Positions 1 to 64,000 of a DNA stretch of 64,000 nucleotides are shown one piece after another. Every line of letters begins with the position of its first letter. The first letter of the stretch is position 1. Below the pieces are notes generated by a model, which ran no database searches, was not told the DNA's origin, and saw only the letters and a list, made by a program, of their open reading frames with translations. A program made the position numbers and the translations under genes. The stretch is from Tetradesmus obliquus. Taxonomy: Eukaryota > Chlorophyta > Chlorophyceae > Sphaeropleales > Scenedesmaceae. The DNA lies in contig CP126207.1 of the NCBI GenBank assembly GCA_030272155.1, positions 372,001 through 436,000 of the forward strand. The letters are read 5' to 3'.

Positions 1-1741
1 TCTGCTTGAACAGCTTTTCAGGAGAAGTGCGACCGCATCAGAGCGCTTGAGAAAGCCATGCGTGCTGTATCTAGGGATACTAGAAACTGCGCCTGCGGGC
101 CGCTGCAGCATGCATGTGCGCTGCTACCGTATGTTGCGGTCCTCATTTTGCTTCCAGACCTGCCCGCAGCGCCCCAGACAGAGGGCAGGTCCCCATAAGC
201 TAGGACACACCCCTGGCATGCAAACAGGATGCACATCAAGCTGCTGAGACACTCCAGCTAAACAGACCCTAATGAGATGCCTGCTACAACTCAACCCAAG
301 CATTAAGCTGCAACGGAGCAGTCCTTGTTCTGCTTAAACCCAGCCAGGCTCCAAACAGAAGAAGAACTGCATCACAGCAACTCAAGAAGCCATGTGTCCT
401 GCCTGTTGCGATCAGCACACAGACAGGCAGCATCTTCACCATGCAGGAAGCATGCGCACTGGCTATCCTGCAGGACGCTCATGAGTTCTGCTGCTGCTGC
501 TGCTGCTGCTGTGGGACACGGTTCAATCTTGCTGCTGTTGCTGCTGCTGGTGGTGGTGGCGTGATTCCTAGAGCAACGCACTACCGTGGTGCTGCATGTG
601 TAGTGGCCAAGGGGCCCTGCTCAAGCTCCTTTGCTGCCGTGCTGCTCTATGCGCACGGCGAACACACCTGCATTCTCCAATCGCCTTCACCAGCAGGTCC
701 AGCTCCCCACACAAGATGCACCCATCACCCTAGCCACTGCCTGCCTCCACGCGCACCTAACAGCAGAGTTCCTGCAAGCATGCCCCTCCAACACATGCAA
801 AACACACCTGCATTCCCCGATTGCTTTGACCAGCAGGTCCAGCTCCCTAAAAGGGAGCTTGGGAGCCTTCAGCTGCTGCAGCATGCTCGCCAGCTTTGCT
901 GCTGCTCCTGCTGCGCCTCAGCTGCAGCGCTGCGTTGACCAAGGGTTGACCCTGAGATTTGACCAAGGGTCGACTGGAATCCTGCTGCGCTGTGCTGTCC
1001 TGCAGGAAACAGGGGGTGCACACTGCACAGGCGCAGCGCAGATGCTTTGGGTGAGGGTTGAGGTCAACACACAGGGGTAGCCAAGACTTACAAGAGATCA
1101 TTTTGAAACCAGACTTGATCACTGTTCGTATTTGGATAATGCATGCCTTTTATGCATGGAGAGGCAGGTGCAGGTGCAAAGCCAAACAGCACAGTCCAAG
1201 AAGAGCAGTATGGCACAGCAAAGCAGCACCGCACCTGATCGCAGCCCTGCAGCACCTTGGAGTTCTCTAAATAACTATTAATGCTAGTTTGAGCTAGCTG
1301 TTCCGTAGCTCTGCAGGTTCTGTGCGGGTGGGGACCTGCTTGCCTTCGTGTACTGTTGGGCACTTCAAGCCTCACAACAGCTGCTTAGCCGTGCTGCTTG
1401 GACTCAGCTGCAGACTAAAGCACACAAAGGGAACACGTGCAGGTTGAACAACACCACCTCCGTGCGCTAGTCACTGACAACTGTCATTGCAGTTGGTCTG
1501 CTTTGTCCGGGCCACCGATCGCGCATTAGGCAGTATCGGAGGTGGAATTAGGCAATCAGTAGTTACCTAGGATTGTCTCATGCGATATTTCTGCCGTTCA
1601 ACAATTCACTGCTGTGAACATCGTCCTGCCTTGCAGGCAACCCGCTCTGTGTTCGGCCCCGTTCATTGAGTGCTTTACAAGTCCTTCAAACTTGTGTTTT
1701 CTTGTTGCAACGACTGCCTCGTAGCCATACATAGGAGGAAA
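1..1741. other. intergenic sequence upstream of the PMT gene
   Basis: I see no gene here. The stretch holds a CTG run (about 487-545) and a duplicated segment of about 63 bp, whose copies lie near 650-712 and 785-848 and share the core acacacctgcattc followed by agcaggtccagctccc. It also contains two TTGACC-type motifs at 937-975. All open frames are short and low in complexity on both strands. The 5' UTR and promoter of the downstream gene must lie at the right end, but I cannot place a TATA box or transcription start. Confidence 0.6.
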
Positions 1742-4341
1742 ATGGCTGCGCAAGCGGAACCAACGCAGGCAGAGCGTGACGCTCAGAAGCTCTACTGGCT
1801 GGAGCACAGCTCGCAGCCAACTGTAGAGGCAATGATGCTCGACAGCAAGGCTGCAGAGATCGATCAGCTCGAACGGCCCGAGGTGAGACAGCTGCAGCAG
1901 TGACTGCTGCTGCCGTTGTATGCAGTCACTTCCTTGGGACTGTGTATGTGTTGAAACAAGCTGAAACCACGCAGCATCTCATACCGTTTTGGCAGCTGCT
2001 TAACTTCGCTGATCAGCGGATGCTCCAGCTCCTAGATAAGTCAACCAAGCTGGCGCAACAAGCAGTACACCTTCACCAGCACAACCGCCATTAGCGCAGC
2101 AGCTAGCAACCAGTGGCAAACATAAATTCCAGTCGTAGCTGTGCCCGACATGCACTGTTTGTTATAACTCGTTGCTAGCAGTGCTGTGGAACGCCACAGT
2201 AAGCTTGCGCACTGCGTGTGCTGAGCATTGCTCAGTCAGAGCAGCAGTCGCGTACCTGACAGTGCAGCAGCTGCAGCAGCCCTACACATACCATCTGCAC
2301 AAACAATTCTACAACCGAACCTTCTGCTTGTCCTGCAAGTGGCTGGCATTGTCAGCTGCAATGCACCACACGCGTTTCATGCTGGCACTCGCATTCATCA
2401 CAGGCTGCACCAATCTGCTGTGGGTGCGGAGGCTTTTACAGTGAAAGACTGGCGCAATGCGCAACGCGCTGCCGTCACTCTTTCCGACTCAGCAGTAGAC
2501 AATGTACGACTTGCATTCACCAGCTCAGCAATGACTGCATAGCCCCTCCAATGGACCCCTGCCCCCTCTCCAACAAGCACTCGAAGGCTCTTGGAGCACT
2601 TGCCTGCAGGCACCAGCCAACCGCGTGTCTGGTCTACTTTCGTGTTTGCAGCTGCTGACGGCGCTGCTGCTGCTGCTGCTGCTGCAGGTGCTGTCCACGC
2701 TGGGCAGTGTGGCAGGCAAGCGAGTGCTGGAGCTGGGTGCGGGCATCGGCCGGTTCACAGGGGAGCTCGCAAAGACAGGTGAGAACTTCACACTATGAAC
2801 AGATCGTACCTGCCGTAAACTTCAGTATGGAGTAGTCAGCAGTGTGGCAGGCAAGCGTGTGCTGGAGCTGGGTGCAGGCATCGGCCGGTTCACTGGCAAG
2901 TTGGCAAAGACAGGTGAGAACTTCACAGTACGAACAGATGGTACCTGCCGTGAACTTCAGTATGGAGTAGTCAGCAGTGTGGTAGGCAAGCGCGTGCTGG
3001 AGCTGGGTGAGGGGATTGGGAAGTCGACCAAGCATGCTGTGAACTTTGGTGTGAAGTGATCAGCAGTGTGGCAGGCAAGCGTGTGCTGGAGCTGGGTGCA
3101 GGCATCGACCGGTTCACTGGCGAGTTGGCAAAGACAGGTGAGAAGTTCACGCTGTGAAGTAAACCAAGCACGCTGCGAACTTCAGTATGGAGTAGTCAGT
3201 AGTGTGGCAGGCAAGCGTTTGCTGGAGCTGGGTGCAGACATCGGCCGGTTCACTGGGAAATTGGCAAAGACAGCTGAGGAGCTCACACTGCATATCTAAA
3301 ATGCTGTGACATGCTGACTGATGAGCTCACACTGTGAGCTTGACAGCGTCAAAAACAGCAATGTCTCCAGCGAGTGAAGCAGCAGCAGCAGCAGCAGCAG
3401 TGAGTGATTGGTGTTGTGCGCACGAGACAGGCGCATGGTAGTGCGCAACTGGGCATGCGCCATGCAGCAGTGCCATTGGCTCCTTTGGTGAAGACAAGCA
3501 CACTGCAGGCGACTCTTTTCTCTTGTAGGGTGGTCTAAACTTGTGAAGCTGGCGTCAGCAGCAGTGTTATGAAGCTCACCTGTGGCTGCTTGTTCTGTTG
3601 TATGCCATCTGATGTTTGACGTTCTGCTTCCTGTTTCATCTCTCTGCTGCAGCCAAGCACGTGGTGGCATGCGATTTCATAGAAGTGTGGATCGCTGCTG
3701 ACGCCCCCGCGTCCTGACATTGCATCAGCAACTTATGCTTGTCATGTATCTTTCTGTTTGTTACTTGCTGCAGCCAAGCATGTGATGGGGTGTGACTTCA
3801 TGGAAGTGTCAATCGCTGCTGACGCTTCTGCGGCCTGAACTTGCTCCACTAACTTATGCTTGTCATGTATCTTTATCTTTCTGTTTGTCTGCTGCAGCCA
3901 AGCACGTGATGGCGTGCGATTTCATGGAGGTGTCGATTGCTGAGAACCGGCGGCAGCACGAGGCGCTCGGCAACGTGTCGTTCATGGTGGCGGATGTGAC
4001 AGAGCTGGAGCAGGTGGGCATGTTATAACATGTTATGTGACATAGCATGTGGTAATCACCTGAAACAGCGGTTGTGAGAACCAGTGGCAGCACGCGGCGC
4101 TGGCTAACGTGTCATTGTTGGTGGCGGATGTGACAGAGCTAGAGCAGGTGGGCCGCGCATGTGATGACACACGTCAAGTAATATGTCATAACGACATTAC
4201 CATTGGCAGCAAACCTTGTCAGCGCATCTTGAAAAAGGTCTTGTAGCTGTTTCTGTGGCAGCAGTGCGCTGATGTCTGTCCAGGAGATGGTTTGCTGTGC
4301 AGTAGTGCGGCACGCTTTTGCGGCAGATGTGGTTGAAGCAG

Positions 4342-4373
<32 letters not shown>

Positions 4374-4677
4374 GAAGCTGGCGCGTATGATGTTGTGTTC
4401 AGCAACTGGCTGCTGATGTACCTCTCGGACGCAGAGGTGAAGGCGCTGGCAGCAAAGGTGCTGCGCTGGGTGAGTGACAGCGTTATAACATCCACGTGGC
4501 AATGATGTTGTTGCTTGGCAACACGGATCTGCGTGCAACACAGGGCAGCAGTTGCTGGGGCATCTGTGCAATGCTGAGATGTTTGCGCAAGCACGTTGAA
4601 TGTCATAGAAGTAGTATTAGGCGATCTTCCACTCATGCTGCAATCTGGCTGTGATTGCTTTGCCTCGCTTGCCTTGG

Positions 4678-4710
<33 letters not shown>

Positions 4711-5010
4711 AGCTGGCGCCAGGGGGTGTGCTGTTCTTTCGTGGAAGCTGCTTCAGGCCTTGCCGTAACTGACCTGTGCTGCTGCTGCTGCTGCTGCTGC
4801 TGCTCCTGCTGCTGCTGCTGCTGCTGCTGTTGCAGCTGGCGCCAGGGGGGGTGCTGTTCTTCCGTGAGAGCTGCTTCAGGCCTTGCCGTAACTGACCTGT
4901 GCTGCTGCTGTTGCTGCTGCTCCTGCTGCTGCTGCTGCTGTTGCAGCTGGCGCCAGGGGGTGTGCTGTTCTTCCGTGAGAGCTGCTTCAGGCCTTGCCGT
5001 GACTGACCTG

Positions 5011-5058
<48 letters not shown>

Positions 5059-5148
5059 TGCTGCTGCTGCTGCTGCTGTTGCAGCTGGCGCCAGGGGGTG
5101 TGCTGTTCTTCCGTGAGAGCTGCTTCAGGCCTTGCCGTGACTGACCTG

Positions 5149-5208
<60 letters not shown>

Positions 5209-7886
5209 TGCTGCTGCTGTTGCAGCTGGCGCCAGGGGGTGTGCTGTTCTTCCGTGAGAGCTGCTTCAGGCCCAGCGGGGACAGGCCACGCAAGGGCAAC
5301 CCCACGCACTACAGGTGCGGCAATCAAACTACGATGATATGAACATGTTTATGCTTTCTTTAGCACCCAGGATTCTACTGCTTGAAACTCAATCGCGGTG
5401 CGGCACCTCTGTATATCAACCTGGACGTCCAAGTCCACCAGCAGCCAGTTGAATGCATGTGCTGTTCTGTGTATGCACGATTTGTTGCAGGAACCCGCGC
5501 GATTACTTCGCCATGTTTGATGGCGCGGAGCTGGTCTCAGCTGACCCGTTCTTTGTGATAATCTTAATGGCATGTTGTCATTTTTCCTTTCCGGTATTTT
5601 GCAGGAACCCGCGCGATTACTTTGCCATGTTTGATGGCGCGGAGCTGGTCTCAGCTGACAGCAGCAGCAGTTGCCACCTGGAGCTGGTGTGCTGCAACAA
5701 CACTGTAACAGACTTGCTGCCTCCATGTCAACTTTTCCTGTGTTGCATTTTGCGGGAGGGTAGTATCCTGCAACAGATTGCCCTCAGAATCATTTATTGT
5801 TATCGCGTATCATGGGTTGTTATGCTGCTTCAGGAACCCGCGCGACTACTTCGCAATGTTTGATGGCGCAGAGCTGGTCTCAGCAGACAGCAGCAGCAGC
5901 TGCCACCTGCAGCTGGTGTGCTGCAAGTGCGTGGACACGTATGTCACCGTGAAGAAAAATCAGAACCAGATCTGCTGGAAGTTCCAGAAGGTGGGATTGA
6001 GATTCACACTGTGAAGTTTCCGCTGTGAATTTATCAGCCGCTACAATGCATGTGCTGCAAGTGCGTGGACACCTACGTCACCGTGAAGAATAATTAGGAA
6101 CCAGATCTGCTAGAAGTTCCAGAAGGTGAGAATATCTTGCTGTGAAGTTCGTATTTGAGGTTATCAGCAGCCGCCACCTGCAGCTGGTGTGTTGCAAGTG
6201 CGAGGACACCTACGTCACTCTGAAGAAGAACCAGAACCAGATCTCCTGGAAGTTCCAGCAGGTGAGCAGTGTGAACTTTGCACTGTGAAGTTTCCGCTGT
6301 GAAGTTCCCAGCAACGGTTGTGCATGGGCTGAAGTGCGTGGACACCTACATCACCGTGAAGAAGAACCAGAACCAGATCTGCTAGAAGTTCCAGAAGGTG
6401 AGAAGTTCTCACTGTGAGGTTCGTTTTTTGAAGTTTTCAGCAGCTGCCACCTGGAGCTGGTGTGCTGCAAATGCGTTGACATGTATGTCACCGTGAAAAA
6501 GAACCAGAACCAGATCTGCTGGAAGTTCCAGAAGGTGAGGAGCGTGAAATCACGCTATGAAGTTTGTGCTGTGAAGTTCTCAGCAACTGCAATGCATGCG
6601 CTGCAAGTGCGTTGACACATATGCCACCGTGGAGAAGAACCAGAACCAAATCTGCTCTGACGCCAGCTAACACCTGCTGCTGCTGCTGCTGCACCGCAGG
6701 TTGAAACGCCCCACCCGCGCCCGCCGCTGTACCGCACATTCCTGGACACACAGCAGTACAGTGACGCCAGCATTGCGCTTTATGAGGCGGTTTATGGCCG
6801 GGGTTTTGTGAGCCCTGGCGGGCAGCGGGTGTCGCAGCAGCTGCTGGACAGCCTTGAGCTGCAGCCGGGCATGACGCTGCTGGACGTAGGCTGCGGCATT
6901 GGAGGTGGGTGGGTTGTCTGTTTGTTCGTTGATTTTGTTGCGCTCGCTTCTGTGTTGTGTGCGACGACCAAACCGCGTTGTTGCTGATTACGTCTGTGGT
7001 GTTGGCTTTATGAATGGGGCTGTTTTGTGAGCCCTGGCGGTCAAGCAGTGTCTCAGCAGCTGCTGGATGGTCTGCGGCTGCAGCCTGGCATGGCACTGCT
7101 GGATGTGGGCTGCGGCATTGGAGGTGGGCTTATTGTTTTTTGTTGGTTGGTTTGTTGTGCTCGGCTTGTGTGTTGTGTGCGACGATGGAATCGCGTTGTT
7201 GCTGATTGCTCCTGTGGTGTTGGCTTTTTAAACGGGGCTTTTTTGTGAGCCCTGGCGGGCAGCGCGTGTCGCAGCAGCTGCTGGATGGCCTGCAGCTGCA
7301 GCCTGGCATGACACTGCTGGATGTGGGCTGCGGCATTGGAGGTGGGTTTGTGTTTTGATCTGTTTGGCTGTTTGTGCTGCTGTTTGATCGCCATCTGTTT
7401 TGAGGAAGTGGCTTTGCCCCTGGTGTGTGGGGCAGCGTTTTGGGTTGCAGCACGGTTTTGTGTGAGCCGCGGCGGTCAGCGTGTGTCTCAGCAGCTGCTG
7501 GATGGCCTTCAGCTGCAGCCTGGCATGACACTGCTGGACGTAGGCTGCGGCATTGGAGGTGGGTTTGTGTTTCGCGATCTGTTTGGCTGTGTGTGCTTTA
7601 TCTTCACAACGTGTGTCGAGGGAGTGGCTTTGTCCCTGGTGTGTGGGACAGCGTGTTCTATTTGCTTGAGGCAGCAGGGGCTGCTGTGAGCCCTGGCGGG
7701 CAGCGAGTGTCTCAGCAGCTGCTGGACGTAGGCTGCGGCATCGGAGGTGGGTTTGCGTGTTATGATCTGCTTGTTGGTTATAGGGCTAATTGCTGTTGGT
7801 GTGTGCACTGCTGGTGATGGCAGAGTGGCCCAGCTCCTGGTTACTCCTTCGGCTTTTTATTGTACGGATGACTGATCAACTGGTCA

Positions 7887-7929
<43 letters not shown>

Positions 7930-9783
7930 TGCAGGCAATGCATTCCTTGCGGCCGACACCTACGGCTGCCACGTGCACGGCATCGATCTGTCAGTTAACA
8001 TGATCCTCGTGGCAATCGAGCGCGCAGCAGCAGCCATCGCCAGCAGCCGCAGCAGCAGCGGCGGCGGCGCGGCAGCAGCAGCAGCAAACGGCAGCAGCAG
8101 CAGCAGCGGCAATGGTGTGATCAGCCCCCGGCAGCAGCAGCAGGTGCCACATGACGTTACGTTTGAGGTGGCTGATGTGCTAACAAGGGACTTCCAGCAA
8201 GGCAGCTTTAATGTTTGTGTGAGCAGGGACTCCCTGCTGCACGTGCAGGACAAGCAGGCGCTGTTCAGCAGGTGCGTGTCATACTGTTGCGTAACACAAA
8301 CTCGGACGCTTTGGCTGCTGCTGCTTCTGCTCTGCAAGGCGCTTCCGCTGGCAGGCGAGGCAACAGGCTGCAGCAAGCGCACTGACATCGCTGCTTACAT
8401 GGTGAAGCGTTGACCCTCGGTTGCTGCTGCTGCTGCTGTTCCTGCTGTCTACGGCGCCCGAAGCTGGTTTGCTGGCTCGAGCCAGGTAGCAAGCTGCTGC
8501 TGACAGACTGACAGTTACAGCGCGTGTCACTGCCGCTGCGTTTCACATCGCCGCAGGCTGTTCCGCTGGCTCAAGCCGGGAGGGCGGCTGCTCGTAACAG
8601 ACTACTGCCAGCCTTCCACAGCAGACTTCAGCCCAAGCCCGGGCTTTGCTGCCTACATTGCCAAGCACCGCTACAGCCTGCTGAGTGTGGAGGCGTATGG
8701 ACAGCAGCTGGCAGCAGCTGGCTTTGCAGAAGTGCAGGCAGAGGACTGTACGGCAGAGGTGCGTGTCTTAGTGTATTGTTTATGGGTTTTGGGGTGCAGG
8801 GTGCATGTTGCGTCAGATCGGCGTGTTGATTCTCTGTGGTAAAGGTTGCATTTTGGGGGGTTCAGCAGAGCAGCGTCGTGCTGGCTGGGCCTGTGGCCTC
8901 AGCGCTACAGCGCAGCTACAGCCTGCTGAGTGTGGAGGGCTACGGGCAGGCGCTGGCAACGGCTGGGTTTGGCGACGTGCAGGCAGAAGATTGCACAGCA
9001 GAGGTATGTATTCCTTGCGGTTTGTGGGGTGCAGGGTGCGTGTTGTAACGTCAGATCCGGCGTGTTGATTCTCTGTGGTGAAGGTTGCATGTTTTGGGGT
9101 TCAGCAGAGCCAGCGGCGTGCTGGGTGGCTCTGTGGCCTTATTGCTACAGCCTGCTGAGTGTGGAGGGCTATGGACAGCAGCTGGCGGCGGCTAGCTTTG
9201 GCGACGTGCAGGCAGAAAATTGCACGGCAGAGGTATGTCTTTAGTGTCCTATTCATGGGTTTTGGGGTGCAGGGTGCGTGTTTTGTCGCGTCTGATCGTG
9301 TGTTGATCGTTTGTGTTGAAGGTTGCATGTATCAGCAGAGCCAGCGGCGCGCGGGGTGGGTCTGTGGCCTCAGCGTATGTTGCCAAAAGCACCGCTACAG
9401 CCTGCTGAGTGTGGAGGGCTACGGGCAGCAGCAGTAGTTGCCAGTTCTAGCTCTTACCTGCGTTCGTGGTTGCGCTGCTGTTGCTGCTGCGGATGCTGGT
9501 TGTCTGTCAGCTGCACATTTACTGTCGCACCCCTAGTTTTCTCACAACAACATCACCGTGACATTCACTGCCGATCTGCTGCCTTGGACTGTGAACTTCG
9601 CAGCTGATCCCCACCTTGGAGGCTGAGCTGGCGGGGCTGCAGGCAGGGAAGGAAGAGTTCACGGCAAAGTTTTCGGCGGACGAGTATGAAGTTCTCACTT
9701 TACGGTGGCGGGAGAAGCTGGCTCGGGCACAGGCCGGGGAGCAGCGCTGGGGCAAGCTGACGGCAGTCAAGCCGCTGCAGTAA
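1742..9783 (+). CDS. PMT: phosphoethanolamine N-methyltransferase, two-domain plant type (10 exons)
   Basis: Predicted to methylate phosphoethanolamine three times with S-adenosylmethionine, giving phosphocholine for phosphatidylcholine synthesis, in the cytosol (family knowledge). Exons: 1742-1882, 2688-2778, 3898-4013, 4374-4469, 5226-5314, 5834-5990, 6700-6904, 7935-8271, 8557-8758 and 9604-9783. All junctions are GT-AG and phases agree throughout, giving 537 aa. Domain 1 has SAM motif [16 protein letters not shown] at residues 60-74, then NWLLMYLSD and [11 protein letters not shown]. Domain 2 has [10 protein letters not shown] at 290-299, then [16 protein letters not shown]. The end, [13 protein letters not shown], matches the conserved plant tail. 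Plant enzymes have about 490 aa; the excess is mainly a Ser/Ala/Gln insert at about 334-370 in exon 8. The start is the ATG at 1742 in the context ggaaaATGGCT. Almost every intron holds partial exon copies. The last exon lies inside unit 1 of the 3.83 kb array. Confidence 0.93.
2838..3275 (+). repeat. four downstream partial copies of PMT exon 2
   Basis: Copies at about 2838-2913, 2966-3033, 3060-3137 and 3196-3273 repeat the SAM motif I coding sequence ([14 protein letters not shown]) plus the following 5' splice site. They lack the exon start (VLSTLGS). The third position and a few codons have drifted. The last copy has lost its donor (gacagCTGAGG), and the second is degraded after ELGEG. 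They lie inside intron 2 and are not needed for the protein. Confidence 0.85.
3653..4147 (+). repeat. partial copies of PMT exon 3 on both sides of the exon
   Basis: Two upstream copies (about 3653-3705 and 3774-3828) carry the acceptor ctgcag and the exon start CCAAGCACGTG, then diverge after the codons for SIA. One downstream copy (about 4076-4147) carries the exon end (VADVTELEQ) and the donor gtggg. Only 3898-4013 has both ends. Confidence 0.85.
4677..5225 (+). repeat. four-step upstream ladder of PMT exon 5, each step with its own CTG tract and acceptor
   Basis: Acceptors ttgcag followed by CTGGCGCCAGGGGG occur at 4713, 4836, 4947 and 5085, and again at the true exon (5226). Each step is a CTG run of variable length plus about 50-55 bp of exon start, ending near gcttcaggcc and followed by ttgccgt(a/g)actgacctgtg. 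No step except the last continues to [15 protein letters not shown] and a donor. Long poly-Cys, poly-Ser and poly-Gln frames here are products of the triplet run. Confidence 0.9.
5491..5700 (+). repeat. two upstream partial copies of PMT exon 6
   Basis: Copies at 5491-5548 and 5605-5697 start after a good acceptor (ttgttgcag, ttttgcag) with GAACCCGCGCGATTAC and encode [18 protein letters not shown] before diverging. The complete exon is 5834-5990. Confidence 0.88.
6044..6675 (+). repeat. five downstream partial copies of PMT exon 6
   Basis: Copies end at 6125, 6261, 6397 and 6534, each at an AAG/CAG followed by gtgag; a fifth, truncated copy is at about 6590-6660. They repeat [20 protein letters not shown]. 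Two copies contain in-frame stops (atctgctag; aataattag), so they cannot serve as coding exons. They are separated by sequence rich in the motif tgtgaagttc. Confidence 0.88.
7022..7746 (+). repeat. four downstream partial copies of PMT exon 7
   Basis: Copies at about 7022-7123, 7242-7341, 7457-7558 and 7683-7746 repeat the 3' part of exon 7 ([13 protein letters not shown] to [10 protein letters not shown]) with the donor GGAG/gtggg. They lack the exon start [12 protein letters not shown]. The fourth has an internal deletion that removes [10 protein letters not shown]. The copied intron parts between them are also similar to one another. Confidence 0.9.
8905..9436 (+). repeat. three downstream partial copies of PMT exon 9
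   Basis: Copies at about 8905-9003 and 9143-9232 repeat [11 protein letters not shown] to QAEDCTAE and end in GAG/gtatgt. A third (about 9388-9436) stops at GYGQQQ followed by TAG. The third belongs to unit 1 of the 3.83 kb array and is therefore repeated near 13215, 17045 and 20875. Confidence 0.88.
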
Positions 9784-9855
9784 TGCTTATGCTGGGTTAC
9801 TGCGTTTGTGGACACTGCTGCGCTGCATCCGTGGTAGTTGCTGCGTGTCTGCGCA

Positions 9856-10190
9856 GTGCAGCAGCAGCGCTGGGGCAAGCTGACAGCAGTCGAGCCGCTG
9901 CAGTCATCTTTATGCTGGATTACTGCCTTCTTGGACACTGCTGCTGCTGCTGGTGCTGCTGCTGCTGCTGCTAGCACCGCATCAGTGGTAGTTGGTGCGT
10001 ATCGGCGCAGCGCAGCAGCGGCTCTGGGGGCAAGCTGACAGCTGTCAAGCCGCTGCAGTAATCACTATGCTGGATTACTGCGTTTGTGGACACTGCTGCG
10101 CTGCATCAGCGGCAGTTGGTGCGTGTCAGCGCAGTGCAGCAGCGGCTCTGGGGGCAAGCTGACAGCAGTCAAGCCGCTGCGGTGAGCAGC
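9856..10190 (+). repeat. three partial copies of the PMT terminal exon end
   Basis: Copies of the last codons (GCAGCGCTGGGGCAAGCTGAC to CCGCTGCAG) occur at about 9856-9906, 10004-10063 and 10134-10183. The third ends in CGGTGAGC in place of the stop. The set is repeated in every array unit. Confidence 0.85.
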
Positions 10191-10199
10191 AGTACTGTG

Positions 10200-12100
10200 C
10201 TGTGACACAGCAGACACACAGCAGCAGCTTTGGGCGTAAGGTGGATGCTGCTGAAACGCTGCAGGGCGCTGTATGCACTATAGCTGGTGCTGCTGCTCTC
10301 TGTACAGCACACACCAAGGGTGCAGCATCGGGGCAGCAAGTGCTGCTGCAGTAAGGGCTCCTGCTGCTGCTGCTGCTGCGTTCTTGTCACAGTTTTTAAG
10401 GGTGTTGGGTAGGCAGCAGCGCAGCGCGGCATTAGTAGCTGCTGGGGCAGGTTGTGGCAGCAGCTAGGGATAGCATGTGTTCGGATCGTTGTGCTGCATG
10501 TGACTAAGTTGTGTTAGGCACAGTGCTGTCATAGCAAGCACCTGCTAGACAAGAAAGGAGCTGGTTCAGCTTGCCAAGTTCATTTTGGCACGCTGTTGTT
10601 GGAGCGATGTTTGTACAGCTGTGGTTATGTGTCCGGGTTTGATGTGCCATTTGGGAAGCTGCGCACCTGCGCAGAGCTATTTTGCAGTGCCTAGGATGGG
10701 GTAACCCTGACCCGTGCGGCAGTAGTATCGAACACTGGAACAGGTTGCATCAGCAGCCAGGATATCATAGGGTTGGATATCTAGCGGCAGTAGCACTACG
10801 CTTGCCTGTATCACCGCAGTAGCCTCGAAGCGGTCTTGGCAAATGATTGTCGTGAGTTTAGTAGCATTGCCCTGTCTGTTTAGAGAGCTTTCTGATCAGG
10901 AGGGTAGGGTTTTGAGTTTGTGGTGTAGGTGGTGGCTGGGGTGGAGCAGGGCGGCGCAGTTGTTGGAGTCTTTCTGGACACTCAGCTTGCAGTCCTGCAG
11001 GCGCAGAGCAACCAGCGAGCAACTGGTTCATGAACGCAGTGCAGGTCTTGTGGTTGTTGCTTGCTTGCACAACGTCGTTGGATCAGTTGATAGCGAAAAA
11101 AGGAGGTGTTGGGGTGGTTGGGTTGGCTGCACACTGCAATGCAGTGGGGGCAGTGCACTTGCTTGCTGGCTGTGCTCTAGTGCATGCAATGGCTACTGCA
11201 AGCGCTGTACTGTGTGCAGCTGCATCCGCGGCAGCAGCAGCAGGTCTGCGACTGCTGAATCTCCTCACACTGGAATGTGCGGCATGCATGCTACACAGCA
11301 AGCTGCAGCTGCAAGTGCTGCCTTTCAAAGGCAGTCAAAGTAATAGTCAAAGTTTGACTATGGCCGCTCACATGCAGCAGCCATATGCATGCCGCATGCT
11401 GCTCACATCAGTTTGCTGTACAGCTGGCGCATCTTTGCCCAGCGTTGACCAGCGCATGTTTGACTGCGGCTTCGGCAGGCAGTTGGCGGCACGTGTCAGG
11501 TTTTTTATTTCGGTCACATGCTGGCAGGTTTGACTACTTGTAGCATTAGTATGTAGTATTCAGATACCTTTATGATGAGATGTTCAGGGGATGTGCACGA
11601 GCCAGGGATATTTATGGCAGCGCGCTGTCTGCGACGCTTCTGACTGCACCTTTCAAGTCCCTCAAACATCTTGGATCCTTGAAGTAGCATTGGTAACCTC
11701 GCCGGCATCGGATTGCACCTAAGCTGAGCTGTGTTTGCCGGCAGCGCACGGTATGCGATGCTTCTGACTGCACCGTTCAAGTTTTTCAAACATCTTGGAC
11801 TAGCTTCAGTAACCTCGCCGGCTCTCAACTGCACTCAGGCTGAGCTGTGTTTTGTATTGTTTTGACCAACATTTGACCAGCCGATATGGCCGCGGTGGCG
11901 TTGGCCTGTTCCTATGACTGAACGGGTAACTCGGTGATGATGATTATGTTTGACCGGCGTTGACCAACGTTTGACCGCCAGCTGCTTGGCGCCAAACTTG
12001 CGCAGTTGCATACTACATGCTGTATACGCCCTACGTATAGCATCTCACTGTGAATGTATGGTTACAGCTTCTGCAAAACTCACAGCTCATGCACAGCAAG
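10200..12100. other. spacer between PMT and SET tails inside unit 1
   Basis: I see no gene in this part of the unit. It holds a direct repeat of about 115-125 bp (about 11609-11733 and 11741-11852, both containing ttctgactgcacc and aacctcgccggc) and a cluster of TTGACC motifs at 11439-11972. It presumably supplies the 3' UTRs of both genes. The same sequence recurs in units 2-4 at offsets of +3827, +7657 and +11487. Confidence 0.55.
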
Positions 12101-12129
12101 CAAGCACAGGGTTTACAGGGTTGCTGATG

Positions 12130-12730
12130 CAGGTTCTAGACCCATCCCATCACCTTCGACGTGCGCTGCAGCCAGCTCCCAATGCTGCTGCCGCCGCCGC
12201 TGCTGCCAGCATTCCCAACCTCCTCAACCAAGCGTGCCGCTGCTGCTGCCACCGCAGCCTTGTGCTGCTGAGCAATAACACCACCATATGGGGCGCGGTT
12301 GCCGAGGCGGATGACAAGGTATGGCTTACAAGAAGACTATTTTTATCATCATTACCATCGCCGTTGGCTGCAATATAAATTTGGTACAACGTGCAAGCAG
12401 GTCAATCATTTCAAGTATAATGCAGCATAATGAGTACTCACATGGCTAGAAGTGGTCCCCCAAAAGGCCACCATGGCTGCTGAACCTCGCATTGCAAGCA
12501 TGTGCAGCTCCTGCAATGACATCTAGCTGTACACAGCACCCCTCTGACTGGCAGTCTGCAGTGTGCTTTCGCATAGTGTGATGCCTGCAAGTTGTCAAAA
12601 CAACGAGCCAGGCTCGGCTGCGCTCATGCGGGGTTCATGCCCATCCCAACAATCTGCCAGACGTCCGAGACGTCCGCTGCAGCCAGCTGCCGATGCTGCT
12701 GCCGCTGCTGCCAGCATTCCCAACCTCCTC
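12130..12730 (-). pseudogene. two decayed copies of the SET-gene last exon in unit 1
   Basis: On the minus strand, about 12310-12136 reads [18 protein letters not shown] then IGSWLQRTSKVMGWV and TAG. About 12725-12630 reads a shorter version ending GRLLGWA and TGA. Both resemble the end of the SET protein (RTSRLLGWV, stop). Neither has an identifiable upstream exon, so I treat them as partial duplicates carried along in the unit. Confidence 0.65.
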
Positions 12731-12790
12731 ATGTTGCGTTGTGCTTGTGCAATGTGTGCTTCCTGCAACGTCTTACACATCATGCGGGGT

Positions 12791-12974
12791 TCACACCCAC
12801 CCCAACAACCTAGACGTCCGCTGCAGCCAGCTGCCAATGCTGCTGCTGCTGCTGCTGCTGCCAGCACCCCCGACCTCCTCAGCAACGCGTGCTGCTGCTG
12901 CTGCCACCGCAGCCTTGCGCTGCTGCCGCCACTGCAGCAGCAGCTGCAGCAGCGCGCCGGAGCCTTCATTGCCG

Positions 12975-13021
<47 letters not shown>

Positions 13022-13050
13022 GTCACCAGCCTCCAGATCAGCAGCCAGCT
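12791..13050 (-). pseudogene. orphan 3' end of the SET gene in unit 1
   Basis: It matches 24281-24534, the part of the SET last exon inside the array. It reads LAADLEAGD, a poly-Ala run, GALLQLLLQW, and so on to RTSRLLGWV and TGA. Upstream on the minus strand it is cut at the unit junction and abuts PMT sequence of unit 2, so it has no acceptor or preceding exon. Confidence 0.85.
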
Positions 13051-13430
13051 ATATGTCTTGTATGTCTTTAGTGTCCTATTCATGGGTTTTGGGGTGCAGG
13101 GTGCGTGTTTTGTCGCGTCTGATCGTGTGTTGATCGTTTGTGTTGAAGGTTGCATGTATCAGCAGAGCCAGCGGCGCGCGGGGTGGGTCTGTGGCCTCAG
13201 CGTATGTTGCCAAAAGCACCGCTACAGCCTGCTGAGTGTGGAGGGCTACGGGCAGCAGCAGTAGTTGCCAGTTCTAGCTCTTACCTGCGTTCGTGGTTGC
13301 GCTGCTGTTGCTGCTGCGGATGCTGGTTGTCTGTCAGCTGCACATTTACTGTCGCACCCCTAGTTTTCTCACAACAACATCACCGTGACATTCACTGCCG
13401 ATCTGCTGCCTTGGACTGTGAACTTCGCAG

Positions 13431-13610
13431 CTGATCCCCACCTTGGAGGCTGAGCTGGCGGGGCTGCAGGCAGGGAAGGAAGAGTTCACGGCAAAGTTTT
13501 CGGCGGACGAGTATGAAGTTCTCACTTTACGGTGGCGGGAGAAGCTGGCTCGGGCACAGGCCGGGGAGCAGCGCTGGGGCAAGCTGACGGCAGTCAAGCC
13601 GCTGCAGTAA
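13431..13610 (+). pseudogene. orphan PMT terminal exon in unit 2
   Basis: A copy of 9604-9783 ([12 protein letters not shown] to LTAVKPLQ, stop) with intact frame and acceptor ttcgcag. The upstream sequence is the SET tail of unit 1, not PMT exon 9, so it cannot complete a PMT transcript unless transcription and splicing skip over whole units. Confidence 0.88.
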
Positions 13611-16600
13611 TGCTTATGCTGGGTTACTGCGTTTGTGGACACTGCTGCGCTGCATCCGTGGTAGTTGCTGCGTGTCAGCGCAGTGCAGCAGCAGCGCTGG
13701 GGCAAGCTGACAGCAGTCGAGCCGCTGCAGTCATCTTTATGCTGGATTACTGCCTTCTTGGACACTGCTGCTGCTGCTGGTGCTGCTGCTGCTGCTGCTG
13801 CTAGCACCGCATCAGTGGTAGTTGGTGCGTATCGGCGCAGCGCAGCAGCGGCTCTGGGGGCAAGCTGACAGCTGTCAAGCCGCTGCAGTAATCACTATGC
13901 TGGATTACTGCGTTTGTGGACACTGCTGCGCTGCATCAGCGGCAGTTGGTGCGTGTCAGCGCAGTGCAGCAGCGGCTCTGGGGGCAAGCTGACAGCAGTC
14001 AAGCCGCTGCGGTGAGCAGCAGTACTGTGCTGTGACACAGCAGACACACAGCAGCAGCTTTGGGCGTAAGGTGGATGCTGCTGAAACGCTGCAGGGCGCT
14101 GTATGCACTATAGCTGGTGCTGCTGCTCTCTGTACAGCACACACCAAGGGTGCAGCATCGGGGCAGCAAGTGCTGCTGCAGTAAGGGCTCCTGCTGCTGC
14201 TGCTGCTGCGTTCTTGTCACAGTTTTTAAGGGTGTTGGGTAGGCAGCAGCGCAGCGCGGCATTAGTAGCTGCTGGGGCAGGTTGTGGCAGCAGCTAGGGA
14301 TAGCATGTGTTCGGATCGTTGTGCTGCATGTGACTAAGTTGTGTTAGGCACAGTGCTGTCATAGCAAGCACCTGCTAGACAAGAAAGGAGCTGGTTCAGC
14401 TTGCCAAGTTCATTTTGGCACGCTGTTGTTGGAGCGATGTTTGTACAGCTGTGGTTATGTGTCCGGGTTTGATGTGCCATTTGGGAAGCTGCGCACCTGC
14501 GCAGAGCTATTTTGCAGTGCCTAGGATGGGGTAACCCTGACCCGTGCGGCAGTAGTATCGAACACTGGAACAGGTTGCATCAGCAGCCAGGATATCATAG
14601 GGTTGGATATCTAGCGGCAGTAGCACTACGCTTGCCTGTATCACCGCAGTAGCCTCGAAGCGGTCTTGGCAAATGATTGTCGTGAGTTTAGTAGCATTGC
14701 CCTGTCTGTTTAGAGAGCTTTCTGATCAGGAGGGTAGGGTTTTGAGTTTGTGGTGTAGGTGGTGGCTGGGGTGGAGCAGGGCGGCGCAGTTGTTGGAGTC
14801 TTTCTGGACACTCAGCTTGCAGTCCTGCAGGCGCAGAGCAACCAGCGAGCAACTGGTTCATGAACGCAGTGCAGGTCTTGTGGTTGTTGCTTGCTTGCAC
14901 AACGTCGTTGGATCAGTTGATAGCGAAAAAAGGAGGTGTTGGGGTGGTTGGGTTGGCTGCACACTGCAATGCAGTGGGGGCAGTGCACTTGCTTGCTGGC
15001 TGTGCTCTAGTGCATGCAATGGCTACTGCAAGCGCTGTACTGTGTGCAGCTGCATCCGCGGCAGCAGCAGCAGGTCTGCGACTGCTGAATCTCCTCACAC
15101 TGGAATGTGCGGCATGCATGCTACACAGCAAGCTGCAGCTGCAAGTGCTGCCTTTCAAAGGCAGTCAAAGTAATAGTCAAAGTTTGACTATGGCCGCTCA
15201 CATGCAGCAGCCATATGCATGCCGCATGCTGCTCACATCAGTTTGCTGTACAGCTGGCGCATCTTTGCCCAGCGTTGACCAGCGCATGTTTGACTGCGGC
15301 TTCGGCAGGCAGTTGGCGGCACGTGTCAGGTTTTTTATTTCGGTCACATGCTGGCAGGTTTGACTACTTGTAGCATTAGTATGTAGTATTCAGATACCTT
15401 TATGATGAGATGTTCAGGGGATGTGCACGAGCCAGGGATATTTATGGCAGCGCGCTGTCTGCGACGCTTCTGACTGCACCTTTCAAGTCCCTCAAACATC
15501 TTGGATCCTTGAAGTAGCATTGGTAACCTCGCCGGCATCGGATTGCACCTAAGCTGAGCTGTGTTTGCCGGCAGCGCACGGTATGCGATGCTTCTGACTG
15601 CACCGTTCAAGTTTTTCAAACATCTTGGACTAGCTTCAGTAACCTCGCCGGCTCTCAACTGCACTCAGGCTGAGCTGTGTTTTGTATTGTTTTGACCAAC
15701 ATTTGACCAGCCGATATGGCCGCGGTGGCGTTGGCCTGTTCCTATGACTGAACGGGTAACTCGGTGATGATGATTATGTTTGACCGGCGTTGACCAACGT
15801 TTGACCGCCAGCTGCTTGGCGCCAAACTTGCGCAGTTGCATACTACATGCTGTATACGCCCTACGTATAGCATCTCACTGTGAATGTATGGTTACAGCTT
15901 CTGCAAAACTCACAGCTCATGCACAGCAAGCAAGCACAGGGTTTACAGGGTTGCTGATGCAGGTTCTAGACCCATCCCATCACCTTCGACGTGCGCTGCA
16001 GCCAGCTCCCAATGCTGCTGCCGCCGCCGCTGCTGCCAGCATTCCCAACCTCCTCAACCAAGCGTGCCGCTGCTGCTGCCACCGCAGCCTTGTGCTGCTG
16101 AGCAATAACACCACCATATGGGGCGCGGTTGCCGAGGCGGATGACAAGGTATGGCTTACAAGAAGACTATTTTTATCATCATTACCATCGCCGTTGGCTG
16201 CAATATAAATTTGGTACAACGTGCAAGCAGGTCAATCATTTCAAGTATAATGCAGCATAATGAGTACTCACATGGCTAGAAGTGGTCCCCCAAAAGGCCA
16301 CCATGGCTGCTGAACCTCGCATTGCAAGCATGTGCAGCTCCTGCAATGACATCTAGCTGTACACAGCACCCCTCTGACTGGCAGTCTGCAGTGTGCTTTC
16401 GCATAGTGTGATGCCTGCAAGTTGTCAAAACAACGAGCCAGGCTCGGCTGCGCTCATGCGGGGTTCATGCCCATCCCAACAATCTGCCAGACGTCCGAGA
16501 CGTCCGCTGCAGCCAGCTGCCGATGCTGCTGCCGCTGCTGCCAGCATTCCCAACCTCCTCATGTTGCGTTGTGCTTGTGCAATGTGTGCTTCCTGCAACG

Positions 16601-16620
16601 TCTTACACATCATGCGGGGT

Positions 16621-16804
16621 TCACACCCACCCCAACAACCTAGACGTCCGCTGCAGCCAGCTGCCAATGCTGCTGCTGCTGCTGCTGCTGCCAGCACCCC
16701 CGACCTCCTCAGCAACGCGTGCTGCTGCTGCTGCCACCGCAGCCTTGCGCTGCTGCCGCCACTGCAGCAGCAGCTGCAGCAGCGCGCCGGAGCCTTCATT
16801 GCCG

Positions 16805-16851
<47 letters not shown>

Positions 16852-16880
16852 GTCACCAGCCTCCAGATCAGCAGCCAGCT
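16621..16880 (-). pseudogene. orphan 3' end of the SET gene in unit 2
   Basis: The same sequence as at 12791-13050, cut at the unit 2/unit 3 junction. Confidence 0.85.
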
Positions 16881-17260
16881 ATATGTCTTGTATGTCTTTA
16901 GTGTCCTATTCATGGGTTTTGGGGTGCAGGGTGCGTGTTTTGTCGCGTCTGATCGTGTGTTGATCGTTTGTGTTGAAGGTTGCATGTATCAGCAGAGCCA
17001 GCGGCGCGCGGGGTGGGTCTGTGGCCTCAGCGTATGTTGCCAAAAGCACCGCTACAGCCTGCTGAGTGTGGAGGGCTACGGGCAGCAGCAGTAGTTGCCA
17101 GTTCTAGCTCTTACCTGCGTTCGTGGTTGCGCTGCTGTTGCTGCTGCGGATGCTGGTTGTCTGTCAGCTGCACATTTACTGTCGCACCCCTAGTTTTCTC
17201 ACAACAACATCACCGTGACATTCACTGCCGATCTGCTGCCTTGGACTGTGAACTTCGCAG

Positions 17261-17440
17261 CTGATCCCCACCTTGGAGGCTGAGCTGGCGGGGCTGCAGG
17301 CAGGGAAGGAAGAGTTCACGGCAAAGTTTTCGGCGGACGAGTATGAAGTTCTCACTTTACGGTGGCGGGAGAAGCTGGCTCGGGCACAGGCCGGGGAGCA
17401 GCGCTGGGGCAAGCTGACGGCAGTCAAGCCGCTGCAGTAA
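17261..17440 (+). pseudogene. orphan PMT terminal exon in unit 3
   Basis: A copy of 9604-9783 with intact frame, disconnected from the PMT body. Confidence 0.88.
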
Positions 17441-20400
17441 TGCTTATGCTGGGTTACTGCGTTTGTGGACACTGCTGCGCTGCATCCGTGGTAGTTGCTG
17501 CGTGTCAGCGCAGTGCAGCAGCAGCGCTGGGGCAAGCTGACAGCAGTCGAGCCGCTGCAGTCATCTTTATGCTGGATTACTGCCTTCTTGGACACTGCTG
17601 CTGCTGCTGGTGCTGCTGCTGCTGCTGCTGCTAGCACCGCATCAGTGGTAGTTGGTGCGTATCGGCGCAGCGCAGCAGCGGCTCTGGGGGCAAGCTGACA
17701 GCTGTCAAGCCGCTGCAGTAATCACTATGCTGGATTACTGCGTTTGTGGACACTGCTGCGCTGCATCAGCGGCAGTTGGTGCGTGTCAGCGCAGTGCAGC
17801 AGCGGCTCTGGGGGCAAGCTGACAGCAGTCAAGCCGCTGCGGTGAGCAGCAGTACTGTGCTGTGACACAGCAGACACACAGCAGCAGCTTTGGGCGTAAG
17901 GTGGATGCTGCTGAAACGCTGCAGGGCGCTGTATGCACTATAGCTGGTGCTGCTGCTCTCTGTACAGCACACACCAAGGGTGCAGCATCGGGGCAGCAAG
18001 TGCTGCTGCAGTAAGGGCTCCTGCTGCTGCTGCTGCTGCGTTCTTGTCACAGTTTTTAAGGGTGTTGGGTAGGCAGCAGCGCAGCGCGGCATTAGTAGCT
18101 GCTGGGGCAGGTTGTGGCAGCAGCTAGGGATAGCATGTGTTCGGATCGTTGTGCTGCATGTGACTAAGTTGTGTTAGGCACAGTGCTGTCATAGCAAGCA
18201 CCTGCTAGACAAGAAAGGAGCTGGTTCAGCTTGCCAAGTTCATTTTGGCACGCTGTTGTTGGAGCGATGTTTGTACAGCTGTGGTTATGTGTCCGGGTTT
18301 GATGTGCCATTTGGGAAGCTGCGCACCTGCGCAGAGCTATTTTGCAGTGCCTAGGATGGGGTAACCCTGACCCGTGCGGCAGTAGTATCGAACACTGGAA
18401 CAGGTTGCATCAGCAGCCAGGATATCATAGGGTTGGATATCTAGCGGCAGTAGCACTACGCTTGCCTGTATCACCGCAGTAGCCTCGAAGCGGTCTTGGC
18501 AAATGATTGTCGTGAGTTTAGTAGCATTGCCCTGTCTGTTTAGAGAGCTTTCTGATCAGGAGGGTAGGGTTTTGAGTTTGTGGTGTAGGTGGTGGCTGGG
18601 GTGGAGCAGGGCGGCGCAGTTGTTGGAGTCTTTCTGGACACTCAGCTTGCAGTCCTGCAGGCGCAGAGCAACCAGCGAGCAACTGGTTCATGAACGCAGT
18701 GCAGGTCTTGTGGTTGTTGCTTGCTTGCACAACGTCGTTGGATCAGTTGATAGCGAAAAAAGGAGGTGTTGGGGTGGTTGGGTTGGCTGCACACTGCAAT
18801 GCAGTGGGGGCAGTGCACTTGCTTGCTGGCTGTGCTCTAGTGCATGCAATGGCTACTGCAAGCGCTGTACTGTGTGCAGCTGCATCCGCGGCAGCAGCAG
18901 CAGGTCTGCGACTGCTGAATCTCCTCACACTGGAATGTGCGGCATGCATGCTACACAGCAAGCTGCAGCTGCAAGTGCTGCCTTTCAAAGGCAGTCAAAG
19001 TAATAGTCAAAGTTTGACTATGGCCGCTCACATGCAGCAGCCATATGCATGCCGCATGCTGCTCACATCAGTTTGCTGTACAGCTGGCGCATCTTTGCCC
19101 AGCGTTGACCAGCGCATGTTTGACTGCGGCTTCGGCAGGCAGTTGGCGGCACGTGTCAGGTTTTTTATTTCGGTCACATGCTGGCAGGTTTGACTACTTG
19201 TAGCATTAGTATGTAGTATTCAGATACCTTTATGATGAGATGTTCAGGGGATGTGCACGAGCCAGGGATATTTATGGCAGCGCGCTGTCTGCGACGCTTC
19301 TGACTGCACCTTTCAAGTCCCTCAAACATCTTGGATCCTTGAAGTAGCATTGGTAACCTCGCCGGCATCGGATTGCACCTAAGCTGAGCTGTGTTTGCCG
19401 GCAGCGCACGGTATGCGATGCTTCTGACTGCACCGTTCAAGTTTTTCAAACATCTTGGACTAGCTTCAGTAACCTCGCCGGCTCTCAACTGCACTCAGGC
19501 TGAGCTGTGTTTTGTATTGTTTTGACCAACATTTGACCAGCCGATATGGCCGCGGTGGCGTTGGCCTGTTCCTATGACTGAACGGGTAACTCGGTGATGA
19601 TGATTATGTTTGACCGGCGTTGACCAACGTTTGACCGCCAGCTGCTTGGCGCCAAACTTGCGCAGTTGCATACTACATGCTGTATACGCCCTACGTATAG
19701 CATCTCACTGTGAATGTATGGTTACAGCTTCTGCAAAACTCACAGCTCATGCACAGCAAGCAAGCACAGGGTTTACAGGGTTGCTGATGCAGGTTCTAGA
19801 CCCATCCCATCACCTTCGACGTGCGCTGCAGCCAGCTCCCAATGCTGCTGCCGCCGCCGCTGCTGCCAGCATTCCCAACCTCCTCAACCAAGCGTGCCGC
19901 TGCTGCTGCCACCGCAGCCTTGTGCTGCTGAGCAATAACACCACCATATGGGGCGCGGTTGCCGAGGCGGATGACAAGGTATGGCTTACAAGAAGACTAT
20001 TTTTATCATCATTACCATCGCCGTTGGCTGCAATATAAATTTGGTACAACGTGCAAGCAGGTCAATCATTTCAAGTATAATGCAGCATAATGAGTACTCA
20101 CATGGCTAGAAGTGGTCCCCCAAAAGGCCACCATGGCTGCTGAACCTCGCATTGCAAGCATGTGCAGCTCCTGCAATGACATCTAGCTGTACACAGCACC
20201 CCTCTGACTGGCAGTCTGCAGTGTGCTTTCGCATAGTGTGATGCCTGCAAGTTGTCAAAACAACGAGCCAGGCTCGGCTGCGCTCATGCGGGGTTCATGC
20301 CCATCCCAACAATCTGCCAGACGTCCGAGACGTCCGCTGCAGCCAGCTGCCGATGCTGCTGCCGCTGCTGCCAGCATTCCCAACCTCCTCATGTTGCGTT

Positions 20401-20450
20401 GTGCTTGTGCAATGTGTGCTTCCTGCAACGTCTTACACATCATGCGGGGT

Positions 20451-20634
20451 TCACACCCACCCCAACAACCTAGACGTCCGCTGCAGCCAGCTGCCAATGC
20501 TGCTGCTGCTGCTGCTGCTGCCAGCACCCCCGACCTCCTCAGCAACGCGTGCTGCTGCTGCTGCCACCGCAGCCTTGCGCTGCTGCCGCCACTGCAGCAG
20601 CAGCTGCAGCAGCGCGCCGGAGCCTTCATTGCCG

Positions 20635-20681
<47 letters not shown>

Positions 20682-20710
20682 GTCACCAGCCTCCAGATCA
20701 GCAGCCAGCT
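20451..20710 (-). pseudogene. orphan 3' end of the SET gene in unit 3
   Basis: The same sequence as at 12791-13050, cut at the unit 3/unit 4 junction. Confidence 0.85.
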
Positions 20711-21090
20711 ATATGTCTTGTATGTCTTTAGTGTCCTATTCATGGGTTTTGGGGTGCAGGGTGCGTGTTTTGTCGCGTCTGATCGTGTGTTGATCGTTTG
20801 TGTTGAAGGTTGCATGTATCAGCAGAGCCAGCGGCGCGCGGGGTGGGTCTGTGGCCTCAGCGTATGTTGCCAAAAGCACCGCTACAGCCTGCTGAGTGTG
20901 GAGGGCTACGGGCAGCAGCAGTAGTTGCCAGTTCTAGCTCTTACCTGCGTTCGTGGTTGCGCTGCTGTTGCTGCTGCGGATGCTGGTTGTCTGTCAGCTG
21001 CACATTTACTGTCGCACCCCTAGTTTTCTCACAACAACATCACCGTGACATTCACTGCCGATCTGCTGCCTTGGACTGTGAACTTCGCAG

Positions 21091-21270
21091 CTGATCCCCA
21101 CCTTGGAGGCTGAGCTGGCGGGGCTGCAGGCAGGGAAGGAAGAGTTCACGGCAAAGTTTTCGGCGGACGAGTATGAAGTTCTCACTTTACGGTGGCGGGA
21201 GAAGCTGGCTCGGGCACAGGCCGGGGAGCAGCGCTGGGGCAAGCTGACGGCAGTCAAGCCGCTGCAGTAA
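21091..21270 (+). pseudogene. orphan PMT terminal exon in unit 4
   Basis: A copy of 9604-9783 with intact frame, disconnected from the PMT body. Confidence 0.88.
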
Positions 21271-24262
21271 TGCTTATGCTGGGTTACTGCGTTTGTGGAC
21301 ACTGCTGCGCTGCATCCGTGGTAGTTGCTGCGTGTCAGCGCAGTGCAGCAGCAGCGCTGGGGCAAGCTGACAGCAGTCGAGCCGCTGCAGTCATCTTTAT
21401 GCTGGATTACTGCCTTCTTGGACACTGCTGCTGCTGCTGGTGCTGCTGCTGCTGCTGCTGCTAGCACCGCATCAGTGGTAGTTGGTGCGTATCGGCGCAG
21501 CGCAGCAGCGGCTCTGGGGGCAAGCTGACAGCTGTCAAGCCGCTGCAGTAATCACTATGCTGGATTACTGCGTTTGTGGACACTGCTGCGCTGCATCAGC
21601 GGCAGTTGGTGCGTGTCAGCGCAGTGCAGCAGCGGCTCTGGGGGCAAGCTGACAGCAGTCAAGCCGCTGCGGTGAGCAGCAGTACTGTGCTGTGACACAG
21701 CAGACACACAGCAGCAGCTTTGGGCGTAAGGTGGATGCTGCTGAAACGCTGCAGGGCGCTGTATGCACTATAGCTGGTGCTGCTGCTCTCTGTACAGCAC
21801 ACACCAAGGGTGCAGCATCGGGGCAGCAAGTGCTGCTGCAGTAAGGGCTCCTGCTGCTGCTGCTGCTGCGTTCTTGTCACAGTTTTTAAGGGTGTTGGGT
21901 AGGCAGCAGCGCAGCGCGGCATTAGTAGCTGCTGGGGCAGGTTGTGGCAGCAGCTAGGGATAGCATGTGTTCGGATCGTTGTGCTGCATGTGACTAAGTT
22001 GTGTTAGGCACAGTGCTGTCATAGCAAGCACCTGCTAGACAAGAAAGGAGCTGGTTCAGCTTGCCAAGTTCATTTTGGCACGCTGTTGTTGGAGCGATGT
22101 TTGTACAGCTGTGGTTATGTGTCCGGGTTTGATGTGCCATTTGGGAAGCTGCGCACCTGCGCAGAGCTATTTTGCAGTGCCTAGGATGGGGTAACCCTGA
22201 CCAGTGCGGCAGTAGTATCGAACACTGGAACAGGTTGCATCAGCAGCCAGGATATCATAGGGTTGGATATCTAGCGGCAGTAGCACTACGCTTGCCTGTA
22301 TCACCGCAGTAGCCTCGAAGCGGTCTTGGCAAATGATTGTCGTGAGTTTAGTAGCATTGCCCTGTCTGTTTAGAGAGCTTTCTGATCAGGAGGGTAGGGT
22401 TTTGAGTTTGTGGTGTAGGTGGTGGCTGGGGTGGAGCAGGGCGGCGCAGTTGTTGGAGTCTTTCTGGACACTCAGCTTGCAGTCCTGCAGGCGCAGAGCA
22501 ACCAGCGAGCAACTGGTTCATGAACGCAGTGCAGGTCTTGTGGTTGTTGCTTGCTTGCACAACGTCGTTGGATCAGTTGATAGCGAAAAAAGGAGGTGTT
22601 GGGGTGGTTGGGTTGGCTGCACACTGCAATGCAGTGGGGGCAGTGCACTTGCTTGCTGGCTGTGCTCTAGTGCATGCAATGGCTACTGCAAGCGCTGTAC
22701 TGTGTGCAGCTGCATCCGCGGCAGCAGCAGCAGGTCTGCGACTGCTGAATCTCCTCACACTGGAATGTGCGGCATGCATGCTACACAGCAAGCTGCAGCT
22801 GCAAGTGCTGCCTTTCAAAGGCAGTCAAAGTAATAGTCAAAGTTTGACTATGGCCGCTCACATGCAGCAGCCATATGCATGCCGCATGCTGCTCACATCA
22901 GTTTGCTGTACAGCTGGCGCATCTTTGCCCAGCGTTGACCAGCGCATGTTTGACTGCGGCTTCGGCAGGCAGTTGGCGGCACGTGTCAGGTTTTTTATTT
23001 CGGTCACATGCTGGCAGGTTTGACTACTTGTAGCATTAGTATGTAGTATTCAGATACCTTTATGATGAGATGTTCAGGGGATGTGCACGAGCCAGGGATA
23101 TTTATGGCAGCGCGCTGTCTGCGACGCTTCTGACTGCACCTTTCAAGTCCCTCAAACATCTTGGATCCTTGAAGTAGCATTGGTAACCTCGCCGGCATCG
23201 GATTGCACCTAAGCTGAGCTGTGTTTGCCGGCAGCGCACGGTATGCGATGCTTCTGACTGCACCGTTCAAGTTTTTCAAACATCTTGGACTAGCTTCAGT
23301 AACCTCGCCGGCTCTCAACTGCACTCAGGCTGAGCTGTGTTTTGTATTGTTTTGACCAACATTTGACCAGCCGATATGGCCGCGGTGGCGTTGGCCTGTT
23401 CCTATGACTGAACGGGTAACTCGGTGATGATGATTATGTTTGACCGGCGTTGACCAACGTTTGACCGCCAGCTGCTTGGCGCCAAACTTGCGCAGTTGCA
23501 TACTACATGCTGTATACGCCCTACGTATAGCATCTCACTGTGAATGTATGGTTACAGCTTCTGCAAAACTCACAGCTCATGCACAGCAAGCAAGCACAGG
23601 GTTTACAGGGTTGCTGATGCAGGTTCTAGACCCATCCCATCACCTTCGACGTGCGCTGCAGCCAGCTCCCAATGCTGCTGCCGCCGCCGCTGCTGCCAGC
23701 ATTCCCAACCTCCTCAACCAAGCGTGCCGCTGCTGCTGCCACCGCAGCCTTGTGCTGCTGAGCAATAACACCACCATATGGGGCGCGGTTGCCGAGGCGG
23801 ATGACAAGGTATGGCTTACAAGAAGACTATTTTTATCATCATTACCATCGCCGTTGGCTGCAATATAAATTTGGTACAACGTGCAAGCAGGTCAATCATT
23901 TCAAGTATAATGCAGCATAATGAGTACTCACATGGCTAGAAGTGGTCCCCCAAAAGGCCACCATGGCTGCTGAACCTCGCATTGCAAGCATGTGCAGCTC
24001 CTGCAATGACATCTAGCTGTACACAGCACCCCTCTGACTGGCAGTCTGCAGTGTGCTTTCGCATAGTGTGATGCCTGCAAGTTGTCAAAACAACGAGCCA
24101 GGCTCGGCTGCGCTCATGCGGGGTTCATGCCCATCCCAACAATCTGCCAGACGTCCGAGACGTCCGCTGCAGCCAGCTGCCGATGCTGCTGCCGCTGCTG
24201 CCAGCATTCCCAACCTCCTCATGTTGCGTTGTGCTTGTGCAATGTGTGCTTCCTGCAACGTC

Positions 24263-24267
24263 TTACA
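24263..24267 (-). terminator. possible TGTAA polyadenylation signal of the SET gene
   Basis: TGTAA is the usual chlorophyte poly(A) signal. On the minus strand it appears 13 nt after the TGA of the SET gene, which would make a very short 3' UTR, so this may be chance. The same pentamer recurs in all four units. Confidence 0.25.
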
Positions 24268-24280
24268 CATCATGCGGGGT

Positions 24281-24464
24281 TCACACCCACCCCAACAACC
24301 TAGACGTCCGCTGCAGCCAGCTGCCAATGCTGCTGCTGCTGCTGCTGCTGCCAGCACCCCCGACCTCCTCAGCAACGCGTGCTGCTGCTGCTGCCACCGC
24401 AGCCTTGCGCTGCTGCCGCCACTGCAGCAGCAGCTGCAGCAGCGCGCCGGAGCCTTCATTGCCG

Positions 24465-24505
<41 letters not shown>

Positions 24506-25358
24506 GTCACCAGCCTCCAGATCAGCAGCCAGCTGAGTCAGCCGCTGAAGCTGAGCTGCTGCCTCTGCTGCTGACCCTGCTGCATGCCTCAATGCAGGGC
24601 AGCAACGGCAAGGCAGTACAAACTGATTAGAAGAGTTTAAACAGCATGTGAAGTGCATTCGGTGGCTGTGACGTGCGCAGTACCACCATGACGCGTCATA
24701 ACATCCCGAATTGAGTCACAGCATCAACGACAATCATCAGTGGGCGGCAGAAGAGTGTGATGTGCCGCCAGCTCAGCAGCCAGCTGAGTCAGCCGCTGCA
24801 GCTCAGCGGCTGACTCTTGCCTTGACCCTGCTGCACACCACCACAATGCCAAGCAGAACAAGACGACAAGGTCAACGCCAGTGGCAGACAGATCACAGCC
24901 CTGGGCACACATGGCATGACGGCTGCTGCTGCTGGCTGTACATGCTCACCTAAGATACACAAAAGCCACCAACTGAATGGCGGCCGCTGCCAGCACGTGC
25001 CAAGATGCCGCCTGGATTGAAAAACAGGAACATGAAGCAACTCACCCGCAAATGGTGGCGGCAGTGTCTTCTGTGCCTCTGACATGCCAGGGTTGTTTTT
25101 GAAAATGATGAAAATGCAAACCAGAACAAGATGTTACCACACACCTTTGAATGGCGGCGGCAGCTGCGACTGCGCCTCTGACATGCCAGGGTTGCTTTTA
25201 AAGTCGAACAACAATGCAAACCAGAACAACATGTTAGACCACACACCTTTGAATGGCGGCGGCAGATGTGACTGGGCCTCCGACATGCCCGGGTTGCTTT
25301 TGAAGTCATGCCGGTCCAGACCATGCAGTTGGTCAGCAATGGCACCAGACTGCAGGTT

Positions 25359-25422
<64 letters not shown>

Positions 25423-25605
25423 AGATCAGCACAAAGGCACGTTTGCTAGCCAAGTCGTGCCGGTCCAAGCCATGCAACTGTTCCGCTATCGGGCCAGACT
25501 GCACAGCAGCACATGCAGCGGCAGCGGCAGCAGCAGCAGCAGGATTGCTTGTGAAGTCGTGCCTGTCCAAGCCATGCAGTTGGTCAGCAATCAGGCCAGA
25601 CTGCA

Positions 25606-25636
<31 letters not shown>

Positions 25637-25975
25637 CACTGAAGTTAAGAGCATCCCTGGCAGGGGAGTGCCTGGGTGGTGCATCTCAGCCTGGGGTGCA
25701 ACAAACTGCATACTGATCGGTCACACCCATGAAAACGAATAATATATATTACGTAATCATATTCATAGTGGGCGCAGATTGTGTCGCGCTCGTAGGCGGT
25801 CACAGTTATCTTGCAATGAAGCACGGCCGGCAGCAGCGGCTGTCGAGGTTGCATTTAGGAGTGACATGGCTTGCTGCTGCTGCTGCTGCTGCTGCTGCAG
25901 CTGCTGCTGCTGCTCACCTGCAGGAAGCCATACTGCAGCATGCTCTTGTCATTGAACATGCTCTGTGCAGCAGCA

Positions 25976-26053
<78 letters not shown>

Positions 26054-27125
26054 GCAGCAGTTGTGTTTTGAACATGGTCAACGTAAATATTGACTATTCC
26101 CCTTGATGTGCAATCTGCTTGCAAGCTTATATGCACCACCTGGCTACGCTACACCTGGGTGCAGCACTATGCAGCACATGCTGCACTCCATGTACTTGTT
26201 GGTTTATGGGGAGGTAGGGGCTGCAAGATGCCTCTGGAGTTTTACTTTGGTTGCATCTTGTGGCTTGCTATCGGGTTCTCATGATATGTGAGCTGAAAGT
26301 GGGGCAAGTGACTCGCTCTAGGGTGATAGCTTGCCCACCCCTGTAACAGACCTCTCTCTGAGCAGCACAATGATCTGGGATGCATTGCTGGAGCGCTATT
26401 GTCAGCACAAGCAGCACTGCAGTATTGCACACTGTGGCACACTTTGGCAAACCTATCTGCTGGTGGCGGCACACCTTTGACACTGCCGCAAGACTTAGTT
26501 CGAGCATTTCTGTTGCACAGCACGGGCGCACCTTGTAGACAAAGCACATTTCTTCGCCCTCAGCCAGACACGCATAGTGACACAATCATAGTGACACTGT
26601 CATAGTGACTCTGTCATAGTGACACTGTCATAGTGACACTTTCATACTCTGTCATAGTGGCACTGATGAAAGTGGCGCTGTCATAGTGACACTGTCATAG
26701 TGATACTGATGAAAGTGGCACTATCAAAGTGACCCTGTCACAGTGACACTGTCATAGTGACGCTGATGAAAGTGGCGCTGGCGGTGCAGCATCTCACCTT
26801 GTAGAAAAAACACACTTCCTCGCCCTCAGACAGAGCTGCACCCGCCCGCCACAGCGCACACTGCCTGATGCTGCTGCTGCTGCTGCTGCTAGGGCAAGGG
26901 CCCACAGACAGCCTGTGAGGGCAATCCTGCAAGGAGCAAGCAGCAGCAGAATGGATGTAAAACACCTGCAACACCAACTACTGACACGTCACACATGCAT
27001 AAAATGACAGATTCGTATGGCAACATTTGCTGAGTCAACGCAAATATGCAGACCAGCAGCGGCGCCACGTCATTGTGCACTGTAGCAGGACAGCAGCATT
27101 TCATGCATGAGTTCATGCTTCACTT

Positions 27126-27163
<38 letters not shown>

Positions 27164-27840
27164 CACATGCACTTACCTGCTGGTGGTTAGCCAAGTCGAT
27201 TAATGGGATCATGAAGCGGCCTTGATTGGGAAAGCCAATGAAGCGAGTCACCATCTGCAGCAGCAGCAGCAGCAGCAGCGGCAGCGGCAGCGGCAGCGGC
27301 AGCGGCAGCGGCAGCGGCAGCGGCAGCGGCAGCGGCAGCGGCAGCGGCAGCGGCAGCGGCAGCGGCAGCGGCAGCGGCAGCGGCAGCGGTCTCAGTGCGG
27401 CGGGATCATGAAGCGTCCTTGCTGTGGAAAGCCAATGAAGCGGGTGACCATCTGCAGTGCGTGCCCGGCAGGCAGCAGCCGCAGCAGCCGCAGCAGCAGC
27501 GGTGGTGTCAACTACGGCGGCTACGGCAGCAATGCCACGTTCAGGGCAGCAGCAAGACCATCTTGGGATCTCACAGTGGCATGCCCCGCAGCTGCTGCTG
27601 ACACAGAACCTGAAACAAAAACATTATCTCTGACCTGCAGTTAATGTATCACCTGGAGCACCGTCAGAAATCTGAGTTCAAAGTTCAAAACGGGCCTCAC
27701 CAGGGAGCGGGCGTACTTCAGATCTTCAAGCGTCATGCCTGGTATCTGCTGCTGCAGCACGCTCTTGTGGCTGTCCCAGAAGCTGCTGATGCGTCCCTGA
27801 ACAACTTGCACAGTAGCAGCCTGCGTCGAAACAAACAGTC

Positions 27841-27876
<36 letters not shown>

Positions 27877-28411
27877 CAGTGACAGCAGTGCTCAGTACTT
27901 GTGCAGGTGGCTCGTCTTAGAAGCTGCTGATGCGGCCCTGAATAACTTGCACTGTGGCAGCCTGGGCACACAGCAGCAGCAGCGGCAGCAGGAGCAGCGC
28001 AGCAGTTCTTTGCAATGTGCGCGCTCTTGTGGCTGTCCCAGAAGCTGCTGATGCAACCTTGAACCACTCTCACGGTCGCAGCCTGAGCGCACAACAGCAG
28101 CAGCAGCAGCAGCAGCAGTGACAGCCGCCCTCAATCCCTGTGCAAGTCGTATGTAGTTGATTTAGAAGCTGTTGGCGAGGCCATTTCTTGTAGAAAAAAC
28201 ACACTTCCTCTTTATCTCTTCACGTGACCACTCACCACATATCCGCTGTGCAGCAATGGCAGATACTCCTGTGGCAGCTGCACCAGCGGGCACAGCAGCT
28301 CATGTCGTTTTGGCAGGCTGGCAAAGTAGGGCTGCAGCCTGTGACACCCACTTACCACGTACTTGTTTTGAAGCAGTGGCATATGTTCCTATGGCAGCTG
28401 CACCGCCGCGC

Positions 28412-28443
<32 letters not shown>

Positions 28444-28527
28444 CCTGCTACAGACTCTAACACCCAATCGCTACATACTCGTTTTGAAGCAGTGGCAGGT
28501 AGTCTGTTGGCAGCTGCACCAGCGGGC

Positions 28528-28569
<42 letters not shown>

Positions 28570-30390
28570 GGCAACCTGCTACACCACCTGACACATAGGC
28601 ATCGCAGAGCAATTTTGCGAGAACTCACCACGTATTCGCTCTGCAGCAGCGGCAGATAAGCTTGTGGCAGCTGCACCAGCGGGCATAGCAGCTCATGTCT
28701 TTTTGGCAGGCTGGCAAAGTAGGGCTGCATGGGATTAGCTGGGTCGCTCATCATGGCCCACAGCGCGGCTGCAGCAACCTGTAGATAACATACAGAGAGC
28801 AGCAGCAGCAACAGCAGCAGCATGGTATGATGAGGATGGCAAAACAAGGCTGCAGCGGGTTGGCTGGGTCGCTCATCATTGCCCACAGCGCGGCTGCAGC
28901 AACCTGCAGATAACATAGAGACAGCAACAGCAGCTGTGTCAAAGAATGTGGCAGGCTGGCAAAGTAGGGCTGCATCGTTTAACACCCTCTCACCACGTAC
29001 TCGTTTTGAAGCATTGGCAGTTAGTATGTTGGCAGCTGCACCAGTGGGCACAGCAGCAGCAGCAGCCGGTAACCTGCTACACCACCTGACACAGGGCTGC
29101 AGCGGGTTGGCTGCGTCGCTTGTCATCAGCATTGTATCAATGCTGGCAATCAATACAACAATAACGGTAAAGATACAAACATCACCAAGATGTGCTGCTT
29201 GCAGTGAGGGACCCACTTCCATGCTTGCGCTGCTGCCACGTGCAAGATGGCTGACTGCCAAGTCCTGCAGGATCGCTGACAGCAGTTACATCTTCAACAG
29301 TAAAACCGAAGTCAAACTGATATACATGGATCGTCAACTCAAGCAATCATTGATATCATGTTGCCTCCATGCTTGCGTTGCCGCCATGCGCGACTTGGCT
29401 GAATGCCATGTCCAGTGGAATGGCTGCAAGTAGTCAACGGTTGCTGCTGCTGCCGCTGCTGCTGCTGCAGGTGATAAGACGTTGAAGTGAAGTCAAACTG
29501 ACATACCCAGATTGTAAACACAGGCAATCCTACCTCCATGCTTGCGTTGCCGCCATGCGCAACTTGGCTGAATGCCATGTCCAGTGGAATGGCTGCAAGT
29601 AGTCAACGGTTGCTGCTGCTGCCGCTGCTGCTGCTGCAGGTGATAAGACGTTGAAGTGAAGTCAAACTGACATACCCAGATTGTAAACACAGGCAATCCT
29701 ACCTCCATGCTTGCGTTGCCGCCATGCGCAACTTGGCTGAATGCCATGTCCAGTGGGATAGCCGCAAGCAGGTCTCCTTGCTGTGTGTCTTGGCTTGCCA
29801 GCAGCAGGCGGCCTGCGGTGCTGCCTGTGTTGTGTACAGCAACGTTTACCTGCACGCAAAAAGGGGAGAGGAACAGCAGCATGCATGTTAAGTGTCAGTT
29901 GTCCATGCTGTGTGTCTTGGCTTGCCAGCAGCAGCCGGCCTGCGGTGCTGCCTGTGTTGTGAACAGCAACGTTCACCTGCAGGCGCACACAGCAGCATGT
30001 AAATTTGATGTAACGTCCATGTGTATTGGCTGCGACAGCAACAGGCAGCAGCTCGTGAACACTGCTGGTGTTGCGCACAGCTCCGTTTTAACTCTTAGGC
30101 GCAAAGGGATCAAGTACACATGTGCACCCTAAGCCGGCATCAGCACATTGGCATATGACTGCGAACGCAGCAGCAGTTGCAGCTGTGCGTCAACTTGCCC
30201 TGGATGTTGGCCACGAATGCAGTGCAGCAGCTGTGCGTGTGGACTGCACTTAGTCGTAGTCAAGTACAAGGCAGTACAAAGGCATTTCAATGGCAGTACC
30301 ATGGCAGTAAAAAGGCAGTGCATAGGCAGTACTGCCTCACCTGGGCTCCATGATGAGTTAGCCAGCTGACAAGCTCCTGCCAGGGATCAT

Positions 30391-30469
<79 letters not shown>

Positions 30470-31090
30470 AACCTCCTGCATATCATCAGCTGCGTGGCAG
30501 CTGCCTCCAGCAATGGTGTCCTGCACGAAAGGGCAGCAAGGCGGCACTGCACTGTTATAACAGTAATTACTTTGCAGCATTGCGGCTCTGTTTGTGTCAT
30601 GTGCCTGTTTTGTTTATGCTGCGCTGCTGTCCCCAGCCAGGCTTTCCTGCATGAAACAGCGGGCAAGGCAGCTGCTAGACAGGAGTTAAATGCTCAAGAG
30701 GGCTTAGCTCAGCGCAGAAGGCACTACCAAGGCAGCTTGCAGCAGCGTGTTGGGCGTACCTGCTGTGCTGTGTCGTTGCTGGAGCACAGGGTTTGCGCTG
30801 CTGCTGCTTGGCGATTGTGTGCTGCATGCTGCTGCAAGCTCGGCAGTGCATTGGCTCTGCTGACTGCCAAGCCTGCTGCTGCTGGGGAGGCCTGCATGGT
30901 GCACCAGCAGCAGCAGCAGCAGCAGGAGTGTTTGTTGAGGTGAGCTCGTTAGAACCCCGAGAATAATCTTCAGGAACACGAACTATGTGAATGTTGTTAA
31001 TTGCTGCGTTCTCACCAATGCATTGGCTACTCCCACCAACAGCAGCAGCAGCACCGCTGCTGTTGCCATCCTGGAGGTGGCTGGCTTCAT
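24281..31090 (-). CDS. SET-domain protein of the Rubisco-LSMT/SETD type with N-terminal signal-like segment
   Basis: Likely a lysine (or histidine) methyltransferase; the substrate cannot be inferred. Exons in transcript order: 31090-31016, 30520-30341, 29849-29703, 28778-28629, 27820-27701, [linker unresolved], 27254-27177, 26926-26798, 25962-25918, 25349-25247, 24579-24281. Phases agree wherever two resolved exons meet. Landmarks: a hydrophobic start with LLLLLVGVANA; WQELVSWLTHHGAQ; LLASQDTQQGDLLAAIPLD; DPANPMQPYFASLP; LEDLKYARSL; the SET core MIPLIDLANHQQ; LSEGEEVCFFYK; SMLQYGFLQ. The tail LLQLLLQWRQQRKAAVA resembles the start of an LSMT substrate-binding domain. The ATG at 31090 has an in-frame TAG six codons upstream. 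About 441 aa plus the unresolved segment, which should hold the usual SRxF-like stretch. Exon 2 and the last exon contain poly-Ala runs. A plastid or ER location is possible from the N-terminus; I cannot decide. Confidence 0.83.
24770..25640 (-). repeat. partial copies around SET exons 10 and 11
   Basis: About 24831-24745 repeats the beginning of the last exon after an acceptor (gtgtgcag/CAGGGTCA, then LQRLTQLAAEL). For exon 10 (25349-25247) there are two 5' halves upstream in transcript order (about 25607-25556 and 25503-25450: SGLIADQLHGLDRHDF and similar, each after tgctgtgcag). There are also two 3' halves downstream (about 25204-25146 and 25098-25046: NPGMSEAQ and PPPFK-like plus donor). 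Only the middle copy has both halves. Confidence 0.85.
25978..26055. repeat. CAG (sense CTG) triplet run abutting a SET acceptor
   Basis: About 25 triplets lie on the plus strand. On the transcribed strand this is (CTG)n ending gctgcacag directly before exon 9 of the SET gene. Confidence 0.9.
26530..26575 (-). repeat. downstream 3'-half copy of SET exon 8
   Basis: It reads LAEGEEMCFVYK followed by the donor gtgcgc, a copy of LSEGEEVCFFYK (26798-26926). A shorter fragment of the same exon end lies at 28188-28214 (cttgtagaaaaaacacact on the plus strand), 1.3 kb away on the other side of two exons. Confidence 0.8.
26570..26775. repeat. minisatellite of catagtgacactgt type
   Basis: About a dozen irregular copies of a 12-15 bp unit (catagtgacactgt, with interspersed gatgaaagtggc) lie in an intron of the SET gene. 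Confidence 0.85.
27276..27390. repeat. GGCAGC hexanucleotide microsatellite
   Basis: About 18 nearly perfect copies of ggcagc lie between a 5'-half copy of SET exon 7 (27454-27401, MVTRFIGFPQQGRFMIP) and the complete exon 7 (27254-27177). Confidence 0.92.
27900..29110 (-). repeat. partial copies around SET exons 4 and 5
   Basis: Exon 5 has two 5'-half copies upstream (about 28084-28036 and 27960-27906), each after an acceptor, reading AATVxVxQGxISSF; one has an in-frame TAA. Exon 4 (28778-28629) has three 3'-half copies downstream (about 28525-28467, 28410-28351 and 28330-28222) ending at donors of the type TACGTG/gtgag. It also has a 5'-half copy upstream (about 28902-28836, LWAMMSDPANPLQPCF). 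About 28940-29110 is a mosaic of both halves. Confidence 0.8.
29190..30105 (-). repeat. partial copies around SET exon 3
   Basis: Three 3'-half copies (FSQVAHGGNASME-like) lie at about 29591-29536, 29425-29358 and 29273-29213. The first two sit in a 167-bp tandem unit that is almost perfectly repeated. Two 5'-half copies (VNVAVHNTGSTAGRLLLAS-like) lie at about 29984-29912 and, decayed, 30098-30040. The complete exon is 29849-29703. Confidence 0.85.
30391..30470. repeat. long CTG (sense GCA) run inside SET exon 2
   Basis: About 26 triplets. On the coding (minus) strand the run encodes poly-alanine between DDMQEV and NDPWQELVSW. In length it rivals the intronic CTG runs but lies in the opposite sense. 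Confidence 0.9.
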
Positions 31091-31947
31091 CTCCGCTTCG
31101 AGTATCAACTAGTTTGAAAGTTCCTGCAAAGCGAACTGCAAGTTTGCTGCTGCCTACAGCAACAAGGATTGAAGCATCTGCGATACCGGCGTTTGCGCGC
31201 GAGAACAGACGGGCTGAGTCGCTTCGGACGGGCTGATCGACACAAAGCAGAGCGATGTGTTTCTTCGTTTCATTCAATGTTTGATTGATATCGATCATTT
31301 CCTGTCAGCAAGTCGCGGTGCTGAGGCTGTGTCTCTGAAGGGCTGGTCAGATTCCTGCAGACATGCCTGCAAAGAAGAACATCATTGCCAGCGAAGGCAA
31401 GCACAGCAGCAGCAGTCATCAGCGAACGGCATGAATGCGAACGCGATAGTCGATCATGAGTCGATCATGCTGCTTCGTCATACGCATGCACGCTGTTCCT
31501 ACTGTGTTGCTTTGTGCATCCAGTCAGTCAAAGCAGGCCTCCTGCCAGATCAGCGAGACCCAGCAGCAAGAGCAAAGCGATGCAACAGCAGCAGCAGCGG
31601 CGGCAGCGGCAGCAGCAGCAGCACTAGTGGCAGCAGCAACAGTGCAGCGGCACATCTTGCAGCAGCACTTGCCGCTGCTGCTGTGATTAGCGCGCTACCT
31701 CCCGCTGCCATGTCCGCAGCTGCAGCTGCTGTGATCGCCGCTGGGCTGCTGCGGCATTGCGGCTGGCCACTTTGTCAGCCAGCGTGGTTGGTGATAAGAT
31801 GATATTGAGCAGCATGCTTAGATCCGCAGGTTGCACCTGCAGCAGCAGCAGCAGCAGCGCAGTCACATGTTGCACCTGAAAACACCATGCCACAGGAACG
31901 TTGCCGACTTGCAGCGCAGCAGCTGACTGCTGATCTGAGGGGAGCAG

Positions 31948-32008
<61 letters not shown>

Positions 32009-34531
32009 GCAGTCACATGTTGCTGACTGCTGATCTGAGGGCAGCGCCGGTACAGCTTGCACCAGCATGCATGAGACGATTTCCATTCTCCAGTCACCAG
32101 TCAAGCCACAATCACGCACCGTAACGTAATATCAGACATTGTTGGTACACGTCATGGCGACAGAGTGTTGTGGCACGGCAGCTCCTGCTTGCATCAGCTG
32201 CACTGACCATGCAACGGATCCTCCAGCCAGCTGCTGATCACGTGTACATACCCTGTACGAAGTATGAAGTAGTACTTCAAGCCGTTTGAGCGACACACCT
32301 GGCAGCCAGCTGCACAGTGCGCTGACACACCTGTCAAAGAGATGGGTGTGCAAGCTTCTGATGCGTAGGACTTGTAACATGTAAAAACAATGGCTGCGCC
32401 TGCTGTCCCAACTGTCAGGCTGCTGCTCACGCTTGCTGCTTGGCTGGTATGTTGATGTTGATGATGATGCCACGGCTCCCAGCGCAGGCGCTGCTCAACT
32501 GCAGCCTGTCGCACATTCAGCTGCCGCAGGACTGCATAGGCTGCAAGGACTGCAACTTGCCCAGTATTTGAAGGACTGCATAGGCTGCAAGGACTGCAAG
32601 GGCTGCAGCTTGACGCACAAATCAAGAGAAGAGAGCGTGTACAAGCGCCCAGAGCCATCTCAGAGTGGCATGCGACTGTGAGTGCCCAGTGAGCGATTGC
32701 CACTGGCAAAGGAAGAGAAACCGCCCTCATTCAACGTTTCAGCAATCACAGAAGTAGCTACTATAGGTACTGCTCATTGTCGTGTCAGCAACCAATCAGT
32801 TGCAGCTTGACAATGAATGGTAGGTGATCCAGGCATAAATGTCAAGTTGGCTCCACACCCCTCATCAGCGGAGTGAGAAGCAGAAAGGTGCTGCTGCATG
32901 GTGATTGCTAGGATGGTGATTGCTTTAGCAACGTGGCATTGCCCGGAGGGTTGCACGACTATACTTGCGGCAGCTGCTGATTCTGCGGAGTGTTGGTTGG
33001 TCCCAGTCGACCGCAGATCAGCAGCAGCAGCAGCAGCAGCGTGCAGCCTGCAAGCACTGCAATGCCAACAGCAGTGCAGCATTGTGGGTGAGCAGCAGGC
33101 TGCAACTTGAATGCGAAGCATGCGCTTGGCATGCACCATGCAGCAGCAGCAGCAGCAGCGGGAGCAACAACAGCGGCAAGTGCTGCACGTTACTCAGGAT
33201 GCGCTTGGCATGCACCATGCAGTAGAAGCAGCAGCAGCGGGAGCAGCAGCAGAGGCAGCAAGTGCTACATGATGCGCTGCCTGCACTAGGCATGCACTTG
33301 CACATGTCACTAAAAGTTGACAAGGCTGGAAATATAGAAAAGCAGATGCTCACAAATAAGAAGGCGTCCCTGGCCATACACACGCCACATGCACAGCTGC
33401 AGCAGCTCATAAGACAGCACAGGACATCTGCAGCCGGCAGCGACATTTTTGCTGCGCCACCGTGACACCCGGCTTGCGCAGTTGCACTTTGAAGTTTGTA
33501 AAGGGCTGCTGCTACCACCTGTGCCAGCTGGCAGTTGCTGCTATGCTTGTGTCTGTCTGTCATGCCGCTGCTGATGTGCAGAGGCTGGAGATGAGTGCAT
33601 GCACTACTGTGGTTTACTGCCAGATTACGATGCAGGCATGTCGTGAGCAGCAGCTGCATAACGCAGCTAATGCTGTGCAACGCTGAAGCTGGTTTGTGTA
33701 GCATGCTGCAACTACGAAGCCCGCATGTGTATTGCATTGCTGTTGCTGCTGGGTTGCTGCCATGCGTTGCAGGCAACTGCGCTTCTGTACTTGTGCACAG
33801 TTGTTGCATGATGAATCTAATCATGCAAGTATCCTATCCGCCCTTGAAACAGCTTAGCAGCAAGAACCCAGCAACCAACCACCAGGTCAAGCTGACCAAA
33901 GCAGCAGAGTTGCTGCCAGCTAAGCTGGGTCGCCAGCAGAACACGCCAAGGATCGCAAATCGCATAAATGCGTACATATAAGTGTAATTCAAGTGTTTGG
34001 GCACTACAACGGGACAATTGCTTGTTGCGATCGCAAGCTGTTTTTGCGCTCGGCATCAAACACTTCGGTGTGTGCATCATGAGGCCCCTGTCGCCTTTCG
34101 ATCAAGCGTATTTACATTGGTTTGTTTGTTGAGATTCTTAGAAACAGCAAAGCATGCCTCTTCTGACCGAGTAACTGCAGAAAAGTTGAAAACCGCGACA
34201 AAAACCTTGCAGCTCGGAGTTGTGTCGGGCCCTCGCTCATAAGCATCGCTGCCACTTCTTCGTCCATTCAGCAGAGACTTGATAAACCCCGTGCGTGACT
34301 AGCGAGTTGACTTTGACGCCGCTGGGCACAGAAACGCCTCGCGCAAACAGACGAGGCACATACAGCCGCTACAAGGTGAACAGCAGCAAAATACAGCCTT
34401 TATCATTGCATATATTGCATAACACCTGGCCGAAACAGCAAATGCAGCAGTGCATGGGGAAGATGCGGATGTACTGCTTCGGACGGGACCTCGCTCATCG
34501 GTGTCTCGCTTCCTGTTTGTCTGTAGGCACC
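31091..34531. other. spacer between the SET gene and the secreted-protein gene
   Basis: Apart from the doubtful minus-strand exons near 31.7-32.5 kb, I see no gene. Contents: a CAG run at 31950-32002 next to a duplicated segment containing gactgctgatctgagg (about 31925 and 32026); three tandem copies of tgcagtccttgcagcctatgc-like sequence (32531-32610, minus sense); and three copies of a segment of about 70 bp around cttggcatgcaccatgcag (33114-33300). It must contain the divergent promoters of both flanking genes. Confidence 0.5.
31687..32531 (-). CDS. possible minus-strand gene, two candidate exons, function unknown
   Basis: Exon-like block 32531-32431 follows cctatgcag and reads LRQLNVRQAAVEQRLRWEPW, then a His/Gln stretch, before the donor gtgagc. 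Block 31836-31687 follows a (CTG)n-CAG acceptor and reads VQPADLSMLLNIILSPTTLA and on to WQREVAR, stop. The splice signals and the partial upstream copies of both acceptors look like those of the real genes. I cannot join the two in phase, find a start, or recognise a family. Confidence 0.25.
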
Positions 34532-37368
34532 ATGCGTGTCGCAGTGGTGGCAGTCCTGCTGCTTGGCGCCCTTGCTTGCGCCACAGCAGAAGGTGCGTGC
34601 ACTTTGATTCCGGCCAGTTGCAGCAGCAGTTGGTGGTCGAGGACCACGCAGCGGCAGCATGCACAGCCAGCAATGCACGCAATCGTTCTGAGTTCAAGCA
34701 ATAGAGACCTATGCAGCGGCTTCTTTTTCAGCTGGCGCCAGCAACAGCAGTTCCTGCTGTCGCAGCATGTTTCGTTGCTGCGGGCGCACGCCCTCCGCAA
34801 TACGTGTTGCATGCCTCCCTGCAATGCCACAACATTCATATTTAATTAAAGTATATCAACTATATCATTCACATGTCCACTATCCCGCAGATGGAGTGAA
34901 GACCTCTCTCCCCAAGCCCGGAACAGGCAGGCTGACCTGCATCCTGCCCATCAAGAACCTCCGCTGCACAGTCGACACCCGCACCGGCTTCGTCGCCGGC
35001 ATGCGCTACGGCTACGGCCCATATGGCGACTTCAACATCTGCTCTCAGGGTAACTCCTTCCAGACCACCTGGGACATGAGCCCTACCAAGTACAAGCAGT
35101 CCATCACCTGCCCTAACGGCCCAGTCAACCCCATCCCCGGCTCAGACATTCCCACATGGGCAAACAAGAACCCCATCAACGAGGGATACCTGATGCCATA
35201 TGGCTCCATGGTGACTCAGGTGCTGGTTCTGGAGGCCCCTAACCCCCTCGGCCCCACCTTCGGAAAGATCGCGGCCATCGCCTTCCGTTACACCAACAAG
35301 GAGCTCGCCGAGGCAGCACCCGGCTGCGGCCGGGCCCCTTACAGCTGGGCCGTGTGCGGTAACGTGGAGTACGCATCAGCATACCTGTTCCCAGGCAGCA
35401 ACCCCACGCCTCCCCCTACCGGCCCAGTTGTCCTGCAGGCGCAGTACAGCAGCCCTCTCACCGAGTCCGGTGGTCCCTCTTTCCTGGGCTCTTTCCAGGC
35501 TATCTGCGGTGCACCCCGTGGTGGTGGCTACCTGGGTGGCGATCCCCATGCCGGCTCCAAGTTCTGGATCAAGGAGCTCAACCGCGTGTGCTTCACCAGG
35601 CGTGAGTGCCAGGGCTTTTGGATGCATAGATTCCTGTATGCCTGGTCAATGCATGCAGTGTAATGTACCTGCCTGTGCAGCAGCAGCAGATGTGTATGAC
35701 TGCTAGCAGTAGCAGTAACGGGCCAGACTGGATGCAGCAGCAGCGACTGCATCAGTCTTCTTGCCATGCTGCAGATGAATGCAGCAGTTGATGCAGCAGC
35801 ACTTCACAGTCCCTGTGCCTGTGCACAGCTTCAGCAGCACTGCCTGCAGCAACAATACACTACATCACCAAACCTGCCCTGCTGCTGCCGCCACTTGCAA
35901 TCCATTAACCCCTGCAGTGGCCCACCCCATCCTGGCCAAGCCCATCACCATCAACACACACTCCTGAACCCTGCTGAGCCTTGAGCACTAAACACCCTGC
36001 TGCTGCCGCTGCTGCTGTCATTTCTGCAGTGGCCCACCCCATCCTGGCCAAGCCCATCACCACCACACCCCGCCCCGAGCCAAAGTACGACTGGAACGTG
36101 CCAAACACCCCCTGCGGCTTTGACAAGAAGGTGGGTTTTAGCACGGCCTCGGGCCTGGGGTTTAGTGACAGGACAGACGTGGGATAGAACGTGCATGCTT
36201 TGTGGGGAGAAGGACTTGCGACTTCGACAAGAAGGTTGTTGACAGTGCCAGCTGTTCTGCTCCTTTGCAGCTACAGTCGACACAAACCTAAGATTTTCAC
36301 AAGGCCTGAGGCTGCCGACAGCCAACACTGCTCGTCCTGCACACAATCCCACACATGCTGCTGCGCGGTCGCTGACAGCACCTTCCTTTTGCTTTTTGTG
36401 CCTCTTTGCACGCCTCAAGGAGCCCCCCAGCCTGTCCTGCGTGGACACCCAGTACACACCTCTTGCACTTCACTGCTGCCTGAGTTGCTGACAACCAACC
36501 TGCTGTTGCTTTTTGCTTCATTTTGTTTCTCTTTGCAGGCCTCCAAGGACTCCCCCAGCCTGTCCTGCGTCAACAGCCAGTCCGTCGTCGCCACCGGCAA
36601 GTTCTCCGTCATCTTCACTGACGGCGAGGGCAAGCCGTGGACCATCGGAGAGAAGGACGGCAAGCTCGGCAAGGTGCACGCCGCTTCAGTCTTCATGGGC
36701 ACCGAGCCTGCAGGTGGGTTTTAGGGTGAAGCCTAGGGTTTTGGGCAATGCGGCCTCAGGTTTTAGGCTTGAAGTGTGGGCGGTGGGGGCAAGTCATGGT
36801 CCATCGGGGAGAAGGACGGCAAGCTCGGCAAGGTGCACGCCGCCAGCGTGTTCATGGGCACCGAGCCTGCAGGTGGCTTTTAGGGTGAAGCCTAGGGTCT
36901 TTGGCAATGCGGCCTCGGGTTTTAGGCTTGCGGTGTGGGTGGTGGGGGCAAGCCATGGTCCATCGGGGAGAAGGACGGCAAGCTCGGCAAGGTGCACGCT
37001 GCTTCAGTCTTCATGGGCACCGAGCCTGCAGGTGGGTTTAGCGCCCGTGTGGTTTTGTGGTTTTGTGGTTGTTGGGGTCATTCGTTTTGCAGTGTCAACA
37101 TCAACAGCTGCAGATCTGGCACAGTGTTTCCATCTGTCACCTGCACTTGTGGTCCTGCGCACAGCATTGACAGCAAAGAGGGTCCTGTCTTCAATGTCTC
37201 TTGCTGCTAAAACTGTCGCTGACCACACCTTGCGCGCTGCTGCTGCCGCCGTTGCTGGTTGATCCTGCAGCTGAGGAGGACATCGTGGTCAGCGAGATTG
37301 AGGCCCCAGTGGCAGCAGAGGAGCAGGTTGTGGAGATCGGCGAGGAGACCCCCGCTGACAAGCAGTAA
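34532..37368 (+). CDS. secreted cysteine-containing protein, unknown family (5 exons, 381 aa)
   Basis: I do not recognise a family. Exons: 34532-34592, 34891-35601, 36030-36130, 36539-36713 and 37271-37368; all phases agree. Exon 1 is a signal peptide: MRVAVVAVLLLGALACATAE. The mature part has at least ten Cys, a Gly/Tyr-rich stretch (GMRYGYGPYGDFNIC), a short PTPPPTGP linker and repeated segments rich in Pro. The end is acidic (VAAEEQVVEIGEETPADKQ). Codon choice in exon 2 is strongly biased to C/G-ending codons, with almost no triplet runs, unlike the neighbouring genes. That suggests high expression, so an abundant extracellular or cell-wall protein is my inference. The start is the ATG at 34532, whose frame gives the signal peptide and fits the exon 2 phase. 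Confidence 0.85.
35914..37033 (+). repeat. partial copies around exons 3 and 4 of the secreted-protein gene
   Basis: A 5'-half copy of exon 3 is at about 35916-35955 (after cctgcag, reading AHPILAKPIT), and an exon 3 tail is at about 36218-36234. A 5'-half copy of exon 4 is at about 36412-36465 (the codons for PSLSC are recognisable). Two 3'-half copies of exon 4, at about 36786-36872 and 36940-37032, repeat IGEKDGKLGKVHAAS to GTEPAG with the donor. Confidence 0.87.
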
Positions 37369-39090
37369 GCGTTACATAACATGTTGTGCAACATGTTGTA
37401 ACAACTGCAGCTGGCAGGCCCCAGCTGGCGCTGCAGGCAGCGGCAGTGCTTGGTGGTGTCTGCTGCTGCAGTGTGTACTGCTGCTGGTCCTTACAAAGCG
37501 CGCTAGTAAGGCCGTTGTGTAGTAGGAAGTGTGCTGAGCTGTGTATGTCTTGCTGCACCAGCAGCATGATGTCGCACAGTCAGCAGGCATGGTTTGGGGT
37601 TGGGACCTGGTCACACAGCGCGGCTGCCGCGTGTGTGGCTTTGCTTTGCATGAAGCAAAAATTCTTTTGTGTCTGCGTCAAAGGTTGTACGAAACTCCGT
37701 GTTCTCCACAGCACGCTGCAACACGCATGCTGGGTTGTCTCTCCTCTGCGGGGCTGCAACACTGCTCCTGCAGCATGGTGAACATAAGGAAGGAAAAATC
37801 ATTTGAAAGGGAGTAGCATGCCAGGCTGAGCAAGCCTGTGCATCGTGTTGGCTCAAGAAAAATCGCTTCCCTAATGATTCTGCTGCTGCTGTCGTGCTGC
37901 GCTACACCATTCTGTGTGGCTGCTGCCCGCAGCAGGCTTGTAATTAATTGCCTCTTGTTGCCTGTGGTTTGCTGGGTGTTGGCGCCACAGACTGAGTTCC
38001 AGCAGCACTCTCAGCGCAGAGACTCACTAGGCCAGCAGCACAGCTTAAGATGCAGACCAGCTAACACTTCCCAATTAAGGAAGCCCCTCGATCATGCTTG
38101 GCAGCCAGCTTACACTGCTTGTGCTGTGCACCGGCAGGTCCAGGCTTTACAGGTGTGCACCATGCTATTACCTGCAGTCCACTAAGCACGTCAAAATCGT
38201 TATATATAGTCTCACCAGTCATAGCAAAGCCAGTTGAAAGTAAAACAGCCTGTGACTTGTGGCAGAAGGGAGCAAAGTTTCGGCTGTTCTAGTTCTTGTT
38301 ATTGCGTGCCAGCAAGCGCGCTGAATCAAGTGAAACCAGCAGTGCTGAGCGCTGGGGGCCACGGCAGACGGTGACAATGAGAACGTGATGTTGAGCAGGG
38401 CCCTGCTGAAAGGAACAATGCCAGTCAATGAAAAGATCAATGCCAATGCACTGTGTTGCAGCTGAGCAGCATGTTTGACCCTGCAGTTTGACCCACCGCG
38501 TTCTGGCAGACAACACAGCAGGTCCTTGCTGTAACCTGCTAGAAGAGCAAGCGGTAATCCCTGCTTCTCGAAAAGGCTGCAGAAGAGCCAGGCGTGCAGA
38601 ATCAGGTGCCACCAGGCTTTTGAATGCAGGACCTGAGCCCCAACATGACACTGGCGGGCAAATGTTGCGGGCGCTGTTGTTGCCCTTTTCCTTCAGAGAC
38701 TTGTTGCCAGCTATGCACAGTGGAATCACGAAGTTTAAGCCGAAAGTGCTGAGCCCGCAGTTGCACGAGCTGCACCCACACAGCTGGAGAGTTGCTACCC
38801 ACTGAAAAACAGATCACAGCCAGCTCCATCACGTCCATCTTACCTTTGTTCAACGAAACAAACGTCCAGCAAGCAGTCAAAGCATGCTGCTGCACGATCA
38901 ACCCCACATAGTGGAGTAGCTGCGAAGGCAGCAATCTCTGTGCCATCAGAGCACCCAGCTGCTTGACAAGGCTGCAACAACATGGTACGTGAAGTTGAAA
39001 TACATTTGTATCACACAGGACACGGCTTGCTGTACATCGCAAGGATCACCAGCTGCACTGTCAGCGAGCCCTCGCTCCCTCGCCTGAGGC
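37369..39090. other. intergenic spacer
   Basis: No gene seen. A TGTAA at 37397-37401, 29 nt after the preceding stop codon, could be its poly(A) signal. All open frames are short and without family resemblance. Confidence 0.5.
37397..37401 (+). terminator. possible TGTAA polyadenylation signal of the secreted-protein gene
   Basis: The chlorophyte poly(A) signal pentamer lies 29 nt after the TAA stop at 37366. The distance is short for an algal 3' UTR. Confidence 0.3.
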
Positions 39091-42000
39091 ATGCATCCAT
39101 CGTTTCATGCTGTGCAGGCTTCTATTTTCGGTCAACATGCGCTGCCCAGCTACTGGCTGCACGATGCCGTGGCCCGGGGTGACTTGAAGGTGAGGAACCC
39201 TCCCCTGCAGCTCACAATCAACCCGTGCTTTCTGCATTCTGTGACACGGGTTCATTTCTCAGGATACCTCCTGGCATGATCCACGCTGCAGCAGTGCCTG
39301 GGGCTGCACAACGTGTCTGCTGTTGGTGATGCACAGCAGCAGCTCAGGCCAGTCCTGCAGTGACGCCTGCTTCAATCTCATCTGCCTGCTCTTCGCAGCT
39401 TGCAGGAGTGGCTGATTGTGGCTCACACCCTCAAGTGTCTGCTACACTACATCACATCCAACCTCCTGCTACTGCTGTGTTTGTTTGCACGGTGCCTTGC
39501 TGTGTTGCACTGCAGCTGATGAAGCAGCTGCTTGCGGACCCGGCTTTCCCGGTCAACAAGCCGGTGCAAATGCCAAACGGAATCATCTTCATCCCCCTGC
39601 ATGTGGCCATCATGCAGCGCAACACAGCAGCAGAGCAGCTGCTGCTGGAAGCAGGTGCGGCATGCGGCGCTGGCAGCAGCAACGTTTACAAAGCCAGCGC
39701 ACTAGGAGCAGCACAACACAGCACAGCAGCGCAGCAGCAGCGCAGGAATGTTTTCAGGCTGCTGCGAGTTAGGCAGTGGCAGCACACTAGGAGCAGCACA
39801 AGTTGGGACAGCAACTCCAGCTACACAGTTGTGCTGAGCTTGCAGGACAGCTGAGGCCACTGAAACAAAACAGGCAGCAGTGGCAGCAGCTGCTTGCAGG
39901 AGTAGGAGCGGGGCAGTGCTTAGTGTTAGCAGCAAGGCGCTCGTTCCTGCAAGCGCTGGCTGTTTGCTTTGTCTGCAGCAAAAGCAGCCGGAGCGAATGC
40001 TGTGCAAACTTGCAGTAGCAGGCAAAAGCACACCTCAAAGCAGCGCTCATGCCTGCCAGCGTTGCCAGCACCATACTTCACGCTGCATCACTGCATGCTG
40101 CTCCGCTGGGCTCTGCAGCTGTGCACTTAGGCAGCGTCCTGCAAGCACGCACTCCTGCAAGCGCGCATCTTGCAAGCCACTGCGGCCTGCACTGGTGTAG
40201 AGCTAGGCTCCCTGGTCAGCACTGCTTGGGCGGCGCTCAACCTTTTCGAACGCAACTGTTGCTTCTGTGACAGCTGGGTATGTGCGCTGCTCTGCCTGGC
40301 TCCAGTGCTGGCTCCGCCGCAGGCGGCAACGTCGATGCCGTGCGCAACCACTGTATGTTGGCTTAACCTTTGTGTCTTGTGCTGCACTGCGCGGCTCGTG
40401 TTCAGCGCCGCACTACAGGCGGCAACACCAATGCGCGCGCGCCTTACATGCATGTTGCCTCACATGGTTTGCCTTGCGCTGCGCTGCACGGCTCGTGTCG
40501 TACGCTGCGCTGGGCAGGCGGCAAGCCTGATATCCCGTCAACAAGGCAGTCCTACATGTCGACTATTTGACGCTGTTTTTTGTGTCGCTGCGCTGCGCTG
40601 TTCAGGCGGCAACCCCGATGCGGTCGCTGAGGAGTTTCGGCAGCAGTACCGGCAGCAGCCCGCCGTCGAGGCAGCTGCAGCAGACGCAACAGCAGCAGAC
40701 ACAGATGCAGCCAAAGCAGCAGCAGCGGTGGCAGCCAAAGCAGCAGCAGCAGCAGCCGAGCCGCGGCGCTGCAGCTTTGCGGAGTTGCTGGTGGCTGAAG
40801 CAGCTGATTTGACCGGCGTGGCGGATGTTGCGCTGGGCACATCTTGGCTGCATGAGGTGGTCAGGTGGGTCTAGTTGGTGATTTTACTGTTTGTATGATT
40901 TTGCGAGAGCGGACGTTGCATGTGGGTCCTGGCACCGTCTCAAATGTTTGCATAATGACATGACAAGAAAATGGACCAGAGGGCGCCCGGAGGCAGCTAC
41001 GTGGCGGATGTGGTCAGGTGGGTGGCTGACGTTTTGATTGTCTGTTTTATGACAAGAAAAGGCAAAGCTGAGAAGGTGGGTGGCTGTCCTGTCTTGCGTG
41101 CCGTGATTGGTGTCCTGTCCGTGAAGCAGGGCGTACATCTTTAACACTGTGTGTTATACTGATCTGTCGCTAGCGTTTTGTTTTTGTCGCTCTTCCAAAC
41201 CCTCGTCCTGCAGGCACCGCATGGAGGAGGCCGTGGCTAAGGCACTGGTGAAGCAATAGGCGCCGCTGGACGCTGTGTGTGCTGCTGATCTGTCACTGAT
41301 GCTGTGTGGTTTTGTCGCTCCTCCAAACCCTCTTCCTGCAGGCACCGCATGGAGGACGCAGTTGCTAAGCCGCTTGTGAAGCAAGGAGTGCTGCTGGACG
41401 CTACGTGTTACTATGCTGTCACTGACGCTGTGTGGTGGGCTTTACTTTTGTGTCTTTACTTTTCTGCTGCAGGCACCGCATGGGGGAGGTCGTGGCTAAG
41501 TCGCTGGTGAAGGCAGGGGTGCCGCTGGACGCTACGTGTTACTATGCTGTCACTGACACTGTGTGGTGGGCTTTGCTTTTGTGGCCCTGCTGCTGCAGGC
41601 ACCGCATGGGCGAGGTCGTGGCGAAGTCGCTGGTGAAGGCAGGGGCGCCGCTGGATGCTGGCGATGGCAAGGGCAACACTGCGCTGCACTATTCGCTGGA
41701 GCTGGACGATCTGCCGGTGAGTGAAAAGATCAGCCCTGGTCTTCAATGCAAATCAGGTCCAAATCAGCTGCTGTGCGCTGTCAAACTTTGTTGCATTGCG
41801 TGTTGTTGTGCTGGTGATGGCACCTGCAGGTGAGGGACAAGATCAGCCCTGGTTTTCACTGCAATCCCGGTAATAGTTATCCACTGCAACACTTTGTTGA
41901 ATTTTGTTTTGTCGTGCTGGCGATGGCAAGGGCAACACTGCGCTGCCCATTTTTGCTGGAGCTGGACGACCTGCCGGTGAGGCACAAGATCAGCTGTTTT

Positions 42001-42473
42001 CACTGCAATTTAGTCCAAATCAGCGGCTGTGCGCTGCCAAACCTTGTTGCATTGCGTGTTGTTGTGCTGGCGATGGCAAGGGCAACACTGCGCTGCACTA
42101 TTCGCTGCAGCTGGACAACCTGCCGGTGAGTGACAATTGCAGCTGTTTTCACTGCACAATTCAGGTCCAAATCAGCTGCTGTGCGCTGCCAAACTCTGTA
42201 GCATTGCGTGTTGTGGTGCTAGTGACGGCAAGGCAACACAGCGCTGCACTGTTCACTGGAGCTGGACGACCTGCCAGTCAGTGACATTTGCAGCTGTTTT
42301 CACTGCAACTCATGTCCAAATTAGCTGCTGTGCGCTGTCAAACTTTGTTGCATTGCGTGTTGTTGTGCTGGCGATGGCAAGGGCAACACTGCGCTGCACG
42401 GCTCACTGGAACTGGGCGACCTGCAAATGAGTGACAGTTGAGTTGTAACAGATCGTGAACGACTTGTTACTAC

Positions 42474-42509
<36 letters not shown>

Positions 42510-42582
42510 AGACCTGTTGCATGCTCTTGGACTTGGGTCCCAACATCAACCTGTACAACAAGGTCGGCTACACCTTGCTCTC

Positions 42583-42625
<43 letters not shown>

Positions 42626-42698
42626 AGACGTGCCGCACGCTCCTAGACTTGGGCGCCAACATGAACCTGTACAACATAGTGGGCCACACCTTGCTCTC

Positions 42699-42729
<31 letters not shown>

Positions 42730-44961
42730 AGACGTGCCGCATGCTCCTAGACTTGGGCGCCAACATGAACCTGTACAACAAAGTCGGCTACACCTCCTTC
42801 TCCTGTGCGTGCATGGCTGGCGAGCCATCTCTGGTGACGTACATGATGAGCCTGGGAGCTGACGTCAATGGTGGAAGCAGCAGGCCGCTGCAGCTGACCT
42901 GCAAGGGCAGCCCGGGCAAGGCCATCTACAGGTGCGGGCTTTTAGTAAATTATAGACGAAATATGGACAGAGATGAATGGATCCGTAAGTGGTATGTGTA
43001 ACAGTATGTTTGTCAGAGCTTGAGATATTGATGCATGGATGGTGACGTACATGATGAGCCTGGGAGCTGATGTGAATGGCGGCAGCAGCAGGCCGCTGCA
43101 GCTGACCTGCAAGGGCAGCCCGGGCAAAGCCACCTACAGGTGGGTGCAGTCAACTAAACATTACATCATTTTGAAACAATTCGGTGCTTGTTGACACATT
43201 GATGGTCTGAATGTGACAGGACCGGGAAAGATTGCCTGAACATGTCCTGCAGATGCCCTGTCTGCTGCCATGTTGACTAAGACCATCTGTTACTTTGACC
43301 GTCACTTTGACCGCAGGAACCCTGAGGCCAGCGTTGACCAGGTCAGCGCCTGGATGGCTGCCTGGGCTGCTGACAAGGACGGCAAGCGCAAGATATACTT
43401 GTGAGTGGTTAGGGGGATATCTGATGTTGGAACATCGGCAATGCAACAGCAGCGGCAGCAGCAGTCGACACCAACAGCAACAACAGCAGCAGCAGCAGAC
43501 GCACCAGCTTTATAATGCGGCATGGCTTGCGGTCACATGTGATCGGTGCCAGGCCGCTGCAATGCGCAGCAGCAGCAGCAGCAGCAGCACAGGCTGCATT
43601 CTCTTGGGACAGCATCTTCCCAGCTGACATGCTGCACTCAGTAATATCGCCACGCCGGACAGGTTTCAATACGCGTGCCGCACTGCTGCTGCTGCTGCTG
43701 CTGCTGCAGTGACATCGCGAAGCAGCTGTTGTCGCACGGCGCGGACCCTCAGGCTGGTTCAGACGATGGCAGCTTTCCTCTGCTGGCTGCAGCAGAAGTC
43801 GGCTTCACAGAAGTGATGCAAGAGCTGGTCAGCGCAGACATGTACAGGTGCGGCGCGACGCTTGATATAACATGTTGTATCGTGTTGTGCTGTTCGAGCC
43901 AAGCCCTGCTGAGCAAATGTCACAAGGCGGCCCCGGTGACCGTCAGCGTGATACAAACCTAAGCCAAGCAGCACGTGGCAGCAGACACCCAAACACATTC
44001 TCATACACTTTGCTGAGTGCTGTTGCTTGATCCTAACCTCTTTCACTGAACTTCAACCGTTGCCGCAGGGCGGCCCTGGCAGCCATCAGCGCGATCGAAA
44101 CCTACGCCAAGCAGAAAACAGCAGCAGCAGACACTGACGCTGCAGCAGCAGCAGCTGCTGCCAAGGCGGCTGCCTCAGCGCCTGACGCAGCAGGCAAGGC
44201 GCGCGCGCTGCAGCGGGTGCCGGCTGGCTCGTTGAGCAAGGCTGCTGCTGCTGCAGAGACGGATGTGAGCAACATCACAACCACTGTGGCGCCGTGCCTG
44301 AACAGGTGAGTGACGCTCATGATGAAAAAGCTTGCTTTTGTTGCCTTTCCTTGCTTTGGATCTGCAAATGGTGCGGTGGTTGTGGCGTGTGTCATGCGGC
44401 AGTGCAAAGTTCGGTTTTGCGCGCGCTGCAGCGCGTGCCGGCTGCTTCGCTGAGCAAGGCTGCTGCCGCGGAGACGGATGTGAGCAACATCACGACCACC
44501 GTGGCGCCGTGCCTGAACAAGTGAGTGGCGCTCATGATGAAAATGCTTGCTTTTGTTGCTTTTCTTGCTTTGGATCTGCGAATGATGCGGTGGTTGTGGC
44601 GTGTGGGGTTGCCAGTGTGTTGTGCGGCAGTGCAGGGTTTGTTTTTGCGCGCGCTGCAGCGCGTGTCGGCTGCTTCGCTCAGCAAGGCTGCTGCTGTTGC
44701 GGACACGGACGTGCAGAGCATCACGACCACTGTAGCGCCGTGCCTGAACTAGTAAGCTATGCAGCGGTGTCGCGCAGGAGTGCATTTGAGCGTGCACGCG
44801 TGCGTGCGCGTGCGTTTGTGCGTTTTGCCGTAATGTCAATGCATGTCTGGTTTGGTAACATGTGGTGTTTTTTTGGCGGATGCTGACGCGCAAAACAAAA
44901 TGACACGACGGATGTGGCGCGTACTTTGAACAAGGGAGTGAATACCTGCTGCTGCTGCTGC

Positions 44962-45011
<50 letters not shown>

Positions 45012-46183
45012 AGGCTGTGTCCAGGCGACTCCCTCACCCCAGTGAGTGTAGGGGTGCTGTCTGGCTACTTCGTAGCACCTAGCCTGAACATCCCCTGCCG
45101 CTGCTGCTGCTGCTGCTGCCGCTGCTGCTGCAGGCTGTCCCCAGGCGACTCCCACACCCCGCTGCTGGTAGCTGTGCTTTCTGGCAGCGTGGCGGCTGTG
45201 GAGAAGCTGATTGCGCTGGGCGCAGACCCTAACCTGCCGGCTGGTGTGGAGCAGAAGCCAGCCATCTATGTGAGCAGTGTTTGATGCTTTGTTGTTTGTT
45301 ATGTGTCCAGCCATGTGTGTCGTGGTTTTCTTGCAAATGGTCTTTCATAAGCAGTTTGATATGTTTGTATATGTTCGTTGTGTGGCGGCTGTGGAGAAGC
45401 TAATCGCGCTGGGCGCAGACCCCAACCTGCCAGCTGGTGTGGAGCAGAAGCCAGCCATGTATGTAAGCAGTGTTTGACTCTTTACTGTTTGTTATGTGTC
45501 CAGCCGTGCGTGCCGTGGTTTTCATGCAATTGGTCTTTCATAAGCAGTTTGATATGTTTGTATATGTTTGTTGTGTGGTGGCTGTGGAGAAGCTAATCGC
45601 GCTGGGCGCAGACCCCAACCTGCCAGCTGGTGTGGAGCAGAAGCCAGCCATCTATGTAAGCAGTGTTTGATTCTTTACTGTTTGTTATGTGTCCAGCCGT
45701 GCGTGCCGTGGTTTTCATGCAATTGGTCTTTCATAAGCAGTTTGATATGTTTGTATATGTTTGTTGTGTGGCTGCTGTGGAGAAGCTGATTGCGCTCGGC
45801 GCAGACCCTAACATGCCGGCTGGTGTGGAGCAGAAGCCAGCCATCTATGTGAGCCGCGTTTGGTCGTTTTGTTGATGTTAGGTGTCCTGCCGTGCGTGCT
45901 GGCCTGCCGCTGTTTCCAAGTGCTGCAATCCAAAGTTGAGATGACCTTTGTCAAGCAGTCTGACATGCTGTTTGTTGGGTGGCGGCTGTGGAGCAGCTGA
46001 TTTCGCTGAGCCCAGACGCTAACCTGCCGGCTGGCGTAGAACAGAAGCCAGCCCTACACGCAAAAGACGAGCCTGATTGCTGGTCTGCTGCTGCTGCTGC
46101 TGGTGCTGCTGCTGCTGCAGGCTGCTGCCAAGAAGGGCTCACTAGACATGGTGACCAAGCTGGTTGAGCTGACACCAATGCAC

Positions 46184-46236
<53 letters not shown>

Positions 46237-46755
46237 AGGCTGCTGCCAAGAAGGGCTCACTGCACATGGTGACCAAGCTGGTTGAGCTGACACCAATGCA
46301 CTCCGCTGCTGCTGCTGCTGCTGCCGCTGCTGCTGCTGCAGGCTGCTGCCAAGAAGGGCTCACTAGACATGGTGACCAAGCTGGTTGAGCTGGGTGCAGA
46401 GTGGCCGCATGGCAAGATTGCATCGCTCACTGGGAATGACGTCGTGCAGCTGCTGGTGGAGAGCTACAAAGGCGCAAAGAAGCTGCAGGTGGGATTGAAA
46501 TTCATAAGTTTTGGGGTTGGGCGGGGTTGCTTCTGTCCTGCTGGACGCGATGCTGTGCAGCTGCTGGTTGAGAGCTACAAATGCGCCAAGAAGCTGCAGG
46601 TGGGTCTGGATCTGAGGGTTTTGGGGGTGCGATTCTTGCTGTAACTGATGTGGTGCAGCTGCTGGTGACGTACGTAGGAGCAGGTAAGCCCAGTATGGCG
46701 GTCAAGCTGCTCTTGCTTTGCTGCTGCGTACTAATGCTGCCGTGTTGCCACCCGC

Positions 46756-46795
<40 letters not shown>

Positions 46796-48928
46796 ATTGT
46801 TTCACTCCTGCAGCCCAGCATGGCGGTCAAGCTGCTGACAGCAGCAGAGAAGCGCTGGCAGCAGGCTCGCTGCAAGCAGGGCGACGCAGCGGCAGCAGCA
46901 GCAGCAGCGGAGCGCGAGGCAGCAGCAGCAGCAGCGTGGCTGCTGCAGAAAGAGGAGCAGGAGCAGCAGCAGGGCAAGGATGGTGTTGAGGCTGCTGTAG
47001 CTGCCGGCGGCGGTAAGAGCAAGAAGAAAAAGGGCAAAAAGGCGAGCGGCAGCTCTGCAGCGAGCCAGATTCGAAAGCGGGTCTGGGACGAGGACGGCTC
47101 TGAAAGCACAGCAGCAGCAGCTGAGGCAGACGGAGCAGCACAGGAGGAGGAGGAGGAGGAGCTGGGTGATGTGAGCCCCGAGGTTTTTGTGGTTCAAGAG
47201 CTACAGAAGATGAGCTTGCAGGAACAGCAGCAGCAGCAGCAGCGCAAGGAGGCGGCGGCAGCAGCAGAGAAGGCTGCTGCTGGTGTCAAAAGGGAGCAGC
47301 AGCAGCAGCAGCAGCAGGCAAACGGCGGCAGCAACGGTGGCGTGTTTGTGTTTGGACAGACAAAGAGTGTGCCAGCAGCAGCAGCAGCAACAGGCAAGGA
47401 GCACAAAGTAGTCGTCAAGCGATCCACACCCAAGGCTGCCGAAGCAGCAGCTGCTGTTGCTGCCAATGGCAGCATGGCTGCTGCAGCAGCAGGGTGGGGT
47501 GGGCCCTTTGCTGACAAGGCTTTGCAGCAGCAGGACAAGGAAGCAGGGCAGCCAGATGCTGCTGCTGCTACTACAAAGGCTGCTGCAGCTTCGGCGGCTG
47601 GCGGCAGCAGCATCAAAGACCCGCCAGCAGCAGGCGGCAAGGCTGCTGCTGCTGCTGCTGCTGATGGCGGCAGTGACGCAGCGCAGCGGCGCAGTAGCAC
47701 CAGCGGCGAAGATAATAAGTCTGCAGAAAAGCTGACCAAAGACAAGGCGACAGCAGCAGCAGAAGGTGGCAGCAGCACGGCTCAGCAGCAGCCAAGCTCT
47801 GCTGAAGCAGCACCAGCAGCGGCTCAGGGCAGCGCCAGCAGCAGTGCCAGCAGCGGCGGCAGCATCAAAGTTCTGAAAGCATCCAGCAAGGGGGTTCCTC
47901 TAATTGGCGGGCAACCAGTCGGCAGCAGCAGCAGCAGCAGCATGACTGCTGCCGGCGCTCGTCTCAGCGACAGCAGCAGCAGGAAGGATCAGGCAGATCT
48001 GCTGGAGCCTGCTGCTAGCGGCAGCAGCAGCAGCAGCGTCTCTGAGGCTGCTGCTGCTGCCAGCAGGGCTATGGCTGATATCTTCAGCCGCCCATGTTCT
48101 GCTCCCAAGGTGGCAGAGCAGCAGCAGCAGCAGCAGCAGCATGTGAGGCATGCCAGGGACGCGAACCATGCTGCTGCTGCTGCGCTCGTGTCTGCTGTGA
48201 AACAGGCCGCTGCACCCTCAGCACGTGCAGGCGCTGCTGCCAGCCGCCAGCAGCAGCAGCAGCAGGATGGACTTACTGCTGCAGATGAGCTGCCGTATGC
48301 AGATGAACACAGCATGGGTGACGACAGCAGCAGCGGCACAGGGTTCATTGACCCGCGCGCTTCAACCAAGCGCGGCCAGAAGCTCGCGGCAGCAGCAGCA
48401 GCGGCAGCAGCAGCAGCGGTCGCAGGCATCTCCAGGTCCGGCGGCGGCAGCAGCAGCGGCGGCCGTGGCAGCGGCGCCGTCAGCGCGAGCGGCAGCAGCG
48501 CGGTGAGCAGTCCTAGGGTCGGGGCACTCAACCCCTCGGCTGCACCCTTTCGGCCTGTTGAGGACGCTGCTGCTGCTGCTGCAAATGTGGCATCCTCTCA
48601 CTTAAACCCCAGCATACCCCACGCAACGCACACGCCTGCAGCAGCAGCAGCAGAGGGTGGCAGCAGCAGCAGCAGCAGCAATGCAGGGCCTGCTGACCGC
48701 GTCACTCGGGCGCTGCCGCCACACCTCTTATGGCGAGGCGGCGCCGCTGCCAACCCCCAGCTGAGTGCAGCAGCAGCAGCAGCAGGGGCAGCAGCAGCAG
48801 CAGGGGCAGCACCCACTGACAGCCCCAGCTATGTGCAGCAGCAGCAGCAGCAGCAGTTGGGCAGTGGTGCTGCAGCTGCACCTGCTGCCTCCTACAACCT
48901 GCCACCTCACCTGGCACACACCCAACAT

Positions 48929-48962
<34 letters not shown>

Positions 48963-50104
48963 CGACTGGCAGCCCGCATGAGACATCAGCGCCAGCTGCT
49001 GCTGGATCATCAGCTGCAGGCGCTACACACATGTATGCAGCAGCAGAGAGCACCCGCTACTCCTTCACAGGTGCTGCTGCTGCTGCTGCTGCTGCTCCGG
49101 GGGATGCAGCTGTGCCTGCATCTTATCAGCAGCAGCAGCAGCAGCAGGGTCCTTTTGCAGGCACTGCTGCAATGCCAGTGCCTGCTGCATCTGCTGCTGC
49201 TGCTGCTGCTGCTACACCTGCCTACCCCTCGTTCCCACAACCATCGCCGCACTACCCTCAGCCATACCAACAGCAGCAGCAGCAGCCACAGCAGCAGTAC
49301 GGCCCACCGCCTGGTCAGCAGCAGTACGTGCAGCCGCCGCCAGGTCAGCAGCAGCACAACCAGCTGCCAGATCAGCAGCAGTACGGCCAGGCCCACCAAC
49401 CCCTCCAGCAGCAGCAGCAGTACGGGCAGTACGGCCCGCCGCCAGGTCAGCAGCAGTATGGGCAGTACGGCCCACCTCCTGCTGCTGCCCATGTGCAGCA
49501 GTACAGTGCACCACCACTGCAGCAGCAGACCTACGCGCCAGTGCAGTATGATCAGTACGCACAGTACCAGCAGCAGCAGGGGCCCGCACAGGTGGGCTAT
49601 CAGCAGCAGATGGCGCCAGCTCCTGCTGCTGCTGCTGCTGCTGCGCCATACAGTGCTCCTGGTCCCTATCAGCAGCAGCAGCCAGGTGCATATGGGCCCC
49701 CTCCCCCGCAGCAGCAGCAGCAGCAGGGCCCCCACAGTGCAGGAGCAGCAGCAGCAGCAGGCGCCGCGTACCACACGGCAGCACCAATGTATGGCAGTGG
49801 CGCGCCGCCACCTGCAGCAGCAGCAGCAGCAGGAGCGGGCGCTCTCCCGCACCCCGGCGGCAGCAGCAGCAGCAGCAGCACAGGCGGCGGCTGGGGTGCT
49901 GCCAACGCAGCAGCAATGCCCATGCCTGCTGTCTCTTCCGGCCCTCCATCTTCTGGACCTTACTCTGCAGGTGGCAGCAGCAGCAGCGCTGTGCCTGGAG
50001 GTGCGCAAAATGGCATGGCAACAGCTGGTGCAATGATGACCTCGAGCATACCAGGTGTGGGTGCAGCAGCAGGGTACGCAGGTGGCTGGGGGCAGGCAGG
50101 GCCC

Positions 50105-50136
<32 letters not shown>

Positions 50137-50505
50137 AGCACCATACAATGCACCTCCCGGCGCGCCTGGGGTTGCGCAGCAAGGCGCAGCAGGGTATCAG
50201 CAGTACTACCAACCCCAGCAGCAGCAGCACTGGCAGCAGCAGCAGCAGCAGTACAGCCAGCAGCAGCAGTACATGCCACACCCGCAGCCGCCGGAGCAGC
50301 AGCAGCAGCAGCCCTGGCAGCAGCAGCAGCAGCAGCAGCAGCTGGCGGTGCCTCAAGGGCCGCCGTCTGGCCCTGCCAATGCAGCTGCTGCTGCTGCTGC
50401 GCTGCCGCCTTACATGGCAATGATGATGCAGCGATCCGGCTCAGGAAGCCACCACCAGCAGCAGCCTCACATGGCAACGATGATGCAGCGATCTGGCTCA
50501 GGAAG

Positions 50506-50536
<31 letters not shown>

Positions 50537-50845
50537 CAGGGGAGTGCCGCACCTGCCGCACCTCCAGCAGCAGCAGCAGCAGCAGCAGCGCGTGGCGATC
50601 ACGGTACTATTAGCCGCATGGCCTCTTCAGAGCTGCAGCGGCTGCGGGAGGCTCACGAGACGATGACGTGCTGCGTGGTGTGCATGGACGCACCGCGCAG
50701 CGTGCTGCTGCTGCCCTGCAAGCACCTGGCCCTGTGTGAGGGCTGCAGCATGAGCCTGCAGGGAGGGGGCGGCAGCCGCAGCAACACCTGCCCGGTGTGC
50801 AGGGTGCCTGTGGTGCAGCACATCGCAGGGGTGTACATGACGTGA
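39091..50845 (+). CDS. ankyrin-repeat protein with long Q/A/S/P-rich region and C-terminal RING finger (11 exons, 1862 aa)
   Basis: Probably a RING-type E3 ubiquitin ligase that binds targets through ankyrin repeats, like the plant XB3/XBAT group in architecture (inference). Exons: 39091-39189, 39516-39654, 40606-40864, 41599-41716, 42732-42931, 43317-43400, 43710-43847, 44069-44305, 45134-45269, 46342-46488 and 46814-50845; every junction is in phase. Residues 1-519 hold ankyrin-type units (SYWLHDAVARGDLK, HVAIMQRNTAAEQLLLEAG, GKGNTALHYSLE, LLDLGANMNLYNKVGYTSF, IAKQLLSHGADPQAG, AVEKLIALGADPNLP). The last exon is one 4.03 kb frame: Ala/Gln/Ser-rich, then a Gln-Pro-Tyr-rich part, then a C3HC4 RING from Cys1806 (CVVCMD, LLPCKHLALCEGC, CPVCR) to the end VYMT. 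An in-frame TGA directly precedes the ATG at 39091. Confidence 0.9.
40320..41022 (+). repeat. partial copies around ANK-RING exon 3
   Basis: Three short 5' copies start with caggcggcaa at about 40321, 40417 and 40518. They precede the complete exon at 40606. A 3' copy (GTGGCGGATGTGGTCAG/gtggg) is at about 41001-41022. Confidence 0.75.
41214..42430 (+). repeat. ladder around ANK-RING exon 4: three 5' copies, five 3' copies
   Basis: 5' copies, each after a ctgcag acceptor: 41214-41273 (with an in-frame TAG), 41342-41404 and 41473-41535, all reading HRMxExVAKxLVK. 3' copies, repeating GDGKGNTALHxSLELDDLP plus about 90 bp of intron: about 41811-41830 (fragment), 41918-41976, 42068-42125, 42216-42278 and 42367-42424. 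The two most distal copies have lost the donor. The complete exon is 41599-41716. Confidence 0.9.
42459..43139 (+). repeat. partial copies around ANK-RING exon 5
   Basis: Two 5' copies (42512-42581 and 42628-42699), each after a CTG run ending in gctgcag, read TCxxLLDLGxNxNLYN. One 3' copy (43040-43139) reads TYMMSLGADVNGGSSRPLQL and ends at a donor. Confidence 0.9.
43924..44752 (+). repeat. partial copies around ANK-RING exon 8
   Basis: A decayed 5' copy is at about 43924-43995. Two 3' copies at about 44407-44519 and 44639-44750 read LQRVxAASLSKAAA and then ITTTVAPCLN. The second has lost its donor (gaactagtaag). Confidence 0.85.
45014..46049 (+). repeat. partial copies around ANK-RING exon 9, including a 194-bp tandem unit
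   Basis: One short 5' copy starts at 45014 (after a CTG run). Four 3' copies at about 45381-45460, 45576-45656, 45771-45850 and 45981-46049 read AVEKLIALGADPNLPAGVEQ. The first three are separated by nearly identical intron sequence (gtccagccgtgcgtgcc, cagtttgatatgtttg), making a unit of about 194 bp. Confidence 0.9.
46121..46712 (+). repeat. partial copies around ANK-RING exons 10 and 11
   Basis: Two 5' copies of exon 10 (46121-46172 and 46239-46290) read AAKKGSLDMVTKLVEL after CTG-run acceptors. Two 3' copies (about 46548-46600 and 46641-46684) repeat VQLLVESYK or part of it. A short 5' copy of exon 11 (CCCAGTATGGCGGTCAAG) is at about 46690-46710. Confidence 0.85.
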
Positions 50846-50874
50846 TGATGTCGTGATGGCAGCAGCAGCAACAG

Positions 50875-51215
50875 CAGTAGGGGGGGTGTGAGCCTGCAGG
50901 GCGGCGGCAGCAGCCGCAGCAACACCTGCCCCGTGTGCAGGGTGCCTGTGGTGCAGCACATCGCGGGGTGTACATAACGTGACGTTGCAATGGCAGCAGC
51001 AGCAGGGGCATGCACTGAAATCCATGCGCAGCTTGCCCAACTGCTGTTTTGAATGTGCATAGATGCGCAGCGTGCTGCTGCTGCCCTGCAAGCACCTGTC
51101 CCTGTGTGAGGGCTGCAGCATGAGCCTGCAGGGAGGGGGCGGCAGCCGCAGCAACACCTGCCCGGTGTGCAGGGTGCCTGTGGTGCAGCACATTGCAGGG
51201 GTACATGACTTGAAC
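50875..51215 (+). pseudogene. two downstream partial copies of the RING-encoding 3' end
   Basis: About 50881-50975 repeats the end of the RING (SLQGGGSSRSNTCPVCRVPV) but shifts frame before the stop. About 51065-51206 is longer (RSVLLLPCKHLSLCEGC to VVQHIAGV) and differs from the gene at only a few bases. Neither has the first zinc-binding CxxC pair. These are tail copies of the final exon, so here the duplicated edge is the transcript end rather than a donor. Confidence 0.85.
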
Positions 51216-53665
51216 TGTGAGGATACTTGCAGCAGCAGCAGCAGCAGGGGTAACTGCTGATTCCCAAGGCTTGTCCGGCATTGATCAACTCATGGTTGCA
51301 GCGTGATCATCGGGTCACCTGCACAGAGTGCAGGGTGTCTGGGGAAGAGGCTGGGTTGGTCAGTGTGGCACGCAGGCCCTGTGGGATGGTTTTTGGATGT
51401 AAAATGGCTGGGGTGTACATACCGTGATCATGTTTGAATCGGCAGCAGCAGCAGCAGCAGCGTGGTTGGTATGATGGCCGGGGAGTGTTGCATGCAGTAG
51501 AAAGAAGCTGCAGGTGCTGCCTGGCTGCTGCATCGTGATCAAGCCGTGAACAATAGCAGCAGCAGCAGCAGCAGCATGGTTAGTTTGGTGTATAGTCTTA
51601 GCTGTGGGGGTTGAGGACTCATGGGTGTGGAAACAGCACTAAAACTCGTGATTCCATTCTGACAAGATGGTGGGTGGGGGTGGGAGGATTGCGTGTGTGG
51701 TTTGGTCAAGCCCTGGGCTCAGTTCTGAGCATGATGCACGGGTTTTGGTTGTTTGTGTGTGACCACTCACATCTAGTATCATGCTAGTAGGAATGCGCAG
51801 CTTTTGTTGCTGGTGCTGCCTGGCAGATGATGATGCACCGGTTTTGGAGGAATTCGCGTGACCATTGACGTCTAGTAGCGTGCTAGTGGGGCTGCTGGTA
51901 GGACTGCGCGGCCCTGGTGCTGCCTGGCAGCAACTGCACAGCCTGCTGCTGCATGCTCGCTGCATCCCAGCTGGCTGAGAAAGAAAGCTCGATAAATGGA
52001 GGGGTTATATATCTGCCCTGTACTTTGGTATCCTGGCTTTGTATAGACTTCGTCATTTTAAATCTGAAGCCATAAGTGTGTGGTGCTTCCTGTCATCAGC
52101 TGTGACTCCCGTCCTTGGCTGTGCACCAAATTATTTTGCTGAATGCATTCAGCTTTTGCCCATTGTAGTGTCTTTTCTGAAACTCTTGCAGCAACGTCAG
52201 TCTGTTGCCCTGGACAGTGGGCAGCAGAGGGCAGCGGGCAGCTGTTCATCTCGCTTGAGCGCGTTCATTCATATACGTGGCATGCCGTGTTCATCATCTG
52301 AATTTTGCACTGAGTCACTGCCCTAGTCACTGGAAATGTAACTTGTGTAGTTGTACTGGCAGCAGTGACTTGCTGCCAGTACAACTACACAAGTTACACT
52401 TCCAGCCAATGATGCAGGGCACTTCGCCCTGTGGGTAGCCAATGACAGGCTCATTGGGCAGAGAAATACAACAACAGTCACTCAGTGACTGCGACAGTCA
52501 CTGCTGTTATTACTGCCGTAGTGCGACAGTCACTCCCGCCGTCACTGCGGTGGTGACTGCGGGGTGAGCAGGGGTTTCAGCTGTTTGAAATAGCCACATT
52601 CATGCAACAGTTTCAAACACACCACACCTCACTGGCACTACGATGCAACTTTTCATACAATCAGTGTATACCATAGTAGTGTTGACGCGTGCGAGTACAT
52701 AGCCGCTTTTTGCTGCTTATAACGGTTTTAGAGGACGTAGAAACGTCTATGTGCAGACGTGCGGACTTGAGCCACAGGCGCTGCCTGTCTGACAGTCACA
52801 GTGTTGTGGGACCGGTCCCATCCTCGCAGAGACTCCTTCCGCACGGTGAGTGTGCGTAGTCAGCTCCCAAACACGCATTAACACTAAGTATTGAGCGTAT
52901 TACTTTGTTGATGGCAGTATCATAGCCTCTCGAGGTGTCTCATCCAACCCAGATCTCCACCCGCTACGGCAGGTGAGCTTGAGTCAAGGCAGCTACAGCA
53001 CCTTCGGCTTGCTGTAATAGTATAAATAACATTAGCAAGTGTCAGATCGAGCAGTTGCATGTCATCGGACAGCGGTTTGCAGCATTGTGTGCTGCTGTCA
53101 GCTGTGCGACCCTCTGGATCGGGCTTACGCAGGCATACCCAGGCACATTGGCGGTAAATTAGTAACTGATGTCAAATGCTACTAATTCAAAGTAGCAGGA
53201 CGGCGCATCGGCAAGCAGTATGCACCCTGGCTTGCCTGCCATGTGCAAGCAGTGTTGCATGTAGGCGGTCAGGCCATGAAACAGCCGGAGTAAGCCACGT
53301 ATATATGCTCTAAGGTTTAGTTCGTCAGCTTAAGCCACGCATCGCCATCAGAGCCGTGCCCTGTGCAAAGGAGTGACATGGAGCGCTGCCTCGACTCGTC
53401 GTGTTTCAGAGATTTGGTACCCCACAGCCTTGCCATAAAAGCCGCAACTGCTAATTTTGCAACATCACACGGCGCCGCTCTGCAACCAACCTGTGACGGA
53501 GCACTGGCCGTTCCAGGTGTAACCAGGGGCTGTTTTAGTGCTGGGTTGACTACCATGCTCATCATCACGCAATTACACCTGCTTCTGTTTGTTTTTACTT
53601 CGCACTGCCATGCAGGGTTCATTTGGAGCATTTATAGGCTCATCAGCAATTCAACGGTGACAGCA
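51216..53665. other. intergenic spacer after the ANK-RING gene
   Basis: No protein gene seen. Contents: CAG runs at 51441-51461 and 51557-51574; a segment repeated near 51760-51800 and 51855-51905 (cgtctagta-cgtgctag type); the hairpin at 52330-52405; and a stretch dense in agtcact/agtgact words (52310-52565). The rest (52566-53630) is free of triplet runs and unlike the neighbouring DNA in texture. Confidence 0.5.
52330..52405. repeat. near-perfect inverted repeat with 35-bp arms and 6-bp loop
   Basis: The arms 52330-52364 and 52371-52405 are reverse complements at 34 of 35 positions. The loop is gtgact. The inner half of the left arm reads gtagttgtactggcagca. No terminal direct duplication or ORF is visible, so it could be a small-RNA foldback, a MITE remnant or a local inverted duplication. 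Confidence 0.9.
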
Positions 53666-54036
53666 ATGAGCGAGCCGATGATGTCAGCGGGCACGCGCCA
53701 GCTGGCTGCGTGGGCCCTGCTGCTGAGCGCCCTTGCAGCGAGTGCTGCTGCTCAAGGTGAGGCACTACAGCATGGGAGTGAGCATATAGTTGCATTTGTG
53801 CTGTGCCAAATAGTGCGTCCTGCAAGCCCTCATACAGTGAGCGGCGGCTGCAGCTGCCTGCTGCTACCTGTGCGTGCACTGCATCAGCAGCACCACGTCG
53901 CACTGAATGACATCAAATAAAATGGAAGAGGCTAGTTTCTAAAAAAAGTTAATGCCGCGCCAGGTGTCCTCACCCTTGCTGCAAGAGGCGTACCAAAGGC
54001 GCTCATGACTGCTGGTCACAGACGCTGCTGCTTGAC

Positions 54037-54095
<59 letters not shown>

Positions 54096-57000
54096 TGCCG
54101 CCGCCGCTGCTGCTGCTGCTGCATGTACAGGCGACGCTGCTGCCATTGATGCCATCACCTTGCTACAAAAACACCCTGAGTATAGCTGTGTTGTTGCTGT
54201 TGCCAGTGCTGGTGCTGCTACATATCACCCATGCTGCCAGTCCCAGACACTTCCATGACTGCCAACTACAGACACTGCTGTGGCGCTTGCCCCTGCTGCT
54301 GCCGCTGCCACTGCTGCTGTTGCTGCTGCTGCCGCTGCTGCCTGCTGCTGCTGCCGCTGCTGCCGCTGCTGCCTGCTGCTGCTGCTGTAGGTGCTGCACC
54401 TGCTGAGGGCGTTGCAGCTGCAGCGAGCAACACTGGGAGGACCTTGCCCACGCGGGGCCGTGGCGTGGGGGTGAGTGTGTGGCTGCTGCAGTCGTTGCTC
54501 TGTTTGTGGCTTCTGTAGTCGTCGTTCTTGTTGTTGCTTCTGTGGTGTGCGTCCAAGCTCAGCTGGACTATGTAAGACATGTGGGTGAGTCAGGAGCTGG
54601 CCAACCCGGGGCCGTGGCGTGGGGGTGCGAGTGTGGTGCTGTAGTCGCTGTTCTTGTGGCTGTTTCTGCTACCCTCTTCAAACTCCGCTGCAGCAAGCAA
54701 GCTTGCTTAAGCAGCACTGATGCAAGGAGGCCTGGCTCACCCGGGGCCGCAACATTGGAGCCAGTGCGTGGCTGCTGCTGCAGCTCCGAGTCACAGCTCC
54801 AATGCATCTGAAGCCGGTGGTGTACCGCACGTTGCTCTTTCCGCTGCCCTGCACGCCATGTGCCTCGTGCCTGCCTGCAAGCTGCAGAAGCAGCATCAGC
54901 TGCAGCCACTGCTTACAATGTACTGCTGTTGTACTGCTCTCAAGTGCTCTCAAGTGCTTTCCTTCCCCTTGCCCTTTTCTCTGTTGCGTGCCCTGCAGGC
55001 TGTCTGCCGTACCTGGAGGGTGCCGCCACGCACCTTCGACAGATTCAGCTGCCGCGCCGGGCTGACCTGCTGCGCCAACGCCCCCCAGGTCAGTGCAGAA
55101 GCACGATAATGTGCACAACTTGATGCAATACATTGTGATGTTTGGCTTGATCTATGGCTTGTTTTATGGCTATAGTTAAGGTTTGGCAGGTTCAGCTGCC
55201 GCGCCGGCCTGACCTGCTGCGCCAACGCCCCCCAGGTCAGTGCAGAAGCAGAGTATTGTGCACAACTTGATGCAATACATTGTGATGTTTGGCTTGATCT
55301 GCGGCTGCTTGTTTTATGACTATGATTGTTATTTGACAGTTCCAGCTGCCGTGCTGGCCTGACCTGCTGCGCAAACGCCCCGCAGGTCAGTGTGTGAGGA
55401 TTAACGCTCTCAATGTTGTTGCAGTGCATCTTGTTGTGTGGACTGAGTTTTGGCTTAGTATGTGGCTGAGTATATATGGTGGCCGGCCTGAGCTGCTGTG
55501 CCAACATGTTGTGCAACCAACATATCATGCAGAACTTCATGCACGCCACTGTGTAGCTTGATGCATGGCTTTGTTGGTGGTTTGACAAGTTTGCCTCCTG
55601 TGCTGGCCTGGCCTCCTCGCAAGTGGCTATGTCAATGCATTACATCATGCTATGTGGCTTGATGTATCAATGCGATGCATTGCCGGCCTGCAGGCCTGTC
55701 TTGCTGCGCCTGCAGCACCCAGGTCAGTTTGGGAGCAGCACATTCTGCAGGCACTGATGCGATGCACCCTGCTGTGTGACGTGCTGTGTGCACGGCCTTC
55801 CCAAAGCGTGCTGGCAGGAGTGATCATGATGGCAGTTGCTGGTGATCTGACGTGCTGCTTTTGCTGTTTTCTGCACTGGGTTCTCCCCAAGTGCTGGCAG
55901 CGGTGCTTAGCTGCCGGCTGCAGCCTCCCAAGGAAGCATGTATACACAGCTTAAGGGTGCTCAAACCTGCTGCTTTTGCCTTGTTTGCATGCACTGCAGT
56001 GGGTCTTTCCCAAGAGTGCTGGCGCTGTGACTGCTGCAGCTTCCACCAACACCAACAACATTGGCAGTTAGCAGCATGAAGTGGACAGCTCGAACAATTT
56101 CACTATGGTGAGAGTGCCATGCAGGATGCAGTGTAGGCATCATGTTGCAGTGCAGGCATCATGTTGCAGATACACAGTGCTAGGCTTGCGTAGACCTTGT
56201 CATGTTGCAGTGCAGGCATTATGTTGCAGATACACAGTGCTAGGCTTGCGTAGACCTTCCTTGCCACTGCGTCACGGCATTTCATCGGCGATGCTCATGT
56301 GACATGCAATTGATGTTGCATCCTTGATGGTTGAAAGTGCAGCTGCAGATGTCTGGAGAGCCATGTAAAGCTAGTTGGGGTGCGGGCATTCATCATTTGC
56401 TGCTGCTGTGTAGGATTAGTTACCAAACTCCTGAGGCACAAGCATGACCTGCAATCCTACACACACTCATTTGCTGCCGCTGTTGCTCAGAGAAGGTAGA
56501 GGCAGCAGGTAGCAGCAGGCAGCGCTAAACGTGCTTCTCTCTGTTCCTCTGCATTGTCGACATGTATATACACAGTACTGCGCCATACTGCTGGCACGCA
56601 TTGACAAAATGTGCACGCTGCTGCTGCTGCTGCTGCTGTTGCTGCTGTGCGTGTGTGTGGTATGCGCAGGGTGTCTGCGCCCAGCAGTGCCCACCTGGTG
56701 AAAGCACTCCCTCTGTGAAATAACAATAATAATAAAATAATGATAATATTGATTTTTTAAAATAATTATAGTAATAATAACAACAGTAATAACAAGATTA
56801 GAGATGTCTTGATGCATCATACTCAACCCAACTTGAGGCCGCAAGCATGCTGTCATGTATGCACAGTGGGTTGGATCAACTTGCATTACCAGGAGTCATA
56901 AATCAACATTAACAACACCAACCCCTGCCTGGCCGCCCGCTTACTTCCTGTGCAACCCCTGCCGTTGCTTCCAACCGCAAATTGCCACCTTGCAGCCTGC

Positions 57001-57822
57001 AACACCCTGCTGACAGCCTTCACCGGCGCCAGCACCCCTGCAGTGCAACCGCCCACTGTTCTGCCGCACTCGCACCATATAGTGTTGGCCGACCCGCACT
57101 CACTCCCTCTTTTGATTTCGGCATATCCCCCGCCCCCATCCTGCAGCCTGCAACACCCTGCTGACGGCTTTCACCGGCGCCAACACCCCTGCCAACGCAC
57201 TGCTCATGTCGACCCTTGTCGCCGACGTCACCGTGATCCAAGCGCTGATCAATGCGAACAGACCTTTTGCCAACAAAGAGGCAGAGCTGAGGACAAAATG
57301 GGCCTCGTACGGAGCAGACGCCGCATCGATCAGGATTACGCCGTTCCGCCCACCGGCCGGAGAAAAAGCTCCGGTGACGGTGGGCGCGATGTTCACGGCC
57401 GGATCGATGAGCTACGTGATCGTCGGTTGGTTCATCGGTTTCAACAATGGCGCTGCAGATGAAGCCCTAGTGCCCTTCGCGGTGAGTGCGGCTCTTTTTT
57501 TGTTGTTATAGTATTGGCGTTTTGATACAACGGGGTGCTGTCACAAACATGGCTCGGTGACTGCTTGTACCGGCCACGGGCGGCGGCGGTCAGCCGCGCT
57601 AAAAAAAGATACAGGGCTGGCCGACCTTGTGACGTTCATGGTCCGTCCTTGTTTGCTTTCAGTGTGACGCTTTGATTGACGGGGTTCAGCTGTTACAAAT
57701 ATGCTATGGTGACGCCTGGTAATGGTCGCGCGGCGTATTGAAGGCGGGTGTGGCGGTAGGCGCAGCGTTCAGTGCGGGCCTGACCAACATTATGTTGTAA
57801 ATGCCAGAGCCAATTTCAACAG

Positions 57823-57876
<54 letters not shown>

Positions 57877-58481
57877 CTTTGCTGATTCTACGTGCGCAGG
57901 GCAACGAGGACCAGCAGGTGCGTGCCGTGATGTACAACTACTACCAGTTCATCGAACGCACGGGCTTCATTGAAGATGCGAAAGCCCTCTCCCAAAACAG
58001 GGACGTCGTGTTTGCGGGCCTCAGCGCAGGAGCCGCCGTCAGCCAGTTCGCCGCCCTTGAGTTCGAGCGCGTGAGGGGCGTCTTCTTGTTCGGCGTGCAG
58101 CGCATCGGCAATGCGGCGTTCCAGGCGAATTATGCGGCCGAGATGGGTGCTTTTACGAGCTCCTGGTGGAACAAATTCGACGCCTGGCCGATCGTGCCTG
58201 TCGCGGACGAAGACGAGCTCGCCCTGCTGCCGGCAGACGGCATAGATGCCACGATCAAACCCCGCCTCCACATGCTTGATGCGAGGTTTTGGTGGAGGGT
58301 GAACCCGTACACGAACGTGTGGGAGCGCATGACGGGTGCCCTTGCGGAGCCGTGCGCGCGCGCCGGGGACGCCACGTGCACGCTGAATGTTGAGGACCAC
58401 GCGCCCAAGGCGCATTTTGACAGCCTCAAGGCGTGCGTGGGCGCCAGCGACACGTGCCGCTTGAGCATCCTGGCTGCTTGA
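53666..58481 (+). CDS. secreted class-3 lipase-like alpha/beta hydrolase
   Basis: Probably a secreted lipase or esterase; the substrate is unknown. Phase-consistent exons: 53666-53756, 54999-55088, 57147-57481 and 57900-58481 (365 aa). An optional exon, 54408-54470, also fits the phase and would add 21 aa (HWEDLAHAGPWRG); it is supported by two partial copies downstream of it. The N-terminus is a signal peptide (AAWALLLSALAASAAAQ). The C-terminal domain has the nucleophile motif VVFAGLSAGAAVSQFAALEF (Ser about 214 in the 365-aa model) and LFGVQRIGNAAFQANYA, matching the FGxPRVGN element of class 3 lipases. NKFDAWPIVP holds the likely acidic residue (Asp 266) and VEDHAPKAHF the likely His (339). 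The usual GHSLGG has become GLSAGA. The exact splicing between exons 1 and 2 is less certain than the catalytic part. Confidence 0.78.
54025..54770 (+). repeat. CTG-rich intron with copies of an optional lipase exon
   Basis: CTG-rich runs at 54038-54122 and 54294-54390 precede the candidate exon end at 54470 (GCCGTGGCGTGGGG/gtgagt). Two partial copies of that end lie at about 54590-54632 and 54722-54765, conserving the reading frame ELANPGPWRG. The frame-preserving drift is why I list the exon as optional. Confidence 0.6.
55187..55723 (+). repeat. downstream copies of lipase exon 2
   Basis: Copies ending in donors gtcagt lie at about 55187-55238, 55338-55386 and 55680-55723, with two degraded ones at about 55478-55505 and 55585-55620. 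They are separated by similar intron sequence containing ttgatgcaatacattgtgatg. Confidence 0.8.
56131..56262. repeat. direct repeat of about 62 bp, two copies
   Basis: Both copies contain atgttgcagatacacagtg and ctaggcttgcgtagacctt. They lie in intron 2 of the lipase-like gene. Confidence 0.88.
56715..56800. other. AT-rich island
   Basis: About 85 bp of nearly pure A/T (aataataataaaataatga type) lies inside intron 2 of the lipase-like gene, in otherwise GC-rich DNA. I see no ORF or motif in it. Confidence 0.85.
56997..57043 (+). repeat. upstream 5'-half copy of lipase exon 3
   Basis: After the acceptor ccttgcag it reads CNTLLTAFTGASTPA like the true exon at 57147, then diverges. A weaker 3'-side copy (VAVGAAFSAGLTNIM, resembling VTVGAMFTAGSMSYV) lies at about 57745-57795. 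Confidence 0.8.
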
Positions 58482-60802
58482 GCTTGGCAGCACGATTGGC
58501 TGCAGCTTGCGCATACCGAGCAGCGTGGCGCAAGTGCTGCTGAATGTGGCTGCATGCATGGGCAGCAGCCAGTAGTGACTGTGAGCCGCCTGAGCATCCC
58601 GGTTGGCACCGTTATCCAGCATGAGCATAGACCAGCGAGTTGATGACACATTGAATTGGGGTTTGAGCAAGCATGCTGGCAGGCATTGCATCAACAAATG
58701 TGTGTGGCCTAAGCTTGCACATCTTTGGTGCGGATCGCCGCAAGGAGCCTTGCACTGCGGAGACTTTGGACTGTGGCTGCATGTGGTGCACAGATTGCCA
58801 GTCTCAGTAGAGTGTGTTTGAATGCGCAGGTACCACCGCGGACTTGAGGCGTTGCAATAAGCAGCCATTTATGTCTGTCCCTTGTCATGTTTTGGGGTCA
58901 CGAACTACGTGGCGCAGGGTTGGTTTATCCGGATATCAAGCTTTGGTGGTGTGTTAGTACTGACAGCGGCAACAAAACGCATGCACAGTTCCTGTGTATT
59001 GCAACAATTGTCCATGAGAGTTGTCTGAGAGCAGTAGAGTTGCAGCTGCCTCAGCAGTAGTTTTCAACCCGTTTGGCAAAACTACTGAGTGTGGTTGAGC
59101 AGGCTCAGCTGTAGCAGCGGCTTAACTTGAATCACTAGTGTGTCGCGTTGGCCCAAAGGCCCTGACGGTTTCAGCTGTTTGTCCAATAAGCGCCAGCTTT
59201 CCGATGTCACATCGGTACGGTACTGCTTTGACTAGTCCAGCACTCTTGCATAGCCGTATGCTTGTAGTCCGTCTGTGGCGCTTGTGCTGCGCAGAAGGAA
59301 GTCCTTGATGCATTTGTGTTGATTTGGCGAGGCAGACCAGCTTTAAAATGTCTGCCGCTTGCACATGTCACATAAAGATGAAGATTGTGTACAGACTGCT
59401 GCAGTTGGAGCACATCGCAGTGCATAGGCATTGCTCATTGCATACACCTTTTGAGCAGCACCCCTTGTTTAAAGGATGTGTAACTTGTCGGCTGTGCTGC
59501 ATCTGTTTCAACGTGGCACTAGCAGTGACAAAGACAACGGGGGAACAAACACGACTAGGTCAGCTAGCAGCTGCGACAGTGCTCCCTGCAGAATCCTCAA
59601 AAATCTGCAAAACCTCAAACTCTTCTTCACTGCCTGCCCCTTGCTACTATACTGAATGCAGCAGGTGACGTGTCAGCCTGTTCAGCTCAAGCTAATCGCA
59701 AACACACACCATGAGATCCAAAGTTGAAGCAGCCATGGTGGCAGGGGCCCCTGCTAGACAAGTGAATGAGCATCAAGTTGCATTCAGCTTTTGCAAAATG
59801 CCAATCCTGCAACTCGTGAGATCGCAGCAGCACCATGTTGTTCCTGGCATCAGTTGCTTGCTCCTAGTCGCATGCACTGTCAGAAGCAGGTATAGGACAA
59901 GTCACACGTTGCCAGCAGCCTGCGCTCCTGAGTGAGCAGTTATGATGTAGCTGCATTGACAGCTGCAGCCACGCAGGCTGTAATGCTGACTGTGGGCTGT
60001 AGGCTACAGCCTGAGCCAGTTGAAGCACTCTTCAGGCAGGCGCTAGTATGATCCTATAGCTAGCCTGCTGGCAGTGCGATGTGTCAATCTTTCTCTCTCA
60101 TCAGTATGATCAACGAACTGCTTGAAAGCACGTTAAGAAATTGTCCTCCCCACCTGGATGTGCTTCAGCAGCCAGTGTAATGGCACTGTTGCAAATGCAG
60201 CGAGCCCACAGCTCAAACAACGCCTGCACACTGCTGCGCATCATGCTTGCCGAGCGGAAGGTGATTCGACAGCTGGATATATGTGTATACATAGCTTGAG
60301 TTGTAGCAAAGGAGTATGTTGCCCTGTGTAGGGGGCTCCAGCAGCAGCAGTAGCAGCAACAGCAGTATTGCATGCTGCTGGCTTAGGCTTGATCAGCCAT
60401 CTCAATGCCATGCTGTGAGCTTGTATGATATAACAATCGAATGCAACCAATGAATTCAAACGGCACTGAGGGGAGCGAGTCAAACAAAGTTTCGCAAGTA
60501 AGGGACCGAGCGAGTTTGACTCCATACTTTGGTGAGCAGAGCGAGCCCTTCGCAACAAACAACCAAACAGTTTGTTGTTCTTTGTTATAGATAATGTCAA
60601 TGCGTGTTGACCGGTAGGCTTTCTGGCACTTTGAGCCCTCGCCTTGTCAGTGGCTGCTCGACACCTCAAGGAGCTCAGCACCCGCCATTGCTTCCGTCTG
60701 CATCGAAGCTGCTAACCGTTTGCGAAACGATTAGTTTTGTAGCCGGAGGAAGTCGCGTCTGTATAGCACGCACTCGGCAGCAGCAGCAGCACACCCACAG
60801 CC
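58482..60802. other. intergenic spacer
   Basis: No gene seen on either strand. There are only short frames, one CAG run near 60341-60365, and no recognisable RNA gene. The 3' UTR of the lipase-like gene and the promoter of the bL19 gene must lie here. Confidence 0.5.
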
Positions 60803-63546
60803 ATGCTGGCTTCACAAAACAGGCTGCTGTCCGGCAGCAGGATTGCTTCATTCAAGCAGCCGCAGCCATTCGTTGCAGCAGGCCGCAGCAGGTGCCAGCC
60901 CACAATCGTGGCCAAGGCGAAGCTCGCTCCTCTGGTGGACGCTATTAAGGCCGACCAGATTCGCACAGACCTGCCACCGGTAAGTTGGAAAACGTTCTTT
61001 GTATTGCGAACACGGCAGGCAGCAGCACGAGTGGCAGAATACGCAGGCCAGCAGCTTGTGGGCAGGAGAGCGCAGACACCAGCTCCCGAGCCCATGCAGC
61101 ACTTCTTTGATTGCTGAGGCTGGATTTACTAGCCATTGGTCCTGCAGGACCGGTATAGCTTCATGCAGAAGGGAGCAAGCAGCAGTGCAGCAGGCACAGC
61201 TGCAGCAGCACTGGCTGCTGCAGCCTGATAGCCAGTGATGGGTCATGCCAGCTGGTATGCCAGCCAAATGGGCAGCTGCTATAACTTGTGGCAACTGCAG
61301 AGGGTATGAATCTATGTAATCTCTCTAACGCCTCAGCAGGCCGGAGTTTGAACAGGAGTTAACTGCAGGTGCAGTTGCTGTCTGCCGCTGTTCAGCATGT
61401 TCTGTTGCACCAGCAGTTGCGGCAGCAGCGGGTACAGCAGCAGCTGCAGACCAGAGCACAGCTGGCAGATGCTCAGCTTAACAACAGCAACAGCGTGGGT
61501 TGACTGATGTGGTTACAGCAGGTAGCAGAGCCTAGCATCACTTGCGGCAGCCAAGCAGTGCGACAGAGCAGCCAGGTGTTTCACAAGTTGTGCGACCACA
61601 CATCAATCGCGAAACTACAGGCCAGCAAGTCAGCGGCAGCAGCAGCAGGCCAGCAGCAGCATGGCAGAAACGAAATGAATAGGCAGGGTCAAGAGACACA
61701 CATTTTGCCGTCTGGGCATGTGCAGCAGCTGCTGCAGCAGTTGAACAGCTGCACCGCATCGCTTGACACGCAGTGTTGCCTCCCTGATGGCACTTGTGTG
61801 CTGCACAACCTGACACCATACTCACCCCACTGCTGCTGCTGCTGCTGCTGCAGGTGAACATCGGTGACACGGTGCGCCTGGGCCTGCTGGTGCAGGAAGG
61901 CAAGGGCAAGACACGCACACAGGTGGGCGGCTTGCAGGAAACAGGCTTACATGAGGGCTTGCAGGAAACATCCTGCAGGACAGCTTGCTAGGCAGCTTGC
62001 AGGACAGCTTGCAGGACAGCTGGCCGGACAGCTGGCTGGGCAAGCTGGCAGGGCAGCTCGCAGACATTGTTGAGGCGGGTGCAGCGCAGCGAGGAGAGGC
62101 GCGGCAGCATCAGCAGTGCGAACGCGATGTGGCGTCACAAGATACAGTGGTGGGCTGGGGTTTGGTAGATACAGCTTGCAGGACGCAAGCCTTGCCCAGC
62201 ACGGGAGGGCGAGGCCGCTCACACGGACAGCGGTAGCTGGCAGCAAGCTGTAGTGCCCGCGCTTGGCTACTGCTAAGGCTTGCAAAGTAAATAACTTAAC
62301 AGGGCTGCTTGCAGGACATTGGCCCAGCACAGCAGGGGTAGCCGCGCACACAGGCAGCTGGCAGCAATCTGCAACTCCTGCAAGTTTAATAGCAGCATGG
62401 CACATGCAGGAAGAAGTACAGGCAGCATGCAGAGGTGAGCGGCCTTCCAGGAAACTTGCAGTAAACTTGCTGGAAGTTGTGTTTTGTCTCTTTCGCGGCT
62501 GCTGCTAGCAGTAGCAGCTGCAGGGCAACGGCCGCTGTACGTTGCGCCTGGCTTTCCCTCACACTGCTGCTGCTGCTGCTGCTGCTTTTCACATGCAGCG
62601 CCTGGAGGGTGTTGTCATTGCGCAGTCAGGCAGCGGCAGCAACATCACCATCACAGTGCGCCGCGTGTTCCAGGTGAGCCCCGGGCTGCACATCGTTACT
62701 GTGTTATTTTGCACAGCGTTACTGTTTTTCTGAAGTAGAGTGACTCGGCATGCGTCGTTGCTGGAGGTAATTGATGACAAGTGGCGGCACTGCTGTCACA
62801 TTGTGCTGTGTGTTCCGCAGTGCCACAGGGATGTCCTTCACTGTGATACAGTACCATGCCAGCAAGACAGGCGCTGTGGCAACACTCAAACAATTCAGCC
62901 AGCTGACTGTTGTCCTGTTTGACGTGTGTAGCACAAGCCTGCACAATGATGCTTCAGCAGCGTTCGCGCGTCCTTGACAGCATGCGTCCATCATTATCAT
63001 GGTACGGAGCAAGTCACATCTGAGACACCATGTGTTACTTTGTCTGTTTTAACGCAGGGTGTGGGTGTGGAGATGAACTTCTTCCTGAACAGTCCAGTGC
63101 TGGGTGGGCTGGAGGTGCTGCGCCGCGCGAAGGTGGGCAGAATTGAATTGCAGAAATGACACCTGTTTGAATAGAAAGTGACGCTGAGCATTGCAGTTTG
63201 AACAGCCCAGTGCTGGGTGGCCTGGAGGTGCTGCGCCGCGCAAAGGTGGGCAGATCTAATAAACGGAAATGACACATTTTGAATCAGAAGTGACAGCTGA
63301 GCATGGGTGTTCTAAACAGCCCAGTGCCCGGCGGGCTGGAGGTGCTGCGCCGTGCAAAGGTGGACAGATTTGAATGCAGTAATAAAATGATAAATGTGAC
63401 AGCTGAGCATCACGATGGAAATAGCCCTGTGCTGGGTGGGCTGGAGGTGCTACGCGCGAAGGCGGGCATAATAATGCGGAAACAACACACGCGACAAGTT
63501 CACGTTTTGCCATACCAACCTTTTTTGTTGCTGCTGCTGCTGCTGC

Positions 63547-63577
<31 letters not shown>

Positions 63578-63650
63578 TGACCGCACCGGCAAGTCTGCCA
63601 GGCTCAAGGAGCTCTTCGTGAGGAAGGAGAAGGCAGCCGCCGCAAACTGA
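60803..63650 (+). CDS. RPL19: plastid ribosomal protein bL19, nuclear-encoded (5 exons, 165 aa)
   Basis: Large-subunit protein of the chloroplast 70S ribosome, located at the subunit interface in bacterial homologues. Exons: 60803-60979, 61854-61922, 62599-62673, 63058-63132 and 63549-63650; all are phase 0, giving 165 aa. Residues 1 to about 40 form a transit peptide rich in Ser, Arg and Ala. The bL19 core follows: [60 protein letters not shown] and the family signature [20 protein letters not shown]. Bacterial bL19 is about 115 aa, so only the transit peptide and a short tail ([10 protein letters not shown]) are extra. Four of the five exons encode short core segments with exact phase 0 borders. 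The ATG at 60803 is the first in this frame after an upstream AG-rich leader. Confidence 0.96.
61930..62065. repeat. minisatellite gcttgcaggacagctggc in bL19 intron 2
   Basis: Seven or more irregular copies of a unit of 8-18 bp (ttgcaggacagc, ggccggacagctggc). It keeps an open frame (QLAGQLAGQ) that is only a product of the repeat. Confidence 0.85.
63195..63466 (+). repeat. three downstream copies of bL19 exon 4
   Basis: Copies at about 63197-63244, 63313-63360 and 63424-63463 read [15 protein letters not shown] and end at gtgggc, gtggac and gcgggc respectively. They lack the exon start GVGVEMNFF. The last has a deleted codon part and a lost donor, so decay increases away from the true exon. 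Confidence 0.9.
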
Positions 63651-64000
63651 GAAGTTCACGGCGTGAAGCTGTGAAGTTCACGGTGTGCAGCTGTGCACTT
63701 CGTACTGTGAAGTTGCTGGGACCTGTGTGCCAAGAGCGAGCCTGCCAGTCACAGGGAGCTCTCGGTGTGAAGAAGGACGAGGCAGCCGCCGCAGACTGAG
63801 AAGTTCACAGTCCGCTGTGTGACGCTGAGAATTTCACAGTTGGAAGTTCACAGTGGGAAGTGTGAGTGCTGTTGGGCACAAGGGTGCTGTGCCACACTCA
63901 GCGAGCAGCAGCAGCAGCAGCACTTACAGGAGGTGTGTTTGCCGAGCACATCAGAGACACCTGCTAGCATTGGGGTTTAGTTGACTTGGGGCTTTAGGTG
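63651..64000. other. 3' flank of bL19 gene with repeated gaagttcac words and an exon-tail copy
   Basis: About 63762-63806 repeats the end of the last exon (aaggacgaggcagccgccgc, stop, agaagttcac). The flank has at least six gaagttcac/gtgaagttc words. No TGTAA signal is visible before the window ends, and no further gene is seen. Confidence 0.6.

Follow-up and report, generated by a model that had tools for sequence, protein, structure and literature searches.

The window analysed here, a 64-kb stretch of DNA from Tetradesmus obliquus, holds six genes (47 exons in the curated set), and partial copies of exons lie around many of these exons. On the forward strand, the gene for phosphoethanolamine N-methyltransferase (PEAMT; 1742..9783) has 10 coding exons: 1742-1882, 2688-2778, 3898-4013, 4374-4469, 5226-5314, 5834-5990, 6700-6904, 7935-8271, 8557-8758 and 9604-9783. 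The translated exon chain is identical to the deposited T. obliquus protein OEZ86_007114 (100% identity, 537/537 aa) and matches the homologue PDB 5wp5 (E 1e-152). Because the deposited protein equals the predicted chain, the fragments are absent from it, i.e. they are skipped in PEAMT, the one gene checked. The PEAMT of a relative, Scenedesmus sp. NREL 46B-D3, is 83% identical. Copies of an exon end with its donor lie downstream of exon 2 (2839-2913, 3063-3137, 3201-3273), exon 3 (4075..4147, where homology ends 6 bp beyond the donor), exon 6 (6051-6125, 6165-6261, 6325-6397, 6438-6534), exon 7 (7022-7123, 7241-7341, 7458-7558, 7718-7746) and exon 9 (8909-9003, 9144-9232). Copies of the acceptor and exon start lie upstream of exon 3 (3653-3697, 3774-3818) and exon 5 (4836-4882, 4947-4993, 5085-5131, in CTG-rich units), and two start copies lie upstream of exon 6 (5491-5545, 5605-5697), with homology ending 3 bp beyond the acceptor. 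One copy each of exons 2, 6, 7 and 9 reaches neither site (2974-3016, 6597-6656, 7685-7727 and 9380-9432, respectively). Downstream of terminal exon 10, copies of its end and stop-codon region (9863..10183) show the same geometry without a splice site.

A SET-domain-like gene lies on the reverse strand (25145..31153 including copies), named from recognised motifs and a weak SETD6 match (E 0.075). Its exons are 27177-27254, 27701-27820, 28629-28768 and 29703-29849, with weaker ones at 25247-25349, 26798-26965, 30341-30450 and 31037-31153. Acceptor copies lie upstream of their exons (27402-27451, 27907-27961, 28019-28082, 28833-28893, 29896-29976, 25542-25600) and donor copies downstream (28236-28336, 28356-28419, 28473-28535, 29217-29285, 29365-29433, 29534-29602, 26532-26568, 25145-25205). 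The remaining features are on the forward strand. Exon 36030-36130 has an acceptor-and-start copy upstream (35918..35953, homology ending 6 bp beyond the acceptor), and an exon of a secreted-type protein (36539..36713) has one acceptor copy upstream (36412-36453) and two donor copies downstream (36781-36872, 36946-37031). The ankyrin-type exon 41599..41716 is flanked by three acceptor copies upstream (41214-41275, 41342-41402, 41473-41533) and four donor copies downstream (41915-41976, 42065-42125, 42217-42276, 42366-42426). Two further ankyrin-type exons follow the same pattern: 42732..42931 (acceptor copies 42512-42575 and 42628-42691 upstream; donor copy 43040-43139 downstream) and 45134..45269 (acceptor copy 45014-45065 upstream; donor copies 45382-45462, 45575-45655, 45768-45848 and 45979-46053 downstream), as do exon 44069..44305 (donor copies 44419-44520 and 44647-44749 downstream) and exon 46342..46488 (acceptor copies 46121-46171 and 46239-46289 upstream; donor copy 46555-46599 downstream). 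The RING-coding end of exon 50139-50841, which apparently ends in a stop codon just beyond 50841, is copied downstream at 50889-50978 and 51065-51209. In a gene whose lipase label is weak (best PDB E 0.29), donor copies lie downstream of the weakly supported exons 54391-54470 (54592-54624) and 54999-55088 (55187-55235, 55332-55385), and an acceptor-and-start copy (56996..57041) upstream of exon 57147-57481. Finally, the gene for plastid ribosomal protein bL19, the exons of which are supported by PDB 28jw, has three donor copies (63199-63245, 63312-63359, 63420-63461) downstream of exon 63058..63132 and, at 63736..63799, a downstream copy of the end and stop region of its terminal exon, 63549-63650. 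Protein searches with the SET and ankyrin genes gave no recognisable deposited models of T. obliquus.

We typed each copy by the splice site that it reached, with its end no more than 8 bp from that site. Within 3 kb of the 47 curated window exons there are 84 copies, 77 of them outside coding exons, in agreement with the more than 70 fragments counted in a sequence-only reading of this DNA. That reading had claimed that exon starts are copied upstream and exon ends downstream, and classification by splice site and side confirmed it: acceptor-and-start copies number 24 upstream and none downstream, while 48 of the 49 copies of an exon end with its donor or stop lie downstream. The sole wrong-sided fragment in the window (28994..29057, reverse strand) derives from the end of exon 28629-28768. 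Four copies reach neither site, and no whole-exon copy was found in noncoding sequence of the curated window. The window (W) was then taken together with three more regions (C9, C1 and X), 364 kb of one genome with 555 exons, mostly predicted; exon boundaries are predictions except in PEAMT and bL19. Around these exons, 168 filtered copies within 1.5 kb, the distance limit for counted copies, are right-sided and 5 wrong-sided (nominal binomial P 2e-43, copies within one array not being independent). Near pairs after filtering are overwhelmingly direct rather than inverted (144:4, 178:6, 45:7 and 95:6 per region). The polarity of exon-edge copies is thus real.

These counts depend on how exons were chosen. 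For the curated list, we discarded predicted window exons that we took for fragments or that lacked support, and adjusted some ends manually; discarding fragment-like exons favours the side rule. Beyond the window, weak exons copying a stronger exon were removed by script. The large array at 9784-24534 was excluded from counts and retained in the random placement of arrays. With uncurated window models and strict classes, noncoding copies were 17 upstream and 1 downstream for acceptors, 34 downstream and 1 upstream for donors, 7 whole and 5 with neither site; copies inside another predicted exon were less clean (acceptor 4 upstream, 2 downstream; donor 4 downstream, 3 upstream). Unfiltered C9 gave 14 acceptor copies upstream and 2 downstream, with 9 donor copies downstream and none upstream. 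Unfiltered C1 gave 4 and 2 acceptor copies upstream and downstream, and 6 and 5 donor copies downstream and upstream, 4 of these 5 upstream copies belonging to one gene with repeated whole exons.

The rule as originally worded, that duplications always span one splice site and leave exactly one complete exon, is too strict. Among the 199 noncoding copies of the four regions, 5 are wrong-sided, 13 reach neither site and 13 are whole, 11 of the latter deriving from exons with a model score below 25. Terminal-exon copies in PEAMT, bL19 and apparently the ankyrin/RING gene span a stop codon instead of a splice site. The idea of a dominant genome-wide mode was overstated: fragments accompany 26/47 exons in the window and 28/75, 14/93 and 17/340 in the other regions (the last a single 200-kb region), and coding repeats and some whole-exon copies also exist. 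Fragment density is very uneven. Up to six copies of one splice site were seen, at exon 23659-23820 of region X. The side rule itself is a matter of geometry: whenever sequence is duplicated locally and in the same orientation, with one breakpoint exonic and the other intronic, the copy falls on the side observed. By itself the rule is therefore no evidence of selection.

Geometry does not explain three other properties: exon anchoring, a unit length of ~125 bp and the way copies end, with homology often stopping near the splice site and single copies rarely adjacent to their source. Near direct-repeat clusters comprised exon plus noncoding sequence in 99 cases, intron only in 5, coding-coding in 7, fragments only in 4 and intergenic or partly intergenic sequence in 4, whereas random blocks fell on edges in 20%, in exons in 20% and in introns only in 60%. 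The curated window had 34 clusters of exon plus noncoding sequence, 2 of fragments alone, 3 wholly or partly intergenic and none confined to introns. Likewise, 43 arrays contained one exon edge (16.4 expected), 4 contained several (0.5 expected) and 7 were intron-only (25.2 expected). Estimated from the clusters, the ratio of duplications that contain exon sequence to intron-only ones is roughly thirty to sixty times what random placement would give. Unit length in 68 arrays had a median of 125.5 bp (quartiles 111-141). Exon-internal arrays were absent from W, C9 and X (0/54, ~6.4 expected at random), in line with the earlier proposal that selection removes copies that change the protein, but C1 had 7 (2.6 expected), of which five fell in two long reading frames rich in repeats. 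Moreover, intron-only duplications should be harmless, so selection cannot explain why they are nearly absent.

Next, we looked at where copies end. Of 62 single copies, 3 are adjacent to their source within 15 bp, 7 overlap it and 52 are spaced by more than 15 bp, four of these by more than 500 bp; for the nearest copy on each of 102 exon sides, the numbers are 3 adjacent, 39 overlapping (arrays) and 60 spaced. In 59/163 copies homology ends somewhere from 7 bp before reaching the splice site to 14 bp beyond it, although their exon half is as similar as in the remaining copies; in 104/163 it extends at least 15 bp into the intron. Stopping is concentrated in outermost copies (49/98, against 10/65 inner ones), 42/98 of which end 1-12 bp beyond the site. 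The sequence-only reading had proposed a tandem duplication with one breakpoint in the intron and one inside the exon. This predicts the side rule, yet clean tandem copies should adjoin their source, against the 52 spaced copies and the 59 that stop near the splice site; part of this is decay of the intron half, which makes adjacency a soft test. Over 107 pairs, identity is 0.849 in the aligned intron half and 0.905 in the exon half, a ratio close, by our estimate, to that expected if only the parent is under constraint. Residual intron similarity in stopping copies exceeds a same-neighbourhood control by at least 3 points in 17/51 and falls below it in 3, and is not visible in most. The sequence-only reading also proposed that exon definition would select the right copy; that fragments are skipped is shown by the deposited protein for PEAMT. 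Overall, that interpretation is partly supported.

We give about an even chance to the following reading: this alga's introns lengthen through repeated local, direct duplication of ~125-bp segments straddling an exon edge, likely as a by-product of break repair and filtered by selection. What the copies show is direct orientation, proximity to their source, one-sidedness and, with few exceptions, anchoring in an exon. A segment of ~125 bp (middle half 111-141) across one coding-exon edge would be duplicated when staggered breaks or nicks are repaired, either by fill-in and joining or by synthesis from a broken end that uses its own flank as template. A break would be the trigger, one end of the event would tend to fall within the exon, and selection would retain only events that leave a whole exon with the adjoining splice-site core; the side rule would then follow by geometry. 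Once a first copy is present, unequal exchange between copies may build arrays, and decay would be faster in the intron half than in the exon half. Frameshifts in 26/161 copies and stops in 11/161 make the fragments look dispensable, and splicing itself is not required, since stop-codon-spanning copies exist. Break repair has no explanation for the near absence of intron-only events unless breaks prefer exons. In a stronger version, duplication would be aimed at exons, through exon-preferring breaks or through splice-site-bounded copying (RNA or chromatin); exon edges would be pasted outward time and again and would make up a major part of this alga's unusually long introns. We regard this as unlikely.

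The spacing of 52/62 single copies speaks for templated insertion, in which a broken intron end invades a nearby exon, copies outward over the splice site and rejoins, synthesis-dependent annealing pasting a 40-100 bp exon-edge piece ~50-150 bp away. Copying toward the break would give the side rule, and the kind is known from vertebrates, with four partial exon/intron donors in one study (PMC2671141). The three spacers searched in the 104.7-Mb assembly, by a search that skips very common words, match nowhere beyond their own locus or array; this also led us to reject copying of spacers from another intron. Within the 364 kb, 29/55 spacers have no second match and 26/55 have some, part in their own array and part elsewhere, mostly short; 46/59 outer flanks have none. 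However, templated insertion should commonly yield copies without a site, which make up only 13/199, and the same study includes an opposite-orientation example, a kind rare here. Spacing is also alike for spaced and adjacent copies, so spacers may be decayed tandem units. We hold it somewhat unlikely, and less probable than the reading above. Copying from a template delimited by splice sites, whether RNA or a chromatin state, would suit the 59 copies that end near the site, the 42 outermost ones that end just beyond it and the 99 to 5 cluster excess, but is improbable given stop-codon-spanning copies, the 104 copies that reach into the intron and the residual intron similarity kept by part of the rest; no exon-exon junction was noticed among the copies.

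Could the fragments instead be functional, as alternative or decoy exons or recursive splice points, and be kept while intron-only copies decay? The parental splice dinucleotide is retained in 57/61 acceptor-type and 80/94 donor-type aligned fragments, more often than are dinucleotides of the neighbouring intron (0.75 and 0.66; P 2e-4 and 4e-5), but such retention is as expected if the fragment drifts while the parent stays constrained (estimated at ~0.87 and 0.82 with the same control). Exon halves persist longer than intron halves, and the synonymous share of fragment-only changes in 40 arrays, 45% (144/321), exceeds the ~30% expected for random change, with 7/321 creating stops; copying at different times may explain that share, as may weak constraint or gene conversion. 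With the frameshifts and stops, and no fragment in the deposited PEAMT protein, function seems to us a poor prospect. Least probable is an artefact of gene models, i.e. coding-looking repeats of which one copy was called an exon and the others fragments. Although 39 predicted window exons were blocked as truncated copies of a better exon, the artefact is mostly refuted for PEAMT (deposited protein and PDB homologues) and bL19 (PDB 28jw), neither of which has a wrong-sided copy, and the curated window has its 34 exon-plus-noncoding clusters and no intron-only one.

Several further observations concern copy ends and units. A breakpoint shared by acceptor- and donor-side copies within 6 bp (5/17 exons) was not significant (P 0.045 uniform, 0.30 with permuted positions). 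Fossil small exons from cDNA-templated exon extension were rejected, as AG or GT at the inner ends of copies, which they predict, is no commoner than in controls (where homology ends near the splice site, donor type 11/40 against 18.8, acceptor type 6/19 against 7.7). Units show a slight tendency to centre on the splice site (KS P 0.014). Only 17 junctions were usable for microhomology, their ends blurred by CTG runs, and CTG/CAG at inner ends is in weak excess (69/120 against 46% expected, P 0.006). Rotating PEAMT exons against the 7 adjacent arrays gave 7/7 against 5.5 expected (P 0.14), uninformative because the arrays are long.

Intron growth is usually attributed to mobile elements or to old, unreadable sequence. 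In T. obliquus many growth steps are legible, each piece revealing its source exon and side. The genome also offers a natural experiment on how a single exon is picked by splicing when as many as six copies of its splice site are present; this alga is thus a good place to study intron growth. Introner elements repeatedly create intron sequence in algae; unlike them, the units here resemble their own neighbouring exon, and none of the three spacers searched, a small sample, is repeated elsewhere in the genome. Whole-exon tandem duplication, as in mutually exclusive exons, is also local and intragenic, whereas those in T. obliquus are incomplete and without one of the two splice sites, both sites being present in only 13/199 noncoding copies and in none of the curated window. 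Among the titles and abstract openings listed by our literature searches, with subscription papers mostly outside this sample, there is no account of one-sided exon-edge copies as a common intron source. Mean intron length in T. obliquus is given as 462 bp, the longest of four Sphaeropleales genomes (the others 230, 302 and 284 bp; PMC5966456).

Small tandem duplication by fill-in of staggered breaks (CST/Pol alpha-primase and end joining) is an established process (PMC8355091). The events described here are likewise short, direct and local and add DNA without a mobile element, but those are insertions of <100 bp, whereas ours are of ~125 bp, anchored at exon edges and, when single, mostly spaced (same orientation, adjacency in only 3/62). 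Repair-mediated proximal capture in vertebrates (PMC2671141) also copies nearby sequence over distances of a few hundred bp, in some cases part of an exon together with intron, which agrees with our spaced single copies; exon edges are few in the table of that study and form the main, one-sided and same-orientation class here. Finally, intron gain by tandem genomic duplication of an AGGT segment has been reported (PMC3443670, PMC4974935). There too, duplicated exon sequence alters intron content and leaves the protein unchanged; in those cases a new intron arises within an exon (PMC3443670), whereas in T. obliquus existing introns lengthen and the extra splice-site copies are kept.

Four regions of the 104.66-Mb assembly (17 contigs) were analysed: the window (C17:372001-436000), 200 kb of C1, 50 kb of C9 and 50 kb of C5 (X). 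Exons were predicted with a self-trained two-strand gene model built for this analysis and seeded with the PEAMT exons and long reading frames. Because the model initially called as exons many fragments, i.e. partial copies of exon edges in neighbouring noncoding sequence, any predicted exon that duplicated a better one in truncated form was blocked, after which 8 of 10 PEAMT exons were exact. The 47 exons of the window were curated by hand. Repeats were detected by self-comparison with simple repeats masked, and each copy was assigned a type according to which splice sites its match runs past: acceptor, donor, both or neither. The hand-spliced PEAMT protein (ten exons, 1742-9783) is identical to OEZ86_007114 of Tetradesmus obliquus at 537/537 residues, with structures of plant PEAMT as further matches. 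The last PEAMT exon and the region downstream of it lie in a 3.83-kb unit that is present four times at 99.9% identity (window 9233-24534); since this unit begins in the last intron, the gene stays intact. This repeat could also be an assembly error. The remaining genes are SET-like (minus strand), secreted-type, ankyrin plus RING, lipase-type and plastid bL19. The SET, lipase and ankyrin labels are presumed from recognised motifs and weak matches. The bL19 gene is backed by PDB 28jw_P (E 6e-39).

The polarity described in the sequence-only reading, with acceptor-type copies (acceptor plus exon start) upstream of the parent exon and donor-type (exon end plus donor) or stop-type copies (terminal exon end plus stop region) downstream, is a true and unusual regularity. 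In the curated window, 24 of 24 acceptor-type copies lie upstream and 48 of 49 donor- or stop-type copies downstream, the other lying upstream; four copies carry neither site and none is a whole exon. Across all four regions (filtered, up to 1.5 kb), acceptor-type copies number 66 upstream and 2 downstream, donor-type copies 102 downstream and 3 upstream, with 13 carrying neither site and 13 whole. Without curation, strict noncoding copies are right-sided versus wrong-sided by 51 to 2 in the window and 23 to 2 in C9, and C1 gives just 10 to 7. One C1 gene with repeated 231-bp whole exons (C1:3084213-3087224; region coordinates 84213-84443, 85931-86161 and 86484-86714), which has additional copies not called exons, supplies four donor-type and two acceptor-type of these seven. 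Whole-exon duplication thus does occur. Near inverted repeats are rare under the filters used for direct repeats. Fragments touch 26/47 exons in the window, 28/75 in X, 14/93 in C9 and 17/340 in C1; the pattern is therefore present in all four regions yet patchy, with the window at the rich end, which falls short of a dominant genome-wide mode.

A same-orientation adjacent duplication of a stretch running from exon into intron leaves the exon whole on one side and confines the fragment to the side of its splice site. The side rule is thus forced by geometry: it is evidence of local direct duplication, as had been proposed, but none on selection. Exon-internal arrays, also proposed to be lost, number 0/54 in the window, C9 and X (6.4 expected), suggesting selection there, but 7 in C1 (2.6 expected), five of them within two long repeat-rich reading frames. 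These frames (C1:3126324-3136747; region 126324-132176 and 133067-136747) hold many coding repeats with 117-129 bp units, 71-79% alike, where 63/100 and 22/49 matches, against an expected third, are offset by a multiple of three. In the window, a coding duplication with a 57-bp unit, also a multiple of three, lies in the Q-rich stretch of the ankyrin/RING gene (50407-50522; 94% matches).

Duplications wholly within introns, being harmless, should be the commonest class, yet they are almost absent. Among 119 clusters of near direct repeats at 60-350 bp spacing, 99 pair real exon sequence with noncoding sequence, the others comprising 7 coding-coding, 4 fragment-only, 4 intergenic or partly intergenic and 5 intron-only clusters; random same-size blocks in these genes, placed on present introns with copies included, are 60% intron-only, 20% edge-crossing and 20% exonic. 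For multi-copy arrays, with the expectation computed after removal of surplus copies, 43 contain one exon edge (16.4 expected) and 7 are intron-only (25.2 expected); by coordinates, three of the latter fall in a neighbouring exon's fragment sets and one in a coding repeat. Quicker loss of intron-only copies offers no obvious reason for this scarcity, because in exon-edge copies the intron halves that align retain a mean identity of 85%. The expected intron-only share varies with intron length, falling to 8-24% for ancestral introns of 150-200 bp, under which 7/50 intron-only arrays is not unusual (P 0.19 at 20%). Short ancestral introns could therefore still account for the arrays.

Units comprise 27-99 bp of exon and 33-154 bp of intron (5-95% of 69 units). 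Long CTG or CAG runs occur at many points of the window just 5' of acceptors and within duplicated units (e.g. 4678-5228, 42475-42730 and 46085-46350), and may aid slippage or breakage. In 59/163 copies the match ends close to the splice site, anywhere from 7 bp before reaching it to 14 bp beyond, most commonly 3-8 bp beyond. Such ends characterise 49/98 outermost and 10/65 inner copies; in exon-half similarity these copies equal those that run on, and the splice dinucleotide is present in 18/19 acceptor-type and 34/40 donor-type cases. Their flanks slightly exceed same-neighbourhood controls in similarity (P 3e-5; of 51, 17 are higher and 3 lower by 3 points or more), and 8/50 exceed the 97.5% point of cross-gene controls, indicating that part of this class consists of old units whose intron half has decayed. 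For the exon to stay intact, the duplicated block would have to contain the splice-site core, where selection would set a sharp lower limit; this does not explain the pile-up of copy ends. Among 62 single copies, 3 are adjacent and 52 spaced. One fragment-adjoining spacer (X region 29537-29787) matches C9 (region 2989-3061) and X (6743-6831) on the other strand and is a dispersed repeat.

As to whether fragments are used, the deposited PEAMT protein contains none, which for this one gene agrees, at the protein level, with their exclusion. Of 161 copies, 26 carry frameshifts and 11 carry stops. In the 40 arrays with at least two fragments, 57/73 real-exon-only changes are synonymous (78%), against 144/321 single-fragment-only changes (45%); random change would yield about 30%. 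Such a mixture would be expected if the fragments arose at different times, and the 7/321 fragment-only changes that create stops are consistent with it; slight constraint or gene conversion could also lie behind the synonymous share. Splice dinucleotides of fragments are retained more often than neighbouring intron dinucleotides, at a rate estimated to be close to the prediction of one-sided drift, and hence show no sign of decoy-site purging.

The cause proposed for the regularity is partly right; more interesting than the side rule is why duplications are exon-anchored. As for intron length in green algae, one comparison gives a mean intron of 462 bp in T. obliquus versus 230, 302, 284 and 270 bp in four others (PMC5966456).
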